Assembly (NCBI GenBank): GCA_033439255.1
Contig: CM065887.1
Location: forward strand, 124,001 to 188,000
DNA from: Hericium rajendrae
Lineage: Eukaryota; Basidiomycota; Agaricomycetes; Russulales; Hericiaceae
DNA length: 64,000 nt
Direction: 5' to 3'
Both the position numbers and the translations under genes were made by a program. Below the pieces are notes generated by a model. The model saw only the letters and a program-made list of their open reading frames with translations, was not told the origin of the DNA and did not search any database. Position 1 is the first letter of the stretch. Each line of letters begins with the position of its first letter. This document shows, piece after piece, positions 1-64,000 of this stretch.

Positions 1-224
1 AGCTACAGTGGCTAACATAAGCTACAGTAGCTAACATAAGCTATAGTAGATATACCATCTACAGACTGCTACGGATCACTACAGATGGCTACAGATGGCT
101 ACCTGTAGTTGTAATAGAGACCCACCTATTAACAGATGCTACAGAAAATATATAATCTATTATAGCTACTGTAGACTATATTTTCTACTGTAGGCTAAAG
201 TAGTGTGGACACCTTTTCCAGATG
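1..224. mobile_element. Right end of a CATCTGG-ended transposon (X0), truncated by window start
   Basis: The stretch is made of short direct and inverted copies of words such as gctacagtagc and ends at 218-224 in CCAGATG, the reverse complement of the CATCTGG terminus of the element at 41422-45424. Read on the minus strand it follows 41422-41650 almost throughout, so both are copies of one family. The other end lies outside the window. Its inner edge sets the point where the JmjC gene remnant starts, so the insertion probably cut that gene. Confidence 0.75.
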
Positions 225-1800
225 CACATGTTAAGACAGACTGGTTGGATGAAGATGAGCTGTGGTACAAGAACAAAATCATCAATGGCTTGACGAATCC
301 TTGTAGAAATGATTTGGCAGAGATCTCTAATTTCAGGCAAAGTAGCATCTATTTTATTGGCATATAGATACTAATTATGTTGTCATTTGTATAGGGGTAT
401 TGGAACACATGAACAAGTCATGCTTCATATGGAGGCAGTGTTTGGACTTGATTATCAACCACATCCTGTGTCTGATCTCTTTTGGGCAACAACAGCTACA
501 GTGCACTCTATCTCTGATGTTCATCAGGACACCGACGGTCTTGGAACCATTTCTAGACCTTTAGTTGGATCAAAGCTCTGGATCTTACTAACACCCAAGG
601 ATCCTGTGGACCATAATTTGAGTCGTATTGACATTTATCATGACATCGATGTCAGGAACATTGATTTAGACAACTATTGGGCTGAGGCAGTAGTACTCGA
701 TCCTACTGTGGTTTTGTAAGTGGTTTGTCAATGTCATATATTGTAATAACTGAGACTGTATTAGAATACAACAGCCAGGAGCATTCCATTGGGTGTATGG
801 AATGTCTAACACAATGGTTTTTGGCAAACATTTTTATGCCCAACAGACCCTAGCTCGCAGTTTCTATGGGCAGGTCCATTCTCAGATCGCTGGTCATTTC
901 TTGACCAACACATCTCACCCTGCTGTTCGTCCTATCCTTGCAAACTTTGCCTCTTGGTGGGCTTCAATCATATGCCATGAAGATAGAGATGTCCCTATTA
1001 TGGCAGGTCAGTGCATGGTTGATGGTCTATAACTCAGAAAACCTAATTTTGTATCTTATTTTTTTTTAATAGCTAAAATACCTGATCTGAACACCAAAGC
1101 TGGCATGGAGCTATTTTTGGCTGTAGCAAATGCAGTGGTTTTTTCTAGAACTCTTTCATTTGAGAATGGAAAAGAGAATGATGAACCCAAGGCAGAAATA
1201 CTCAGGATTCACAACAGGATATCCCTTACCCAGCTTTTTGATCACTATCTTGCCACAGGTCATCCTCCTTCTTATAAAGAGAACCCGGTTCTATTTTTCA
1301 AAATGGCCACTCTGCACTTTGCCAAATCATACATTACTTATAGCCAAAGCTTGGACGACATGGCTGCTTCTGCAGATTCTGAAGATGCTCCCAGCAGAAT
1401 GTCCACAGATTGCTTATTCATCAATCTCAAAACAGATCTCAAGCATTTCTGGGGAGGAGAACATCTTTTGAATTTATTGGATACATGGTGAATAGATGAT
1501 GACCTAGAACCTGTTCTAAGCATGATTCTTCCTTTAGATGAGGACAAGACCTAGGTTATCCCTCAAGATTGGGTTCCTGTCAAGATCAAAACTGCTATAT
1601 CTCTGATGAGGGATATAGTGTTTACAGGAAAAAGGAAGAGAGTTGGGAAGGATGTGGTAATGAGAAACCCTCAGGAGTTCTATGACAATACTGATGAGGA
1701 TGCTAATTTGGAGGACACTGATGAGTATGAGAAAGAAGAGGTAGAGAAGGAAGAGAAGGAGGGTCGTGAGACCAGATCTAGCAAAAGGCTAAAAAAATAA
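225..1800 (+). pseudogene. JmjC/cupin-type dioxygenase-like gene, 5'-truncated and broken
   Basis: Looks like the basidiomycete family of JmjC-domain proteins, which are Fe(II)/2-oxoglutarate oxygenase-like and often nuclear. Seen: a VHQDTDG segment near 517-537 supplying the HxD metal motif, a GSKLWILLTP strand, then PGAFHWVYG (775-801) supplying the distal histidine. Two introns splice cleanly, 716-764 and 1007-1072, giving a continuous frame from 396 to 1491. The junction between the first piece (225-341) and 395 is not resolved. In-frame TGA (1489-1491) and TAG (1552-1554) interrupt the frame, which otherwise runs to a Lys/Glu-rich C-terminus (TRSSKRLKK) and stops at 1798-1800. The 5' end abuts transposon X0. 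The substrate is unknown. Family call moderate, broken state high. Confidence 0.7.
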
Positions 1801-2111
1801 ATGTCAAAGGATGCTGAATTGACAATTGTTATCTACTATTACCTAGATAACTGCACAGTTGTAGATGTTTAGTTATGTAACCTTGTCTTTGCTTGTCACT
1901 CTACTAGTATTTTTCTACATTATTGACCAAGAACTTTTATCACAATAAATGAAGCATAACATTGGTTCCAATCATCACTAAAATATGATAGAGCACCAGC
2001 TCTGTTATGCTTACTTTCAAAGTCAGCACCAGTTAAGATAGACTTCCACGCCACAATACTTCAACATCTGCAATCAGATCATCGCTTGTTTGTGCTATAC
2101 CTCTATACACA
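1801..2111. other. Intergenic AT-rich spacer
   Basis: Lies between the stop of the JmjC remnant and the end of repeat R1. I see no open reading frame or repeat of note. A likely 3' untranslated stretch follows 1800, with an aataaa-like word at 1943-1949. Confidence 0.5.
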
Positions 2112-2698
2112 CTTGGGGGAAGAGGGCCGATGCTCTGCACGGCAATACGATTCCTTTTAAATTGTTCTAACTTTGTAGTGTTATGCTCACAGAAATAATA
2201 AGATAACAGAGAATTGAATATACTAGTATTGTCATACTGCAAAGATCTCCATCTTCAAAGTATATTGTTTTACACTTATCTCTTATTTTTAAACTTTGTT
2301 ACCAGCAAGAGTTGAACTAATGACAAAATAATGGTCACATGCAACAGCGAGCTCGGTCAGGCTCGCTGTTGCACGTGACTTCTCATTAATTGTGTTTACA
2401 TTTATGAAGTACATAAGTGTGGCCTTTGAAGGTCTGTCAACTGTTGTATGTTGTCTAGATTGATTTTATTTTTGCCTTCTAGGGGTCTGAATCAGTAATT
2501 TGGCTATATCTCTGTCAATTCTCTAGCTATAAACATAAACTCAAGTGTTTCTAAATAGTACTATCAATGGCCATATTAACACGATTTTTACTGATTTTTT
2601 ATACTACTCAGTATGTGTCTATTCTCAGATGATCTGATGATTTGCCCTAGACTTGAATGATTTTTTCGATTTTTTCCTGCTTATAAATCGCTTATGTA

Positions 2699-2784
2699 AT
2701 CCGCAGCACGGGCAAAATGACGTACTCCCGTCCCCCTCATGATGTCATGGGACGGGAGTATGTCATTTTGCCCGTGCTGCGGAT
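2699..2784. other. Long perfect hairpin in R1 copy 1
   Basis: An arm beginning aatccgcagcacgggcaaaa is followed, after a loop of about 12 nt, by its reverse complement. The stem is roughly 35 bp with one mismatch. The same structure sits at matching positions in the other R1 copies. Confidence 0.9.
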
Positions 2785-3629
2785 TATGTAAGACCTTGAA
2801 AATAGGCAAATAGGAGGTTTTGTGATAATTCGAGTGTACCTCCTTAAGTACTGGAGATATCATCGGTCCCTTGATTGCGTCAGAAAGATCTCCATTATAC
2901 CTTTTCAACAACACTAGGTACACTACAATTGGATGAGTCGATAAAAAGATATGGCCTCAACAAGTTTGCCCCTACCTCTAATACCAACCCTTCAGTAATC
3001 GCTACCGCGTTTTCTCAATACTTATCCGATCGTCTTGTATAATATGCCGTTGGAAAGGTGCAAATCAGACCTTTCCAACGGTATCTTTAGCGTGTAAATA
3101 GCACCACTCATTGCTCCACTACAATGCAATCACTATGATCTCCTTCTCAAGGATATCTTTTGAAGTGATTTGCTCATATCTCAGTCATTTCTGGACCTAT
3201 TGTTATGAAAACAAATGTTCTGAGGAGGTAAAATTTGCTCTCATTATATTACCATATATCACACTCACTTACATCAATAAAAAGATACAGACTTTACTAT
3301 GAAGTACATTTATTCACTATCTTGTAACAAGTTTGCACTTTTTCATACTGAGAACTTCTGGTCCTAATATGACTAGCATTGATTTAAATATGCATATAGT
3401 CTAACAATGATTTAGTTAGATTTGAAAGACTGAACATCTCTAAGAAATATCCAAAATTATAAGAATGGCAATTGGCAGAATCAAACTTATAACCTCACTT
3501 TATATGAGAAATTAGTTAGAGTAAATGATTCCAAGAAATCATAATGAGATATAAATGTTCTATATAATGATTGTGAACAGTGACAGTGAGATATGTTGAT
3601 TGTAAAATGAAAGAAAAGAATTCAAGGTT

Positions 3630-3771
3630 GAACTGGAATTGAACCTGCAAACTCGTCAGATTGTTGACTTGTGATTATATAAGCCAACTGCCAAATGGGG
3701 ATGGTCATCGTTTTGGTGTCGTTTTCGATAGGAAAAGCCGGTATAGAGTAAACGATTCTAAGGAATCGTAA
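3630..3771 (-). repeat. tRNA-like retroposon head with leading hairpin (S1)
   Basis: On the minus strand the order is: hairpin ACGATTC-CTTA-GAATCGT, the word TTTACTCTATACCGGC, a pol III A-box-like TGGCAGTTGG, then about 48 nt further a B-box-like GGTTCAATTCC (3635-3645). The spacing matches tRNA-derived SINE promoters. It is joined to R1 copy 1. I infer a tRNA-derived SINE head; no acceptor stem can be folded, so it is not a tRNA gene. Confidence 0.65.
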
Positions 3772-3803
3772 TTCACTCATTCAATCCTGATCTTTTGACT
3801 ATC

Positions 3804-4817
3804 ATGTCACTTCAAACTCTGTCAAAAGACCTTCAATATCACATTCTCCACTGCTCTTGTTTTCAAACTTTATCCATGCTGAGAGCCACATCTCGGTACT
3901 GGAAGGCTATGATCAATGTGTTCATCCTTCACCTATGGTGATCCACCCTTTCAACTTATCTATGCAATCCAGATGCCTTTAGAGCTATGCTGAGAAACAG
4001 TAACAGTGTAGTTTCTGGATCCATCATTCTATTTCTCATCCTTCATGCCACTGACCTTCCATACTGGACTCCTGGTGATATGGATCTCTACTGCCCATTT
4101 TCAGCAGTTAAAAACATGCTGGAGTATCTGCAGACCCAAGAAGAATATGAAATCTTGCATTATATAAATCCACATAGCTACATCTACCACATCATTAGAG
4201 TTTACAAACTCTACCATCCTCAGTGCAAAACCTTCATTGATTTGGTGGTCTGTGAATCTGTCCTACACCCTTTCCTTCCCATTCACAATTTCTGGAGCAC
4301 CATTGCCATGAACTACTTCGGTGCAGACGAGTTTTCAATCTCCTATCTCAACTGGACACTTAGTGGGTTTGGATGCATGAGGACAGAGTTTTTGAGAAAT
4401 ACGTGGCATGCAGATACAGTCAAGAAGTGTAGAGAGAAGTACAATGACAGAGGGTTCAAGATTTGTTCTTTTGAGGTAGATGAATTGCAGGTTATGCATC
4501 CTCATTCTGGAGAACTTCAAGATAAACCCTGGTATTGTGGATATAGCCGACAAAGCTTTGCAGACTCTGCTTGTCTGAGCTTTTGTTTTGACAAAGCCAA
4601 CAAGACAGAGAACAAGATTTACAAAGATGCAAAGACTCTTACTTGGGAATTTTCTGGAGGCTGCTATTGCAGAAGTGAGTGATATTTTGCATAAAGTTGA
4701 TCATCATTCAAACTGACTGGATCACTGTAAACAGAAGTAATTGATGATGAACATGTTAAAAAGCGTGGCTACGGTCTCCCCCCTTATCTTGCAAAAGCTC
4801 TAGGACAAGATGAATAA
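3804..4817 (+). pseudogene. F-box plus nucleotidyltransferase-like protein gene, one nonsense codon
   Basis: Belongs to a large Agaricomycete family of unknown function. Residues 1-45 look like an F-box (LSKDLQYHILHCSCFQTLSM, then RATSRYWKAM), the part that would bind Skp1 in an SCF ligase. Further on, VVSGSIILFL followed by WTPGDMDLY resembles the GS...DxD pattern of nucleotidyltransferase folds. One intron, 4675-4734, splices cleanly to a last exon ending YLAKALGQDE at 4817. ATG 3804 is the first in frame. A TGA at 3939-3941 interrupts the frame between the F-box and the rest; CGA is the likely ancestral codon. Translation could restart at 3987, losing the F-box. Substrate and reaction are not known; the fold assignment is an inference from the motif alone. 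Confidence 0.65.
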
Positions 4818-5067
4818 TGAGTAATCTTGGTAAGATATAAGCATATCAAACTATTTGTACAAGATCTCTAATATCAGATATGACAGATATGTCACCATAG
4901 CCTATTGCATGCACAAGACAATATCATGCTTGATTGCCCTGTTCATAAGTCTTGTCTACCCTTCTGAAGCAGCTCAAAAGAAGAGAGCAGAGAAAGAGCA
5001 GGATGAATGGTTTTTGTACTTTGTCATATCAAAAGATGATGCCTGAATTTTTTACAATACATTTATT

Positions 5068-6146
5068 CTACTCCAACCACTTTGCCTCCTCTTCTGTCAT
5101 TGGTCTCCTTGTCCACTTTTGTTCTATGCTATCAAATGTCCATGTACCATATGATCCCCAAGATGTGGGAGTTGTTCTATCACCCCAGTACCAGTGCTCT
5201 GTGTAACAAAAACTACGTCCATGTGCAAGGTGAATAATGCATATGTTGGGAAGAACTGCAACTGTTTTATGGACAATATCTGACTCCATCTTGTAGAGGT
5301 CAATACCTTCCTCAGCAAGACTTTTTGGAGTAATATCAGAATTGAAAACCAGAGCAGGAGATGAAGGAACATATTTGTCAGGATCAAAGGGTTCTGGTTC
5401 TTGATCAATATCTTGACCCTCTTCCTCTTCAGCATTGGATGTCCACATCTCTCTTTCTGTTTCCCAACTGGAAATCATCCACTCTGTATGGAGGACTAGT
5501 CTTTGAATATTGCTGATGAGTTTTATAGAAGATGCCCATTCCTCATCATCCCATGGATAATTTTGGTCCACCATCCATGTCTGTTATTTATTTGAGCAAT
5601 AGAATCAATATTTAGTATAAACTTGCAATACTTACATAATCTCCTGAACAAAAAATTTTTACAGTCATAGATCTATCCTTTATATCTTTGCACCAACTTC
5701 CGACCCGACGAATATCATCAGTCGACCATGAATCGCTGATAAATTCAATACAGATAAAAGAGGAGAGCTGAGAAAAGAGGGTTGGTGCCATTGTAAAGTC
5801 ATCATCCTCAACATAGTTGAGAAATTGTAGAGTGGTGATGTTGGCAAAGGTCATGGGTGCTCCAGTTCTTGTAAAGAGTCCAGACAGAATATTGCAATGT
5901 GTCTGTACTTCTTCTGCCTATGATATATATATTAGAGATATCAAATGACCATTATTGACAATTCTCTGAGCTCACCAATTGTGCTAATGTAGCTAGGCCA
6001 TTTGATCCTTCAAGCTCAATGGTCATAGATTCAAGTCGGACTATCCTCCATGTTGTTGAGTTTACAAGTCACATATCAGAAGGGTTGAGATCTTCATCAG
6101 TGAAGATCATTGCCCACAACTCCACTGGTAACTTTTGCAGACACAT
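5068..6146 (-). pseudogene. F-box-like protein paralog A, one nonsense codon
   Basis: Three exons fit well: 6146-5976, 5917-5636 and 5580-5068, all joined in phase 0, giving 321 residues. The N-terminus MCLQKLPVELWAMIFTDEDL looks like a divergent F-box, and the rest resembles an LRR-like region ending in a W-rich domain (HWYWGDRTTPTSWGSYGTW). A TGA at 6071-6069 lies where the neighbouring paralog B has CGC (Arg), so a C-to-T change broke it. The two genes lie in tandem on the minus strand and align throughout, including both intron positions, so they arose by local duplication. Function unknown; an F-box would imply substrate recognition for ubiquitin ligase. Confidence 0.7.
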
Positions 6147-6847
6147 ATATATGGTGCAAGTCTTTATTAAGAGCCATAAGAATAGATGTGATAGATGGTA
6201 ATAATGGAGTAATATGGTCTACTCACAAGTTGAAGATAAGTTTGACGTTGTAGAAGTCTCAGAGTAAGTGGAGGTGATCAAAGTTGATAAGGAATTGTGC
6301 CTTCCAAAACCGAGTTTCGCTTATATAATATAGACATGGGCAAGAAGCAATTAGCTATACACTGAGCAGCAGCAGCAGCAGCAGTTTTATCTGCTACTAC
6401 AGACCCAGTATGTCCACTCAACACACCTGCAGTCTCAGTCAACATGACACCTGCATGTGATGCAAGAGAACTTGCACAAGCCCCACAGCCATTGTGCATT
6501 AGCCACAAGGCAGATGCGACTCATGTGTCTCATGCAGCATCCCTCATGCAGTGCTCACCATTGACACCTCACTTGTTCTTGAGCCAGCAACCACCAAAAC
6601 ACATGCAATGACACCCATCACCGCAACATCACAAATGCACAAGCAAAATGCATCTGACCTGTGTTGTCAGCTCAAGGACTCATCACAATCACTGATGCAC
6701 AGCATGCAGAGGTATGGAATGGGTGAACAGTGTCATCCTACCTCTACCGACTGAGCATTTGAGCAACACCTTGACTCTCTGGTCTAAAAGGCAATTTTCA
6801 TAACAAAGAGTAAAACAAAATTGTTATAGTGATAGAAGTTATGATCA
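6147..6847. repeat. Spacer with short CAG tract and degenerate CA/TG-rich repeats
   Basis: No gene is visible. Six CAG units lie at 6367-6384. From 6400 to 6770 the sequence is rich in catgca, cactca and atgcac words, like a decayed version of the minisatellite arrays found elsewhere in the window. Short open frames here have no recognisable product. Confidence 0.5.
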
Positions 6848-7880
6848 TTAGTAGTAATCAAGGTGATCATAAAATTTATCAAACTCTGCATAAGACCAGC
6901 AGTCAGTTTTGTCCCACTCGCCATTCTCTTTTGGCTTCCATGTGGTATAAGATCCTGTAGACTGCTTACATGGATGACCATCACTACTAGTATACTCATA
7001 TCCAAATCCACCTCCTTGCCTAAGCTGAAAATATTCTACTGTTGGAAGACTGAGTGCCATAGAAGATACCATGTTTGCTTCCATAGCTTTTGTATGCACT
7101 TCTAGTTCTTCATCATCCCATTCTTGATCTCCAAAAGGCAGAGGCATGCCTTCAGGCCAATCAGAAAAAAGCCAAAAAGTAGAAAGGACTAGTGTTTTAA
7201 TGTTGCCAAATAGTAACATGACAGATGTCCAATCCTCATGATTCCATGGGTTGTCTTGATGAGATCCAACCTAATATATGATTAGGATTCCAAAATATCA
7301 ACATCAGAATGAATAAGACTTACATCAGGATCCTCATCCTGCACATTAATGATACAGACAGTGATAGGCCTTCTATTCAATTCTCTACACATCTCTCCAA
7401 CTATCTGAATGTTCTCACAGCCCAGCTCATCCTGACGAATGGCAAAATAGGATAGAGTGGACAGCAAGGCAAATGTGGCTTGAGCTAATGGCAATAGCCG
7501 CATCTTGATCTCCTGGTACTCATCGGAAAAAAAATCACCATGAAAAACAATGGTCTGTATGTTGCTATATGTATATCTGGGTTGGCCTTGGATGAAAGTG
7601 ATGTGAGATGAGAGAATAGTGTAATGAGTTTGGACCTAGATAGAGAAATGAATTTGTAAGTTCCAAGAGAGCACAATAAACTGACCTGATCAAGAAATTG
7701 AACCAAATCCTGAGGCTCATCAATGTGAAGATGACTTGGAATCAGACAGATGGTCCTCCAGGCCTGGCTATGGACAAGGCGCATGGTAGGTGCATGAAGA
7801 TCAGGATCTGCACAGATTCTTGTCCAGACTTCTGTTGAAAGAGATGGCATAGGGATGTGAATATCAATGCTGGTGTTCAT
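6848..7880 (-). CDS. F-box-like protein paralog B, intact
   Basis: Exons 7880-7686, 7635-7324 and 7270-6848 join through 50- and 53-bp introns with canonical ends and encode 309 residues without a break. The start MNTSIDIHIPMPSLSTEVW leads into an F-box-like stretch (STEVWTRICADPDL, then RLVHSQAWRTI). The middle has LRR-like strands (NIQTIVFHGDFF, LLSTLSYFAI). The C-terminus is W- and G-rich like paralog A. The second exon must be read in the frame VQTHYTILSSH; the alternative frame reads into the intron. Family function is unknown. A role as substrate receptor of an SCF complex is inferred from the F-box only. Confidence 0.75.
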
Positions 7881-8249
7881 AGTGAGATTGTTTAGAGGTG
7901 TAGAAGCTGACAGAGTGAAGAGCAAGAGAGCAAGAGCAAAGAGATGATAAGGATTGATAAGGATCTGTACATCTGAAAACCGAGTTTTGTTTATGTAATC
8001 ATCAGCCACATGAACCATTCTGACACACTTGATTAAAGTTGAGAACAAGTAAATGAGTCAAGAACTGACTGAACTAGCTGGGAATATAACATACTAGAGG
8101 AGAAAATACAGAAATGGTTCATGTTGTGCAAGTTCTGCATGGATCATAATACATAAAATATGGCTGAAAAGCAATTAATGAATAGATTCTGACACATTTG
8201 AAAACAAATGAATTGATCAAGAACTGACAGAGCTAGCTATAGATCAAGT
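7881..8249. repeat. Upstream spacer with decayed 158-bp satellite pieces
   Basis: From about 8090 to 8249 the sequence repeats words typical of the 158-bp satellite: aactgactgaactagctggg, gaaaatacagaaatggttc and gaattgatcaagaactgac. Before that I see only AT-rich upstream sequence of paralog B. Confidence 0.55.
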
Positions 8250-8305
8250 ATACTTGGTGGAAGAGGGCCAATGCTGTGCATGGCAAAACGATTCCTTTTT
8301 TTTAT
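8250..8305 (-). repeat. Short fragment of the CCAAG end of R1
   Basis: Matches the terminal 50 bp of R1 (cttggtggaagagggccaat, then acgattcc) with a few C-to-T type changes. The rest of R1 is absent, so the copy is truncated by the element that follows. Confidence 0.75.
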
Positions 8306-9509
8306 CATCAATGAAGGTATATAAATTACCGTCATGTATGGTCATGTACAGGTATACTGACATCTTGCATGCAGGCCTGTACCTCATGTCTTATACTTGG
8401 CATGTAGCATTGTGCTGGGGCCAGTGCCTCATGCATGCCTGCTACACCTCATGCCAGCTCACTATGCCTCATGTTCACTGGTCACACCCTATGCTGGTCT
8501 ACCACATCTCGATGTACCTTGTGGATGGGCCAGTGACAGCTTAGAGATGACTACAGCTGAATGTGAGCATGTCAGCCAGCACAACTATATACATGCATTG
8601 TGTGTTGCTATGTGCAGGTGTGTCACCTGCCTGTACCTTGTGCCTCATGCCTCATACACAGACATACCAAGCCATGCATAGGCTTAGTGCCTTATGCATG
8701 CTTATCATGCTACACTACATCTTGCATACAAGCCACCATCCTATAGATGCTTACTGTACTTCATGTACAGGCCCACAGCATCTTGACACTCTGCACATGC
8801 TTGCAGCACCCTGTGCATGGCCACCACACCCTGTTGATCTCCTGTACAAGCTAGTAGCAGCCTTACATATGGGCCTGTATGCCTTATGCTCACCCTCTAT
8901 GCCTCATGCATGGCTCTCAATATCTCACACATCCTCACTGCGCATTGCATCTTATATATAGGCCCATTACAGCTTAACATTGGTGAGCATGGCCACTGGA
9001 CCTCTTGCACAGCTATGACACTTATCATGCCTTGTGCATGAACCTAGTGCCTTATGCACATATGTACTTTTGTTGTGCTTTACCAGTGCACACATGCCTG
9101 CACATAGCTCTACCTGTACATGATGTGTACCATTGTGCATGTGTGCACTGTTTGAACTTGTAATATACTTGATTGTACTAGTAGCTGTATGAAATATAAT
9201 TGATTTTGGCTTTATATCTCTTGTATCTGATTGATCTGAGACAGTACTTAGTAATAGCAAGGATCATAGTAGGGATCATATAGATCAGAGCAAGCCTTTA
9301 AATTTATATGATTTGTACAACAACTACAGCTATCTTTCAGAAACATGTAGCACTATATAGTGTCCAACTACTGTTATGATAGCTATGATAGGCCTCATAG
9401 TCTTACATAGTTGAGAACTGTGGTGGCATAAATAGTGATAGACCTTATAGTGCTATGATAAAACATATAGATCAATACTGGGCTATATGAAATTTCAATT
9501 TTTCAGATG
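8306..9509. mobile_element. Old minisatellite-bearing element X1
   Basis: The right end at 9496-9509 reads caatttttcagatg, the inverted form of a CATCTGAAAA terminus like those at 23184 and 41422. The left end is uncertain. The core, about 8330-9150, is a degenerate tandem array with many units of 20 bp (for example tcatgccagctcactatgcc then tcatgttcactggtcacacc). CpG is rare and TpG/CpA common compared with the GC-rich arrays elsewhere, as expected of an older, deaminated copy. The flank 9170-9500 carries ctatgatagg and catagt words like those near the ends of X2. No protein gene is credible here. Confidence 0.6.
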
Positions 9510-10030
9510 ATACACACTACACCAACTCATATATGCACTCTTGGCTTACATTTTTTGACCTATGCATACTTTTGTTGATTAGCTTACACATGTATCAACC
9601 TATGAGCATCACAACAAACTTATGTATGCTTCTACTACCTCATACATTTCCTGTTAGCCTGTGCACCTTCTATTGATTTGTATACATTGCTGCTAGCACC
9701 AAAGACAGAATTTAATTTCTATATTTGGATTTTTTTTCTGACTTTTACAAAAAATAACATAAATCATACCAGTTTTTTTTTTTAAATAGAGCTTATATCT
9801 CTTCAATGTATAATCTAGTCAGTATTTTTCTATTTTACATGCATAAAATACTATAAAAATTGAATTCTTACCTTCAAACCATATTTTGTATACTGACAGA
9901 AATTAGTGACCAAATATGGCAACTACTTTCTGGTAAAATTGCCTGTCGATTAGCATGAAGGTTTAGAGTAACAAAAAACTTATACAAATGCCTGAGAGCA
10001 TCAATTGTGCAAACATCACTTTAAGTATAT
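9510..10030. other. AT-rich stretch with no recognised feature
   Basis: Contains T-rich runs (9727-9787) and no open frame, hairpin or repeat that I can match within the window. Confidence 0.5.
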
Positions 10031-11577
10031 TAGGGTTCAACACAAGTGCACTCATGGGTGACCTAGATTTGAACTCGCAGGTATTCTATCTGTCCAAGGT
10101 GCTGACCTGGATCCATGCAGATTTGCACCACTGGGTGATCTGGAGCTGCAGGTCAGGTATCTGTGACATCACAGGTCACTTGCAAGTCAGTTGGTCTGAA
10201 AGTTGTGTCTCACTTTTACGATGCCCTTCTCTTTGTTTCTTCATCTTAATCCTCCCCTTTTTACCATATCTCCTCAATTCAATGGCAGGATGGGTGTTAT
10301 GGAGATTCGAGAGGCTTCTAAGTGAGTCCAAAAGCCTTTTATTTCATTGTACTGTACTGATCTCAGGAGTCTCACTCGATAACAGGCAAGGCTCTCATTT
10401 TTCACTGTTCTTCCACAGGTTTCATGATGTTTGATGGGTTTCATGACATCCCACCATTTTTTGACATCATCCACCATATTTCGTGTACCATCTGTGCTTC
10501 TCCCATCGTCCTCATCAACAGGTCAACCAGCCAACCGGCCCTTACCCATCTTCGACAACCAGCACTCATGTGTACCAGAGATTTAATTCCCACTCACAAC
10601 AGTAAGAGCATGCACAGTGCTAGTCTAGCGCTGCAACTGCAAGGCCCACAATGCCTGTCAGGTCTTGTTGCTACAGCATTGTTGCTACAACAGCAAGGCT
10701 TGACATCTTTTTGCTGATCATCTAAGCAGTGCCTAGCATGCCTCAACAATGCGCAGTTGTCTACAAACAGCTTTGCATATCCTTGCATGTCTGAGACAGT
10801 GTGCATCTACCAATACATGCCCTACTAGCATACACATTTTTGACTACATGCCCCCACCATCCCATAGTCCATTGCTCAAACTACATGTGTGCATTCATGC
10901 CCATGGACATCACACATGTCACTATGCATGCTGTCATATCATTCGTCTGACAGAAGCCCAATGTGAGGCAAGTTTTATATGCCATCAGTGCTATTCAACA
11001 ATCAAAATGCACCCTCCCCGGTCTCATTCCCAATTTCCATCCAAGCTGGTGATGTCATTTGTGTGTGCATGCCCACAGCTATGCCAGTACACCAGCACCC
11101 ACATATGCTCCCCTTGCACATGTGCCAGCCCATGTGCACACACATACTTAAAGCTGCTCCACCGACATGCACATGCCCATGTCGATGCTACAAGTATGTC
11201 GCATGCAGCCTTTTGAATCCATGCCTTGCTTGTAGACTTTATACACTTCATGGGTATGACAAGATATAGTGATAATGTGCATATGTGATTGGAGCTGTAA
11301 GTTAGTGTTGGCAGATGACATATAGTATGTAGTTAGTTAGGGATCATGACATATAGATTTGAACTTTGCAATATAATATGTTAACCAAAATAAAGTTTGG
11401 ATAGCAGGTTACCCACAGGTCACTCACAGGTCAATGGGTTTGAGCACAACCTTGATCTGGATTTGTACAGGTCTCAGCCACCAGGTGATCTAGATCTACA
11501 AGTTAGATACCTGCAGGTCAATTTTATGGGTATACCCGTGTTGACCTACAGGTGACTCTGACTTGTGTCGAACCCTA
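10031..11577. mobile_element. Non-autonomous hAT-like element I
   Basis: Ends are TAGGGTTCAACACAAGTG at 10031 and the inverted CACTTGT-like form with GTGTCGAACCCTA at 11577. Flanks are AAGTATAT (10023-10030) and AAGCATAT (11578-11585), an 8-bp target duplication with one difference, which is the hAT signature. Sub-terminal regions of about 180 bp (10031-10205, 11394-11577) are built of short gacctgcaggtca words. The core, about 10690-11220, is a decayed CA/TG-rich array preceded by a hairpin-like stretch at 10657-10704. No transposase is present. Confidence 0.75.
10657..10704. other. Degenerate GTTGCT/AGCAAC hairpin in hAT element I
   Basis: A left arm gtcaggtcttgttgct faces agcaaggcttgac on the right. 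Pairing is imperfect, and an internal gttgctacaa repeat has enlarged the loop. The position relative to the minisatellite matches the perfect hairpin of element II. Confidence 0.5.
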
Positions 11578-11760
11578 AAGCATATAAAAAAACACTATTT
11601 AATCTAATCTAATCATGAGTAGTTCAGCTCCTACCTCTGATAACTCTATATTTTTTGCTATGTTATATATCTTAGTACCTTATTATATATATAATCTGGT
11701 ATGTAATATAGTACACACTTGTCATATCTTATTATACTCAGCCCAATATATGATATACAC
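11578..11760. other. AT-rich spacer between two hAT-like elements
   Basis: Only AT-rich sequence with tatatata-like runs. It contains the 8-bp duplications that delimit the two elements. Confidence 0.6.
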
Positions 11761-12181
11761 TAGGGACCGACACGAGTCAGAGTCACCTGTGGGTCAACAC
11801 AGGTATACCTGCAAAATTGACCCGCGGGTATCTGACTCACAGATCCGGATCACCTGGTGGCGCAAACCCATCCAGATCCAGGTCAAGATCTTCCTCAAAT
11901 TCATTGACCTGCGAGTGACCTGCAGGTGACCTGCCACCCAAACATTTTCTGGTAAAAACATAAGTATTTCACAGATTCGAAAGCAAATTCACACATCTAA
12001 TATTCACTAAATAACTATGTACTTTGTATCTATCTTCTGATGCCAGCTCGTAGCCTCTATCATGTTCGAGTACCAGTACTATCCCCCGCGCCGCTCCCAT
12101 GCACTACACGTGCGGTCCTTACCGTGTACGCACAGGGTGCTGGCGAGACATGGGTCCAGGAGGCCGCGCGCGGTGTGCTGG

Positions 12182-12281
12182 GGATGTGTAGGAGATGACG
12201 GGGATGTGTGCGAGACGACGAGGATGTGTGCGAGACGACGAGGATGTGTGCGAGATGACGAGGATGTGCGCGAGGTAACAC
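12182..12281. repeat. 20-bp minisatellite, five units
   Basis: Five consecutive units of exactly 20 bp, consensus GGATGTGTGCGAGACGACGA. The middle two are identical and the outer ones diverge. Confidence 0.95.
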
Positions 12282-12644
12282 GATTGTAGCACTTTCTTGA
12301 GGTGTACAGTGGCGTGCAGAGTCGGGGTGCTTATAAGGATGGGGAGTGCATATGGGACGGTTCGAGTGCGAGCAAGTGGTGTCGCTGTGAATGTATGCGA
12401 ACGAGTGGGCAACTGAGCAAAAATGAGATTGCAGCGGTGACACCATGATCAGCTCTGCATGCCACACAAGATTGAAGAACGACATACCTCGCCCGAATAC
12501 AAGATCCACATGTCTGCCCCCCGCCTCGAATCCCAGACTATCGGGTGCACACAGTCCCAAGTGTGCAAAGCTGTTTGCGAACAACTGCACGCTGTTGAGT
12601 GGGAGGGATGCGCGGTGTTGAAGTCAGGTGGTCAGCGAATGGTA

Positions 12645-12677
12645 GTCGAGCCCCGTTGCTACAGCAACGGGGTGCGA
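12645..12677. other. Perfect hairpin H1 in hAT element II
   Basis: The stem CCCCGTTGCT with a 2-nt loop (ac) and AGCAACGGGG is extended outward by gtcg/cgac across a small bulge. This is the reference form of the H1 hairpin seen in several elements. Confidence 0.95.
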
Positions 12678-12941
12678 CATTTCGCCTTGCTAGATTCTCA
12701 CGTACGTTGGGGCCTGCGTGTTCTTGGGATGCAAGTGGGAGATAAAACACACCCTTGCGCATGCGAGGGCCAGCCATGGGAATCAGGTAGGAGACGGGGC
12801 ACGTTCGAGTTTGACGTGTCGACGAGGGTGCTGTTGGCGCTGCGGGGGAAGTGTCGAGGGCGTGCGATGACGGGAAGCCCGGACAGTGCGCGAGAGGCGA
12901 AAGGATGGGGAATTCGGGGACTATCAATGAATAACGAAGCA

Positions 12942-12966
12942 AGTCTCGCTCGTTATGAGCGAGACT
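12942..12966. other. Perfect hairpin H2 in hAT element II
   Basis: AGTCTCGCTC and GAGCGAGACT pair perfectly around the loop gttat. Related stems occur at 24498-24528 and 43312-43345. Confidence 0.95.
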
Positions 12967-13457
12967 CACGAGATTAGCAAAGTACAGTGAGACTAAGAGC
13001 CATTTTGACTCACCTTTTACCCCTCTAGCCCCTCCAAGCCCTCCTTGCCGTTGAAAAATGAGAAATAACGAAGGGAGGGGAATGGAAGGCTATGGAAAGT
13101 GGTAATAAGAAACGACGAGTTACGAGACCAACTGACCTGCGAGTGACCTGTGATGTCACAGGTACCTGACCCGCGGCTCCGGATCACCCGGTGGCTGAAA
13201 CTCGCGCAGATCCAGGTCAGCCCTTGCGCTGACCTGAAAACCCGCGGGTTCGGATCCAGGTCACCCGCGAGTGCACTCGTGTCCAACCCTAATATACACT
13301 ATTATATATGCTTATATTATAAATACTTGTAATATCTACAATTATAATAGTAGTCTAGTTGTATGTCTAATCAAACAAGATTCAAGATTGAATATATGAT
13401 CAATGTCAAACATTGTATTGTTGAACAAAGCTAATGGCCAATCACATGATCAATAGC

Positions 13458-13483
13458 AGACCTTGTTCGGCCGCACAAGGTCT
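13458..13483. other. Hairpin with stem AGACCTTGT in W
   Basis: The perfect stem AGACCTTGT/ACAAGGTCT surrounds the loop tcggccgc. Confidence 0.9.
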
Positions 13484-14208
13484 GGTGGCTGTGCTTAGCT
13501 TATGTCAGCAGTAGTTGATGTTGCGCTCTCTGCTCTCTCTTCTTTTCTTCAGATAGCTTTGAAGTCAGTGTGACACTACCAGTAGTGCACACTAACTACA
13601 AGGCTTGGACACGCCCAGTCCCCATCTGCAGCGAGTTGCGGCTGAGGTGTCCAATGATGGTGTGGGGCCATCACCAACTTTCTGCTGATGATGTGGCATA
13701 AAGATCAGGCCATAGAGCTCTCAATACCACATCAATCAGAATGAATTAAAGCTTGTTAGAATCAGATTTACAATAGCTCTAGAATAGTGCCACAAACAAC
13801 AAAATAGCATGACAAAATGCTGACCTATTGGACTATATGTCTATGATGATGTGGCAGACTGTTTGCTTTATAGCTCTGCTGATACTGCATCAATCATGAT
13901 GTATGAGGGCTTGTTGAACTCAGATTTACAATAGCTTTCTAACAATACAGTGTACAACATCATAGCACCATTGGTTGTTGAGATAGGAGACAATACTGTT
14001 TTGCTAATATAGCATATAAATCGAAGAATATCTCTGCTTACAGTGATCCGATTTTCGTATTCTAAATTGGGTTGGAAAGATGTAATCCAAGATATATGAA
14101 CACAATTTACCGTTTGTCGATTGATTGCTTTGTTGCAGAGCTATAAAGCAATCACTGTATACAGTGTATTGGCTCTCTAACCGACTTATGCTTATGTAAG
14201 CAGGCGCT

Positions 14209-14236
14209 AAGACCTTGTTCGGCCGCACAAGGTCTT
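14209..14236. other. Hairpin with stem AAGACCTTGT in W
   Basis: Same hairpin as at 13458, one base pair longer. The third copy is at 28366-28393, with gcggccga as loop, the reverse complement of tcggccgc. Confidence 0.9.
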
Positions 14237-14380
14237 GTAAGATCACATGACCGAGTCTCAGGACCCACTGCTACTGATAAATTGCATTTTTTGCTCATTT
14301 TATCAATAAACAGTATGTACATTTGTTTGCTGTGTATCATTTTAGTGGCTGTATCTTTCTATAAGCAGTAAATTATGTTA

Positions 14381-14940
14381 GAGACCAGCTTTCTGGTATA
14401 TTTGGATGCAATTGAGAACAAGTGAATCGGTTGAGTACTGATTAAGTTAGCTGGAGTTCAAGCATTCTAGGGGGAAAATGCAGAAACAATTCGCATTCTG
14501 CGAGTTTTGCACCGATCCTAACACCTAAGGTACCGTCAGAAAGCTATCAATAAGTAGATTCTGATGCATTTTAGAACGAGTAAATTGGTTGAGAATTGGC
14601 CTAGTTAGCTAGGGTTCAAGCATTTTAGAAGAGGAAAAAAAGAAACACTTTGCATTCTGTGAGTTCTTAACCGATTTGGATGCATGAAGTATGGTAGCAA
14701 AGCTATAAGTGAGTAGATTTAGACGCATTTGAGAACGAGTAAATCGGTGAAGAATGGACTGAGTTAGCTCAAGTTCAAGTGTCATAGAGGGAAAATGTAG
14801 AAATTCATTGCATTCTATGAGTTCTGCACAGATCAGGATGCAAAAAATACTGTCAGAAAGCAATAAATGAGCAGATCCAGATGCATTTGAGAACAGGTGA
14901 ATTGGTTGAGAACTGATCAAGTTACATTAAATCAACAAAG
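14381..14940 (-). repeat. 158-bp satellite, about 3.5 units
   Basis: The anchor word aacgag/aacaag falls at 14417, 14575, 14734 and 14892, a spacing of 158-159 bp. Each unit contains gttagctagggttcaagcat, a gaaacactttgcattctg-like middle and gatgcatttgagaac. Reverse-complemented, the units align with the array at 18425-19465, so one satellite family exists in two subfamilies. Confidence 0.85.
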
Positions 14941-15094
14941 TTTGGCTAGAGCTGGAGTTGAACCTGCAAACTCGTTAGATTGAAGATATGTGATTATATA
15001 AGCCAACTGCCTAATGGGCATAGTCATCGTTTTGGTGTCGTTTTCACTATGAAAAGGCGGTATAGAGTAAACGATTCTAAGGAATCGTAACTAC
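14935..15094 (-). repeat. tRNA-like retroposon head with hairpin (S2)
   Basis: Reversed order: body word acattaaatc, B-box-like site (ttgaacctgc), A-box-like ccaactgcc, a spacer with tggtgtcgtttt, then the hairpin AAACGATTCTAAGGAATCGT at the end. Same layout as S1. It lies directly after a satellite cluster. Confidence 0.7.
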
Positions 15095-15501
15095 AGAGGA
15101 AAATACAGAAATGGTTTGTGTTCTGCAAGTTCTGCATAGATCATAATGCATAAAATATGGCTGGAAAGAAATAATGAGTAGATTTCACTTGAGAACGAGT
15201 GAATCTGTCAAGGACTAATCAAGTTACATTAAATCTAGTGTAAACAAAAGTTTGACCTGACCTGGAGTTGAACCTGCAAACTCTGATGAGTGTTAAGAGG
15301 TAGGTCACATGGTGTATGCCTTAACGGCCATTAAGAGGTAGGTCACATGATGTACATCTAAATAAACAGTATCTAACTTTGTTTGCTGTATATCTTTTTA
15401 CTGGCTCTGTCTTTTTGTAAGCAGTAAATTGTTTTGGATCAGCTTTCTAATAGATCTAGATAAATTTGAGAACAAGTGAATCAGCAGAGAACTGACCAGT
15501 T
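15095..15501. repeat. Mixed fragments of satellite, S-type head and W
   Basis: 15105-15235 carries one decayed satellite unit, 15230-15290 a truncated tRNA-like head lacking its hairpin, and 15290-15495 a piece matching W (aaataaacagtatctaactt, then aagcagtaaattg). A duplicated taagaggtaggtcacatg occurs at 15295 and 15334. Confidence 0.6.
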
Positions 15502-17158
15502 ACGATTCCTTAGAATCGTTTACTCTATACCAGCTTTTCCTATTGAAAACGACACCAAAACGATGACCATCCCCATTTGGCAGTTGGCTTATATAATCAC
15601 AAGTCAACAATCTGATGAGTTTGCAGGTTCAATTCCAGTTCAACCTTGAATTCTTTTATTTCATTTTACAATCAACATATCTCACTATCACTGTTCACAA
15701 TCATTATACATAACATTTATATCTCATTATGATTTCTTGGAATCATTTACTCTAACTAATTTCTCATATAAAGTGAGATTATAAGTTTGATTCTGCCAAT
15801 TGCCATTCTTATAATTTTGGATATTTCTTAGAAATGTTCAGTCTTTGAAATCTAACTAAATCATTGTTAGACTATATGCATATGAAAGTCAATGCTAGTC
15901 ATATTAGGACCAGAAGTTCTCAGTATGAAAAAGTGCAAACTTGTTACAAGATAGTGGATAAATGTACCTCATAGTAAAGTCTGTATCTTTTTATTGATGT
16001 AAGTGAGTATGATGTATGGTAATATAATGAGAGCAAATTTTACCTCCTCAGAACATTTGTTTTCATAACAATAGGTCCAGAAATGACTGAGATATGAGCA
16101 AATCACTTCAAAGATATCCTTGAGGAGGAGATCATAGTGATTGCATTGTAGTGGAGCAATGAGTGGTGCTATTTACACGCTAAAAATACCATTGGAAAGG
16201 TCTAATTCGTACCTTTCCAACGGCATATTATACGAGACGATCGGATACGTATTGAGAAAACGCGGTAGCAATTACTGAAGGGTTGGTATTAGAGGTAGGG
16301 GCAAACTTGTTGAGGCCATATCTTTTTATTGACTCATCCAATTGTAGTGTACCTAGCATTGTTCAAAAGGTATAATGGAGAGCTTTCTGACGCAATCAAG
16401 GGACCGATGATATCTCCAGTACTTAAGGAGATACACTCGAATTATCACAAAACCTCCTATTTGACTATTTTCAAGATTTTACATAATCCGCAGCACGGGC
16501 AAAATGACATACTCCCGTCCCATGACATCATGAGGGGGACGGGAGTACGTCATTTTGCCCGTGCTGCGGATTACATAAGCGATTTATAAGCAGGAAAAAA
16601 TCGAAAAAATCATTCAAGTCTAGGGCAAATCATCAAATCATCTGAGAATAGACACATACTGAGTAGTATAAAAAATCAGTAAAAATCGTGTTAATATGGC
16701 CATTGATAGTACGATTTAGAAACACTTGAGTTTATGTTTATAGCTAGAGAATTGACAGAGATATAGCCAAATTACTGATTCAGACCCCTAGAAGGCAAAA
16801 ATAAAATCAATCTAGACAACATACAACAGTTGACAGACCTTCAAAGGCCACACTTATGTACTTCATAAATGTAAACACAATTTTTGAGAAGTCATGTGCA
16901 ACAGTGAGCCTGACCGGGCTCGCTGTTGCATGTGACCATTATTTTGTCATTAGTTCAACTCTTGCTGATAACAAAGTTTAAAAATAAGAGATAAGTGTAA
17001 AACAATATACTTTGAAGATGGAGATCTTTGCAGCATTACAATACTAGTATATTCAATTCTCTGTTATCATATTAATTCTGTGAGCATAACACTACAAAGT
17101 TAGAACAATTCAAAAGGAATCGTATTGCCGTGCAGAGCATCGGCCCTCTTCCACCAAG
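15502..17158 (+). repeat. R1 repeat, copy 2 (full length)
   Basis: Begins with the hairpin ACGATTCCTTAGAATCGT and ends ccaccaag; TT lies at both borders. It has a tRNA-like head of the S1 type, then a partly deleted second head. Hairpins are at 16190-16235, 16485-16572 and 16892-16938. It is in opposite orientation to copy 1 and very similar. It sits inside satellite sequence, between actgaccag and tttagctag. Confidence 0.9.
16485..16572. other. Long perfect hairpin in R1 copy 2
   Basis: An aatccgcagcacgggc arm faces gcccgtgctgcggatt, with the stem continuing inward through catactcccgtccc. About 35 bp of stem and a 13-nt loop. Confidence 0.9.
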
Positions 17159-17637
17159 TTTAGCTAGAATTCAAACATTTTAAGGGGGAAAACAAAGCAA
17201 TGCTTTGCATTCTGCGAGTTTTGAACTGATCTAGATGCATGAGACATGGCTGGAAAGTTACAAATAAGTGGATTCCTGAAACATGTAAGAACGAGTAAAT
17301 TGGTGGAGAATTGACCAAGCTAGCTAGAATTCAAACATTTTAGGGGAGAAACAAAGAAACACTTTGCATTCTGCAAGTTATTAACTGATCTAGACACATA
17401 AGGTATGGCTGAAAAGCTATAAACAAGAGAATTCAGATGCACTTGAGAACGAGTAAATCGGAGGAGAATTGACTAAGTTAGCTCAAGTTCAAGTATTACA
17501 GGGGGAAAATATACGAATTTATTGCACTCTGTGAGTTCTGCACAGATCAGAATAGAAAAAATACTGCCAGAAAGCGATAAATGAGTAGATCCAGATGCAT
17601 TTGAGAACATATGAATTGGTTGAGAACTGATCAAGTT
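17159..17637 (-). repeat. 158-bp satellite, about three units
   Basis: Repeats the words tagctagaattcaaacatt, actttgcattctgc and gagaacgagtaaat at a spacing near 158 bp. It is the same subfamily as 14381-14940 and is interrupted at 17638 by a foldback element. Confidence 0.8.
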
Positions 17638-18218
17638 CATCAGGAAGGTTGACAACTTTCTGATTGACCTGACAATTTCTAACCCTACTGACAGCTTCTG
17701 ATTGACCTGATCCACCTGAAAGCAATCTTGAGAAGCAAATATCTGATCAGACTTTTACATTCAAGAAAAGACATTTATTGTCAGATATATAAGTTTTTAA
17801 TCTCTAACTAATAGATATATCAAAATCTTTGATATCTGAAATTTTTGAAAATCTGAGAGTGTCTGATTTCAAATCTGGAGGTCAAATATCAATCAGATGG
17901 ATCAGACAGTGTCAGACACCATCAGATGCTCTCAGACAGTTGCAGATAATTTTCAGATATTTGACCTCCAGATTTGAAAAAATTCTCAGATCAGACACTC
18001 TCAGATTTAGAAAATTTCAGATATCAGAGATTTTGTTATATCTATTAGTTAGAGATTACAAACTTATATATCTAACAATAAATGTCTTTACTTAAATGTA
18101 AAAGTTTGATCAGATATTTGCCTGTTAAGATTGCTTTCAGGTGGATCAGGTCAATCAGGAGCTGTCAGTAGGGTTAGAAATTGTCAGGTCAATCAGAAAG
18201 TTGTCAACCTTCCTGATG
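17638..18218. mobile_element. Foldback MITE, copy 1 (581 bp)
   Basis: Starts CATCAGGAAGGTTGACAACT and ends with its exact reverse complement. Nearly the whole element folds into one long stem, the two halves pairing to the middle near 17925. Flanking TT is duplicated. It contains no gene. It is the same family as 19671-20251, which is also 581 bp and lies in the opposite orientation. Confidence 0.95.
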
Positions 18219-18397
18219 TTACATTAAATCTAGTGTAAATAAAAGTTCAGCCAGACCTGGAGTTGAACCTGCAAACTCATCAGATCAGTGATCTTGCAAT
18301 TAGATAAGCTGACTGCCAAATGAGGGTAATGGTCGTTTGGGTGTCGTTTTTGATAGGAAAACCCGGTATAGAGTAAACGATTCTAAGGAATCGTAAT
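18219..18397 (-). repeat. tRNA-like retroposon head with hairpin (S5)
   Basis: Reversed: acattaaatctagtg body, ttgaacctgc B-box-like site, gctgactgcc A-box region, then gagtaaacgattctaaggaa and the closing hairpin. The foldback element at 17638 is inserted next to its body end. Confidence 0.7.
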
Positions 18398-18424
18398 ATA
18401 AGATAATCAAATGTTGAAAAGGTG

Positions 18425-19465
18425 GCAGAATAAATCATGAGGTAAGTCCCTCAGATCTCTATTGATTTACTCATTCTAAATTGTATTGGAATGTACTAAT
18501 TAATTGCTTTTCAGCCATGCTACATAGGCCTCAGGCCATCCAGAACTTAGAAACCAAAACTCGAAATTGAGATCTCCCTCTCAAGATCTTGACCTTGAGG
18601 TAAGTCTCTCAGATCTCCACTGATTTACTTGTTCTCAATTGTATTGGAATGTGCTAATAAATCGCTTTTCAGCTATACTATATAGACCTCAGATTGTCCA
18701 GAACTCGGAAACCAAAACTTGAAATTGAGATCTCTCCCTCAAGATCTTGACCTTAATGTAAGTCTCTCAGATCTCTACCGATTTACTCATTCTAAATTGT
18801 ATTGGAATGTGCTAATGAATCGCTTTTCAGCCATACTACATAGACCTCAGGTTGTCCAGAACTCAGAAACCAAAACTCAAAATTGAGATCTCTCTCTCAA
18901 GATCTTGGCCTTAAGGTAAGTCTCTCAGATCTTTACCGATTTACTCATTCTAAATTGTATTGAAATGTACTAATTAATTTCTTTTTAGCCATGCTACATA
19001 GGCCCCAGACCATCCAGAACTCAGAAACCAAAACTCGAAATTGAGATTTTCCTCCTAGGATCTTGATCTTGAGGTGAGTCTCTCATTTCTCCACCAATTT
19101 ACTCATTCTAAGTTGGCCTGGAATGTACTAATTAATCGCTTTCTAATCATGCTACATATATCTCATACCATCCAGAACTTGAAAATCAAAACTCGAAATT
19201 GAGATCTCCCTCTTAAGATCTTGACCTTGAGGTGAGGTCCTCAGATCTTCACTGATTTACTTGTTCTAAATTGTATTGGAATGTGCTAATGAATCACTTT
19301 TCAGCCATGCTACATAGACCTCAGATTGTCCAGAACTTGAAAATCAAAACTCAAAATTCAGATCTCCCTCTCAAGATCTTGACCTTAAGATAAGTTCCTT
19401 CAATCTCTACTGATTTACTTATTACAAAATGTACTAGAATCTACTAATCAAAGGCTTGCCAGTCA
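18425..19465 (+). repeat. 158-bp tandem array, seven units, each with splice-like signals
   Basis: The donor-like word falls at 18442, 18600, 18758, 18916, 19074, 19232 and 19390, exactly 158 bp apart. In units 1-4 and 6 a GTAAGT or GTGAGG word is followed by a CTAAT branch-like word and TTTTCAG or TTTTTAG precisely 73 bp from the donor; units 5 and 7 have lost one signal. The remaining 85 bp (ccatgctacataggcctcag, then accttgag) is not a multiple of three and has no long frame. It is homologous, in inverse orientation, to the other satellite clusters, whose units lack the donor word. Confidence 0.9.
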
Positions 19466-19479
19466 ATACACCTGATAGT

Positions 19480-19503
19480 AAAAAAAAAAAAAAAAAAAAA
19501 AAA
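19480..19503 (+). repeat. Poly(A) run of 24
   Basis: An uninterrupted A run followed by caaaacaaaaaag. It could be the tail of a retroposed sequence ending at cctgatagt, but no element body can be identified. Confidence 0.7.
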
Positions 19504-19519
19504 CAAAACAAAAAAGTTA

Positions 19520-20470
19520 CATAGATCTGAGTCTGAAGAGCTCAAAACTTCAGACTATAGTATGTTTTTCATAATGTGACAGACTAATTTATTTATAGCT
19601 CTGTCAATACTGTACCAATGATAATGTATGAGGGCTTGCTAGAACCATATTACCTGCTGCTATTAATGTACATCAGGAAGGTTGACAACTTTCTGATTGA
19701 CCTGACAATTTCTAACCCTACTGATAGCTCCTGATTGACCTGATCCACCTGAAAGCAATCTTAACAGGCAAATATCTGATCAAACTTTTACATTTAAGTA
19801 AAGAGATTTATTGTCAGATATATAAGTTTGTAATCTCTAACTAATAGATATAACAAAATTTCTGATATCTGAAATTTTCTAAATCTGAGAGTGTCTGACC
19901 TGAGAATTTTTTCAAATCTGGAGGTCAAATATCTGAAAATTATCTGCAACTGTCTGAGAGCATCTGATGGTGTCTGACACTGTCTGATCCATCTGACTGA
20001 TATTTGACCTCCAGATTTGAAATCAGACACTCTCAGATTTTCAAAAATTTCAGATATCAAAGATTTTGATATATCTATTAGTTAGAGATTAAAAACTTAT
20101 ATATCTGACAATAAATGTCTTTTCTTGAATGTAAAAGTCTGATCAGATATTTGCTTCTCAAGATTGCTTTCAGGTGGATCAGGTCAATCAGAAGCTGTCA
20201 GTAGGGTTAGAAATTGTCAGGTCAATCAGAAAGTTGTCAACCTTCCTGATGTATAATTTGCAACACCATAGCTCATTGGTTGTTGAGATAGCAGACAATA
20301 TTGTTTTGCTAGTATAGCACATAAATCAAAGCATATCTCTACTTTTAGTGATCCTATTTCTGTATTCAAAATTGTATTGAGAAGATATGATTTAAGATGC
20401 TTGAACATAATTTACTATTTGTTCATTGATAGCTTTGTTGCAGAGCTACAAAGCAATCATGGTTCCTAAA
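19520..20470 (+). repeat. W repeat, copy 3 (partial), split by a foldback element
   Basis: 19520-19670 and 20252-20470 match consecutive parts of W (13840-13930, 13955-14165). The sequence between them is the foldback MITE at 19671-20251. Confidence 0.7.
19671..20251. mobile_element. Foldback MITE, copy 2 (581 bp)
   Basis: Same termini and length as copy 1, inverted relative to it, with TA duplicated at the borders. The two copies differ at only a handful of positions, so they are recent or homogenised. Confidence 0.95.
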
Positions 20471-20762
20471 GAGAAATCACAGAAACAATTTGCATTCTGC
20501 AAGTTCTTAACCAGTTGAGACATGCAAGGTATGAATAGAAAGTTATGAATAGGCAGATTCTGATGCATTTAAGAATGAGTCAATCGGTGAAGAAGTGACC
20601 AAGGTAGCTTAGGTTCAAGTATTACAAGGAGAAAATATAGAAATTCATTCCATTCTATGAGTTCTGTATGAATGAGCATGCAAAATATACTATCAGAAAG
20701 TGATAAATGAGTAGATTCAGATGCATTTGAGAACAGATGAATTGGTTGAGAACTGATCAAGT
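20471..20762 (-). repeat. 158-bp satellite, about two units
   Basis: Contains gaaacaatttgcattctgc, gaatgagtcaatcggtgaag and gcatttgagaacag in satellite order and spacing. Confidence 0.75.
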
Positions 20763-20938
20763 TACATTAAATCTAGTGTAAATAAAAGTCTGGCCAGACC
20801 TGGAGTTGAACCTGCAAACTCGTCAGATCAGTGATCTTGCAATTAGATAAGCTGACTGCCAAATGAGGGTAGTGGTCATTTCTGGTGTCATTTTCGATAG
20901 GAAAACCTGGTACATAGTAAATGATTCTAAGGAATCAT
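20763..20938 (-). repeat. tRNA-like retroposon head with hairpin (S6)
   Basis: Close to S5. The terminal hairpin reads ATGATTCTAAGGAATCAT, a paired change relative to ACGATTC/GAATCGT. Confidence 0.7.
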
Positions 20939-21230
20939 AACCAAGAAACTGAGAATGCAAGACCAAATGAACAAGTGGTGGCTTGATGCCAATGCGAACC
21001 TTCTTGAAAGCCTGCAGCCCTATGTTGGAGATGGATCACAATCAGTGTGGAAGAAGCCTGATGGCTATCAGAGTTCTCCCTGGATAGAGACTCACTTTGC
21101 AGAAAATATAAAGGTGTGGAAGACTATTGGTACTGATAAGGTAGTAGAAAAGGTGGAAAAGAGGAAGAGTATAGATGAGGAGGCAGATGAGAATTCAAGT
21201 CAGCCATCCAAGAAGACTCGTCACAAGTAG
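20939..21230 (+). pseudogene. 3' fragment of an unidentified protein gene
   Basis: A single open frame runs from the border of S6 to TAG at 21230 and encodes a Trp-rich stretch (MNKWWLDANANLLESLQPYV) and a basic C-terminus (SQPSKKTRHK). The 5' part is missing where S6 lies. I do not recognise the family. The basic tail would suit a nuclear protein. Confidence 0.45.
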
Positions 21231-21754
21231 TGGCATTACGCTACAGTAGAAATGATTGTATGGTACAATAGCAGAGTTTATTGACTTCTCTTTTATTTTT
21301 CATTAAGGCAAAGTACAAGAGAGCAGAGATCCATGATATAGTTAGTTCTCTGAATTTATTGCGCATAGTATTACATTAGATAAATCAATGTCACTGGCTT
21401 TACTTTGCTTTTTCTTTTTAATATTCTCTATATCATTTTAATACTAGATGCTATTCAGAGTGCAAGAAGGCCATGACATACAGATCATCATGCAAGAAAA
21501 ACTTGAGACTGAGTGTAAATGTAAATAGTCAGTTGGCTAGTCATACGAGCTAAGCCCTAACTTGAAGGCCAAGGATATCTCATCAGATGTGCCTAAAAGC
21601 AAGAAACATACAGAAAGAGTTGCTCATCATGAATTACCCATCAATAGTCTACAACTATGACTGATACAGATGCACACATCTCTTTACAAGCTTTGGTTAT
21701 AATCAAGCATGACTGAAAGTTGTATCATGCTCAGTTAGAAAAGAGAAAACAAAT
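21231..21754. other. Spacer with no recognised gene
   Basis: AT-rich, probably the 3' region of the preceding fragment plus unique sequence. Nothing repeats within the window. Confidence 0.5.
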
Positions 21755-21897
21755 GACAGATGGTGGAATCGAACTTACAACCTTATCTTTATATTTTAGG
21801 CATGAGAAATTATTACCATAAAAGGCATTACATTGGCTGGGTGTCATCTTTTTTGAGTTGAAAAGCGGGTTAGAGTAAACGATTCTAAGGAATCATA
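21755..21897 (-). repeat. Second-type tRNA-like head with hairpin (S7)
   Basis: Reversed: a B-box-like ggaatcgaacttac site, gagaaattattaccat, then cattggctgggtgtcatctt, gcgggttagagtaaac and the hairpin. This is the head found on R1 copies 3-5. It lies head to head with R1 copy 3, 25 bp away. Confidence 0.65.
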
Positions 21898-22736
21898 ATC
21901 ATCGAAAATATGACAAGACATTACGATTCCTTAGAATCGTTTACTCTAACCCACTTTTCAACTCAAAAAAGATGATACCCAGCCAATGTAATGCCTTTTA
22001 TAGTAATAATTTCTCACATCTTAAAGTAAGGTTGTAGGTTCGATTCTGGCAATTGTCATTTTTGTGATTTTAAATGTTTCTTAGAGATATCAGTCTACTA
22101 AATCAAATTTAATTAGTGTTAAACTATATGCATATGTAAATCAATGCTAGTCTTATTAGAACTGAAAGAGTTTAGTATAAGAAAATGCAAACTTGTTGAG
22201 ATAACAGATAAACATATTTTATAGGATATTCTGCACCTTGTCATTGATGTAAGTCAGTGTGGTTCATAATAATATGATAAAGACAGATTTTACCTAGTCA
22301 GAACATTTTTTTTCATGAGAATAGGTTCAGAAATGACTGAGATATGAGCAAATCACTTTAAAAGATACCTTTGAGGAGAAGATCATAGTGATTGCATCGT
22401 AGCGGAGCAATGAGTGGTGCTATTTACACGCTAAAGATACCGTTGGAAAGGTCGGATTAATACCTTTCCAACGGTATATTGTACAAGACGATCGGATAAG
22501 TATTGAGAAAACGCGGTAGCGATTACTGAAGGGTTGATATTAGAGGTAGGGGCAAACTTGTTGAGGCCATATCTTTTTATTGACTCATCCAATTGTAGTG
22601 TACCTAGTGTCATTGAAAAGATATAATAGAGAGCTTTCTGACGGAATCAAGGGACTGATGATATCTCCAGTACTTAAGGAGGTACACTCGAATTATCACA
22701 AAACCTCCTATTTGACTATTTTCAAGGTTTTACATA

Positions 22737-22823
22737 ATCCGCAGCATGGGCAAAATGACATACTCCCATCCCATGACATCATGAGGGGGACGGGAGTACG
22801 TCATTTTGCCCGTGCTGCGGATT
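22737..22823. other. Long hairpin in R1 copy 3
   Basis: Same stem as 16485-16572 with one extra mismatch (gcagcatggg against cccgtgctgc). Confidence 0.85.
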
Positions 22824-24497
22824 ACATAAGCAATTTATAAGCAAGAAAAAATCAAAAAAAATCATTCAAGTCTAGGGGCAAATCATCAAATCATCCGAGA
22901 ATAGGCACATACTGAGTAGCATAAAAAATCAGTAAAAATCGTGTTAACATGGCCATTGATAGTACTATTCAGAAACACTTGAGTTATGTTTATAGCTAGA
23001 GAATTGACAGAGATATAGCCAAATTACTGATTCAGACCCCTAGAAGGCAAAAATAAAATCAATCTAGGCAATATACAACAGTTGACAGACTTTCAAGGGC
23101 CACACTTATGTACTTCATAAATGTAAACATAATTTTTGAGAAGTCACATGCAACAGCGAGCCTGACCGGGCTCGCTGTTGCACCATCTGAGAAAAGGACC
23201 AGTGATATGTGGCACTATATATCCTACATAGCTCTGATAGGGCCATAGGAGTCCTCTTTTCTACATAGCTCCTCCATAGTAGTGAAGTAATCTATATAGA
23301 GCTACCATAGCTATCATAGCTATCATAGTATAGAGTATGAGCTATCATAGCTATTATAGCTGCTATAGTATATAATGGCTATCATGGCTATCATAGCTAT
23401 GTCAGCTATGTGGTATATCTCTGTTATCATATCATGTCTAGCTAGTAAGACTACTATCTACTCTATATCACCTCTATCTTGTATGGTGCTTAAGAGTGCT
23501 AAAAATATATTTAAATATTCAGATATATTATAAATCTCAATTTTGTTGCATTTAAAGCATTTAAAGCATCGAAAATTTAAAAGCATTATATTTGAAATAT
23601 TAAACTACAATGCATTTAGTACAAAAGCTACAAGCATCACTATATATCTATAATACACTACAAAGACCAACACTTTAAGATAAGATAACACAATATACAA
23701 AGATAAGATAAGATTCAAAGATAAAAGATAGATATTAAAAGATAAGATAGAACTTACTTCATAAATAAGAAAAAGCGAAAATAATCTAAAGGCAAAGTCA
23801 ACAAATTAGTATACAAGACACAGATATAGAAAAACATAAGACTTACTTAAGATAATAAAAACGAAAATGTAGAAGTCTACAAAGAATAGTAGGGTTAATG
23901 AACAATAAAACAATATAACAACAACATGATAACTTACCGAACATGAGAGAGTTGAGACAGGAGAAGAGAGAGCGATGAAAGACGAGAGATGATAGTGGTA
24001 GGGAAGAGAGAGAGAAAGCGCGTCGCGCACGTCTTATATAGACGTGGCGATTGGAGCGTCAAATGTAGCCTGCCGAGACCGGGCCGGTCGTTGCCGGGCA
24101 TCTCGTCAGAGGCTGGTTATTAGATTCCGTTAAGTAGATTGTGAAAGCAACGAGCATATTGCATAGTAAGTACACGAGTAGCTCATTCATTGTATTCTTA
24201 TCGACTCGTTGTACCTTCTCACTTTTTTTGGGAGTTAATACGATTTTATTTGGTTTGTTAGAGTCGAATCCGCGAGGCGCGGGAGCGGAGTGCTGTGGCT
24301 GAAGCACTCGTCGCGTCGACTTGTTACTCTTGCCCTTATCTCCCTTCCCCCGGTCGTCTTCGTCTTCGTCTCTCTCGCTCTCTCCGTACCTCTCCGCACC
24401 CTCAAGATCTTCAATAAGTCGGGAGGGTCTGTCAGGTGTTCCGAGGACCAACAGGTAAGTAAAAAAAATCTTCTATTGTCTTCTCGTACTAACCACG

Positions 24498-24528
24498 CGA
24501 GTATCGCTCGTTCAACGAGCAATACTCG
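24498..24528. other. Hairpin H2 in X2
   Basis: CGAGTATCGCTCGTT faces AACGAGCAATACTCG around a single c; one mismatch. It follows a GTAAGT word at 24454. Confidence 0.9.
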
Positions 24529-24622
24529 TGTTTTCTCGCGACCGCGTACTACACCCCCTTCGCTTTCGACACCCCGAGCGTGGCCACCCCATCCCCCGAT
24601 GACGCTGTCCGCGTCCGCGTCG

Positions 24623-24653
24623 TGTCTCGTTGCCGTGGCAACGGGGCGCGACG
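24623..24653. other. Hairpin H1 in X2
   Basis: Core stem CGTTGCC/GGCAACG (24628-24643), extended by partial pairing of gtc and gac outside. Same core as the H1 of hAT element II with a compensated base pair. Confidence 0.85.
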
Positions 24654-26178
24654 TCATTCGGCCAGCCTCCTCCGCCCTCGCATCCCACTCAACGACCCTC
24701 GCACGTCCTCAAAAGGTTCGTGCGTATCTCCGCCTCACCAGCCCCTCGCATTACCGGTCCCCCTGCCATGGACAACACGCTCGCGGCCATCTCTTCGACA
24801 TCGCCGACCACCCCTGCCTCGTCAACAACGTGCTGGCGGTCATGGCACGTGGCTGTGCACGTTCGGCCACGCACGTCCGCGAGCGACCCCGCTGCGCGTG
24901 CTTGCCTTCACCATCCACGTCCACGCGAGTACGCGCACGGCCACGCATGAGCACAAGCCCGCGCGAGGTCCCGGCCGCGCGCGCACGCCCAGGACGGCGA
25001 CCACGTCCGCGCCAACTCTCGCACATGACTGCGCGACCATATGAGTCGTCCGCACAAGCCGCGGCTACCACCATGCACGATGCGCAAGCCCGCACATGGC
25101 CCCAACTACGCACGTAGCCCATGCAACAATGCGCGACCCCGCGAGCTTGCGCACGGCCATGCACGGCCAACACATCGGTGGGCAAGCCCAGCACGGCGTG
25201 AGCAAGGGCATGCCAGCGCGACAGCACGCGCCTACCTGCGCACGGCGGTGCACATGTCCCAGACGGCATGCGGCAACGTCAATGCGTGCTTGCCCTCGCA
25301 CGCCGTCGCACGCTCGACAGCGCGCCCTCACCCATGCACTGTCACGAGAGTGCGCGCCTGCCCGTCCACACCCTCATATTCCTTGGATGGCGCGGGCCTG
25401 CGCGCAGTCTCCGACAGTGCACGCATGGCCCCGCGAGCGCGTGCGTATACCCTCCGACGCCTACATCGGCTGTCCGCCCCGCGCCGGTCCCGACATGTCC
25501 CCCGTGCCTGTGCGGCGATCATAATGTGCCTTTGCTGCACCATTGCCATGTCGTTGCTGTGCGGGATGCGAAGTCCATTCCGGGCCTTCATTTACTAAGT
25601 AGTTTAGTGTTAGATTTTGTAGTATCATTGCTTGTAGTAGTTTACAATTGAATATCAGAAGATTTTGACCTGATGTCTTGATTGCCTAGGTGACTTACCA
25701 TAAGGCCTGTAGTAACCATAGTAGCCATAGTTCCTCTTAGTAATTATCATAGTCCTATGTATATGACACCCCTAGCTATAGAGGCTATGACATCCTATAT
25801 ATTTAACACTTGATGCTATAGAGGCTATCATAGGCCCCATAGCTCCACATAGCTGAACAGTCCAAGTTCATAGCTCCCATAGCTCACTGATAGGGCCCAT
25901 AATAGGACTTGCTGCTATATAAAAAACACATTTCTCAGATGACGTGACCATTATTTTGTCATTAGTTCGACTCTTGCTGGTAACAAAGTTTAAAAATAAG
26001 AGATAAGTGTAAAACAATATACTTTGAAGATGGAGATCTTGCAGCATTACAATACTAGTATATTCAATTCTCTATTATCTTATTAATTCTGTGAGAATAA
26101 CACTACAAAGTTAGAACAATTCAAAAGGAATCGTATTGCCGTGCAGAGCATCGGCCCTCTTCCCCCAAGTTCTTGTAT

Positions 26179-27512
26179 CTAAGCATTAGCAAAACCCTTA
26201 AGATGATTGCAATGACTAGAAGCTGTCTTTGCTGAAGCACTAGGAGATACACCAAACTTGAAAATATACAAATACTTAGCCAAATCACCCTTGATAAGCA
26301 TCCACTTCTCTTCTAAAATCTTCAATGCAATCTCAGCATAATCTTTAGTTATACCATCCTGGAGTGATTCAGAAAATTGACCACTAATTCTAGATTGTAG
26401 AATAGCATCATCACCATCAGGATCTGGCTGAAGCCACATAGTCAAAGCTTGCTCCACCTGAGGAAAAATCAGAAAAGCAAAAATAAAAACAAAATAAATT
26501 ATACTGCAGTTGCTACAAGTACCAAAGCACCTACAAGAATGGTTGTCTGCTGGTTCTTCTGAGAAACAGTGTTGAAATAGTTGAAATGAGCATTTGCCAC
26601 TGTGTGCAAGATCATCTGACTCATCCACATGCTGCAAAGGACCTACAAATATAGAAATTAGCAAAATGGCACTCAGAAAAATAAAAATATACCCCAGAAC
26701 CATTTGGTCTCCTCTTGAGCTCTGCAAACATGAAAGATGCAATGAAATTATTATTCTGAGTTGTCATGCTTAGCCAGTATGCAGCAAACACCTCCTTACT
26801 ATGCTTGATCACACTGGCCTTATTGCTAGCCCAGTAAATATCAGACACAGTGTCGATTGCTCTATTGCCAAACTCAGTCCTCTACTCATACATTCTCTGC
26901 TTAAGCTATATCAAATATCATGTTAGCCAAGAAGCACAGAATAAAGATACAACTTACCAAGAGGAAGACATGATTGTGCTTTGAAAAGTCACGAGGATGG
27001 TCAGAGAAGAGCTTGTTCCAGAGTCTCTACACCTTCTGAATAAATTGGAGATCATCCAGGTCCCAGATGTTGCTGCAACATCCCAGATAATCATCCACAT
27101 ACTTCTTGCACCATGTTTTGAGGGTACCAGGTGGCAGAACAGCATTTGTTATCTTGATGTCACCCATCACAATGGCTTCTTCAGCATCAGAACCCTCTTG
27201 CAGAGCAGCATTTTCATTTACAAGAGTATTCTAAAATGGACAAAAATTAATACAATAGCACAGACATCAGATATCACTCACCATATCAGCCTCATGAAGA
27301 TCAATTTGCTCTAAAGGTGTGCTAAAGGTAATATTTGTACAATGTAGGTCCTGTTCATGCCAGTATGTAAGCAAGGTTGCTAAATTGAGTGTTGCAGAGT
27401 GTTTGCCATTGTGTGCCTTAGTCAAACATGATGCTGATGGGTCTGGTGTACAAGGAGAATGCTCAAGAACACCTACATGGAGGGCCTTAAAGCTTGAAGG
27501 ACTGGCACGCAA
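26179..27512 (-). pseudogene. Orphan-family gene remnant (copy 1), multiple nonsense codons
   Basis: Several exons join at canonical sites: a first piece from 27512, then NTLVNENAALQEGSDAEEAI onward, LKQRMYE onward, a segment ending ALVLVATA, and a last exon from VEQALTMWLQ to GFANA with stop at 26179. At least two in-frame TAG codons interrupt it (after LQFIQKV and after RMYE). It shares an arrangement, ALVxVAxAVEQAL, with 37348-38850, so both belong to one large basidiomycete family without known function; I considered DUF6532 but cannot confirm it. The 5' end is cut by S9 at 27515, and R1 copy 3 ends 10 bp after the stop. A membrane-like ORF over 26460-26520 is only translated intron. Confidence 0.6.
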
Positions 27513-27514
27513 TT

Positions 27515-27660
27515 ACGATTTCTTAGAATTGTTTACTCTATACTGCCTTTTCATAGTAAAAACGACACATGAACAATGACCATCCCCATTAGGCAGTTGG
27601 CTTATATAATCACACATCTTCAATCTGACAAGTTTGCAGGTTCAACTCTAGCTCTGATCA
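27515..27660 (+). repeat. tRNA-like retroposon head with hairpin (S9)
   Basis: Hairpin ACGATTTCTTAGAATTGT (decayed), tttactctatactgcc, A-box-like ggcagttggc, B-box-like ggttcaactc. It runs into satellite-type sequence with the shared joint gatttaatgtaacttgatca. Confidence 0.7.
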
Positions 27661-28215
27661 GACTTTGTTGATTTAATGTAACTTGATCAGTTCTCAACCA
27701 ATTCACCTGTTCTCAAATACATCTGGATCTACTCATTTATTGCTTTCTGATAGTATTTCTTGCATCCTGATCTGTGCAGAACTCATAGAGTGCAATGAAT
27801 TCCTACATTTTCTCTTTGCAAGACTTGAATTTGAGCTAACTCAGTCAATTCTCTATCAATTTACTCGTTCACAAGTTTGTCTGAATCTACTCATTCGTAA
27901 CTTTTCAGTCATATCTCATGCATCTCCATCAGCTAAGAACTCGCAGAATGCGAAGTATTTCTTTTTTTTATCTTCTAAAATGCTTGAACTCTGGCTACCT
28001 TGGCCAATTCTCCACTAATTTACTCGTTCTAACATGCATCAGAATCTACTTATTTATAACTTTCTGATGGTACCTCATGCGTCAGAATCGGTACAAAACT
28101 TGCAGAATGCAAATTGTTTCTGCATTTTCCCCTTAGAATGCTTGAACATCAGCTAACTTAATCAGTACTCAGCTGATTCACTTGTTCTCAAATACATCCT
28201 AATCTATCAGAAAGC
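27661..28215 (+). repeat. 158-bp satellite, about 3.5 units
   Basis: Inverse of the 14381-14940 cluster, with the same order of satellite, W and head mirrored: head, satellite, W. Confidence 0.8.
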
Positions 28216-29054
28216 CAGTCTCTAGCACAATTTACTACTTACACAAAGATACAGCCACTTAAATGATACACAGCAAACAAATGTACATACTGTTTATTGA
28301 TAAAATGAGCAAAAGTGCAATTTATCAGTAGCAATGGGTCCTGAGACTCAGTCATGTGATCCTACAAGACCTTGTGCGGCCGAACAAGGTCTTAGTACCT
28401 GATTACATAAGCACAAATTGCTTAGAAAGCCAATACACTGTATTCAGTAATTGCTTTATAGCTCTGCAACAAAGCTATCAATTGCCAAATGGTAACTTGT
28501 GCTCCAACATAATAATGTGTACCTTTCCAGCACAATTTAGAATATGAGAATCAGGTCACTGAAAACAGAGATATTCTTCAGTTTATGTGCTATATCAGCA
28601 AAACAATATTGTCTCCTATCTCAACAATCAATGGTGCTATGATGTTGTACACTGTATTAGGGACGGTCAGAGTGGCCGATTCTGGCCCGATTCCGAGGTT
28701 GATTCATGTTTCGATTCTGTCGTTGATTCTTGTTGCCAGAATCGTGGGAAAGTCAGAATCACTACTCGATGCGAGACCGACTCTGGAGTAGAGGCCGCAG
28801 CGATACCGTCTGAATCACCTCACTGATTCTGCTCCTGAGAGACTTATACAGACATATATTTGGCTTATCTAACTTTATGCTGGAGAATTAAATATCATTT
28901 TGCAAATTTGTGTAATTCCCGGTGCCTGGTATGTGCACGCCAACTGGTTTGAGTTTTCACCCCTGCTGTCCTTCGCTCCCCGACAGCACCCCACAAGTGA
29001 TCTCTCTGTGGCACATATCGTGTCTCTCCTTTGCTATCAGTACGCCTTTGCATC

Positions 29055-30559
29055 ATGGGACGCAAGAAAGCCGCTCCGAAGCCAGATGGCATCAAGGAAG
29101 CTCCGACAAGGAAGTCTCAACGCTCCGCTGGGGACGACAGAAAAAGTGCCGATGAAGCTGATGGTGGCCGTGTCCATGTTGAGTAAGTAGCATATACCTG
29201 TAAGGAGTAGACACTCACCAACATGATGGCCATGCGGCAAATAGATGGGATGATGACTTCTCGAAAACGCTGCTCGCCGCCATCACAGACAACCCTGCTA
29301 TCAAGCAGGGCCTGTTCCCGTCACCTGGAGCCAACGTATCGACTACAAATGGTGGTGGTAAGGGGAAGGCCGAGTTTCATCGCCAGCTAGCAAGCATGAT
29401 GTTTTCTACGCACCCGAAGTTTGCGGACAAGTTTGCCTTGGCCAACACCCCAAAGCTGAAGACAGTCTGGGCTAATAAGATTAAGAATCGGTTGAGAAAG
29501 TCAGTCCATTATGATCAGGACAAGCTGGGCTTTGACTTTACTAACCTTCCCTGGTATTCAGCATGGTAGACACCACGACTGCATACATGGCAGAGTTGGG
29601 CGAGACAGGTTCGGGACTTAGTGAGGAAGATCTCATGCAAGACCCAGATATCGCGAACAGAAGAGGTACGTACTTGATTTTATCCAAGAGCTTGTCTTGA
29701 AAGTCACTGCATCACAGCCGCTATCAACGAGGAATGCCCGTGGTATGAGGACATGCGCGCCCTAATCGCCGAGCGTCCCAATCGGGTACCTACTGGTCTT
29801 GGAAACAGCGCTACTGCTGTCGACGAGTCGGTTATGGCTGGAGACAACGATCCGAGCATGTACGATGAATCTACAGATGATGGAGGGTCCGAAACAGAGG
29901 AGGTCACCGCCAAAGATCAAGACCTGATCGAGGTCGAGGTTTCATCCGATAGCGATGACCATGAGGCGACACTCACCGCAAAATCTGAGCCTGACATCAC
30001 TACCCACACTCTCCCGTCTGCTCCCAACACCGATGTCCCTATCAGCTCTACACCGGCAAAACGCAAGTTGAAGACGGAGGCTGCAAAACTCAAGCCCGCT
30101 GTCATAAATCATTCCGTGGCGAAACCGACGCCGAGGCCCGTGAAGAAAACCAAGGTCGGAGAATTCGCTGATGTTGCCCAAGCGATGGAGACGACGGAGC
30201 AAGAGAAGATCTCGCTCAAAAAGGCAAGGCTTGAACGCGAGAAAGCTAAGATAGAGGAGCGGGCTGCTCAAAGGTCGAAGAAATGGGAGTATAAACAGGA
30301 GAAGCTTCGCGTCCAAGCCACGATCACGAAGTTGAAGATGGAGCAGGCTCATGCGATCGAAATGGCAAAGATGCAGCTGGGCGGCGCTGGCGGAAGCTCT
30401 TCTTCACGTGAGGCATCTGCTGCCATTGCCCAGCCTCCCGGTATGATGTCCATGTTCGATGGGATGTTTGAAGGTGGAGATGCTGGGGCTGATTTTGATG
30501 AAGCTAACACTTTCATGGGCTTCACAGGGTTAACCGGCCATCAGGAAGGTGGGGTATAG
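29055..30559 (+). CDS. Harbinger Myb/SANT-like accessory protein
   Basis: Four exons, 29055-29182, 29245-29499, 29562-29665 and 29718-30559, join in frame to 442 residues without a break. ATG 29055 opens a basic leader (MGRKKAAPKPDG). Residues from about 44 on (WDDDFSKTLLAAITDN, then KTVWANKIKNRLRK) form a Myb/SANT-like fold of the type that lets Harbinger transposase recognise DNA and enter the nucleus. The middle is acidic and low-complexity. The C-terminal part has a long Lys/Glu coiled coil (LEREKAKIEERAAQRSKK) likely used for pairing with the transposase. The next gene of the element is divergently placed at 32011-33823. Family role is established for Harbinger; this protein's role is inferred. 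Confidence 0.85.
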
Positions 30560-30685
30560 CATCTGCAATCCCGAGACTTTAAGTAGCGTACATGATTCAA
30601 AGATATGTACAGAAGAATAAGCAGACATAGAAATGCCCGATATCCTGCATGTCACATGCATGACCTCCTCCTGCCTTGCCTGCCC

Positions 30686-31207
30686 TCATGGCCAGCTGAA
30701 TGCCGCGCGGCGCACGCGCCGTCCATGACAAACTCGTACGCACTCTCCTAGCACTCTACGTCCATGATCTCGGGGCGGCGCAAATCGTCGGCCGTGGATG
30801 ACAGTAACGAGAGCGAGCCTACACGTGCACCTTGAGGTTGTACTCGGCACTGTCCGCATCAAACTGGATGTCCGCCGCGTGCCCGACGACCACGGCGGGA
30901 TATGGCCAGCTGAACACCGCGCGCACGCGCCATCCATGACGAAGTCGTACGCGCTCTCCCAGCATTCTACGTCCGTGATCTCGGGGTGGCGCGCATCGTC
31001 GGCTGTGGGCGACAGCAACGAGGGCGAGCCCGCACGTGCACCTTGAGCTTGTACTCGGTGCTGTCCGTGTCGAACTGGATGTCCGCCGCGTACCCGATGA
31101 CCGTGGTGGGATATGGCCAGCTGAATGCCGTGCGGCGCACGCGCCATCCATGATGAAGTCGTACGCGCTCTCCCAGTGTTCCACGTCCGTGAGAGCGGCG
31201 TGCATTG
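30686..31207 (-). repeat. Tandem 3' copies of the captured GH5 fragment (about 213 bp units)
   Basis: Two full units (about 30686-30899, 30900-31112) and one partial unit (31113-31207). Each reads on the minus strand as ESAYDFIMDGA, then PYPAVVVGHAADIQFD and KVHV, the C-terminal strand module of the GH5 gene next to it. The units differ by point changes and short indels. Confidence 0.85.
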
Positions 31208-31999
31208 TCAGCGCGATGTGTCGAGCATGCGGCGCTGCCAGCTGTAGTCGCCGTTGTGTCTCCCGCCATGTGTCCACCCGTACGCGCGCTGCTGGTCCAT
31301 GTCATATGGGATGCCGATCTCGCCGATGATCTTCGGGTACGCACCGAGGATGTTCGTGTCTGCCTTGAGCTCGCCGAGCCGCTCGCGCAGCGACTTGCGG
31401 ATCGCACGCTCGCCGATCTTCACTGCCTGCAGTGGCGAGCGGTACTTGCCATGCAGCACCTCGAGCGCGTCCGCGTTGAACCAGTTCCGGTGCCGCGTCA
31501 CAAGTGTCAGCCCGTCGTAGTAGTGTGTTGAGTAGCAGCACGGCCCGCGCAGGTCCGCCTCCTCGAGCAGTCGAGCAGCGGTGGCTGCATGAACACGGGC
31601 AGCACGACGAACAGGATCGCCTCGGAGCGTGCCACCTGCACGCGCCACGTACGTCTGCCAGTGCAGGCACCAGAAGTCCGCGATGAACGCCACATCGTGT
31701 GGCTCCTCGTTGCACCTGTCCTCTAGCAGCAGCATCTTGAAGTAGTCCAGCTGCATCACAAACCCCCTCTCGATGTCCCACATGCCGTGCTGCACCCAGA
31801 TGCACTCGCCGAGCGCCCACTCGCCGTCGCCGTCGCACCACCAGCCGTCGCGCGGGTGCACGCCGCCCAGCTCGCCCGCTGCGTCCGCCCACATCTTGCA
31901 GCGCTTGGGGCCGACCGTGACCGAGCCTGGGATCACGGTGGGTAGACCATGGATCCACGGTGCTGCAGTCCATTGGCAGGAGGGGACATCATAGCTCAT
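31208..31999 (-). pseudogene. Captured fragment of a GH5 glycoside hydrolase gene (Egh1/EGCrP2-like)
   Basis: The frame encodes ECIWVQHGMWDIE, DYFKMLLLED, DFWCLHWQ, STHYYDGLTLVTRH and GEIGIPYDMD. These follow the order of fungal GH5_12 ergosteryl-beta-glucosidases, in which the E of the (T/G)E(F/I)GIP motif is the nucleophile. The N-terminal half, with the acid/base motif, is absent, and the C-terminal strand module is tripled at 30686-31207, so this is not a working enzyme. It lies inside the Harbinger element between its two genes and keeps a coding-like frame but no clear start. I infer transduplication of a host gene. Confidence 0.72.
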
Positions 32000-32010
32000 C
32001 CAGAGCTCTC

Positions 32011-33823
32011 TTACTCCGAAGCAGAGCTCTCTTGCATGAAGCGTCGGTGGCGTCTTCGGCGTGCCTCCTTCGCAGCGGCAAGTGCCTCCTTCAGGGCTGT
32101 TCGACGTGCCCGTGCAGCCTGGAGGTTGCGTGATGCACCCCGGGGAAAGACCATGGGTGGGACACCAACTGAGCTATCATCCGATGAGGCCATGCCGGCC
32201 ATGACAAATGGATCGGCGGCAGGGTCAGTGTCTGAATCCTTCTCCTCTGCTTCGCAGCGTAACGCGATGTTGTGGACTGCGACACAACAAACAACCCAGT
32301 ATGTAGCAAACTTATGTGATCTTTCATCACGTATGCTGACGCGAAGGCCTTTGAGGGACTGAAAGCGACCTTTGAGGAAACCAATAGCATGCTCGGAGCG
32401 AATTCGAACCATCGACACATGGTTATTGAAGACTTCGTTTTCACGGAGCTCGCGTTCAGGTGCCTTGTACGGAGCAACAAGCCAGGTCTCGATCTAAAAA
32501 AACACTTGTGAGCACAGAAGACAGCCAGATACACAGAACAAACGCACTGGATATGCCGAGTCACCCCATATCCATTCCCCATCCTTCAGGAGATTTTCAG
32601 TTTCATTCGGGAGTCGTGTTTTTGTCCACGCTGTCGCATCGTGAGTGCTGCCTGTATAACCATATCCGATGTCGATGATTTCGAGGCTTGGAAGAGAGAT
32701 GATCTGCGGGCAAATGAGAAAGACTTAGTTCTGAGTGAGATTCAAAACATACCTGTATGTTGAGGGAGTAATTGCACTTGCGATCGAAATAGCTCTCTCC
32801 GTACCAGTGGGGGCGGTTCGAAAGCGGAACAAGGGTGCCGTCAACGAGGCACCAGCCATCACGCCACGCCTCACAGGAATGCTTTGCCACCCACTGCTTT
32901 GCCTGTTCCTTTTCTCTTCGAGTTGCCCATCGAATAGCTTTCTTCAGGAACTTTTGACGCAAAATGGCCTTCATGACCCGTTGAGTGATAAGCACTATAG
33001 TTCCTTTACCAAACCCTGACCAGTTTGCAACCCGCGTGAGACTGCTCGCATTTCCGTGATGACCGAAACGGAAGAGGACAACTGCTAGCTGGTGCTCGAC
33101 CGGTATCTGTGCGTTGTTGGAGTTGTTAAAGAAGGCCCGATCGTTGACGAGCTCACCAAGAATACGGTCGAAGGTACGTGGTGACACACGGAGTTCCTCC
33201 CGAAAGTGATCAGGCCGCTCAGTCTTTAGCACGGTAAGAACATACGGAAGATATGCAGGCCCACGAGGGTTTTGATCACGAGGGACTTCATATCGGTGAG
33301 CATGCATGTCCTCGACTCTTGTTCGAACTGCACGCGACAGGCGTGTCATGACATCCGGCGTGTCGTCGTCCGAGTCGCTGCTAGATCTATCGTTGTTCTC
33401 GTCATCAGCCTCGGCTCCTGAACTAACCCAGAATTCATCGTCATCGTCCGAGTCATCTGATTCATCATCTGAGTCCATGTCCTCCAATTCTGGCATGTCA
33501 TCAAGTTCCATGTCCGAGAGATCCTCCAGCTCACTAAGGGAAGAGTCGGAGGATGTGTCTGAGTCGAAGACACTTCTGGTACTGTCAGAGGATGTATCCG
33601 AGGTAGGCAAATCTGTGCTGCTGTCGGAGAAGTCAGGGGATGTAAGGGAGACCGAGACCGACATATCATCGTCCGTAGATGTGCCGCCTGCTGGATTTTG
33701 ATGCCGCACTCATGCGAGGAGACGGTCACGTCGTTTTCTATGGATGCTGTATACCCTGGAGAACTGTGAAAAGCTGACAAGAAGGGTGCGGAGGCGAGCT
33801 TGTCGAGTTATCTTGCGGACCAT
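32011..33823 (-). CDS. Harbinger DDE transposase, one nonsense codon near the N-terminus
   Basis: Exons end at 32753 and run 32703-32548 and 32493-32011, with 49- and 54-bp introns. The frame opens at ATG 33823 (MVRKITRQARLRTLLVSF) and meets a TGA at 33712-33710, where CGA is likely ancestral. The next ATG at 33664 (MSVSVSLTSPDF) gives a protein that keeps everything catalytic. An acidic Ser/Asp tract comes first, then the DDE_Tnp_4 core with D in CLVDGTLVPL (about 32850), D in YTGSTHDATAW (about 32650) and E in IRSEHAIGFLKGRF (about 32390). A basic tail ends SSASE. It cuts and joins at the AGGGACGG ends. Confidence 0.85.
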
Positions 33824-34390
33824 GGTGGAGGAGGAAATAGAGGTCAATTTATCATGATTATTCTCGAGAATTTACAGGTATACATGCATGACATAAGTCG
33901 AGAAAAATCAGTAAGGACAAGAGAATCGGATGTAAGAATCAACGAAAGAATCTGGGATGGTCAGAGTGCAAAGTAGATTCCGGCCGATTCTGTGTAGTGA
34001 AACAGCGACAGGAATCAGATGGGAATCAACTTCGGAATCGGGCCAGAATCGGCCACTCTGACCATCCCTATTGTTAGAAAGTTATTGTAAATCTGAGTTC
34101 AAGTCCTCATACATCATGATTGATGCAGTATTAGCAGAGCTATAAAGCAATCAGTCTGCCACATCGAACCAGAAATATAGTCCAATAGGTCAGCATTTTG
34201 TCATGCTATTTTGTTGTTTATGACACTATTCTAGAGCTATTGTAAATCTGATTCTAATAAGCTTTAATTCATTCTAATTGATGTGGTATTGAGAGAGCTA
34301 TGGCCTGATCTCTATGCCACATCATCAGAAGATATTCAGAAAGTTGGTGATGGCCCCACACCATCCATCAGTAAACCTGAAAATTTTTGA

Positions 34391-34892
34391 TTGATATCTG
34401 ATTGTATCTGAATGATCTGATTCAGACCATTCAGACAATCAGATGAGTCAGGTAGGTCTCTATCATCCAGTGTCTTTCAGATAAAAGTGTCTGATTTCAG
34501 AACAAAGTTTGAGTATCAGATAACCATCTGAGTCTCAGATAGCCATCTGAGTCTCAGATCTCATCTGAGTCTCAGATCTTGTCTGAGAGTCAGATAGCTG
34601 TCTGGATGTCAGATCTTATCTGAGTCTCAAACAGTCATCTGAGTTATCTAATATCTTAATAATATCTGAAAGTCAGATGGCTATCTGAATGTCAGACAAT
34701 ATCTGATAGTTAGATAGCCATCTTAGTATCAGATAGCTGTCTAGGTGTCAAATTTTGTCTGATATGAAACTGATATGAATCTGAAGTCAGATCAATCAGA
34801 TCTTACTAAAGTTAGTTTTTATGATAGCAAGGTAGTCCTTTCACTCCAATTTCTGTCCTATCATTCTATCAAACTTGTATTGAATGATATCA
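34391..34892. repeat. 19-bp tandem repeat, AGTCTCAGATAGCCATCTG type
   Basis: From about 34510 to 34770 units of 18-20 bp built of cagat/atctg words follow one another (agtctcagatagccatctg, agtctcagatctcatctg). The words are those of the foldback elements, so it may be an expanded piece of one. Confidence 0.7.
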
Positions 34893-35273
34893 CATCAGGA
34901 AGGTTGACAATTTTCTGATGAGTCTGACAGTTTCTAACCCTACTGTAGGATCTAATCTGTCTGAGATTACTTTTCAAATGACCATATCTGATTTAGCTTA
35001 TATATTTAAGAGTTAACATCTATTGTTAGCTATAGTAGTTATTCATCTCTAACTATCCACTATAGTATAATTTCTGATATCCAAAATTTACATAAAACTG
35101 AGAGCATTCTGAGAAATTTCTGAGCTCAGCTTGAGGTCCAACAAACTGATAGTGTCTGATAGTGTCTGATGCTGGCTTATACCATCTGATTCATCTGATT
35201 TCACTCGCACAAGTTCTGACAGATGCTATCAGATGGCTGCAGGTCAATCAGAAAGTTGTCAAGGTTCCTGATG
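34893..35273. mobile_element. Foldback-family element, copy 3 (381 bp, diverged)
   Basis: Left end CATCAGGAAGGTTGACAA, right end the inverse of CATCAGGAACCTTGACAA; CA is duplicated on both sides. The interior is shorter and diverged from the 581-bp copies. Confidence 0.8.
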
Positions 35274-35861
35274 CAGATCAGTCAGACACTTCAGACATAT
35301 TTAAGATAATAATTCAGATAAGCTAGATATAATATCAACATCAATCAGAATAGATCCAGACAAAATTAGTGCTATTTCAGATAAATCAGACAAATTTCAG
35401 CTCAAAATTAAAATTAACAGACTATACTAGAGCTTAATTAGAGACTTAGATATCACACCAAATTTTCAAAACCACTACACTCTAAAATTATGCAGGTAAA
35501 CAACTTAGTGCCCAATGTAGCACAACTTCAAATACTAGACTATAAGTAAAAGAATTAACAATCAAAAAGAATTAACTGTTCAAAAGATCAAAAGCAGCTG
35601 TATGAAAAATACTAATTCAAATATCAGACTAAATATAACATGAGAACAAAAAAAAGACAAACTGAAAGACAATTTAAAGATTAAGCTCCTATTTAAAATT
35701 TAGTCAAAATAGCAGCTAGAAAATAAAAAAAAAGTACAAACAATGAGGATATCAAATTGAAAGCTAAATTCTAAAAAAAAACCCAACATAAGTCAGATCA
35801 TTATAGCAGAAGAAAAGACAAAGACAAACTATTCATCATCACTTATCCAGTTGATAAGATT
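35274..35861. other. AT-rich stretch with no recognised feature
   Basis: A-rich on the plus strand. It has no frame, hairpin or repeat that I can place. Confidence 0.5.
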
Positions 35862-37347
35862 ACGATTCCTTAGAATCATTTACTCTAACCCGCTTTTCAA
35901 CTCAAAAAAGATGACACCCAGCCAATGTAATGCCTTTTATAGTAATAATTTCTCACATCTTAAAGTAAGGTTGTAGGTTCGATTCTGGCAATTGTCATTT
36001 TTGTGATTTTAAATGTTTCTTAGAGATATCAGTCTACTAAATCAAATTTAATTAGTGTTAAACTATATGCATATATAAATCAATGCTAGTCTTATTAGAA
36101 CTGAAAGATTTTAGTATAGGAAAGTGCAAACTTGTTGAAATAACAGATAAACATATTTAATAGGATATTCTGCACCTTGTTATTGATGTAAGTGAGTGAG
36201 ATGTATGATAACATGATAAAGGTAAATTCTACCTCCTCAGAACATTTTTTTCCATGAGAATAGGTCCAGAAATGACTGAGATATGAGCAAATCACTGTAA
36301 AAGATACCCTTGAGGAGAAGGTCAACTTAATCACATCCGATCGGCGCAACCAGTGGTGTTATTGACACGCTCAAGATATCTTTGGAACGGGCTGATTTAT
36401 ACCTTTCTAACAGTGTATTGCACAAGACCATCGGACAAGTATTGAGAAAACGCGGTGGCAATCACTGAAGGGTCAGTGTTAGAGACAGGGGCAAACTTGT
36501 TGAGGCCATATCTTTTTATTGACTCATCCAATAGTAATGTACCTAGTGTCATTTGAAAGTTATAATAAAGACCTTTCTGATGCAATCGAGGGAGAAACAA
36601 TGGCACCAGTATTTAAGGAGGGATACTTGAATTATCAGAAAACCTCCTATTTGACTATTTTCGAAGTTTTTTGAGGTTTTACATAATCAAACCAACAGGC
36701 TTGATGACATCTTCTTGTACGGCCGTACCAAAAGACGTCATCGAGCCCATTCCGAGGATTACATAAGCAATTTATAAGCAGGAAAAAATCGAAAACATCA
36801 TTCAAGTCTAGGGGCAAATCATCAAATCATCAGAGAATAGGCACATACTGAGTAGTGTAAAAAATCAGTAAAAATAGTATTAATATGGCCATTGATAGTA
36901 CTATTTGAAGACACTTGAGTTGATGTTTATAGCTGGAGAATTGACAGAGATATAGCCAAATTACTGATTCAGACCCCTAGAAGGCAAAAATAAAATCAAT
37001 CTAGGCAACATACAACAGTTGACAGACTTTCAAAGGCCACACTTATGTACTTCATAAATGTAAACACAATTTTTGAGAAGTCACATGCAACAGCGAGCCT
37101 GATCGGGCTTGCTGTTGCACGTGACCATTATTTTGTCATTAGTTCAACTCTTGCTAGTAACAAAGTTTAAAAATAAGAGATAAGTGTAAAACAATATACT
37201 TTGAAGATGGAGATCTTTGCAGCATTACAATACTAGTATATTCAATTCTCTATTATCTTATTAATTCTGTGAGAATAACACTACAAAGTTATAACAATTC
37301 AAAAGGAATTGTATTGTCGTACAGAGCATCGGCCCTCTTCCCCCAAG
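35862..37347 (+). repeat. R1 repeat, copy 4 (diverged)
   Basis: Full length with the second-type head; TT at both borders. The long hairpin region (36698-36747) has a different stem from the other copies but still pairs. The 36363-36423 hairpin is decayed. The third hairpin is at 37078-37126. Its CCAAG end has cut the orphan gene that follows. Confidence 0.88.
36698..36747. other. Hairpin with a replaced stem in R1 copy 4
   Basis: GGCTTGATGACATCTT pairs with AAGACGTCATCGAGCC, with two non-Watson-Crick positions; inside the loop GTACGGCCGTAC is itself palindromic. Other R1 copies have an unrelated stem here. Confidence 0.8.
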
Positions 37348-38850
37348 TTGAGATGACGAATATCAGTAGCATCCAAAGGCTTGGACTTAGTAGAGCTACA
37401 GTTGTGATTAAGCCTAATGTTAGTATGCTCCTGAGCAGCCTCCATAATAAGCTTCCACTTCTTGTCAGTAAGAGTACTGATGGCTTTCATATAATGCACA
37501 GAAGCTGCCCTCCAGTTGGTAGCAGAGAAGTTGGGATCATCAGGATCCTGAAGACGAGTAGAATCTTGAAGGTGAGCAGGGTCCTGAAGATGGGCAGGAA
37601 GCTCATCATATGGCAACTGGCATAGTAAAGCTTGCTCTACCTATGCAAAGTTAGCCTCTACAAAATGAATTTAAAAAAAATACCTACAGCAACAAGAGCA
37701 AGACAAAGAGCTGACTTGGACCATCCATCCTGCTTAGACTCAGCAGGAAGAAGTCTGACAATAGATAGATGGACTTGACTAAGGGTCTTGGCCACCATCT
37801 TACCTCTGAATATGCCACTGATAGTCTACAAAGAAATATTAGCATAGAAAATTAGAAGGAAAAAAAAAAACATACCAATGCATCATCATCATGAGAAGAC
37901 TCCTCAAAGATGAAAGGCACAACTCCAGGGTCTGTAAGATCAGCTACATCAGTGAACTGTCCTAGCTGAAAGCATAGCCAAGTATGCTTGAGGTCCACAT
38001 CAGTCTCACCAGGCTCTGCAATTGCCCTAGACTTGGAAAGAAACAGAGCCCAGGACTCCTTGATGACTGCCTCAGCAACAGATGCAAAGTAACTCTGCCA
38101 GTCATAGGTCCACTGCCAAATCTGAAACACAAATATATAGTGACGATCAAAAAAAAAACAGGAAGAACTCACCATGCCAAAGACAACATCATTCTTTGCT
38201 GAGATCTCATGAGATACCAGAGGATAACATGCATCCCAAAGCTCCTGCATATGAGGGACCAAACCCTCAATGATCCATGGTTCCAAGCAGTTGCCAAGAA
38301 CATCTTTCTACATGAGAATATACCAGTCATGAAACTCATCTGGATCAACAGGAAGCTTGTTGTTGGTGAAGCCAGAGCTAGAGCCAGAGCGGTTTGACAT
38401 TGTCTAACAATTATCAATCAAAAAGGAAATAAAAGATTATAATCAAAAACATACCATAGCAGTAGATGGAGTACGACACAAGAAGGAAAGAATTAGTAAA
38501 TAACAGAAAGGTTAATGGCAACTTATGATAGATGAAGATGATGCTGTACGAGCATGCTTTGTTTGGGACAAAGATGGTGTCTGCATAGGCAGAGTAGCTG
38601 ACACTGACTGTGTCTAGCTTGCAGAAGATGTGTGTACCGTGACCATAGAAGTCAATGATGTGCAGGGAAGGGACTTGGGGGTTGGTGCCATCCAAGCAAG
38701 CGAGACTGCCTTTGAAGCAGATGCTGGGCGAGAAGACAGAGCTGCCTTGAAAGTAGATGTCATGTGAGAAGAGGGAGCTGCCTTGGAAGTAACTGACATA
38801 TGAGTGGATGGCCTCAAGAGCTGTGAGTGGCTTGCAAGGGGCCAGGGTCA
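37348..38850 (-). pseudogene. Orphan-family gene remnant (copy 2)
   Basis: Minus-strand exons: a Ser/Thr-rich first part (38850 to about 38460) with 42-48-bp internal repeats (KAAPSSHMTSTF, KAALSSRPASAS), then TMSNRSGSSSGFTNN (from 38403), IWQWTYDWQSYFASVAEAV, TISGIFRGKMVAKTLSQ, and EQALLCQLPYDEL onward until R1 copy 4 cuts in. An in-frame TAG follows DWYILM. It aligns with the remnant at 26179-27512 around the ALVAVEQAL segment. No known function. The 5' side runs into element X3. ATG 38400 is a possible internal start but lies after a spliced exon. Confidence 0.6.
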
Positions 38851-38876
38851 AGTCTCATTGCTGTGGCAATGAGGCT
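38849..38876. other. Hairpin H1 in X3
   Basis: CTCATTGC pairs with GCAATGAG around tgtg, extended by a partial tcaagt/gctcaa match. Two base pairs differ from the H1 of hAT element II, with both sides changed together. Confidence 0.9.
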
Positions 38877-39972
38877 CAACAACACGTTGTGCAGCCGTAC
38901 ACACATAGTCATGCATGATAGTGCTAGTGTCATGCTGTGAGTATGTGTGCATACTGGCTCGCTATCACACCATCCTTTATGCATACAGCATGCATGTCAG
39001 CACGGGGACTCTCACCAGCTCACACATGGCCCCAATCATGCACGGGAACACATGCAAGCCAGCACAGGTGCGCACATGTTGCATGTGGCCCTGCCCACCT
39101 GTGCATGTTGTCGCACATTGTGCACAGGCCTACAGCAGCATGATGTCTCATACGTGAGCCCTACACCTTGCACCCCATGCTGCTTTTTTGCATGCGGTCA
39201 TCACACCTTGTGCACAAGCCTTCATCCCATGCACAGGCCTGCCTCAGCCTAATATCTCGTGCACAGATCCAACGCCCCACACCAGCATCCCATGCCCTAT
39301 GCACACCTTGCATGTCTCACACATGGGCCTGCTACCTTGCGTATGAATCTCACATCCCATGCCTTCCGTGTACAGGTCTGCTACATCATGCACACAAACC
39401 CATCACAGCTCGATGCCTCATGCCAGCCCTTCGTGCTTTGTGCATGGACCCCACGCCCAGTGCTTCCCATGTGCAGGCTGGCTGTGCATTGTGCGCATGC
39501 TCACCCTGTCGTGCATGGGCCCCAGACCTCGCACCAGCTTCTGATGCTGCATGTGCATGTCCGCACTGGCCCAAAAATGCTGTCTTCGACAATGTCTGAT
39601 TATCTACTTAGTTTTTACTTATCTGACCCCTAGTATGGTAGAACTAGCTACTGTTTATCATTGAGTCTACAATATAAATATTTTGAACTCACACATCTGG
39701 CCTTGGGATGCTCCTGCCCTTATATATCTTTAAGATCTAGATATGTCATGGTTGGAGTCATAGCATTGATAACAACCTCAGAGCATTACATAGCTGTCAT
39801 AGCTGCAACTCATAACTACATAGCTCTATATACCCTCCACCAACAACTATCAATGCTATAATAAATCTTATAGAATTATATAGCTGTGCTGTCAAAATAC
39901 ATAGGGTCATAGTACTATCATAAGAGTCATATTATTGGCTGGAAGCTATGTAAAAAATAGATTTACCTGATG
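38851..39972. mobile_element. Minisatellite-bearing element X3 (left end unresolved)
   Basis: The right end reads tttacctgatg (39962-39972), the inverse of CATCAGGTAAA. It contains an H1-type hairpin (38849-38876) and a 20-bp degenerate array (about 38900-39590; five successive 20-mers near 39260-39360). It is intermediate in CpG content between X1 and X4. Open frames in the array are not genes. The left border probably lies within the orphan gene. Confidence 0.6.
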
Positions 39973-40403
39973 TATAGTAGATGAGATGCAAAAGATTATT
40001 GTAAAATTAATTGTATTATAATTTATAAGCAGAACATCAAGAAATATGAGACAGACTACAATAGGAGAGTAGATATTCTTTTTACACACCTTTGTAATTA
40101 CATTCTGAGTGATTTCTAATCTAAACTTTGAGTCCAATAATTTAACAGTATCTAAGATAGATGATACGTGAATCCTGCATGTGTTATGTAATCAGATGCA
40201 CTGCCCAACAGCGACACCTACTCCTCCACTGCAAATGCTTGTCTCATGATTCTGCTCCCTGAGATGTGTAGTAGACATGTATAGCTACGAGTCCCAGGAA
40301 GAATATTACTTTTATTTCTTCATATTCATTCACTTATAAGGCAAACAATTTAAGACATGTATAGCTACGAGTCCCAAGAAGAATATTACTTTTATTCTTC
40401 ATT
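39973..40403. repeat. AT-rich spacer with a 90-bp tandem duplication
   Basis: The block starting agacatgtatagctacgagt occurs at 40273 and again at about 40353. R1 copy 5 is inserted in the second copy: its continuation attcattcacttataaggc lies at 45898 beyond R1. Confidence 0.75.
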
Positions 40404-41216
40404 ACGATTCCTTAGAATTGTTTACTCTAACCTGCTTTTCAACTCAAAAAAGATGACACCCAGCCAATGTAATGCCTTTTATAGTAATAATTTCTCACAT
40501 CTTAAAGTAAGGTTGTAGGTTCGATTCTGGCAATTGTCATTTTTGTGATTTTAAATGTTTCTTAGAGATATCAGTCTACTAAATCAAATTTAATTAGTGT
40601 TAAACTATATGCATATGTAAATCAATGCTAGTCTTATTAGAACTGAAAGATTTTAGTATAAGAAAGTGCAAACTTGTTGAAATAACAGATAAACATATTT
40701 AATAGGATATTCTACATCTTGTTATTGATATAAGTGAGTGGGGTGTATGATAACATGATAGAGGCAAATTCTACCTCCTCAGAACATTTTTTTCCATGAG
40801 AATAGGTTCAGAAATGACTGAGATATGAGCAAATTACTTCAAAAGATACCTTTGAGGAGAAGATCATAGTGATTGCATCATAGCTGCGCAACGCATGGTG
40901 CTATTTACACGATAAAGATACCGTTGGAAAGATATGATTCATACCTTTCCAACGGTATATTGTACAAGACGATCGGATATGTATTGAGAAAACACGGTAG
41001 CGATTACTGAAGGGTTGGTGTTAGAGGTAGAGGAAAAGTTGTTGAGGCCATATCTTTTTATCGACTTGTCCAATTGTAATTACCTAGCATCGTTGGAAAG
41101 GTATAATAAAGAGCTTTCTGACGCAATCAAGGGACCGGTGATATCTCCAGTATTTAAGGAGGTACACCCCAATTATCACAAAACCTCCTATTTGACTATT
41201 TTCAAGGTTTTACATA

Positions 41217-41303
41217 ATCTGCAGCACGGGCAAAATGACATACTCCCATCCCATGACATCATGAGGGGAACGGGAGTACGTCATTTTGCCCGTGCTGCGG
41301 ATT
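41217..41303. other. Long hairpin in R1 copy 5
   Basis: As in copies 1-3, with two mismatches in the stem. Confidence 0.85.
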
Positions 41304-41868
41304 ACATAAGCAATTTATAAGCAGGAAAAAATCGAAAAAATCATTCAAGTCTAGGGGCAAATCATCAAATCATCTGAGAATAGGCACATACTGAGTAGCG
41401 TAAAAAATCAGTAAAAATCGTCATCTGGAAAAAGTGTCCATACTATTTTAGCCTACAGTAGAACATATGGTCTACAATAGCTATAATAGATTAAATATTC
41501 TCTGTAGCATCTGTTGATAGGTGGGTCTCTATTACAAGTACATGTAGCAGCCGGTAGCAGCCTGTAGTTGGCCTGTAGTGGTCTGTAGCATCTATAGATG
41601 TCAATGTCTACTGTAGCTATAAGTCTTAGCTACTGTAGCTACTATAAGGCTACACTGCAGTATGTGAGACTCAATACAATATAGTTTGCTATAGTCCATT
41701 GGTCTCTCATATCAGATCTCCAAGAATATATCATGCAAAATATTATATTTTTGGCTATTTACATTTTGTACACTATTAGTAATTCACAGTTGGCAGCAGA
41801 TCTATATTACGAGTATGGATTTACATCTCCCACTCCATATCCTTCTACACCTGCAGCACGAATGTCTC

Positions 41869-41904
41869 ATGGGAAATGTTTTGCTGCAGCAAAACAGTTC
41901 TCAC
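41869..41904. other. Hairpin H1 at left arm of X4
   Basis: GTTTTGCT-gc-AGCAAAAC, extended by tgggaa/ttctca outside. It stands immediately before the minisatellite. Confidence 0.9.
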
Positions 41905-43300
41905 ATGCTGCATCCGCGCGGGTCGGCGGCGACATGCATGGGTCAACGGCGACATGCGCGGGTCAAGGAGGGCGGCATGTGTGGGTGGGCAGGGGTGCAG
42001 CAGCGCACGGGTTGGTGGCAGCACGTGGGTCGGGGGGAAGGGGGTAGGTGCGGGAGTCGGCAGCGATGCGCACAGGTTGGCGGTGGCATATGCAGGTCAT
42101 GGGGGATGTATCAGGGTCGGCGGCGACACGTCGGGTCTGCGGGGCCGTGAGCGAGTCGGCAGCAATGTGCACGGGTCGGGGATGCGTGCGTGGGTCAGTG
42201 GAGGTGTGCGCAGGTTGGCGGGGGATGTACGAGTCAGGGGGGTGTGCGACCCCGCCGATCCGTGCACGGATCGGCGGGTGTGCGACTCCGCGGGGGCGTG
42301 CGCGGATCGGCGGGGGCGTGCACGGATCGGCGGGGGTGCGCGCGGATCGGCAGGGGCGTGCAGGTCGGCAGGGGCATGCGGGAGTCGGCGGCGATACGCA
42401 CGGGTCAGCGAGAGGCATGTGGGGTTGGCGGCAAGCGCGCGGGTCAGCGAGAGGCATGTGGGGTTGGCGGCAAGCACGCAGGTCAGCGGCCATGTTGGGG
42501 TCGGCAGGGGCAGGTGGGGATCCATGAGGGCATGCGCAGGTCGACGATGATGCGCGCGCGTCGGCGACGAGGTGCAAGGGCATGCACACTCAGCGGCGAT
42601 GCGCACGGGTTAGCGAGGGTGGGGTGTGTGCGGGTTAGCGAGGGTGGGGTGTGCACGGGTCAGCAGGGGCAGGGGTGTGCGTGGGTTGGTGGCAGCACGC
42701 GGGTCAAGGGGGAGGGGGGAGGTTATGCGGGAGTCGGTGGCGATGCGTGCGATTGGCGGCGACGTCATGCGCAGGTCGGGGCGAGGGTCGGTGGCGATGC
42801 GTGTGATCTGTGGGGGCATGAGTGAGTTGGCAGCGATGTCTGTGGGTCAGTGGCGATGTCTGCAGGTTGTCAGCAATGCATGCGGGTCAGCGAGGGCATC
42901 TGCGGACTAGTAGGTGCACGTGCGGGTGCGTGCGCGGATTGGCGAAGGTGTGTTCGGATCGGCAGGGGCATATGCGGATCGGCAGGGGCGTGCACGGGTC
43001 CGGGGGGAAGGGGAGGCACGTGCAGGAGTCGGCGGCGATCCGCGCGAGTTGGCGGTGGTGCGCGTGGGTCGGCGGTGGTGCGTGCGGGTCGGCGGCGACA
43101 TGCACGGGTCGGCGGTGCGTGGATCGATGGCGACGTGCGTAGGTCAGGGGTGCGTGCGCGGGTCGGTGATGACATGCGTGGGGATCGGCGACGTGCACGA
43201 GTTTTTGAGGGCGCTCGCAGATCGGCGGGAGCATGTGCGGGTCGGTAGGGGCACGCGAGGACATAGCAGGCATGCGTGAGGGTCTGGATGCAGGCGTGAG
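41905..43300. repeat. 20-bp GC-rich minisatellite, left arm of X4
   Basis: About 70 degenerate units of 18-22 bp, consensus near RGGTCGGCGGCGATGCGCAC. Best-kept units are at 42280-42360. Period 20 makes all frames read as 20-residue repeats, which explains the long spurious frames. Confidence 0.9.
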
Positions 43301-43311
43301 GGTACAAAAAT

Positions 43312-43345
43312 GAGACTATCGCTCGACAACACGAGCGATACTCTC
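43312..43345. other. Hairpin H2 closing the left arm of X4
   Basis: GAGACTATCGCTCG pairs with CGAGCGATACTCTC around acaaca, with one mismatch. Core TATCGCTCG is identical to that in X2. Confidence 0.9.
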
Positions 43346-43651
43346 TTGGTTAGCATAAGAAAGCTACAAGATGACTGTAATCACTTACCTTAATTCCCAC
43401 TCTCACAAGATCCAATGAAGACGGATTAATGATACTTAAGCTACAAGCAAAGGGGAAGAGGGAGTGGGTGGAAGGAAGCTACGACGTGTTGACGACGTGG
43501 CAGACAGAGTGAAGTCGCGCGCAAGTCGAGCGCACGGAGCCGCGCAGCCCGATTCGTTTTAGTGACCATATATGGGCAATAAAACAGCACGGTGCGCGGC
43601 GGGCCGTGCCTGCGCGCGTTTCGACTTGAACAAAAAAAATGCGGGAGGCAC

Positions 43652-43687
43652 GTGGGAAACGTTTGGCTACAGCCAAACATGTCCCAC
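43652..43687. other. Hairpin H1 in the middle of X4
   Basis: GTTTGGCT-ac-AGCCAAAC with outer GTGGGA/TCCCAC. Confidence 0.92.
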
Positions 43688-43867
43688 ACTCCATTTCTGC
43701 ATCTCAAAGTTGTTGTTCACGGCAGCAAAATGTGCGTTTCCACTGTTAAATTGCAACTTACACCTTTTTCTAGGTAACTCCTGCGGGATTCACCACAGAA
43801 AATACAAAAGAGGGTCACACAGTGAGTAAAAGTAAACATTATGGCCCCTATATGGTACTCATACGGA

Positions 43868-43910
43868 GGGTATCGCCTGTTACATGGACGATACCCATTG
43901 TTTTGCAATG
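43868..43910. other. Double hairpin before the right arm of X4
   Basis: GGGTATCG pairs with CGATACCC (43868-43896), followed directly by CATTG/CAATG around tttt g. Confidence 0.75.
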
Positions 43911-45020
43911 CTCGTTCGCCCGACATTGCGCGCACAGGATCGTGCGCAGCTCACAGCCTCGTGCGCAGCTCACGGCCTCGTGCATGGCCTTAGGTCCTGA
44001 CCGATTCATGCGTGCCTCTGCCAATCTGCCCACACGCTCGCCGATCCCCACGCGTCGCCGTCGATGAACACACACACGTGCCAACTCGCTCGCCCCGCCA
44101 CCGTTTCGTGTCTGTCGCCGCTGACCTGCGCACCCCCCGTCGACCAGCACACGTCCCTATTGACTTGCAGACACACCGACACTGACTCGTGCCCCCGCGC
44201 GCTCCCCCGTCTACCCGCGCACGCACGCGCTGAGCAGCATGCGACCTGCCGATCCGTTCGCTTCGCCATCGGCCTGCGCACGCTCCCGCCAATTCGCGCA
44301 CGCCCGTGCCGACCAGCGCGCGCCCCCACCAATCCGTGCGCTTTGCCGCCGACTCGCGCACGCTCCTGGTGACATGCGCACGCTCCCAGCGACTCGCGCA
44401 TGCACGTGCCGACCGCACATCCCCACCGATCCACTCACGTCCCCGCCGATCCGCCCATATCACCGTCGATGGCGCACACCCCCACCGACTCGCGCACGCC
44501 CGCGCCGACCAATGCGCACCCTCGACCGGCGCGCACCACCGTCGACCGGCACGCACCACCGTCGACCCGTGCGTGTCCCCGCTGATCCGCGTGCAGCGCC
44601 ATCGACCTTGCGCACGCCCCCGCCGACTCGCGTCACTTGTGCCGACCAGCGCGTGCCCCTGCCGTCCCCCTCGTGTCGCCGCCGTCGACCCGCGTGGGCA
44701 TCTGTCGACCCGCGCATGTCTCCACCAACCCGTCCCTTTCCCCGTCGACCTACATGTGTCACCGCCGGCTGGCACACACCCCACCAACTCATGCAAGCCC
44801 CGCTGACTCATGCACGCTCCCGTCGACTCCCGCATGCCCCTGTCAGTCTCGCACATCCCCGCCGGCCTGTTCCTGCCCCGCCAATCTGCGCACGCAAATA
44901 TTGACCGGTGCGTGCCGCCGCCAACTCATGTAGGCACCCCTAGCTCGCATCCATGGCCCGCGCACACCTGTGCACACCCCCGTTGCCTCGTGCATGCATG
45001 CGCCGCCAAATCCCTGTGGA
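43911..45020. repeat. GC-rich minisatellite, right arm of X4 (inverted)
   Basis: Units such as cgcacgctcccgccgatcc, about 18-20 bp, C-rich on the plus strand and so inverted relative to the left arm. No gene. Confidence 0.85.
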
Positions 45021-45028
45021 TTTTGCAT

Positions 45029-45064
45029 GTGGGAACTTTTTTGCTGTAGCAAAACACTTCCCAC
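45029..45064. other. Hairpin H1 at right arm of X4
   Basis: GTGGGAA, then TTTTGCT-gt-AGCAAAA, then TTCCCAC: inverse counterpart of 41869-41904 with better-kept outer pairing. Confidence 0.93.
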
Positions 45065-46008
45065 GGGCATTGGATGCCACGGCGCAGAGGGATATGGCCC
45101 TGATTTAATTGTACCCTTGTAAATAAGACTCATGTAATACAAGAAGACCTGGCTATTGTGTGAGCCACACTGCAGAAAATATGAACCATTGGACTTATAA
45201 CTTGGTATGTGTATATGCAGCCTCGGCCTCTAGAATACACAAATCCTATCAACTACAGAAGCTACAGTAGAGCTCTCCCTGACACATGTAACACTGAGTC
45301 GTGATTAGTACCTAAACACCGGCTATCATATTCAACCGGCTATCTATTTGTAGCACAGGCACTGATATCGTAGCTTGATGTAACATCATCCTGGCTATCG
45401 ATCATAAAACACTTTTTCCTGATGCGTGTTAATATGGCCATTGATAGTATTATTCAGAAACACTTGAGTTTATGTTTATAGCTAGAGAATTGAGAGAGAT
45501 ATAGCCAAATTACTGATTCAGACTCCTAGAAGGCAAAAATAAAATCAATCTAGACAACATACAACAGTTGACAGACTTTCAAAGGCCACACTTATGTATT
45601 TCATAAATGTAAACACAATTTTTGAGAAGTCACATACAACAGCGAGCCTGACCAGGCTCGCTGTTGCATATGACCATTATTTTGTCATTAGTTCAACTCT
45701 TGCTAGTAACAAAGTTTAAAAATAAGAGATAAGTATAGAACAATATACTTTGAAGATGGAGATCTTTGCAGCATTACATTACTAGTATATTCAATTCTCT
45801 ATTATCTTATTAATTCTGTAAGAATAACACTACAAAGTTAGAACAATTCAAAAGGAATTGTATTGCCGTGCAGAGCATCGGCCCTCTTCCCCCAAGTATT
45901 CATTCACTTATAAGGCAAACAATTTATGTCAACTGAAACCTTCTGAAATCAAGTTTTCTGCACGTTCCAAGCTGTTTCCTGCATTTTGAACTTTTTGACC
46001 TCAGGACA

Positions 46009-46305
46009 TGTAACAAGTGCACTTTTCTTACGACTTTCACACCTGAGCTGAACAGAATCCATGTTACCCAGAGGGGTAGGGATGGATTGCACAATACAGG
46101 TATGGATGTCGTGGATGAAAAGTTAAAACCTACAGTGCCGGCACAGCCGGCACTGTGGATCCATCGAGTACAAACAATTGCAAACAATCCCTCTGACGCA
46201 TGATATCAATGCCTCCGGCCCGGGCTCCTTCCGCTACGCCTAAGTCACTCGCTGACGCGCGCCCAATTGCGCACGTCGTAAGGCGTCGCCTTGCGCCGCC
46301 TTACA
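46009..46305 (-). repeat. 3' LTR of the gypsy-type element
   Basis: Starts TGTAACAAGTGC and ends GCCTTACA in plus orientation. It contains a palindrome CAGTGCCGGC/GCCGGCACTG and a 40-bp block absent from the other LTR. Confidence 0.93.
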
Positions 46306-46318
46306 CCCTCCCCCACTG
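46306..46318 (-). other. Polypurine tract of the gypsy-type element
   Basis: On the minus strand AGTGGGGGAGGG directly precedes the 3' LTR start TGTAAGGCGG, where plus-strand synthesis would be primed. Confidence 0.8.
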
Positions 46319-46347
46319 GACTGAACCCACAGTCCACAATATGTCCC

Positions 46348-48454
46348 CTATTCGTCGCCGTAGTCGATGAAGTTGTCGTCCAGTGGCCCCTCGAGATTGG
46401 GTTCAGTGACGGGGGTATCTCTCGGTCCTCGAGGACCAGTTGATTCCTCGCCACTGATTGCAGGGATCTCGTCATTGTTTGACGAGGGGGGCGCTGGAGA
46501 TGGTACGGAGTGCTCATCGCGTAGTGGTGAGAGTGCGGCGAGGGGCGACATTAGCGCGTGATGGGGCGTGCTCGCGGTGGAGTCACGTCTTGGGCGAATT
46601 GGGGGTGTAGTAGCCCGAATGGTGGTGGACGATGACACCGCGGGCGTCGTAGTGGAGGTAGTGGCGGGCGCATGGTCGGCGCGCGTGTCCATGACATCGT
46701 CACCCACGTCGCGTTGCGACGGCGTGGGGAGTGGCCGCGCAAAGACGGTCCGGGCGGTGGGCTCCGCATCCCAGTCGTTGTTGTCGTCGCGGGCGCGCTT
46801 GGATGCAATGTTCCGGTGGATGTGACATATGTCCTCTAGGATGGGTATCATCCAGGGGGCAATGCTGTTGCGCCGGAGGTGCGCGACGATTTGCGGCATG
46901 GAAAACTGTTCCATGTCGCCTCCGTATGGGATGGCTACTGGCGGCGTGGTGGTGGCGGGTTGCGTGCTGCTATCCGACAGACGGCAGAACCAGCCCGGAA
47001 TGGAGAATAGCTCCGTTACTCAGTCGTTCCACCGTCGCCGCCAGACATTGCTCGACTCGTGAGCCGCCGTAGGGCCGCTGTTCGTGACGAACAGCCAGGA
47101 CTCAACGTTCCTGACGGTGAAGAATCCATGGGTTCCCTCGACCCCCGTCGGCGCGAATCCTGGGTTTGCTTGCCAGTGCGCTGTCGTCTCCTCCAGTGAC
47201 CGGTCGTTGTGTGTTACCACCAGGTCACGGTTGTGCGGAGTTGCAGTCGGTGGCACTATGGCGGTCCCTCCCCCCCCGAGCACCAGGCCCCTCAGTCCAT
47301 GATGGGGGCTGAGATGAGCCGGGCGCAGTGGGTGCGTCCGTCATGGTGACATCGGCGGAGGGAGATGCCCGCGCGCGGGTGCGGCGGGGTTCGCTGATGC
47401 TGCCCGCCGCCTTGCGCTTCGCGGGAGGGGGTGCGCCCATCGGTGTCATGACGGGGGGCGGAAGACCCTCCCGTTCGGCGTGGCGAACGTTGCCCTCGTG
47501 TGCCCATACGCGGATGATATGGCGCTGCATGAGGGTGCGGGCGGCGGTGGGGACGGCGTTCGCCTCGGTCACGAGGTGACGCATGCGGGCGAGCGCCGAC
47601 CGGTTGCGGCGGGAGGCAGCAACGAGGGCGAGAACTTCCGCCTCGTTGTGCACCTCACGGCGCGAGTAGTCGCGACGGTCCTCCGGCGACGAGTGAGTGC
47701 GGCCAGAGGATGCGGCGATGGCGCTGCTGGAGTGCAGCACTGACTGGAACGATGAGCCGTACGTGCCGACGAATTGCGAGCTGGTGGGCGGCGGCGGCGC
47801 GGAGGACCCAGCCGGGGCGTTGCCCCAGGCGGGGGGCGCGGGCGTCCAGGTGGACGCGCTGGTGTCGGCGGGGCTGGCGCCCCAGACACGCGCACGAGAT
47901 TCCGCGGCGATGCGTTCGAACTCAGCCGCGGACCGCTCCTGGTCGTACTTGCGGATTTTGTCCGCCTGGGACTTGTCCCAGGCGCGGGCGTCCCGTCGGG
48001 TCTGCTTAACCTCGTCGTCGTCGGCCCACGCGAGGTTGTCGTCCTCGAGCGGGTCCTCATCGAGCCCGGCCTCGAATGCACGCATATCCTCGCCAGTCAT
48101 GCGATGGTTGCGGCTGGTCGAGGCGGGCGCGGACTGGGTAGGTGGACGGCGAGGGGGGCGGACGTCGATTGACCGGCGGCAGCCTCACGGCTGCGAGGGC
48201 GCCGGGATGATGACGCTCCACGGTGGGAGTGCCCGGACCCGCGACGTGGAGAGCGCGAACGGGACAGGGGGCGTGGCGGCGTGCACCCACGGCGCGGGGT
48301 AGTGTCGGGGCGGGGAGAAGGATCGTGCGTCGGACGGTCGTGAGGCCGTACTGACGCAGCGATCTGTGCGGCGGCCTGGGGACGATTGTGTACGACGAGG
48401 TGATTGCGCAGCTCCCGCTGTGCGTGTTCCTCGGCGGCACGGGCGCGATCACGT
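46348..48454 (-). other. Extra coding region of the LTR element, distal part
   Basis: A fossil region between integrase and 3' LTR with two long minus-strand frames of Ala/Pro/Ser/Asp-rich composition (MTGEDMRAFEAGLDEDPLED; MEQFSMPQIVAHLRRNSIAP). I recognise no domain. Its position resembles the additional 3' gene of some long fungal and plant gypsy elements. It is parted from its proximal piece by the DNA element at 48464-52196. Confidence 0.5.
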
Positions 48455-48599
48455 TCGAGACGGCACCAGTCCCAGCTATGAAATTATATTGTGTACCAGC
48501 AACTTGCCTAAATCGTATTACAAAAAACCCGGCAGTTGCTGCTCGGGACCTTGCCACGCACAATATAATTCACTCATATTATAATGTACGTCGGGGCCG

Positions 48600-49740
48600 C
48601 TTACCGGGCCGTACACTATGCACTACCGCGCGCTTAGCGTGCCTACGCACTCGGCACCGTGCCCGCTTCGTCTCGGCACCGTCCACCGCCCTGCGTGCTT
48701 CCCGCCTCGGCTACGCGCTCACCGCCTCCCGCCCTCGGCTACGCGCCTGTGCCCGCCTCCCGCCACCGCCGCTCGCTCCCCGCGCCGCCGCCGCTCCCAG
48801 CCGCCGCTGCCGCCGCCGCTCCCCCCGCCGCCGCCGCCGCTCGCTCCCAGCCGCCGCTGCCGCCGCTCGCTCCCCGCCGCTGCCGCCGCTCGCTCCCCGC
48901 CGCTGCTGCCGCTCGCTCCCCGCTGCTGCCGCCCGCTCCCAGCCGCCGCCGCTCGTTCCCAGCCGCTGCCGCCGCTCGCTCCCCGGCAACGTTGCTGCGA
49001 CGCACGTCATCAGCGCCACAGGCGCTGCTGCCGTCGTCGTTGCTGCGTTGCTGGCGTGGTGCTACGCCCGCACGCGGCCGCCGGGACCTGTGCGCCGTTG
49101 CTACGTACCCCACGCGGTCGTTGGGGCATTTCGCGTGGGCGCTGGGCATCGCGCGCGGGGCTGGCGTTCGGCGCGGGTGCTGGGGCCTGAATGCGAGTGG
49201 GTGGGGGGGAGGGGGCAGCGCGCCGTTGCTGCACTGTGCGTGCCGGTGCTGAGGTGCTGCGCGTCGCGCGGGGACCTGTCGCGAGTATTGAGCGACGATT
49301 GCGGATGTTGGGCCGCGGGCGCGCGATGCGCGATGCCTATGGGCCGCGCGCACGCGCGCCGGGTGCCGTCGTGTGCGTGGGTGCTGGCGCCACGCACGCG
49401 CAAGCGCGGGTGTTGGGCGCGTGCATCCACGTCGTTGTACGCGGCTGTGTACGCGTCCGGGGGCGTGTTGTGCGCGCTTCTGCGCGTGTCCAACGTGTGT
49501 GGAGGTAGGTGAACGGCTGTGGCGGGCCGTGGAGTGTGTGGTCGAGGGGCGTGGAGCGCGGCGAATGCGCGGTTGGCGTGCGAGATGAGAAGGGCGAGCG
49601 GAAGGGAGGCGAGACGCACGAAGAGCGCGGAGGTGAGCGTGAGCGCGAGAAGGGAGGAGGACAGGTAGGAGTGCAGGTGGAGAGGGAGAGGATGAGCGCT
49701 GAGCCGTGACGCAGCTCGGGATTTGCCGAGCCTCGGTGGC
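48600..49740. repeat. GC-rich arm of element Y, left
   Basis: Low-complexity ccgccgctcgctccc units between 48760 and 48990, then gcgcgtgcatcc-like words. It is preceded by a hairpin gtacgtcggggcc/gggccgtac at 48583-48615. Confidence 0.75.
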
Positions 49741-50639
49741 TGAAGGCCGAGAAGACCGAGGGAGGAGGAGGAGACAAATCGCAGGCGGTTTCTGGACTGC
49801 GTATGACCGAAATTGACGCGTAAATACGTACCTATAGTAGCTTAGCATACCTACTAGACAAATTGAGCGATTATTTGAAATATTAGAGCCAGGAAGGTGA
49901 AAATACGGGAACCTTAGGTCATCCTAATGCATAGTTCAGGTGGTGCAGGCTTCAGCCTTTCGAAATTGGAGAAAAGAACTGTTCGAAATGTTTTGAGAAG
50001 CTATATACCATATATTTTCATAAGTACAAATATTTTAGTGAAGTTTTAAGACCTCGAGACTCGAAAAGCTTGTAGAATCTGGCCTGAAACGACCGAAAAA
50101 CATCAATCTTACCCAGATCCTATAGATCTGGGACACAGAAAAATCTAATAAAGTAGTATTACATGATTACAGTACTCCCCGCTACATGATAGCAGACCGA
50201 TAGATGGTAGGAGAGAGGTGTGCTAAGAAATCGCGACTCGAATCGGATGTCCGGCATGCCCGAGACGTCGATTCGAGCTCGACGCGTTTGGCAGTATTGA
50301 CAAGCGCCGTCCATTTTAGACGTGCTTATCAGTGCATCGCATACAGAACAGCTCTGGTGCATTCAATTCATACAAAACTTCGTATACACGTTATTATACA
50401 GCTACGCTATTATTCTTAGAGTTTAATGAAATTTATACGCCTGGAGAAACATGTTCGAATGTCGGCCAGCCTCTTTCGGTGCCCTGTTCGGCAATTGCCG
50501 ATCGGTGCCACAAGGCTCGCTCAACCCGTCCTCTTCCTCGTCCTCCCATGATCAAGCAGGGACAATCCAGGGCTCAACAGCCCCCAGATTCATAAGTTTT
50601 TTGTTTGTACATTTGTATATTGTACTATACTAACCATTT

Positions 50640-51835
50640 CTTCTCTTTTTTAGCTCCCCGAGTGCGCTGACGTGGCGTAGCAGGCCACACGACGAGCCCC
50701 CCCCACAATACCCTCCTTCCTGCGTGCTCGCAAACGCGCGTCCGGCATCGCCTGCATGCTCGCGCACTCGCACGACGCGACATACCGCCCACCTGACAAC
50801 GCCGCACGCGCCCTAGCAACCGCGCGTTCGCGCCAGGGCCTCCATCTCGACCACCACCTCCCTCGCGCTTGCAAATGCGCGCCCGACATCTCCCAGCTGT
50901 ATGAAGGGCAGCTCACCGGCACGCAAGGCCCCGTGCTCGCAAACGCGTGTCATCAAGGCCTCTCAGAGTCGCGCGGAACGACTCCCGCGGACACCCCACC
51001 CCCACTCCCCCTGCCCCACGCGCACGCGCGTTTGAATGCGCGCGTTCGCGCCAGCCCACTCCCACTCCCACTTCCACATGCACAGGCCCGGAATCGACGC
51101 GCACGGACCAGCAACGACACGCGGGTGCAAACGTCGTGTACACCATCAAGACACACTCCCCGCGCTCGCCCCATCCCCCTCCTGCACGTACATCATGGTG
51201 TTGCGTGCCGGGAGCATCAGCACCGCGTCGGCGCCCTTCAGCGTCAGGCCCACGCGCTCCAGCATCGCGCCCGCGCCCGCGCGTCCCAACCCGTGCCTGC
51301 GCATCCCAACCCCGTGCCCCGCGCGTCCCGGCGCCGTCCCCGCTCCAGCACCTTCCCCGCGAGCCTCCCGCGCTCTAGCGGCGAGCCCCCGCGCCCCAGC
51401 ACCGAGCTCGCGTGCCCGAGCGCCCATGCCCACGCCCTAGCACCCATGCCCGCTTGAGCACCGTACTCGCCCGCCCCCCGCCATGTCTCGCGCGCCCCAG
51501 CCCCGTACCCGCGCATCCAGCGCCGCGCCCGCCATCCCAGGCCCGTGCCTGCCGTCCCAGCGCCGCCCCTGCACCCTAGTGCCCCACCCCGATCCTCGCG
51601 CGTGCACCTCGCCCGCCCGCTCCCACGTGCAGGAGCCATCAGCAGCGCGCGGCTGATGTGCGGCCAGTGCAGTGGGCGGCGCGTGCGGAGCGGAACGAGC
51701 GGCTGCACCGACCGGACCGCAGCGCATACGCTCTGCAGCCGGCGCACGGCGAGTAGCGCGCGGCGCGTGCGTGCAGTGCGTGCGTAGCCGCGGTGTAGGG
51801 GCAGAGCAGCACGAGCGGGCGCGGGGCGGCATCGG
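50640..51835. repeat. GC-rich arm of element Y, right
   Basis: C-rich sequence with cgcgcccgcg and ccgcacgcgc words and many overlapping frames. No gene. Confidence 0.65.
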
Positions 51836-51849
51836 CAGGGCGGGATAGG

Positions 51850-51995
51850 ACGGTAGGCGCCGGCGAGCGCGCAGCGAAGCGCGAGGAAGCGCCGGCGAGC
51901 GCGGGATGAAGCGCCGGCGAGCGCGGGATGAAGCGCCGGCGAGCGCGCGGAGAAGCGCCGGCGAGCACGCGGGGAAGCGCCGGCGAGCGCGCATT
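51850..51995. repeat. 21-bp tandem repeat in element Y
   Basis: Units near gaagcgccggcgagcgcggg plus one base, about six to seven copies, some shortened to 18-19 bp. Confidence 0.9.
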
Positions 51996-52004
51996 AGCGA
52001 CGAT

Positions 52005-52080
52005 GGCCGAGATCCTTAAGATCTCGGCCGATATGTTTTTCTCGGAATATCATATGTTTTCGCGGCACCCTGGGTGCCGC
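52005..52080. other. Two perfect hairpins closing the right arm of element Y
   Basis: GGCCGAGATC/GATCTCGGCC around cttaa (52005-52029) and GCGGCACCC/GGGTGCCGC around t (52062-52080). Confidence 0.95.
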
Positions 52081-52205
52081 CTTATAGGTGTGAATTATAA
52101 TGTGCATGGCAAGGCCCCGGGCAGCAACTGCCGGGGTTTTTGTAATACAATTTAGGCAAGTTGCTGTATATAATGTATTTCAGTGACTGGGACACCTCGA
52201 GACGG

Positions 52206-52675
52206 TAGGCCTCGACGTCAGCCTCGGCGCGGGCGACGCGTAGACGGAGAGACTCGTTCTCCTCGTCATGATGATGGATGCGACTCCACGTCTGGCACTT
52301 GCCGTTGTCGACGAGCTGCCGCTCGAATGCGGCACGCGCGCGCGCGGCAGCTGCAAACGACGGGTCGTCGTCGACGAGGTGCGCGCGGTATGCGCGACAC
52401 ACCTCGCATACCTCATCCTCGTGGACCACGGCATGGATGGATGGGTCGTACGCCCAGCCATCGTAGCGGGGCAGAGGAGGAAGAGGGGTGGTGGCGGCGC
52501 CGGAGGCGTCACCGCATGGGCTCTGAGGTGCGGTGACCTCAGAGTCGACGTTCATGGCCGTGGAGCTCTCAGGGAGCTCCTGCTGAGTCGTCGAAGACGA
52601 CTCGGCGCCGACGGCGGGCGGTGGAGGGGACTGCGCGGGCGTGTTGAGGGTGCGGGTGTTGCTGGGGTTAGACAT
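52206..52675 (-). other. Extra coding region of the LTR element, proximal part
   Basis: Fossil frame beginning MSNPSNTRTLNTPAQSP and holding a Cys/His-containing stretch (HEDEVCEVCRAYRAH) and a helical part (LRLRVARAEADVEAYRLEV). It resembles nothing I can name. It is cut by element Y. Confidence 0.5.
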
Positions 52676-52837
52676 GGTGGTGGTCTGAGAGAAAAGAGGG
52701 AGGCGACTCGGAGTCGCCGCCTACCTCGATGGCTCAGGCACCATCGCGCGCCCACAATTTTACAAAAGCGGAAGAAAGCTTAAACGGGTTATGTAAGCAA
52801 CCCTACAATAGCGCGCAGTGGCGGTACGCGTTCTCGG

Positions 52838-54286
52838 CTAACGCCGAGATGCGCACCATTTCGGGACTTGCCGAGCGCGAGCTGCTGGAGCAGGCGCTCG
52901 TTGCGGTTGCGACTTCACCGTGTGGTCACGGCGTGCGAGGGACTGCCAGTTGGCAGTCCCCTGGAGCTCTAGATATCGATCTAGGGCTTCGAGCTCCTGG
53001 CAGACTGCAAGAGTCTCCCAGGTGTGATTGCCCAGTGACCAGCGGACGTGGAATTGGAGTTCGTTGCCCACCCATTGGTGGCCGACGATCTCGTCCACGT
53101 ACCATTCCTCGTCGGCGGGCTGCCCGAAGTCGTAGAATAACTTCGTCTCCCGACGCGGGAATAGCGCGTCGTCGTTAGGTTCGTGGCGGCGTAGTAGTGC
53201 AGCGTGGAATATGGGGTGTATTCTGCGCCGTCGAAGTTCGTCCGGCAATTCCAACTTATAGGTGGAGGTGGCGGGATGACTCTCCAGTACGGAGAATGGA
53301 CCGATGTACTTTGGGAGGAGCTTCGATGCGCGGCCTTTGGGCATATTCAAGTTCTTCGTGGAGAGGTATACAAGGTCGCCGACCTTGTGTGCGATCTCGG
53401 GTGTCCGATGGGAATTGGCGTAGTACGCCTGATTCATGCGGCTCTCGATGATGGCGTCGTGAGCGATGGACAGGTTGGTGCACGCATGTTGTGCGAAATC
53501 CTGGACACCCTTGTATAGCGACGTGGCGATAGGCTGGCGGCCCATCATCGGCATGTAGCCGTAGTTGAGTTCGAACGGGGCGAAACCCGAGCTCGAGCTC
53601 ACATTGGAGTTCAACGCGAACTCAACCATGGGTATCCGATCCACCCAGTCCTCTTGGCTGGGTGTAACGGAATTCCGCAAGACTTGTGCGATAGAGCGAA
53701 TGACGCGTTCAGACGCGCCATCTGTCTGTGGGTGAAATGACGTGGACATGAGGAGCTTCGTACCCGAGAGACGATGGAGTTCACGCCAGAACGTCGACGT
53801 GAACTTCGCATCGCGGTCGGATACGATAGATTCAGGTACCCCATGAAGTCGGACTATCTCTTGGTAGTACAACTGTGCCAATTCAGACACCTTGGTCTGC
53901 GTCGTAATTGGGAGTAGGTGTACCATGGACGTGAGCCGACAGATGACTACCCAAAGGTAGTCTTTGCCGCGTGCTTCGGGAAAAGGACCAACAAAGTCCA
54001 TCCCGATCGATGCCCAAGGATGGGTCGGGATGGGCATGTTATGGAGAAGGCCTGCGGGCGGCTGGTTGCTGGTCTTTGTCATTTGACAAGACCCGCAGCT
54101 CGCGCAGAACTTCTCCAATTCGCGTCCGATTTTGGGCCACCAGTACCAACGGCGCACGTATTCTGATGTCTTCTGACTCCCGAAATGGCCGATGGTCATA
54201 TGAGCGGTGTCCAGGATGATCTCGCGAATGCTGCGTCCTTTGAGTTTAGCTTGGGGGACACATAGCACTTCCGCGTCGTCGACCAA
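52838..54286 (-). other. Integrase and chromodomain region of the LTR element
   Basis: Fossil pol part. It shows an HHCC zinc-binding start (HMTIGHFG, then CASCGSCQ), the integrase core with D, D and E (GMDFVGPF; VSDRDAKF; TDGASERVIRS) and a C-terminal chromodomain (EEWYVDEIVGH, then FHVRW and WETL) that would steer integration to heterochromatin. This makes it a chromovirus of the Ty3/gypsy group. Confidence 0.93.
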
Positions 54287-56271
54287 AGGAGGCCGTCGTG
54301 CAATCGGAATGTGGGGAATGTGTCAATACTAGACAGCACCTTGCTGAAGAAGGGGTCATCAATGTAGCCCTCCTTCAATAAGCTGGTCCAGTCCGCGCCA
54401 CCCTCTACGCGTTCGCGCAGAGGCGGACCATCGGTCATTGTGCTGAGGACGCTCGGGTCGGCATGCGTCGCACGCGGTCCTGGCTCCGGCGGGGCAGTCG
54501 GTGCGCGCTGTTGAGCAAGCGTCGCTGCCTCAATGTCGCGTTCCGCCGTACGTTCTTGTATCTTCCGTGGGCGGAGCTCCATGGCTCGTATTTCCTCAAT
54601 GCGGGTGGGTGAGAGATCTTCGCCTTCGGGGTCAAGGAGAACGTCGATGTTGACGTACTCGGTGCCCGGAAGCTCTTCCGTGACCGACTCGTAGTATCGC
54701 GAGAAGCAGTCGGCCACCTTGTTAAGTCGACCTTCGATGTACTGCAGCTTGTAGTCGTACTTGGATAGGAATTCTATCCACCGCGTCTGGCGAGGGGATA
54801 GATTCTTCTGAGTATCGAGGAACTCTAAAGCCTTGTGGTCGGTGACCACAGTGATTTTTCACCCAATGAGTTTATCGGACCATTTGGAAAGAGCTTCCAA
54901 TATGGCGATAGTCTCCTGTTCGAACGTTCGGTAGTTTCGCTGCGCGTTCGAGAACTTCTTGGACATGAATCCGGCCGGTCGGCAGGATTCCCAAGTCGGT
55001 CCCTGACCGTACATGGCTCCGACACCATAAGTCGATGCGTCACAGATGATCCAGATTGTCTCTGGATTCCTGGGATCGATCGGCTTGAGGATCGGCATTT
55101 TGCATGCCATGGCTTTGATCAGGTCGAAGCACTGTTGATGGGTCGCGCGCCAGTCGAATATTCGGCCATTCCTCACCATCCCGGATAGTGGTGAGGTGTA
55201 TAATGATAGGTCGGGCATGAATTGTGCTAGATACTGAACCAACCCCAAGAACCGCTGTACTTCATTGAAGTTGCAGGGGGTGGGCCAGTTACGGATCTTT
55301 GCCATCTTGTCGCAATCAGCGTGTAGTCCGCGATCATCGATAATGTGGCCCAGACAGTCCATCTTTGCGGAATATATGTCACACTTCTCCTGGCTCAGAA
55401 ACATGTGATTGTTTCTGAGTCGGTCGATGACCATTCTGAGATGTTTTTCATGCTCTTCGATGGTGTTGGAGAATATGAAAATGTCATCAAGGTAGACGTG
55501 TACAAATATGCCAATGAAGTCGCTGAATATGGCTGTCATGAGCCTTTGGAATGTAGCAGGGGCATTGCAGTCCCCTTGCTGCATAACATGGCTCAAGAAT
55601 GTGCCGTATACCGTTGCGAAGGCGGTCTTCCATATGTCTTCAGGTTCGATGCGTATCTGTTCGTATGCATTGCTCATGTCGATTTTCGACCTGTACTTCG
55701 CACGGGCGACGTCCATTCTGATCTGATCTTGATCAGGGAATGGAGTTACATCCTTCCGCGTGTTGTCATTGCGTTTTCGAGCGTCTACGACGGTACGCAG
55801 TTTACCCGACTTCTTTGGTATACAAAGGAGTGGGGCGGCTTGGGGGACTGTCTTGGACTCCCACCAGCCTGCGTCCGAGTATCGCTGTATCTTCCTCATG
55901 AGCTCCGGCTTTAAAGCCTCGGGGCACTTGGGAAGATGATAGCGATTCTCCTTGGCGTCGTCGAGCAGTGGAATGCAGTGATTTACTTCGCGGAATGGGG
56001 GCAGTTCTGGCGGTACGGGACACATTATGTCCTTCGCATACGCATACCAGGCGTCCCTAAGTCTCGGAACATCGCTGGGTTCTAGTGTGGGACGTTGGTC
56101 GGGAAGTACACTTTCCAGTGACTTCTCGATCTTGTGCCGTATTGTTTTTCTCTCGTTTTTATTCATATATCTCATCGGTTCCGGGACCGATGAGTGGGTC
56201 GTGGGGTAACTTAGTGTGCCCACAGACGGCATCCGTCCGTCCCGAGGCAAGTGTGGTTTGCCTTGCCTCAT
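54196..56271 (-). other. Reverse transcriptase and RNase H region of the LTR element
   Basis: Fossil pol part. Motifs in order: RTVVDARKRN, KIDMSNAYEQI, the catalytic YLDDIFIFS, LGHIIDDRGL, an RNase H-like CDASTYGVGAMYG, and VTDHKALEFL near its end. Typical Ty3/gypsy arrangement and length. Confidence 0.93.
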
Positions 56272-56313
56272 CGAGGTTGCGGGTTCAACTTGCGTCGATC
56301 CCGCATCCTCGAT

Positions 56314-57588
56314 TCATTCGGACTGGGCGGATTCACCCAGTTGTGCTGAACGCATAGCTGGGTAGGAGGCGGCGCGTCGTTGTTTAGTGCGGTGCCGTGT
56401 CTCCTTCTCCTCTTCAGTGGTCATTGCCTGGATGACCTTGTCTCCTATTTGAATGGTACGGGTCCCGAAGTCTAATACTACGGTGTGATCCGTTAGGAAT
56501 GGGGTTCCTAGGATCAAGTTGTAGTGGTCGATATTAGCAATATCGATGTAGCAGTCCATTGACTGCTCAGCGATACTGAGGCGCGCGTTCGTTCCGTACG
56601 AAATGCGGGATTTGCTTCCTACACACCCCAGTTGTAGGGTCATGGGTTTGTGCAATTCGAACACGTCAGCCTTTGCGAGGTGTGCACTCTCGGGACTCAT
56701 GCCATTGGTGGTACTTCCCGAGTCGAACAGCGTGAACAGTTGTTTCCCATTCATGATAACCTCGGCTGCGAGGGTCTGGTTTTTATGCCGGTCCCTCTTG
56801 GGTTGCTCCGAACTGGAGGCGTGTCGTATGTTCGTGTCATACAACCAGTGCGGGCGGGGTTCCTCCCCTTTTTTGGTTGAGTCCATGGTGCAGCAGCACA
56901 TGATTGCCGGATCGGCTTGGGATAGACTCATCCCAAGGCGCTGTCGAGCACGTTCAATGGAGAAATAGTCGTCCTCGACCTCTTCCATGGAGGGACGAGG
57001 ACTACCCTTCGTGGTGTCACTGCGGGTGTGCATGGTGACATCTGCAGTTTGCGTCGTGACAGAGCGCAGTGGGCCCATGTGGGTCACTGTATCATCTCGT
57101 CTCAGCGAACTGCGTGGCAGGCTGTCGATGGCTTCGATGGCCTCCCGCAGGCCAGCGTTGACGGTGGCCTCGCTCGAGGAACCGGGATGCGGGCGGATGG
57201 TGCGGGCGACGATAGCACTGGCAGTTGCCAGAGCTTCATTGTAACCCTGGGCATACCGTTGCCTGCCCATGTCCGTCTGGTGGAACTCGGCGAGTTCATA
57301 GCCCTGATGGTCGACGTTACGGGCTGTCTCGCAGTGTTGCACATACTGCAGGCATGTTCCGCAACCCTGGGTGTGGATAATCCCGTAAATGGGGTCCCAC
57401 ATCCAGTCATTGGAGTGCGATGGCATTCTGCCCATCATCCGCATTGCGCGCTGCCGATCATAGACATATTGTTGGCGCATGTCTATGATGCGGCCACGCC
57501 AATCGCGGTGGGCAGCGTCGGCGAACGTGGTATGGGGTGTACCATCGTCGTCGCGGTCGTCTATGAATTCGTCCTCCGTGAATGGCAT
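56314..57588 (-). other. Aspartic protease region of the LTR element
   Basis: Fossil part with a retropepsin-like LFDSGSTTNGM site and the downstream ILGTPFLTDH strand. The N-terminal half is hydrophilic linker sequence. Confidence 0.85.
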
Positions 57589-57591
57589 TTC

Positions 57592-59217
57592 TCATCCACT
57601 CAACGGGGTGTCTTCTGGGTGTAGAGTTGATTCGGGGAATATACTATGGCCCGCAGCATAGCGTTGAGTGAACGTATATGCCGAGGCACTAGTACCCATT
57701 CTCAGGATGGGGTCTACACCTGGATGCGTCGTCCAGTGTGTAGAGTTGCTGTCGGGGAATTCGTCATCGGAGGAGTCATCTAGCTCCTCCAATTGCGGCA
57801 TGTCATCGGTCTCAGATGCAGGGTCGAGTTCGTCGACGATCCGCATGGCACAGAACCGCATGCTAGCGACTTGCATGTGGTCGTCGCTATCGTCATCCGT
57901 CGTTTGTTCACGCTCATAGTCCTCGGTGTCTTCTGCACCCGAGGAGTCATAAGCGTGATTCAGCGGGATCGAGTCATCAGAGAACTCCTCGTTCTCTGGT
58001 GCGCTATGTTCCGCGCCATTCTCGACCGGATCTTCGCGCTCCGGCGAATCTCTATCGGAATGGTCATCGAGAATTCGGGCAGCAAATACACGCTGCCGGT
58101 CTCGGGTGCTGCTACGGTTCTGGCCGAACTTCGGGCATTTTGGGTCGTTGGCGAAGTGGTTCACCGATCCACAGCTGAAGCAACGCGGTGGTTCCTTGTC
58201 ATTGGGACGAGGACCAGCGTTGTAGGTGCGGGTGGCCCCTTCCATGGGCCTTGATGACGTGGTCGGCCGTGTGGTAGCACGGGCGGGCATCGTCGTCGAC
58301 GTACTGGGCCGACTGTTGGGCTGCGTTTTCGGGCAGGCATCGACTGGCCTACGTGACTCTGACGGGGTGAAGCGCACCCTGTTCCGGTCGCGGGGCGTTG
58401 GCTCTGTCCGTCGTACACTGGATTGACCAGTGATCGCGGGCTGGTGGTTCATTCCAGTCCGATTGGTGGCGGCGTCGTGGTGAGCACGCACGAGCTCCTG
58501 TGCTTCTTCGACGCGAAGCGCCGCGTCTAATAGTTCCTGGACCGTACCATGTTCGGCGGAGACCTCTCGGTTGGTGAAGATCGCGGTGACAATCTCCTCC
58601 GGGAGGCTTCCAAGGAACTGTTTTTTGAATGTATAGTTGCTGAGAGCCTCGACTAGTCTCGAGGCTCTGAGCTTCATCTCGTTGAAGAATGCAGCGACTC
58701 CGCGCTTGCGGGAGTATCTGCATTGGACCCAACGTTCATACGCTTGTATGGCGGTGGCCTTATGTATGAAGCGTGTGTGGAGTGCGATGACCGCCTCTTC
58801 GAAGGTCCAAGTGATCTTTGAACGGTATGGATCCTCCACTTCCGCGGCGTACCATACAGCTGCTTCACCGGTCAGTATGGTACCCAGGTAGTTCAATCGG
58901 GATACATCGTTGGTGGTTCCCGTCATATAGTTCATTCGCATCCAACGGAGTAGTGCTGCGAGCCACAAGTCGAACGCTTCGAGATCGTCTTGCCCTCCAT
59001 ACTTCTCCGGGATAGGGAGTTTCACATGCTTGGCATGGGTGGGGATCACCGTGGGGGGCTCATCTCCCACCCTGTCTCGTATCATTTCAATGATACGAGT
59101 CAGGACGCCTTGCTGCGTATATGTGAGCGCGTTGGGTACCCCCTGGATCACCGCTTGCGCTCCATTGGGTGTTCCCAGCGCGCCGATCGCATACCCGCCC
59201 GTGGTCGGTACTGTCAT
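57592..59217 (-). other. Gag capsid/nucleocapsid region of the LTR element
   Basis: Fossil part with a retrotransposon-gag domain (KYGGQDDLEAFDLWLAALLR, then FIHKATAIQAYERW) and a zinc knuckle CFSCGSVNHFANDPKC followed by an acidic tail. Confidence 0.9.
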
Positions 59218-59316
59218 TCTATACGACTGGTTGACTACGGACTGGTGTCGGCTCGGGGGGACGTTGCCCGGCCCAGTCGGTTGGACCCGAGGTGTACTTG
59301 CAGGGGGTTGTGACTG

Positions 59317-60357
59317 TCAAGCCATGGACCCCCCGTGGGTGCTGGTGATACCCGCTATCGCTGATGCAACTAGTGGGTGCATCGGCGGTGCAGAACTGCC
59401 ATGACGTGACGTCAGTGGTGCCGCACTGGCCTGCCGCACGGTTCGTGGGTTAATCGCCTCATATTCGTGGGCAATATTGGTGGTGGGCGTTCCCGCATGA
59501 CGGTCACTGTTTTCATGGTGCGCCGACATACTGTAGCTGCTATCTGACTGGGGTGTAATTCCAGTCGTGCCTTTGGGGGCCTTATACCCTACTGGGAGTC
59601 GTTTCTCTTGGAAGGCTCGTTCCACCTCATCTTGGTGGCAAACGAGTCGACGAACGGCTTCCAGTTGGAGTTCGTATCGGCTGTCGGTCTCATCAGCGCG
59701 CTGGGGGCCATCTAGCGTCTCGACCGCGGCACTGATATTGGCATCAGCCTTCATCACGTTCACGGTGTTCTCGAATTCTGCGTGAGCATCGCGGGGAGGG
59801 GTGGCCGTCGTCTCGACTGCCCTTCCTTTCCCCTTTTTTCGGCTACGGGATCGCGCACGTTCGGACGATTCCGATCGGGATCGCCGACTGTGCGCCATCT
59901 TCGCGATGAGGTCCCGCAGCGTAGTTTTTTCTTCACTGAATCGCTTGAATGCACTCATTGCCAAGTCTTCAATGTCTTCCAGGCGTTCGAGACCTTTATG
60001 GATCTCGTCCGCGATCATAGCATTGTATTCGAGCTCGCTGTCTTCAGGTTCAGGCGTGCGGCGCGAATATTCTAACTCATCTCCCTCATCATCCGGGTGA
60101 TAGTCGTTACCTCCCCGATCGCGTAGTTCTGCGGTCGGGGTAGATTGCGCGACATCTTTCGGGAGTACGAAAGTTTCGTCGACTTCAACCTCGTGCTCCG
60201 ATGTGGAGTACGAGTTTTGTTGATTTTCGTGACCCGGCGGTGCCGGATCGAGGAACCCCGGCATGTCCTGGGTGCTTCCTGCAGGTGGAGACTCGTCGGC
60301 AGTGGTTTTATCCACTCCCGCGCGAGACTGCGATCTGGTGGTGGGTTTGGATGCCAT
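59317..60357 (-). other. N-terminal Gag region of the LTR element
   Basis: Fossil part starting MASKPTTRSQSRAGVDKTTA just inside the 5' LTR; hydrophilic, with a helical middle and a basic RSRKKGKGR patch, as in other basidiomycete gypsy elements. Confidence 0.8.
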
Positions 60358-60411
60358 CCGGTTGGATTGCGTCAGTTCTTGAGTAATTTGAAGCGGTGGT
60401 GTTCAAAAAAG

Positions 60412-60668
60412 TGTAACAAGTGCACTTTTCTTACGACTTTCACACCTGAGCTGAACAGAATCCACGTTACCCAGAGGGGTAGGGATGGATTGCACAATAC
60501 AGGTATGGATGTCGTGGATGAAAAGTTAAAACCTACAGTGCCGGCACAGCCGGCGCTGTGGATCCATCGAGTACAAACAATTGCAAACAATCCCTCTGAC
60601 GCGTGAGTCACTCGCTGACGCGCGCCCAATTGCGCACGTCGTAAGGCGTCGCCTTGTGCCGCCTTACA
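60412..60668 (-). repeat. 5' LTR of the gypsy-type element
   Basis: 257 bp, direct repeat of 46009-46305 apart from the block missing here. Confidence 0.93.
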
Positions 60669-60793
60669 GGACATTTGGTGGGCCAAGTGCTCACTAAGTG
60701 CCCACACATGACATAAGCATGCACACATGTGATAAGTTTGAATACGCTGCACAACATGTAGTATCGACAAAAAAAAGAGTATTGTACACTAAT

Positions 60794-62260
60794 ACACCTC
60801 AGGAAACAATGCCGCGGTCATTGAAAGCAAAGTAAGCTCGTGTCCAGAATCTTGCAAGCAAACTGGACCTTACTGAGGAAGAACAGAACACCCAGCCTAA
60901 CCCAGAAGGCTTCTCGTCAGATGAAGAGTGGCTTTCAGATTCAGATCTGCCTGCTGAGTGCTCGGCTGCTTCTGGCAATGACGATGATGATGAAGAATAG
61001 CTTGATTATGGATGGGAGGTATATTGATGGTCACAAGCATGAAGATGTCATTGCATACCGCAATGACTTCGTGAAGCATTACCGAGATTACGAAAAATGT
61101 ATGGTCTTGTACAATGTTGAATGGCAATATTGCATCAAAACTGAAAGGCTTTCCTGTGCCTCAAGGTCCACGATTTCGACTCTATCTCATCATGCATGAT
61201 GAGTCGACATTTTTTCAAAATGATTGTCAAAAGAAAGTTTGGTCGCACCCCGATTAGGGGCCTACCCCACAGCTGAAGGGAGAAAGTGATTCGCTTATAG
61301 TGTCAGACTTTCTTTGTCCCAATTTCAGGCAGCTCAAATTTGGTGATGAGTAAGTGCTGATTATTGTTTTGCCATGATAAATCTAATGACCAATCACAGT
61401 GAAGCTCGACTTTTCTTTAGAGCTGGCAAGAACCAAGATGGTTATTTCACCAATGACAACCTCTTGCTGCAAACACTGCATGCAATCGACATTTTTGAGG
61501 CCCGGACATATGGCTGGGCCACTGCTTTATTTCTCTTCGACAATGTGCAGATGCACCAAAAATGCACCGCAGATGTGCTCTCAGCAACAAAGATGCTGAA
61601 GAACATGAAGCTCAGCTGGACACAACACAAAGATGGCCCAAAGATGCATGATGAATGCTTTGCTGATGACACACCACAGCTGCTTTATTTCCCTGATGAT
61701 CACCCCGAGATGCCGGGCTGGTTCAAGGGCATGGAAGTGATTATCCGGGAGCACAGCCTGTGGTCTGAAGGCAGGCTTAAGGCTTCCTGTGCACAGAAGT
61801 GCGTCAAAGGAAGCACTGACTGCTGCTGTCAGCAGCTTCTTTTTTATTAGCCCAATTTTGCAGTGCAAAAGTTCACGTTGGAAGAGCTCATTGAAAGTCA
61901 AGGCCACATCTGTAATTTTCACCTGAAGTTTCACTGTGAGCTAAATTTCATCGAGCAGTATTGGGGTGCAGCAAAGCTCCATTACCATGTCAGTTCTCGC
62001 ACGACAAATATTGATGTGATGGAAAAGATCATCAAGGACACCTTTGACGACATTTCAGAAATCATGATCAAATGGTGAGCAACTTCTATTTCTATTTATT
62101 GCCGAGATCTGATTTGTCTGCAGGTACTCGAAGTCTCGAACCATTCGGCATGCTTCATCTCTGGCTATGAGCAAGAATTGTCGGGACCTCAAGCAGCATG
62201 GGCAAATAAGAAATATCATGGGCATTGTACACTATCCGCAGATATGGTTGCTGAAGTATA
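60794..62260 (+). pseudogene. Decayed IS630/Tc1-like DDE transposase gene
   Basis: Order of motifs matches basidiomycete IS630-type transposases: an acidic N-terminus (FSSDEEWLSDSDLP), GRYIDGHKHEDVIAYRNDFV, the first catalytic region FRLYLIMHDEST (about 61180), a second FLFDNVQMHQ (about 61540), PDDHPEMPGWFKGM, and the third HCELNFIEQYWGAAK (about 61940). An intron at about 61349-61400 is plausible. Several breaks interrupt it: an early TAA after MPRSLKAK, a stop before the first catalytic region, and a TAG near 61850. The terminal repeats could not be found. The LTR element lies immediately upstream. Confidence 0.7.
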
Positions 62261-62370
62261 GGCAATGGTACAGAATATATAACTACTGTACATTACTATT
62301 TTCTGGCCCTATGCCTGCCCATGGGGATAGGGGATGTGTTGATGCTAGCAGATTTGGTGGTTCTCATGCT

Positions 62371-62396
62371 ACCTTATGTAATATTACATAAGGTGC
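62371..62396. other. Perfect palindrome CCTTATGTAATATTACATAAGG
   Basis: The 22-bp core is its own reverse complement, flanked by a further A/T and c/g pair on each side. It could be a remnant of a transposon end or a small stem-loop. Confidence 0.8.
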
Positions 62397-62409
62397 AGCT
62401 TTTGTCTGT

Positions 62410-62537
62410 CATCTATCTTAATAGTATTTGATAATGACTTATACTATTTGATGCATCTAATTTGACTCACACAAGGTCTAATAGATACTATCAAATAGCT
62501 GCAAATCAATGAAAAGACTGTCAAGATTTTTGATGAA
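62410..62537. repeat. Decayed foldback-family fragment
   Basis: Follows 35150-35273 in order (tactatttgatgcatctaat, tagctgcaaatcaatgaaaa, gactgtcaag) with many changes. It is the right end of a CATCAGG-type foldback element. Confidence 0.7.
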
Positions 62538-62650
62538 GTATAGTGCAACTGCCATTCAGACTACTTTTAAGTTATTTTTTTTTTAAATTAATAATGTTTG
62601 TTTTTATTAGTCTGAATAAATATAATAGTAATAAATCTAAGCAATTTTAC

Positions 62651-64000
62651 TTATATTTCAAGGTGATGCTTTTGTAACTGGCAAATTGGCAGTCGATAAA
62701 GTCCTACAGTAAAATATTCTCTTGTATGACCCCATCGACTTTCAATCTCATGAATTGTTGTATCAATATCACTCCAAGTAATATCGAATCCTGCATTGGC
62801 CAAGTGCAGCTCAGAAAGATGAGTATAGATATCATAGAACATAGGATCTTCAAAAATAAGAGATGAGACATGTGACTTTTTTTAAACTAAATGTTGATTG
62901 ACATACTTGTTGCTCCTAGCCCATTGAAAAAGCTGAATACAGAGTTTGTACCCACTAGTAATTTAGGAACATGGCCAAAGAATTGTTGTAGATCTGAAAA
63001 ATAATAAGCATAGCACAAATAGATAAATAAGAGTAAGATTTGTATACCAGAATAATTTTCTGAAAATGTGTCAGTATAGACAACATCAAAACCGCCTATA
63101 TCCAAGAGTTCTTCTTGATCAATAAAGTCTTGCCATTTCCCTTCCAGTATCTTCACCCCCTTTCTATCATACCAGCCCAGCTCACGCATATGCCTTAAGA
63201 CATCACGATGTGGCTCAATGATCACATGAACTGCAGGAGGCATAGGTAATTCCTGAAAGAAAGTATCTATCTGATAACAATATTGCTTTGAGTAAGGAGT
63301 GACTTAGAAACATGGAAGACGTACAATACCAAGACCAAAACCTACATTTAAAACCTTGATACCATCTATAGAGTTGCCTCTGGCCTTAGTCAGATGCTGT
63401 ACAGTGTTGTACACTTGGTATTATTCAATGTCAGAGTAATCTCCTATGATTATAGCAATGCCAACTTACTAATGCCACGCTCCCAACCCATCATGACGCC
63501 GATATCAACACCGCCTGCTCTCAAAAGACAAATTTCTTGACCTTGCTCGTCTTTTGTATACCTCAGCTGAGTCGATAGGAATGCATCGACGGATCCAAAA
63601 GCGGGAATATCTGTGGGCCTCAAGACCAAAGCACCTGCAGTAGTATCCTTGGACGACAGAAGGTGGAGGAGTAATTCTATAAGAATGTATATTCAGAGAT
63701 TTGCGATGGGACGGCACAAGCAAGCTTTCCTGATCTGAGACCTGCATCACGAATCAGACGATAACAGGGCTCATTATTCAACGACAATGCGATATCTCCG
63801 GCACTATTTCCTAGATTATCAACTGGGAGCCCAATTCAGCTGGACCCATCATTCGAACTTGATATTCCGCACCTGCGTTCCAAATTGCCCCTTGTTCGAT
63901 CAGGGATTTCACCAGAGGAATGTCCTCAATCTGCACTGCAGCGTGTAGAGGGGACCATCCTTCCGCATCCTGAAACCAGACAGGTGCACCCGCGGTAATG
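62651..64000 (-). CDS. RMT2: Protein arginine N5-methyltransferase RMT2, 3' part (5' end outside window)
   Basis: Fungal RMT2 places delta-N5-monomethylarginine on ribosomal protein L12, using S-adenosylmethionine. Exons on the minus strand: 64000-63873, 63822-63742, 63676-63470, 63413-63325, 63252-63048, 62993-62907, 62847-62651, with canonical introns of 50-72 bp. An ankyrin repeat part comes first (GWSPLHAAVQ, then WNAVDNLGN), then QLRYTKDEQGQEI, GVMMGWERG, SAM motif I VLNVGFGLGI, HVIIEPHRDV, motif II FDVVYTDTFSENY, and FSFFNGLGATN near the C-terminus, ending YRLPICQLQKHHLEI. No break is seen, so the gene is presumably active. Only the far N-terminus is missing. Confidence 0.93.

Follow-up and report, generated by a model that had tools for sequence, protein, structure and literature searches.

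A candidate mobile RNA gene, probably spliced and non-coding, in hAT and PlavakaB-like transposons of Hericium rajendrae

The window analyzed here, a 64,000-nt stretch of Hericium rajendrae (GCA_033439255.1, contig CM065887.1, 124,001-188,000 of the forward strand), carries two hAT elements and the PlavakaB-like elements X1 to X4 (Table 1). Both hAT elements have TAGGG..CCCTA termini. CATCWG ends are common to X1 to X4, as an earlier sequence-only reading had proposed for X2 and X4. For X3 this holds for the right end, placed by eye near 39972 and backed by a 76% match to the related locus L042 over ~360 bp; a search for its left end found none. Target repeats without an X2 or X4 insertion are readable elsewhere in the window.

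Table 1. Transposons and module features in the window
Feature	Position	Strand	Remarks
X1, PlavakaB-like	7970..9509	.	ends CATCTGAAAA; no clean target duplication
hAT element I (1547 bp)	10031..11577	.	target duplication AAGTATAT/AAGCATAT, 7/8 bp; H1 degenerate, seen by eye near 10657-10702; 20-bp period absent
hAT element II (1531 bp)	11761..13291	- (module)	flanked by target duplication ATATACAC (8/8 bp) at 11753-11760 and 13292-13299
20-bp array of hAT II	12182..12274	-	4.7 copies
H1 palindrome of hAT II	12643..12680	-	core TTGCYRYRGCAA at 12656-12667
H2 hairpin of hAT II	12941..12967	-	GAGTCTCGCTC type
Predicted intron of hAT II	12965..13013	-	49 nt, GTGAGT to AG inside H2
X2, PlavakaB-like	23184..25941	+	ends CATCTGAGAA; target duplication AC
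TATA box of X2 module	24034..24040	+	465 bp before H2
H3 hairpin region of X2	24283..24316	+
Predicted intron of X2	24455..24501	+	47 nt, GTAAGT..CTAAC..AG
H2 hairpin of X2	24499..24527	+	predicted 3' splice site at its AG, 24500-24501
H1 palindrome of X2	24617..24654	+	core TTGCYRYRGCAA at 24630-24641; C-rich tail behind, without significant 20-bp period
H1 palindrome of X3	38845..38882	+	core TTGCYRYRGCAA at 38858-38869
X3 tail	38900..39590	+	20-bp period weak, third of 64 lags
X4, PlavakaB-like	41422..45424	.	two head-to-head modules; target duplication CGT on both sides
Left outer H1 palindrome of X4	41868..41905	-	TTTTGCTGCAGCAAAA type; core TTGCYRYRGCAA at 41881-41892
Left 20-bp array of X4	41915..43260	-
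Left H2 hairpin of X4	43314..43343	-
Predicted intron, left X4 module	43341..43388	-
Central H1-like (variant) palindrome of X4	43651..43688	.	TTTGGCTACAGCCAAA
Right H2-like hairpin of X4	43868..43896	+	decayed; lacks a clean branch site and the AG of columns 2-3
Right 20-bp array of X4	43930..45025	+
Right outer H1 palindrome of X4	45028..45065	+	core TTGCYRYRGCAA at 45041-45052

PlavakaB, a member of the CMCT clade, is described as having CATC..GATG ends and 2-3-bp target duplications (Kojima 2025; PMC12730594). The X elements and the non-hAT module loci elsewhere in the genome have CATC..GATG termini, and duplications of the same length flank X2, X4, C1:72567-75357 (GA) and C1:539238-542170 (TT). 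Since the published motif is CATCA..TGATG, CATCTG is regarded as a variant of the PlavakaB ends. CATCTG or CATCAG stands in 26 of 28 X-type end rows, which were chosen for a BLAST match reaching the end, include some duplicated loci and leave out the ends of L008, L009, L013, L043 and L048; the remaining two rows are one end, CATCCA. With 132 matches to PF18759 the genome is rich in Plavaka transposase genes, yet these carriers show no transposase inside.

All seven hAT elements checked have terminal inverted repeats and an 8-bp target duplication, matching at 8/8 bp in five and at 7/8 in two. They measure 1.5-1.8 kb. By strict motif H1 or H2 is present in six, the exception being hAT I with its degenerate H1. 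In their shortness, TAGGG..CCCTA ends and 8-bp duplications they are like hAT MITE-like elements, for which we know of no internal, predicted spliced hairpin unit. The sequence-only reading had given its carriers unrelated termini and target duplications; for the termini this stands between hAT and X elements but not among X1 to X4, which are all one kind.

The hairpins recur far beyond the window. H1 is a loopless palindrome of 34-38 bp, and two H1 patterns, CRTTGCYRYRGCAAYG and TTTTGCTRYAGCAAAA, occur at 343 and 69 places in the 46.8-Mb genome, which was searched with hairpin, intron and domain patterns; the reversed-pattern controls give 1 and 0. H2 has 11-bp arms around a loop of 4-10 nt, the range that the search pattern permitted. 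Its two forms, GAGTATCGCTC-N4-10-GAGCGATACTC and GAGTCTCGCTC-N4-10-GAGCGAGACTC, are found at 223 and 36 places, each against 0 in the control, and a further hairpin, H3, is likewise far more abundant than its control. The hairpins thus lie far beyond chance; for the H1 core the window alone offers weaker evidence than the genome counts (seven matches at ≤1 mismatch versus 2.66 expected). H2 has no match in viral contigs, and H3 none in prokaryote or viral contigs.

Variation among H2 copies is what would be predicted of a structured RNA. Eight of 12 stem pairs are changed on both sides, and one pair is found as A-U, C-G and G-C. Compensatory cells number 22 versus 4.7 ± 1.8 in shuffles that ignore kinship between copies, a value that none of 500 shuffles reaches. 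The figure of 96% paired is biased upward, because the A1 hairpins were mostly picked by a script demanding at least 9 stacked pairs, with nine rows from a stem-based pattern search. Rfam families are similar in being structured RNAs with co-varying stems, but neither the window nor 15 loci give a match at gathering score.

The module as a whole is more than hairpins plus a minisatellite and looks like a transcription unit. In nearly all non-hAT copies a TATA box is followed by H3, a pyrimidine-rich leader, an intron-like stretch, H2, and then H1 with a C-rich tail, H1 lying before or after the 20-bp period that the tail often has; most hAT copies retain the intron, H2 and H1. The hairpin module first described is real and bigger than proposed: further parts are a predicted intron ending inside H2, the hairpin H3 and a TATA box, and X4 carries the module twice, head to head. 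Of 19 non-hAT copies, 17 have the TATA-like box 435-466 bp ahead of H2, and in 14 of these it reads TTATATA. None of the five hAT copies tested has a TATA box at that place, and among them H3 occurs only in L016.

Directly before H2 lies an intron-like stretch of ~45-50 nt with GTRAGT and CTAAY. Twenty-six H2 hairpins represent 23 distinct places; just upstream, 19 of these show a strict CTAAY and three a variant, and the last is truncated by the end of its locus. In 35/36 copies columns 2-3 of the H2 5' arm read AG, and the branch A stands 9 nt away from it in 32/35. The intron regex matches 23 of 24 modules (L013 has no GT start), and the combined pattern of intron and H2 arm has 242 genome matches versus 0 in the control. 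A 5' site, a branch site and an AG at constrained spacing are the signals of a spliceosomal intron, from which the right unit of X4 and L013 deviate. The arm AG is the sole AG in six copies; in the other 29 of 35 another AG precedes it, the first at 5 nt in 23 of them, and such an AG could serve as splice site instead. Folds predicted for unspliced module RNAs have z of -4.0 to -6.5, and among eight such RNAs seven pair both AG bases, whereas X4 left pairs one. Copying through spliced RNA is neither supported nor refuted by a search for exon 1 joined to H2: of nine matches four lie antisense to known modules, and among the other five C6:2235055 looks like a possible intron-less copy.

The 20-bp period is less general than the hairpins. 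Among 64 lags, 20 bp ranks first in hAT II, X1 and both X4 units, and X3 places it third. X2 and hAT I, where its ranks are 18th and 21st, thus give no support to the arrays proposed for them, leaving H1 and H2 in the former and a degenerate H1 in the latter. Hairpins with an array are borne out in hAT II and X4, and X3 has the H1 ascribed to it with a weak 20-bp period. X1, thought to keep the array alone, has no match to the H1 or H2 motif and a weak period within 8330-9150. A profile of the X4 unit finds hAT II (5 matches versus 0.2 shuffled) and all three X4-type loci, but exceeds the largest shuffle in only 3 of 13 class A loci; in this test L017 was mistakenly read on the opposite strand, and an assumed sense was used for hAT I, X1 and X3. 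A universal 20-bp unit is rejected, most class A tails scoring no better than shuffles.

Some tails contain long open frames. In four of the 12 loci examined (L035, L042, L043 and L041) one sense frame behind H2 has no stop in any of the 345 codons tested. GC content is 0.61-0.73 across the 12, and L041 has an antisense frame nearly as long (343 codons). L035 and L042 are close copies; the proteins read from their open frames differ up to residue 68. Among the close copies L035, L037, L042 and L044, 105 of 114 variable columns are CpG transitions, and inner, frame-breaking gaps measure 1, 2, 16 and 19. Five long tail frames contain no Pfam domain. The open frames lower confidence in a non-coding RNA and raise it in a protein-gene leader, discussed below.

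The hAT element L016:718-2504 has H3, intron, H2 and H1 as PlavakaB-like copies do and shares ~240 bp with them at 72% (E 1e-31). This comparison supports a module common to two unrelated DNA-transposon superfamilies; a spread over many different backgrounds is not supported. The homology starts 25 nt past the first base of the PlavakaB-like TATA box, roughly the point at which transcription would begin, so an unspliced RNA might itself have been copied into L016.

Several known systems resemble the module in part. Helentron/HINE elements combine subterminal palindromes with a central tandem repeat. The module is like them in that its hairpins adjoin a minisatellite, but the ends and target duplications here are those of hAT and PlavakaB. 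TET/JBP genes are common to several unrelated fungal DNA-transposon lineages and are thought to counter silencing (PMC12730594); the terms "hairpin" and "tandem repeat" do not occur in the main text of that paper. That cargo is a protein gene, whereas the cargo here is an apparently non-coding, hairpin-bearing unit. TET/JBP has 46 matches in this genome, and a listed module lies within 7 kb of 3 of the 19 above the cut-off on C1-C5, five weaker C1-C5 matches being dropped. No description of such a module was found in the literature at the level of titles and abstract openings.

On balance, the pattern of promoter, intron and hairpins tips somewhat toward a cassette on PlavakaB-like and hAT elements that is a spliced non-coding RNA gene, with H2 locking the 3' splice site of its own intron; its promoter, intron and non-coding status are all predictions. 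A serious though distinctly less probable alternative sees in the module the remains of a full-length element's protein gene (promoter, leader and first intron), retained by internal-deletion copies through descent alone, with the hairpins as cis-acting leader elements. The gene-like TATA box, leader and intron fit this, as do a divergent 5' splice site facing the module and the long frame kept in some tails, even if those frames lack a Pfam domain. Against it speak the presence of the module in two superfamilies and the failure to see it as part of transposase-coding Plavaka elements: none of 24 examined transposase places lies inside a module element. By strict patterns, and among the matches listed, 23 of the 24 typed places (C1-C5) are at least 17 kb from any listed module, and the 24th is 139 bp outside the end of the L014 element, whose far end is C1:542170.

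That the palindromes act as DNA, recognized as binding sites or as cruciforms by a transposase or a protein of replication or silencing, with the 20-bp array as a protein-binding repeat, is unlikely. Subterminal repeats are known in transposons and H1 is a long palindrome with no loop, but H2 is tied to intron-like sequence at a 9-nt spacing, its half-site spacing varies, and the modules sit inside elements rather than at their ends. A structured RNA within several transposon types would also fit the guide of a transposon-linked RNA-guided nuclease (Fanzor/TnpB). This is disfavored to the point of being very improbable: PF07282 has no match in the genome, as against matches in 6 of 14 control genomes, a divergent Fanzor being able to escape the model. 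Chance likeness of GC-rich, low-complexity DNA has the least claim, next to nil, although the tails are degenerate and rich in GC, the 20-bp period is missing from X2 and hAT I, and a GC-rich control stretch gives 7 antisense unit matches to the X4 profile versus 1.4 shuffled. For the hairpins and the intron-like sequence it is refuted by controls of 0-1 against tens to hundreds of places, and by a fixed architecture.

If the module is a mobile and probably spliced, probably non-coding RNA gene, RNA polymerase II would transcribe it, and H2 would fold in the unspliced RNA and hide the AG until opened, so that a carrier element would yield two RNA forms. The C-rich repeats might form a multivalent protein-binding tail of that RNA, and the module may help transposase-less elements to remain active or be mobilized. 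A fuller scenario is offered tentatively, at well under even chances: an RNA gene mobile between transposon superfamilies, its splice-site hairpin a built-in on/off switch of a structured, spliced transcript that acts in trans to keep transposase-less elements alive.

Cargo that crosses transposon superfamilies is already known for protein genes. If the scenario is true, selfish elements can share RNA tools as well, here a conserved unit, apparently non-coding, whose hairpins co-vary and in one case hold a splice site. The module would then offer a splice switch open to direct testing, its natural variants numbering in the hundreds within one genome.

Transposons of this genome carry a recurrent unit of predicted intron, hairpin, and palindrome, with a TATA box and co-varying stems. 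The genome (46.8 Mb, 19 contigs; the window is G000:C10:124001-188000) was searched for motifs, with full totals compared to the same pattern reversed, and 50 loci, almost all of ~3 kb (149,136 + 800 bases), were taken from these searches. Across the window, a scan looked for hairpin structures, repeats in tandem, and motifs at element ends, and stretches named by the sequence-only reading were inspected directly.

Hairpins H1 and H2 are real and abundant genome-wide. H1 is longer than a 12-bp hairpin: it recurs across the genome as a palindrome that can reach 34-38 bp and falls into two classes, one with centre CGTTGCYRYRGCAACG and arms resembling GTCGAGTCT (343 places vs 1 in the control), the other with centre TTTTGCTGCAGCAAAA and arms resembling GTGGGAACTG (69 vs 0). 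H2 takes the form GAGTATCGCTC-loop-GAGCGATACTC (223 vs 0) or GAGTCTCGCTC-loop-GAGCGAGACTC (36 vs 0), and these counts place both hairpins beyond random sequence. Both stems co-vary among aligned copies. In H2, 8 of 12 pairs have both-sided changes, with 22 such cells vs 4.7 ± 1.8 in shuffles that ignore the relatedness of copies (0 of 500) and 0-5 in slid registers. The H2 alignment draws mostly on a finder demanding 9 stacked pairs, plus 9 rows from a stem pattern, and excludes redundant copies and one L019 hairpin that is out of register. H1 has both-sided changes in 14/17 pairs (119 cells vs 54 ± 6.7 in equally relatedness-blind shuffles; 10-46 in slid registers), figures that include two inherited classes and core columns selected by the pattern. 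All 11 outer H1 pairs, which no pattern had selected, are changed on both sides.

A predicted intron ends in H2. In the loci, 26 H2 hairpins represent 23 distinct places, three being present in two loci each. A strict CTAAY lies just 5' of H2 on one strand at 19 places, a variant branch-like site (CTAAA, CTAAG, CTGAT) at three, and one place is cut off. GT[AG]AG occurs within 90 nt in 18 of the 21 H2 rows with strict CTAAY; the others have GCAAG (one place, two rows) or GATGAG (locus L013). The directional pattern GTRAGT-N20-48-CTAAY-N3-6-GAGTATCGCTC has 122 + 120 genome-wide matches, at least one place being counted twice, vs 0 + 0 in the control. The H2 5' arm likely contains the putative 3' splice site because AG occupies H2 columns 2-3 in 35/36 aligned copies, the exception being the decayed right unit of X4. 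The branch A lies 9 nt from this AG in 32/35 and 7-8 nt from it in three. That AG is the sole one in 6 copies, and an earlier AG stands at 5 nt in 23. RNA fold prediction pairs both AG bases in 7/8 unspliced stretches and one base in the eighth (z -4.0 to -6.5).

Sixteen aligned copies, the hAT copy excepted, share the order TATA box, conserved GC-rich stretch, H3, leader rich in pyrimidines, exon end, predicted intron, and H2. Among 19 non-hAT copies, 17 have a TATA-like box 435-466 bp 5' of H2 (TTATATA in 14) and 17 an H3-like motif ~190-220 bp 5' of it; among five hAT copies, none has the box at that spot and one has H3. The H3 hairpin, GTTCGGTGGCTGAAGCACCGAAC, recurs at 142 + 129 places with up to 3 mismatches (control 0). 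Two head-to-head units occur in X4, L040, and L045. H1 and the C-rich tail stand 3' of H2. Read in the assumed RNA sense, 23/25 tails have a negative GC skew, the other two being one misread and one of unknown sense. A 20-bp array had been claimed for the carriers. Ranked among 64 lags, 20 bp comes first in hAT II, X1, and both X4 arrays (X4a, X4b), but third in X3 and lower still in X2 and hAT I. Elsewhere it ranks first in 11/11 X4-type loci, 9/16 other non-hAT loci, 0/4 further hAT loci, and 0/4 control stretches.

Seven carriers are hAT elements with TAGGG..CCCTA ends and 8-bp duplications (8/8 in five, 7/8 in two), L016 and L018 belonging to a duplicated segment. The X elements have CATCTG/CATCAG ends in 26/28 rows and are close to PlavakaB, whose published termini read CATCA..TGATG and whose target duplications measure 2 or 3 bp (PMC12730594). 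The hAT element at L016:718-2504 bears H3, the predicted intron, H2, and H1 and has ~240 bp in common with PlavakaB-like copies (72%, E 1e-31), starting, as calculated from positions, 25 nt past the first TATA-box base of those copies. Together, these ends, duplications, and homology indicate that one module is common to two superfamilies, in keeping with the sequence-only reading that it lies in different transposon backgrounds. Three other hAT copies have only short shared stretches, around intron/H2 and H1. A strict GAGTCTC-type H2 lies within 1.5 kb inside 10 of 40 scored hAT ends (from 220 candidates); the outer side gives 1, and shifting leaves 0-1. On contigs C1-C2, H1 or H2, among matches listed, lies inside 7/11 hAT ends.

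Features of the window and of other loci
Feature	Location	Remarks
Hairpin TGCAACAGCGAGC..GCTCGCTGTTGCA	window 2340-2373, 23149-23182, 37086-37119, 45637-45666	repeat family; copies enclose X2 and X4
Inverted repeat ACCGTTGGAAAGGT..ACCTTTCCAACGGT	window 3047-3081, 16192-16220 (shorter), 22437-22477	further repeat family
Long inverted repeat around GCAGCACGGGCAAAATGAC	window, near 2700 and 41220	beside ACCGTTGGAAAGGT..ACCTTTCCAACGGT repeat
Hairpin, arms AAGACCTTGT..ACAAGGTCTT	window 13457-13484 (CAGACCTTGT there), 14209-14236, 28366-28393	three copies
Tandem repeats	window 14405-14912, 17153-17483, 18438-19448	~158 bp
DDE_Tnp_4 (PF13359) match	window 32014-32493	minus strand
Divergent second unit, seemingly faced by module promoter	window 23900-24040; L014 2340-2540	other strand; own 5' splice site (GTAAGTT / GTATGCT)
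Duplicated segment with module-bearing hAT elements	C1:1235678-1240487 (L016/L017), C1:1247744-1250759 (L018)	
X4 target duplication		CGT
X2 target duplication		AC
X-type target duplication	C1:72567-75357	GA
X-type target duplication	C1:539238-542170	TT
Tet_JBP (PF12851) match near module	C1:5280854	1.3 kb
Tet_JBP (PF12851) match near module	C2:294843	3.4 kb

The main rival explanation is that the module is a leader remaining from a coding parent. The tail is provisionally read as GC-rich non-coding DNA, against which weighs one sense frame open for all 345 codons tested in 4/12 loci (GC 0.71-0.73). Five long frames of module tails show no Pfam domain, and the open frames of the close copies L035 and L042 differ relative to H2, agreeing only from residue 68. 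Four close copies have inner gaps of 1, 2, 16, and 19 and 114 variable ungapped columns, 111 of them transitions (105 in CpG); the 94 variable columns 3' of H2 divide 29/35/30 across the three phases. None of 24 examined Plavaka transposase places lies inside a module element, among modules listed from strict patterns; 23 are at least 17 kb from any of these, and the 24th starts 139 bp past the end of the L014 element. Tet_JBP has 46 genome matches, 38 above the cut-off.

On the main reading, the module would be transcribed by Pol II and its predicted intron spliced, with the hairpin acting as a switch on the 3' splice site and the repeat tail as a protein-binding part. Such a module may benefit elements that have no transposase.
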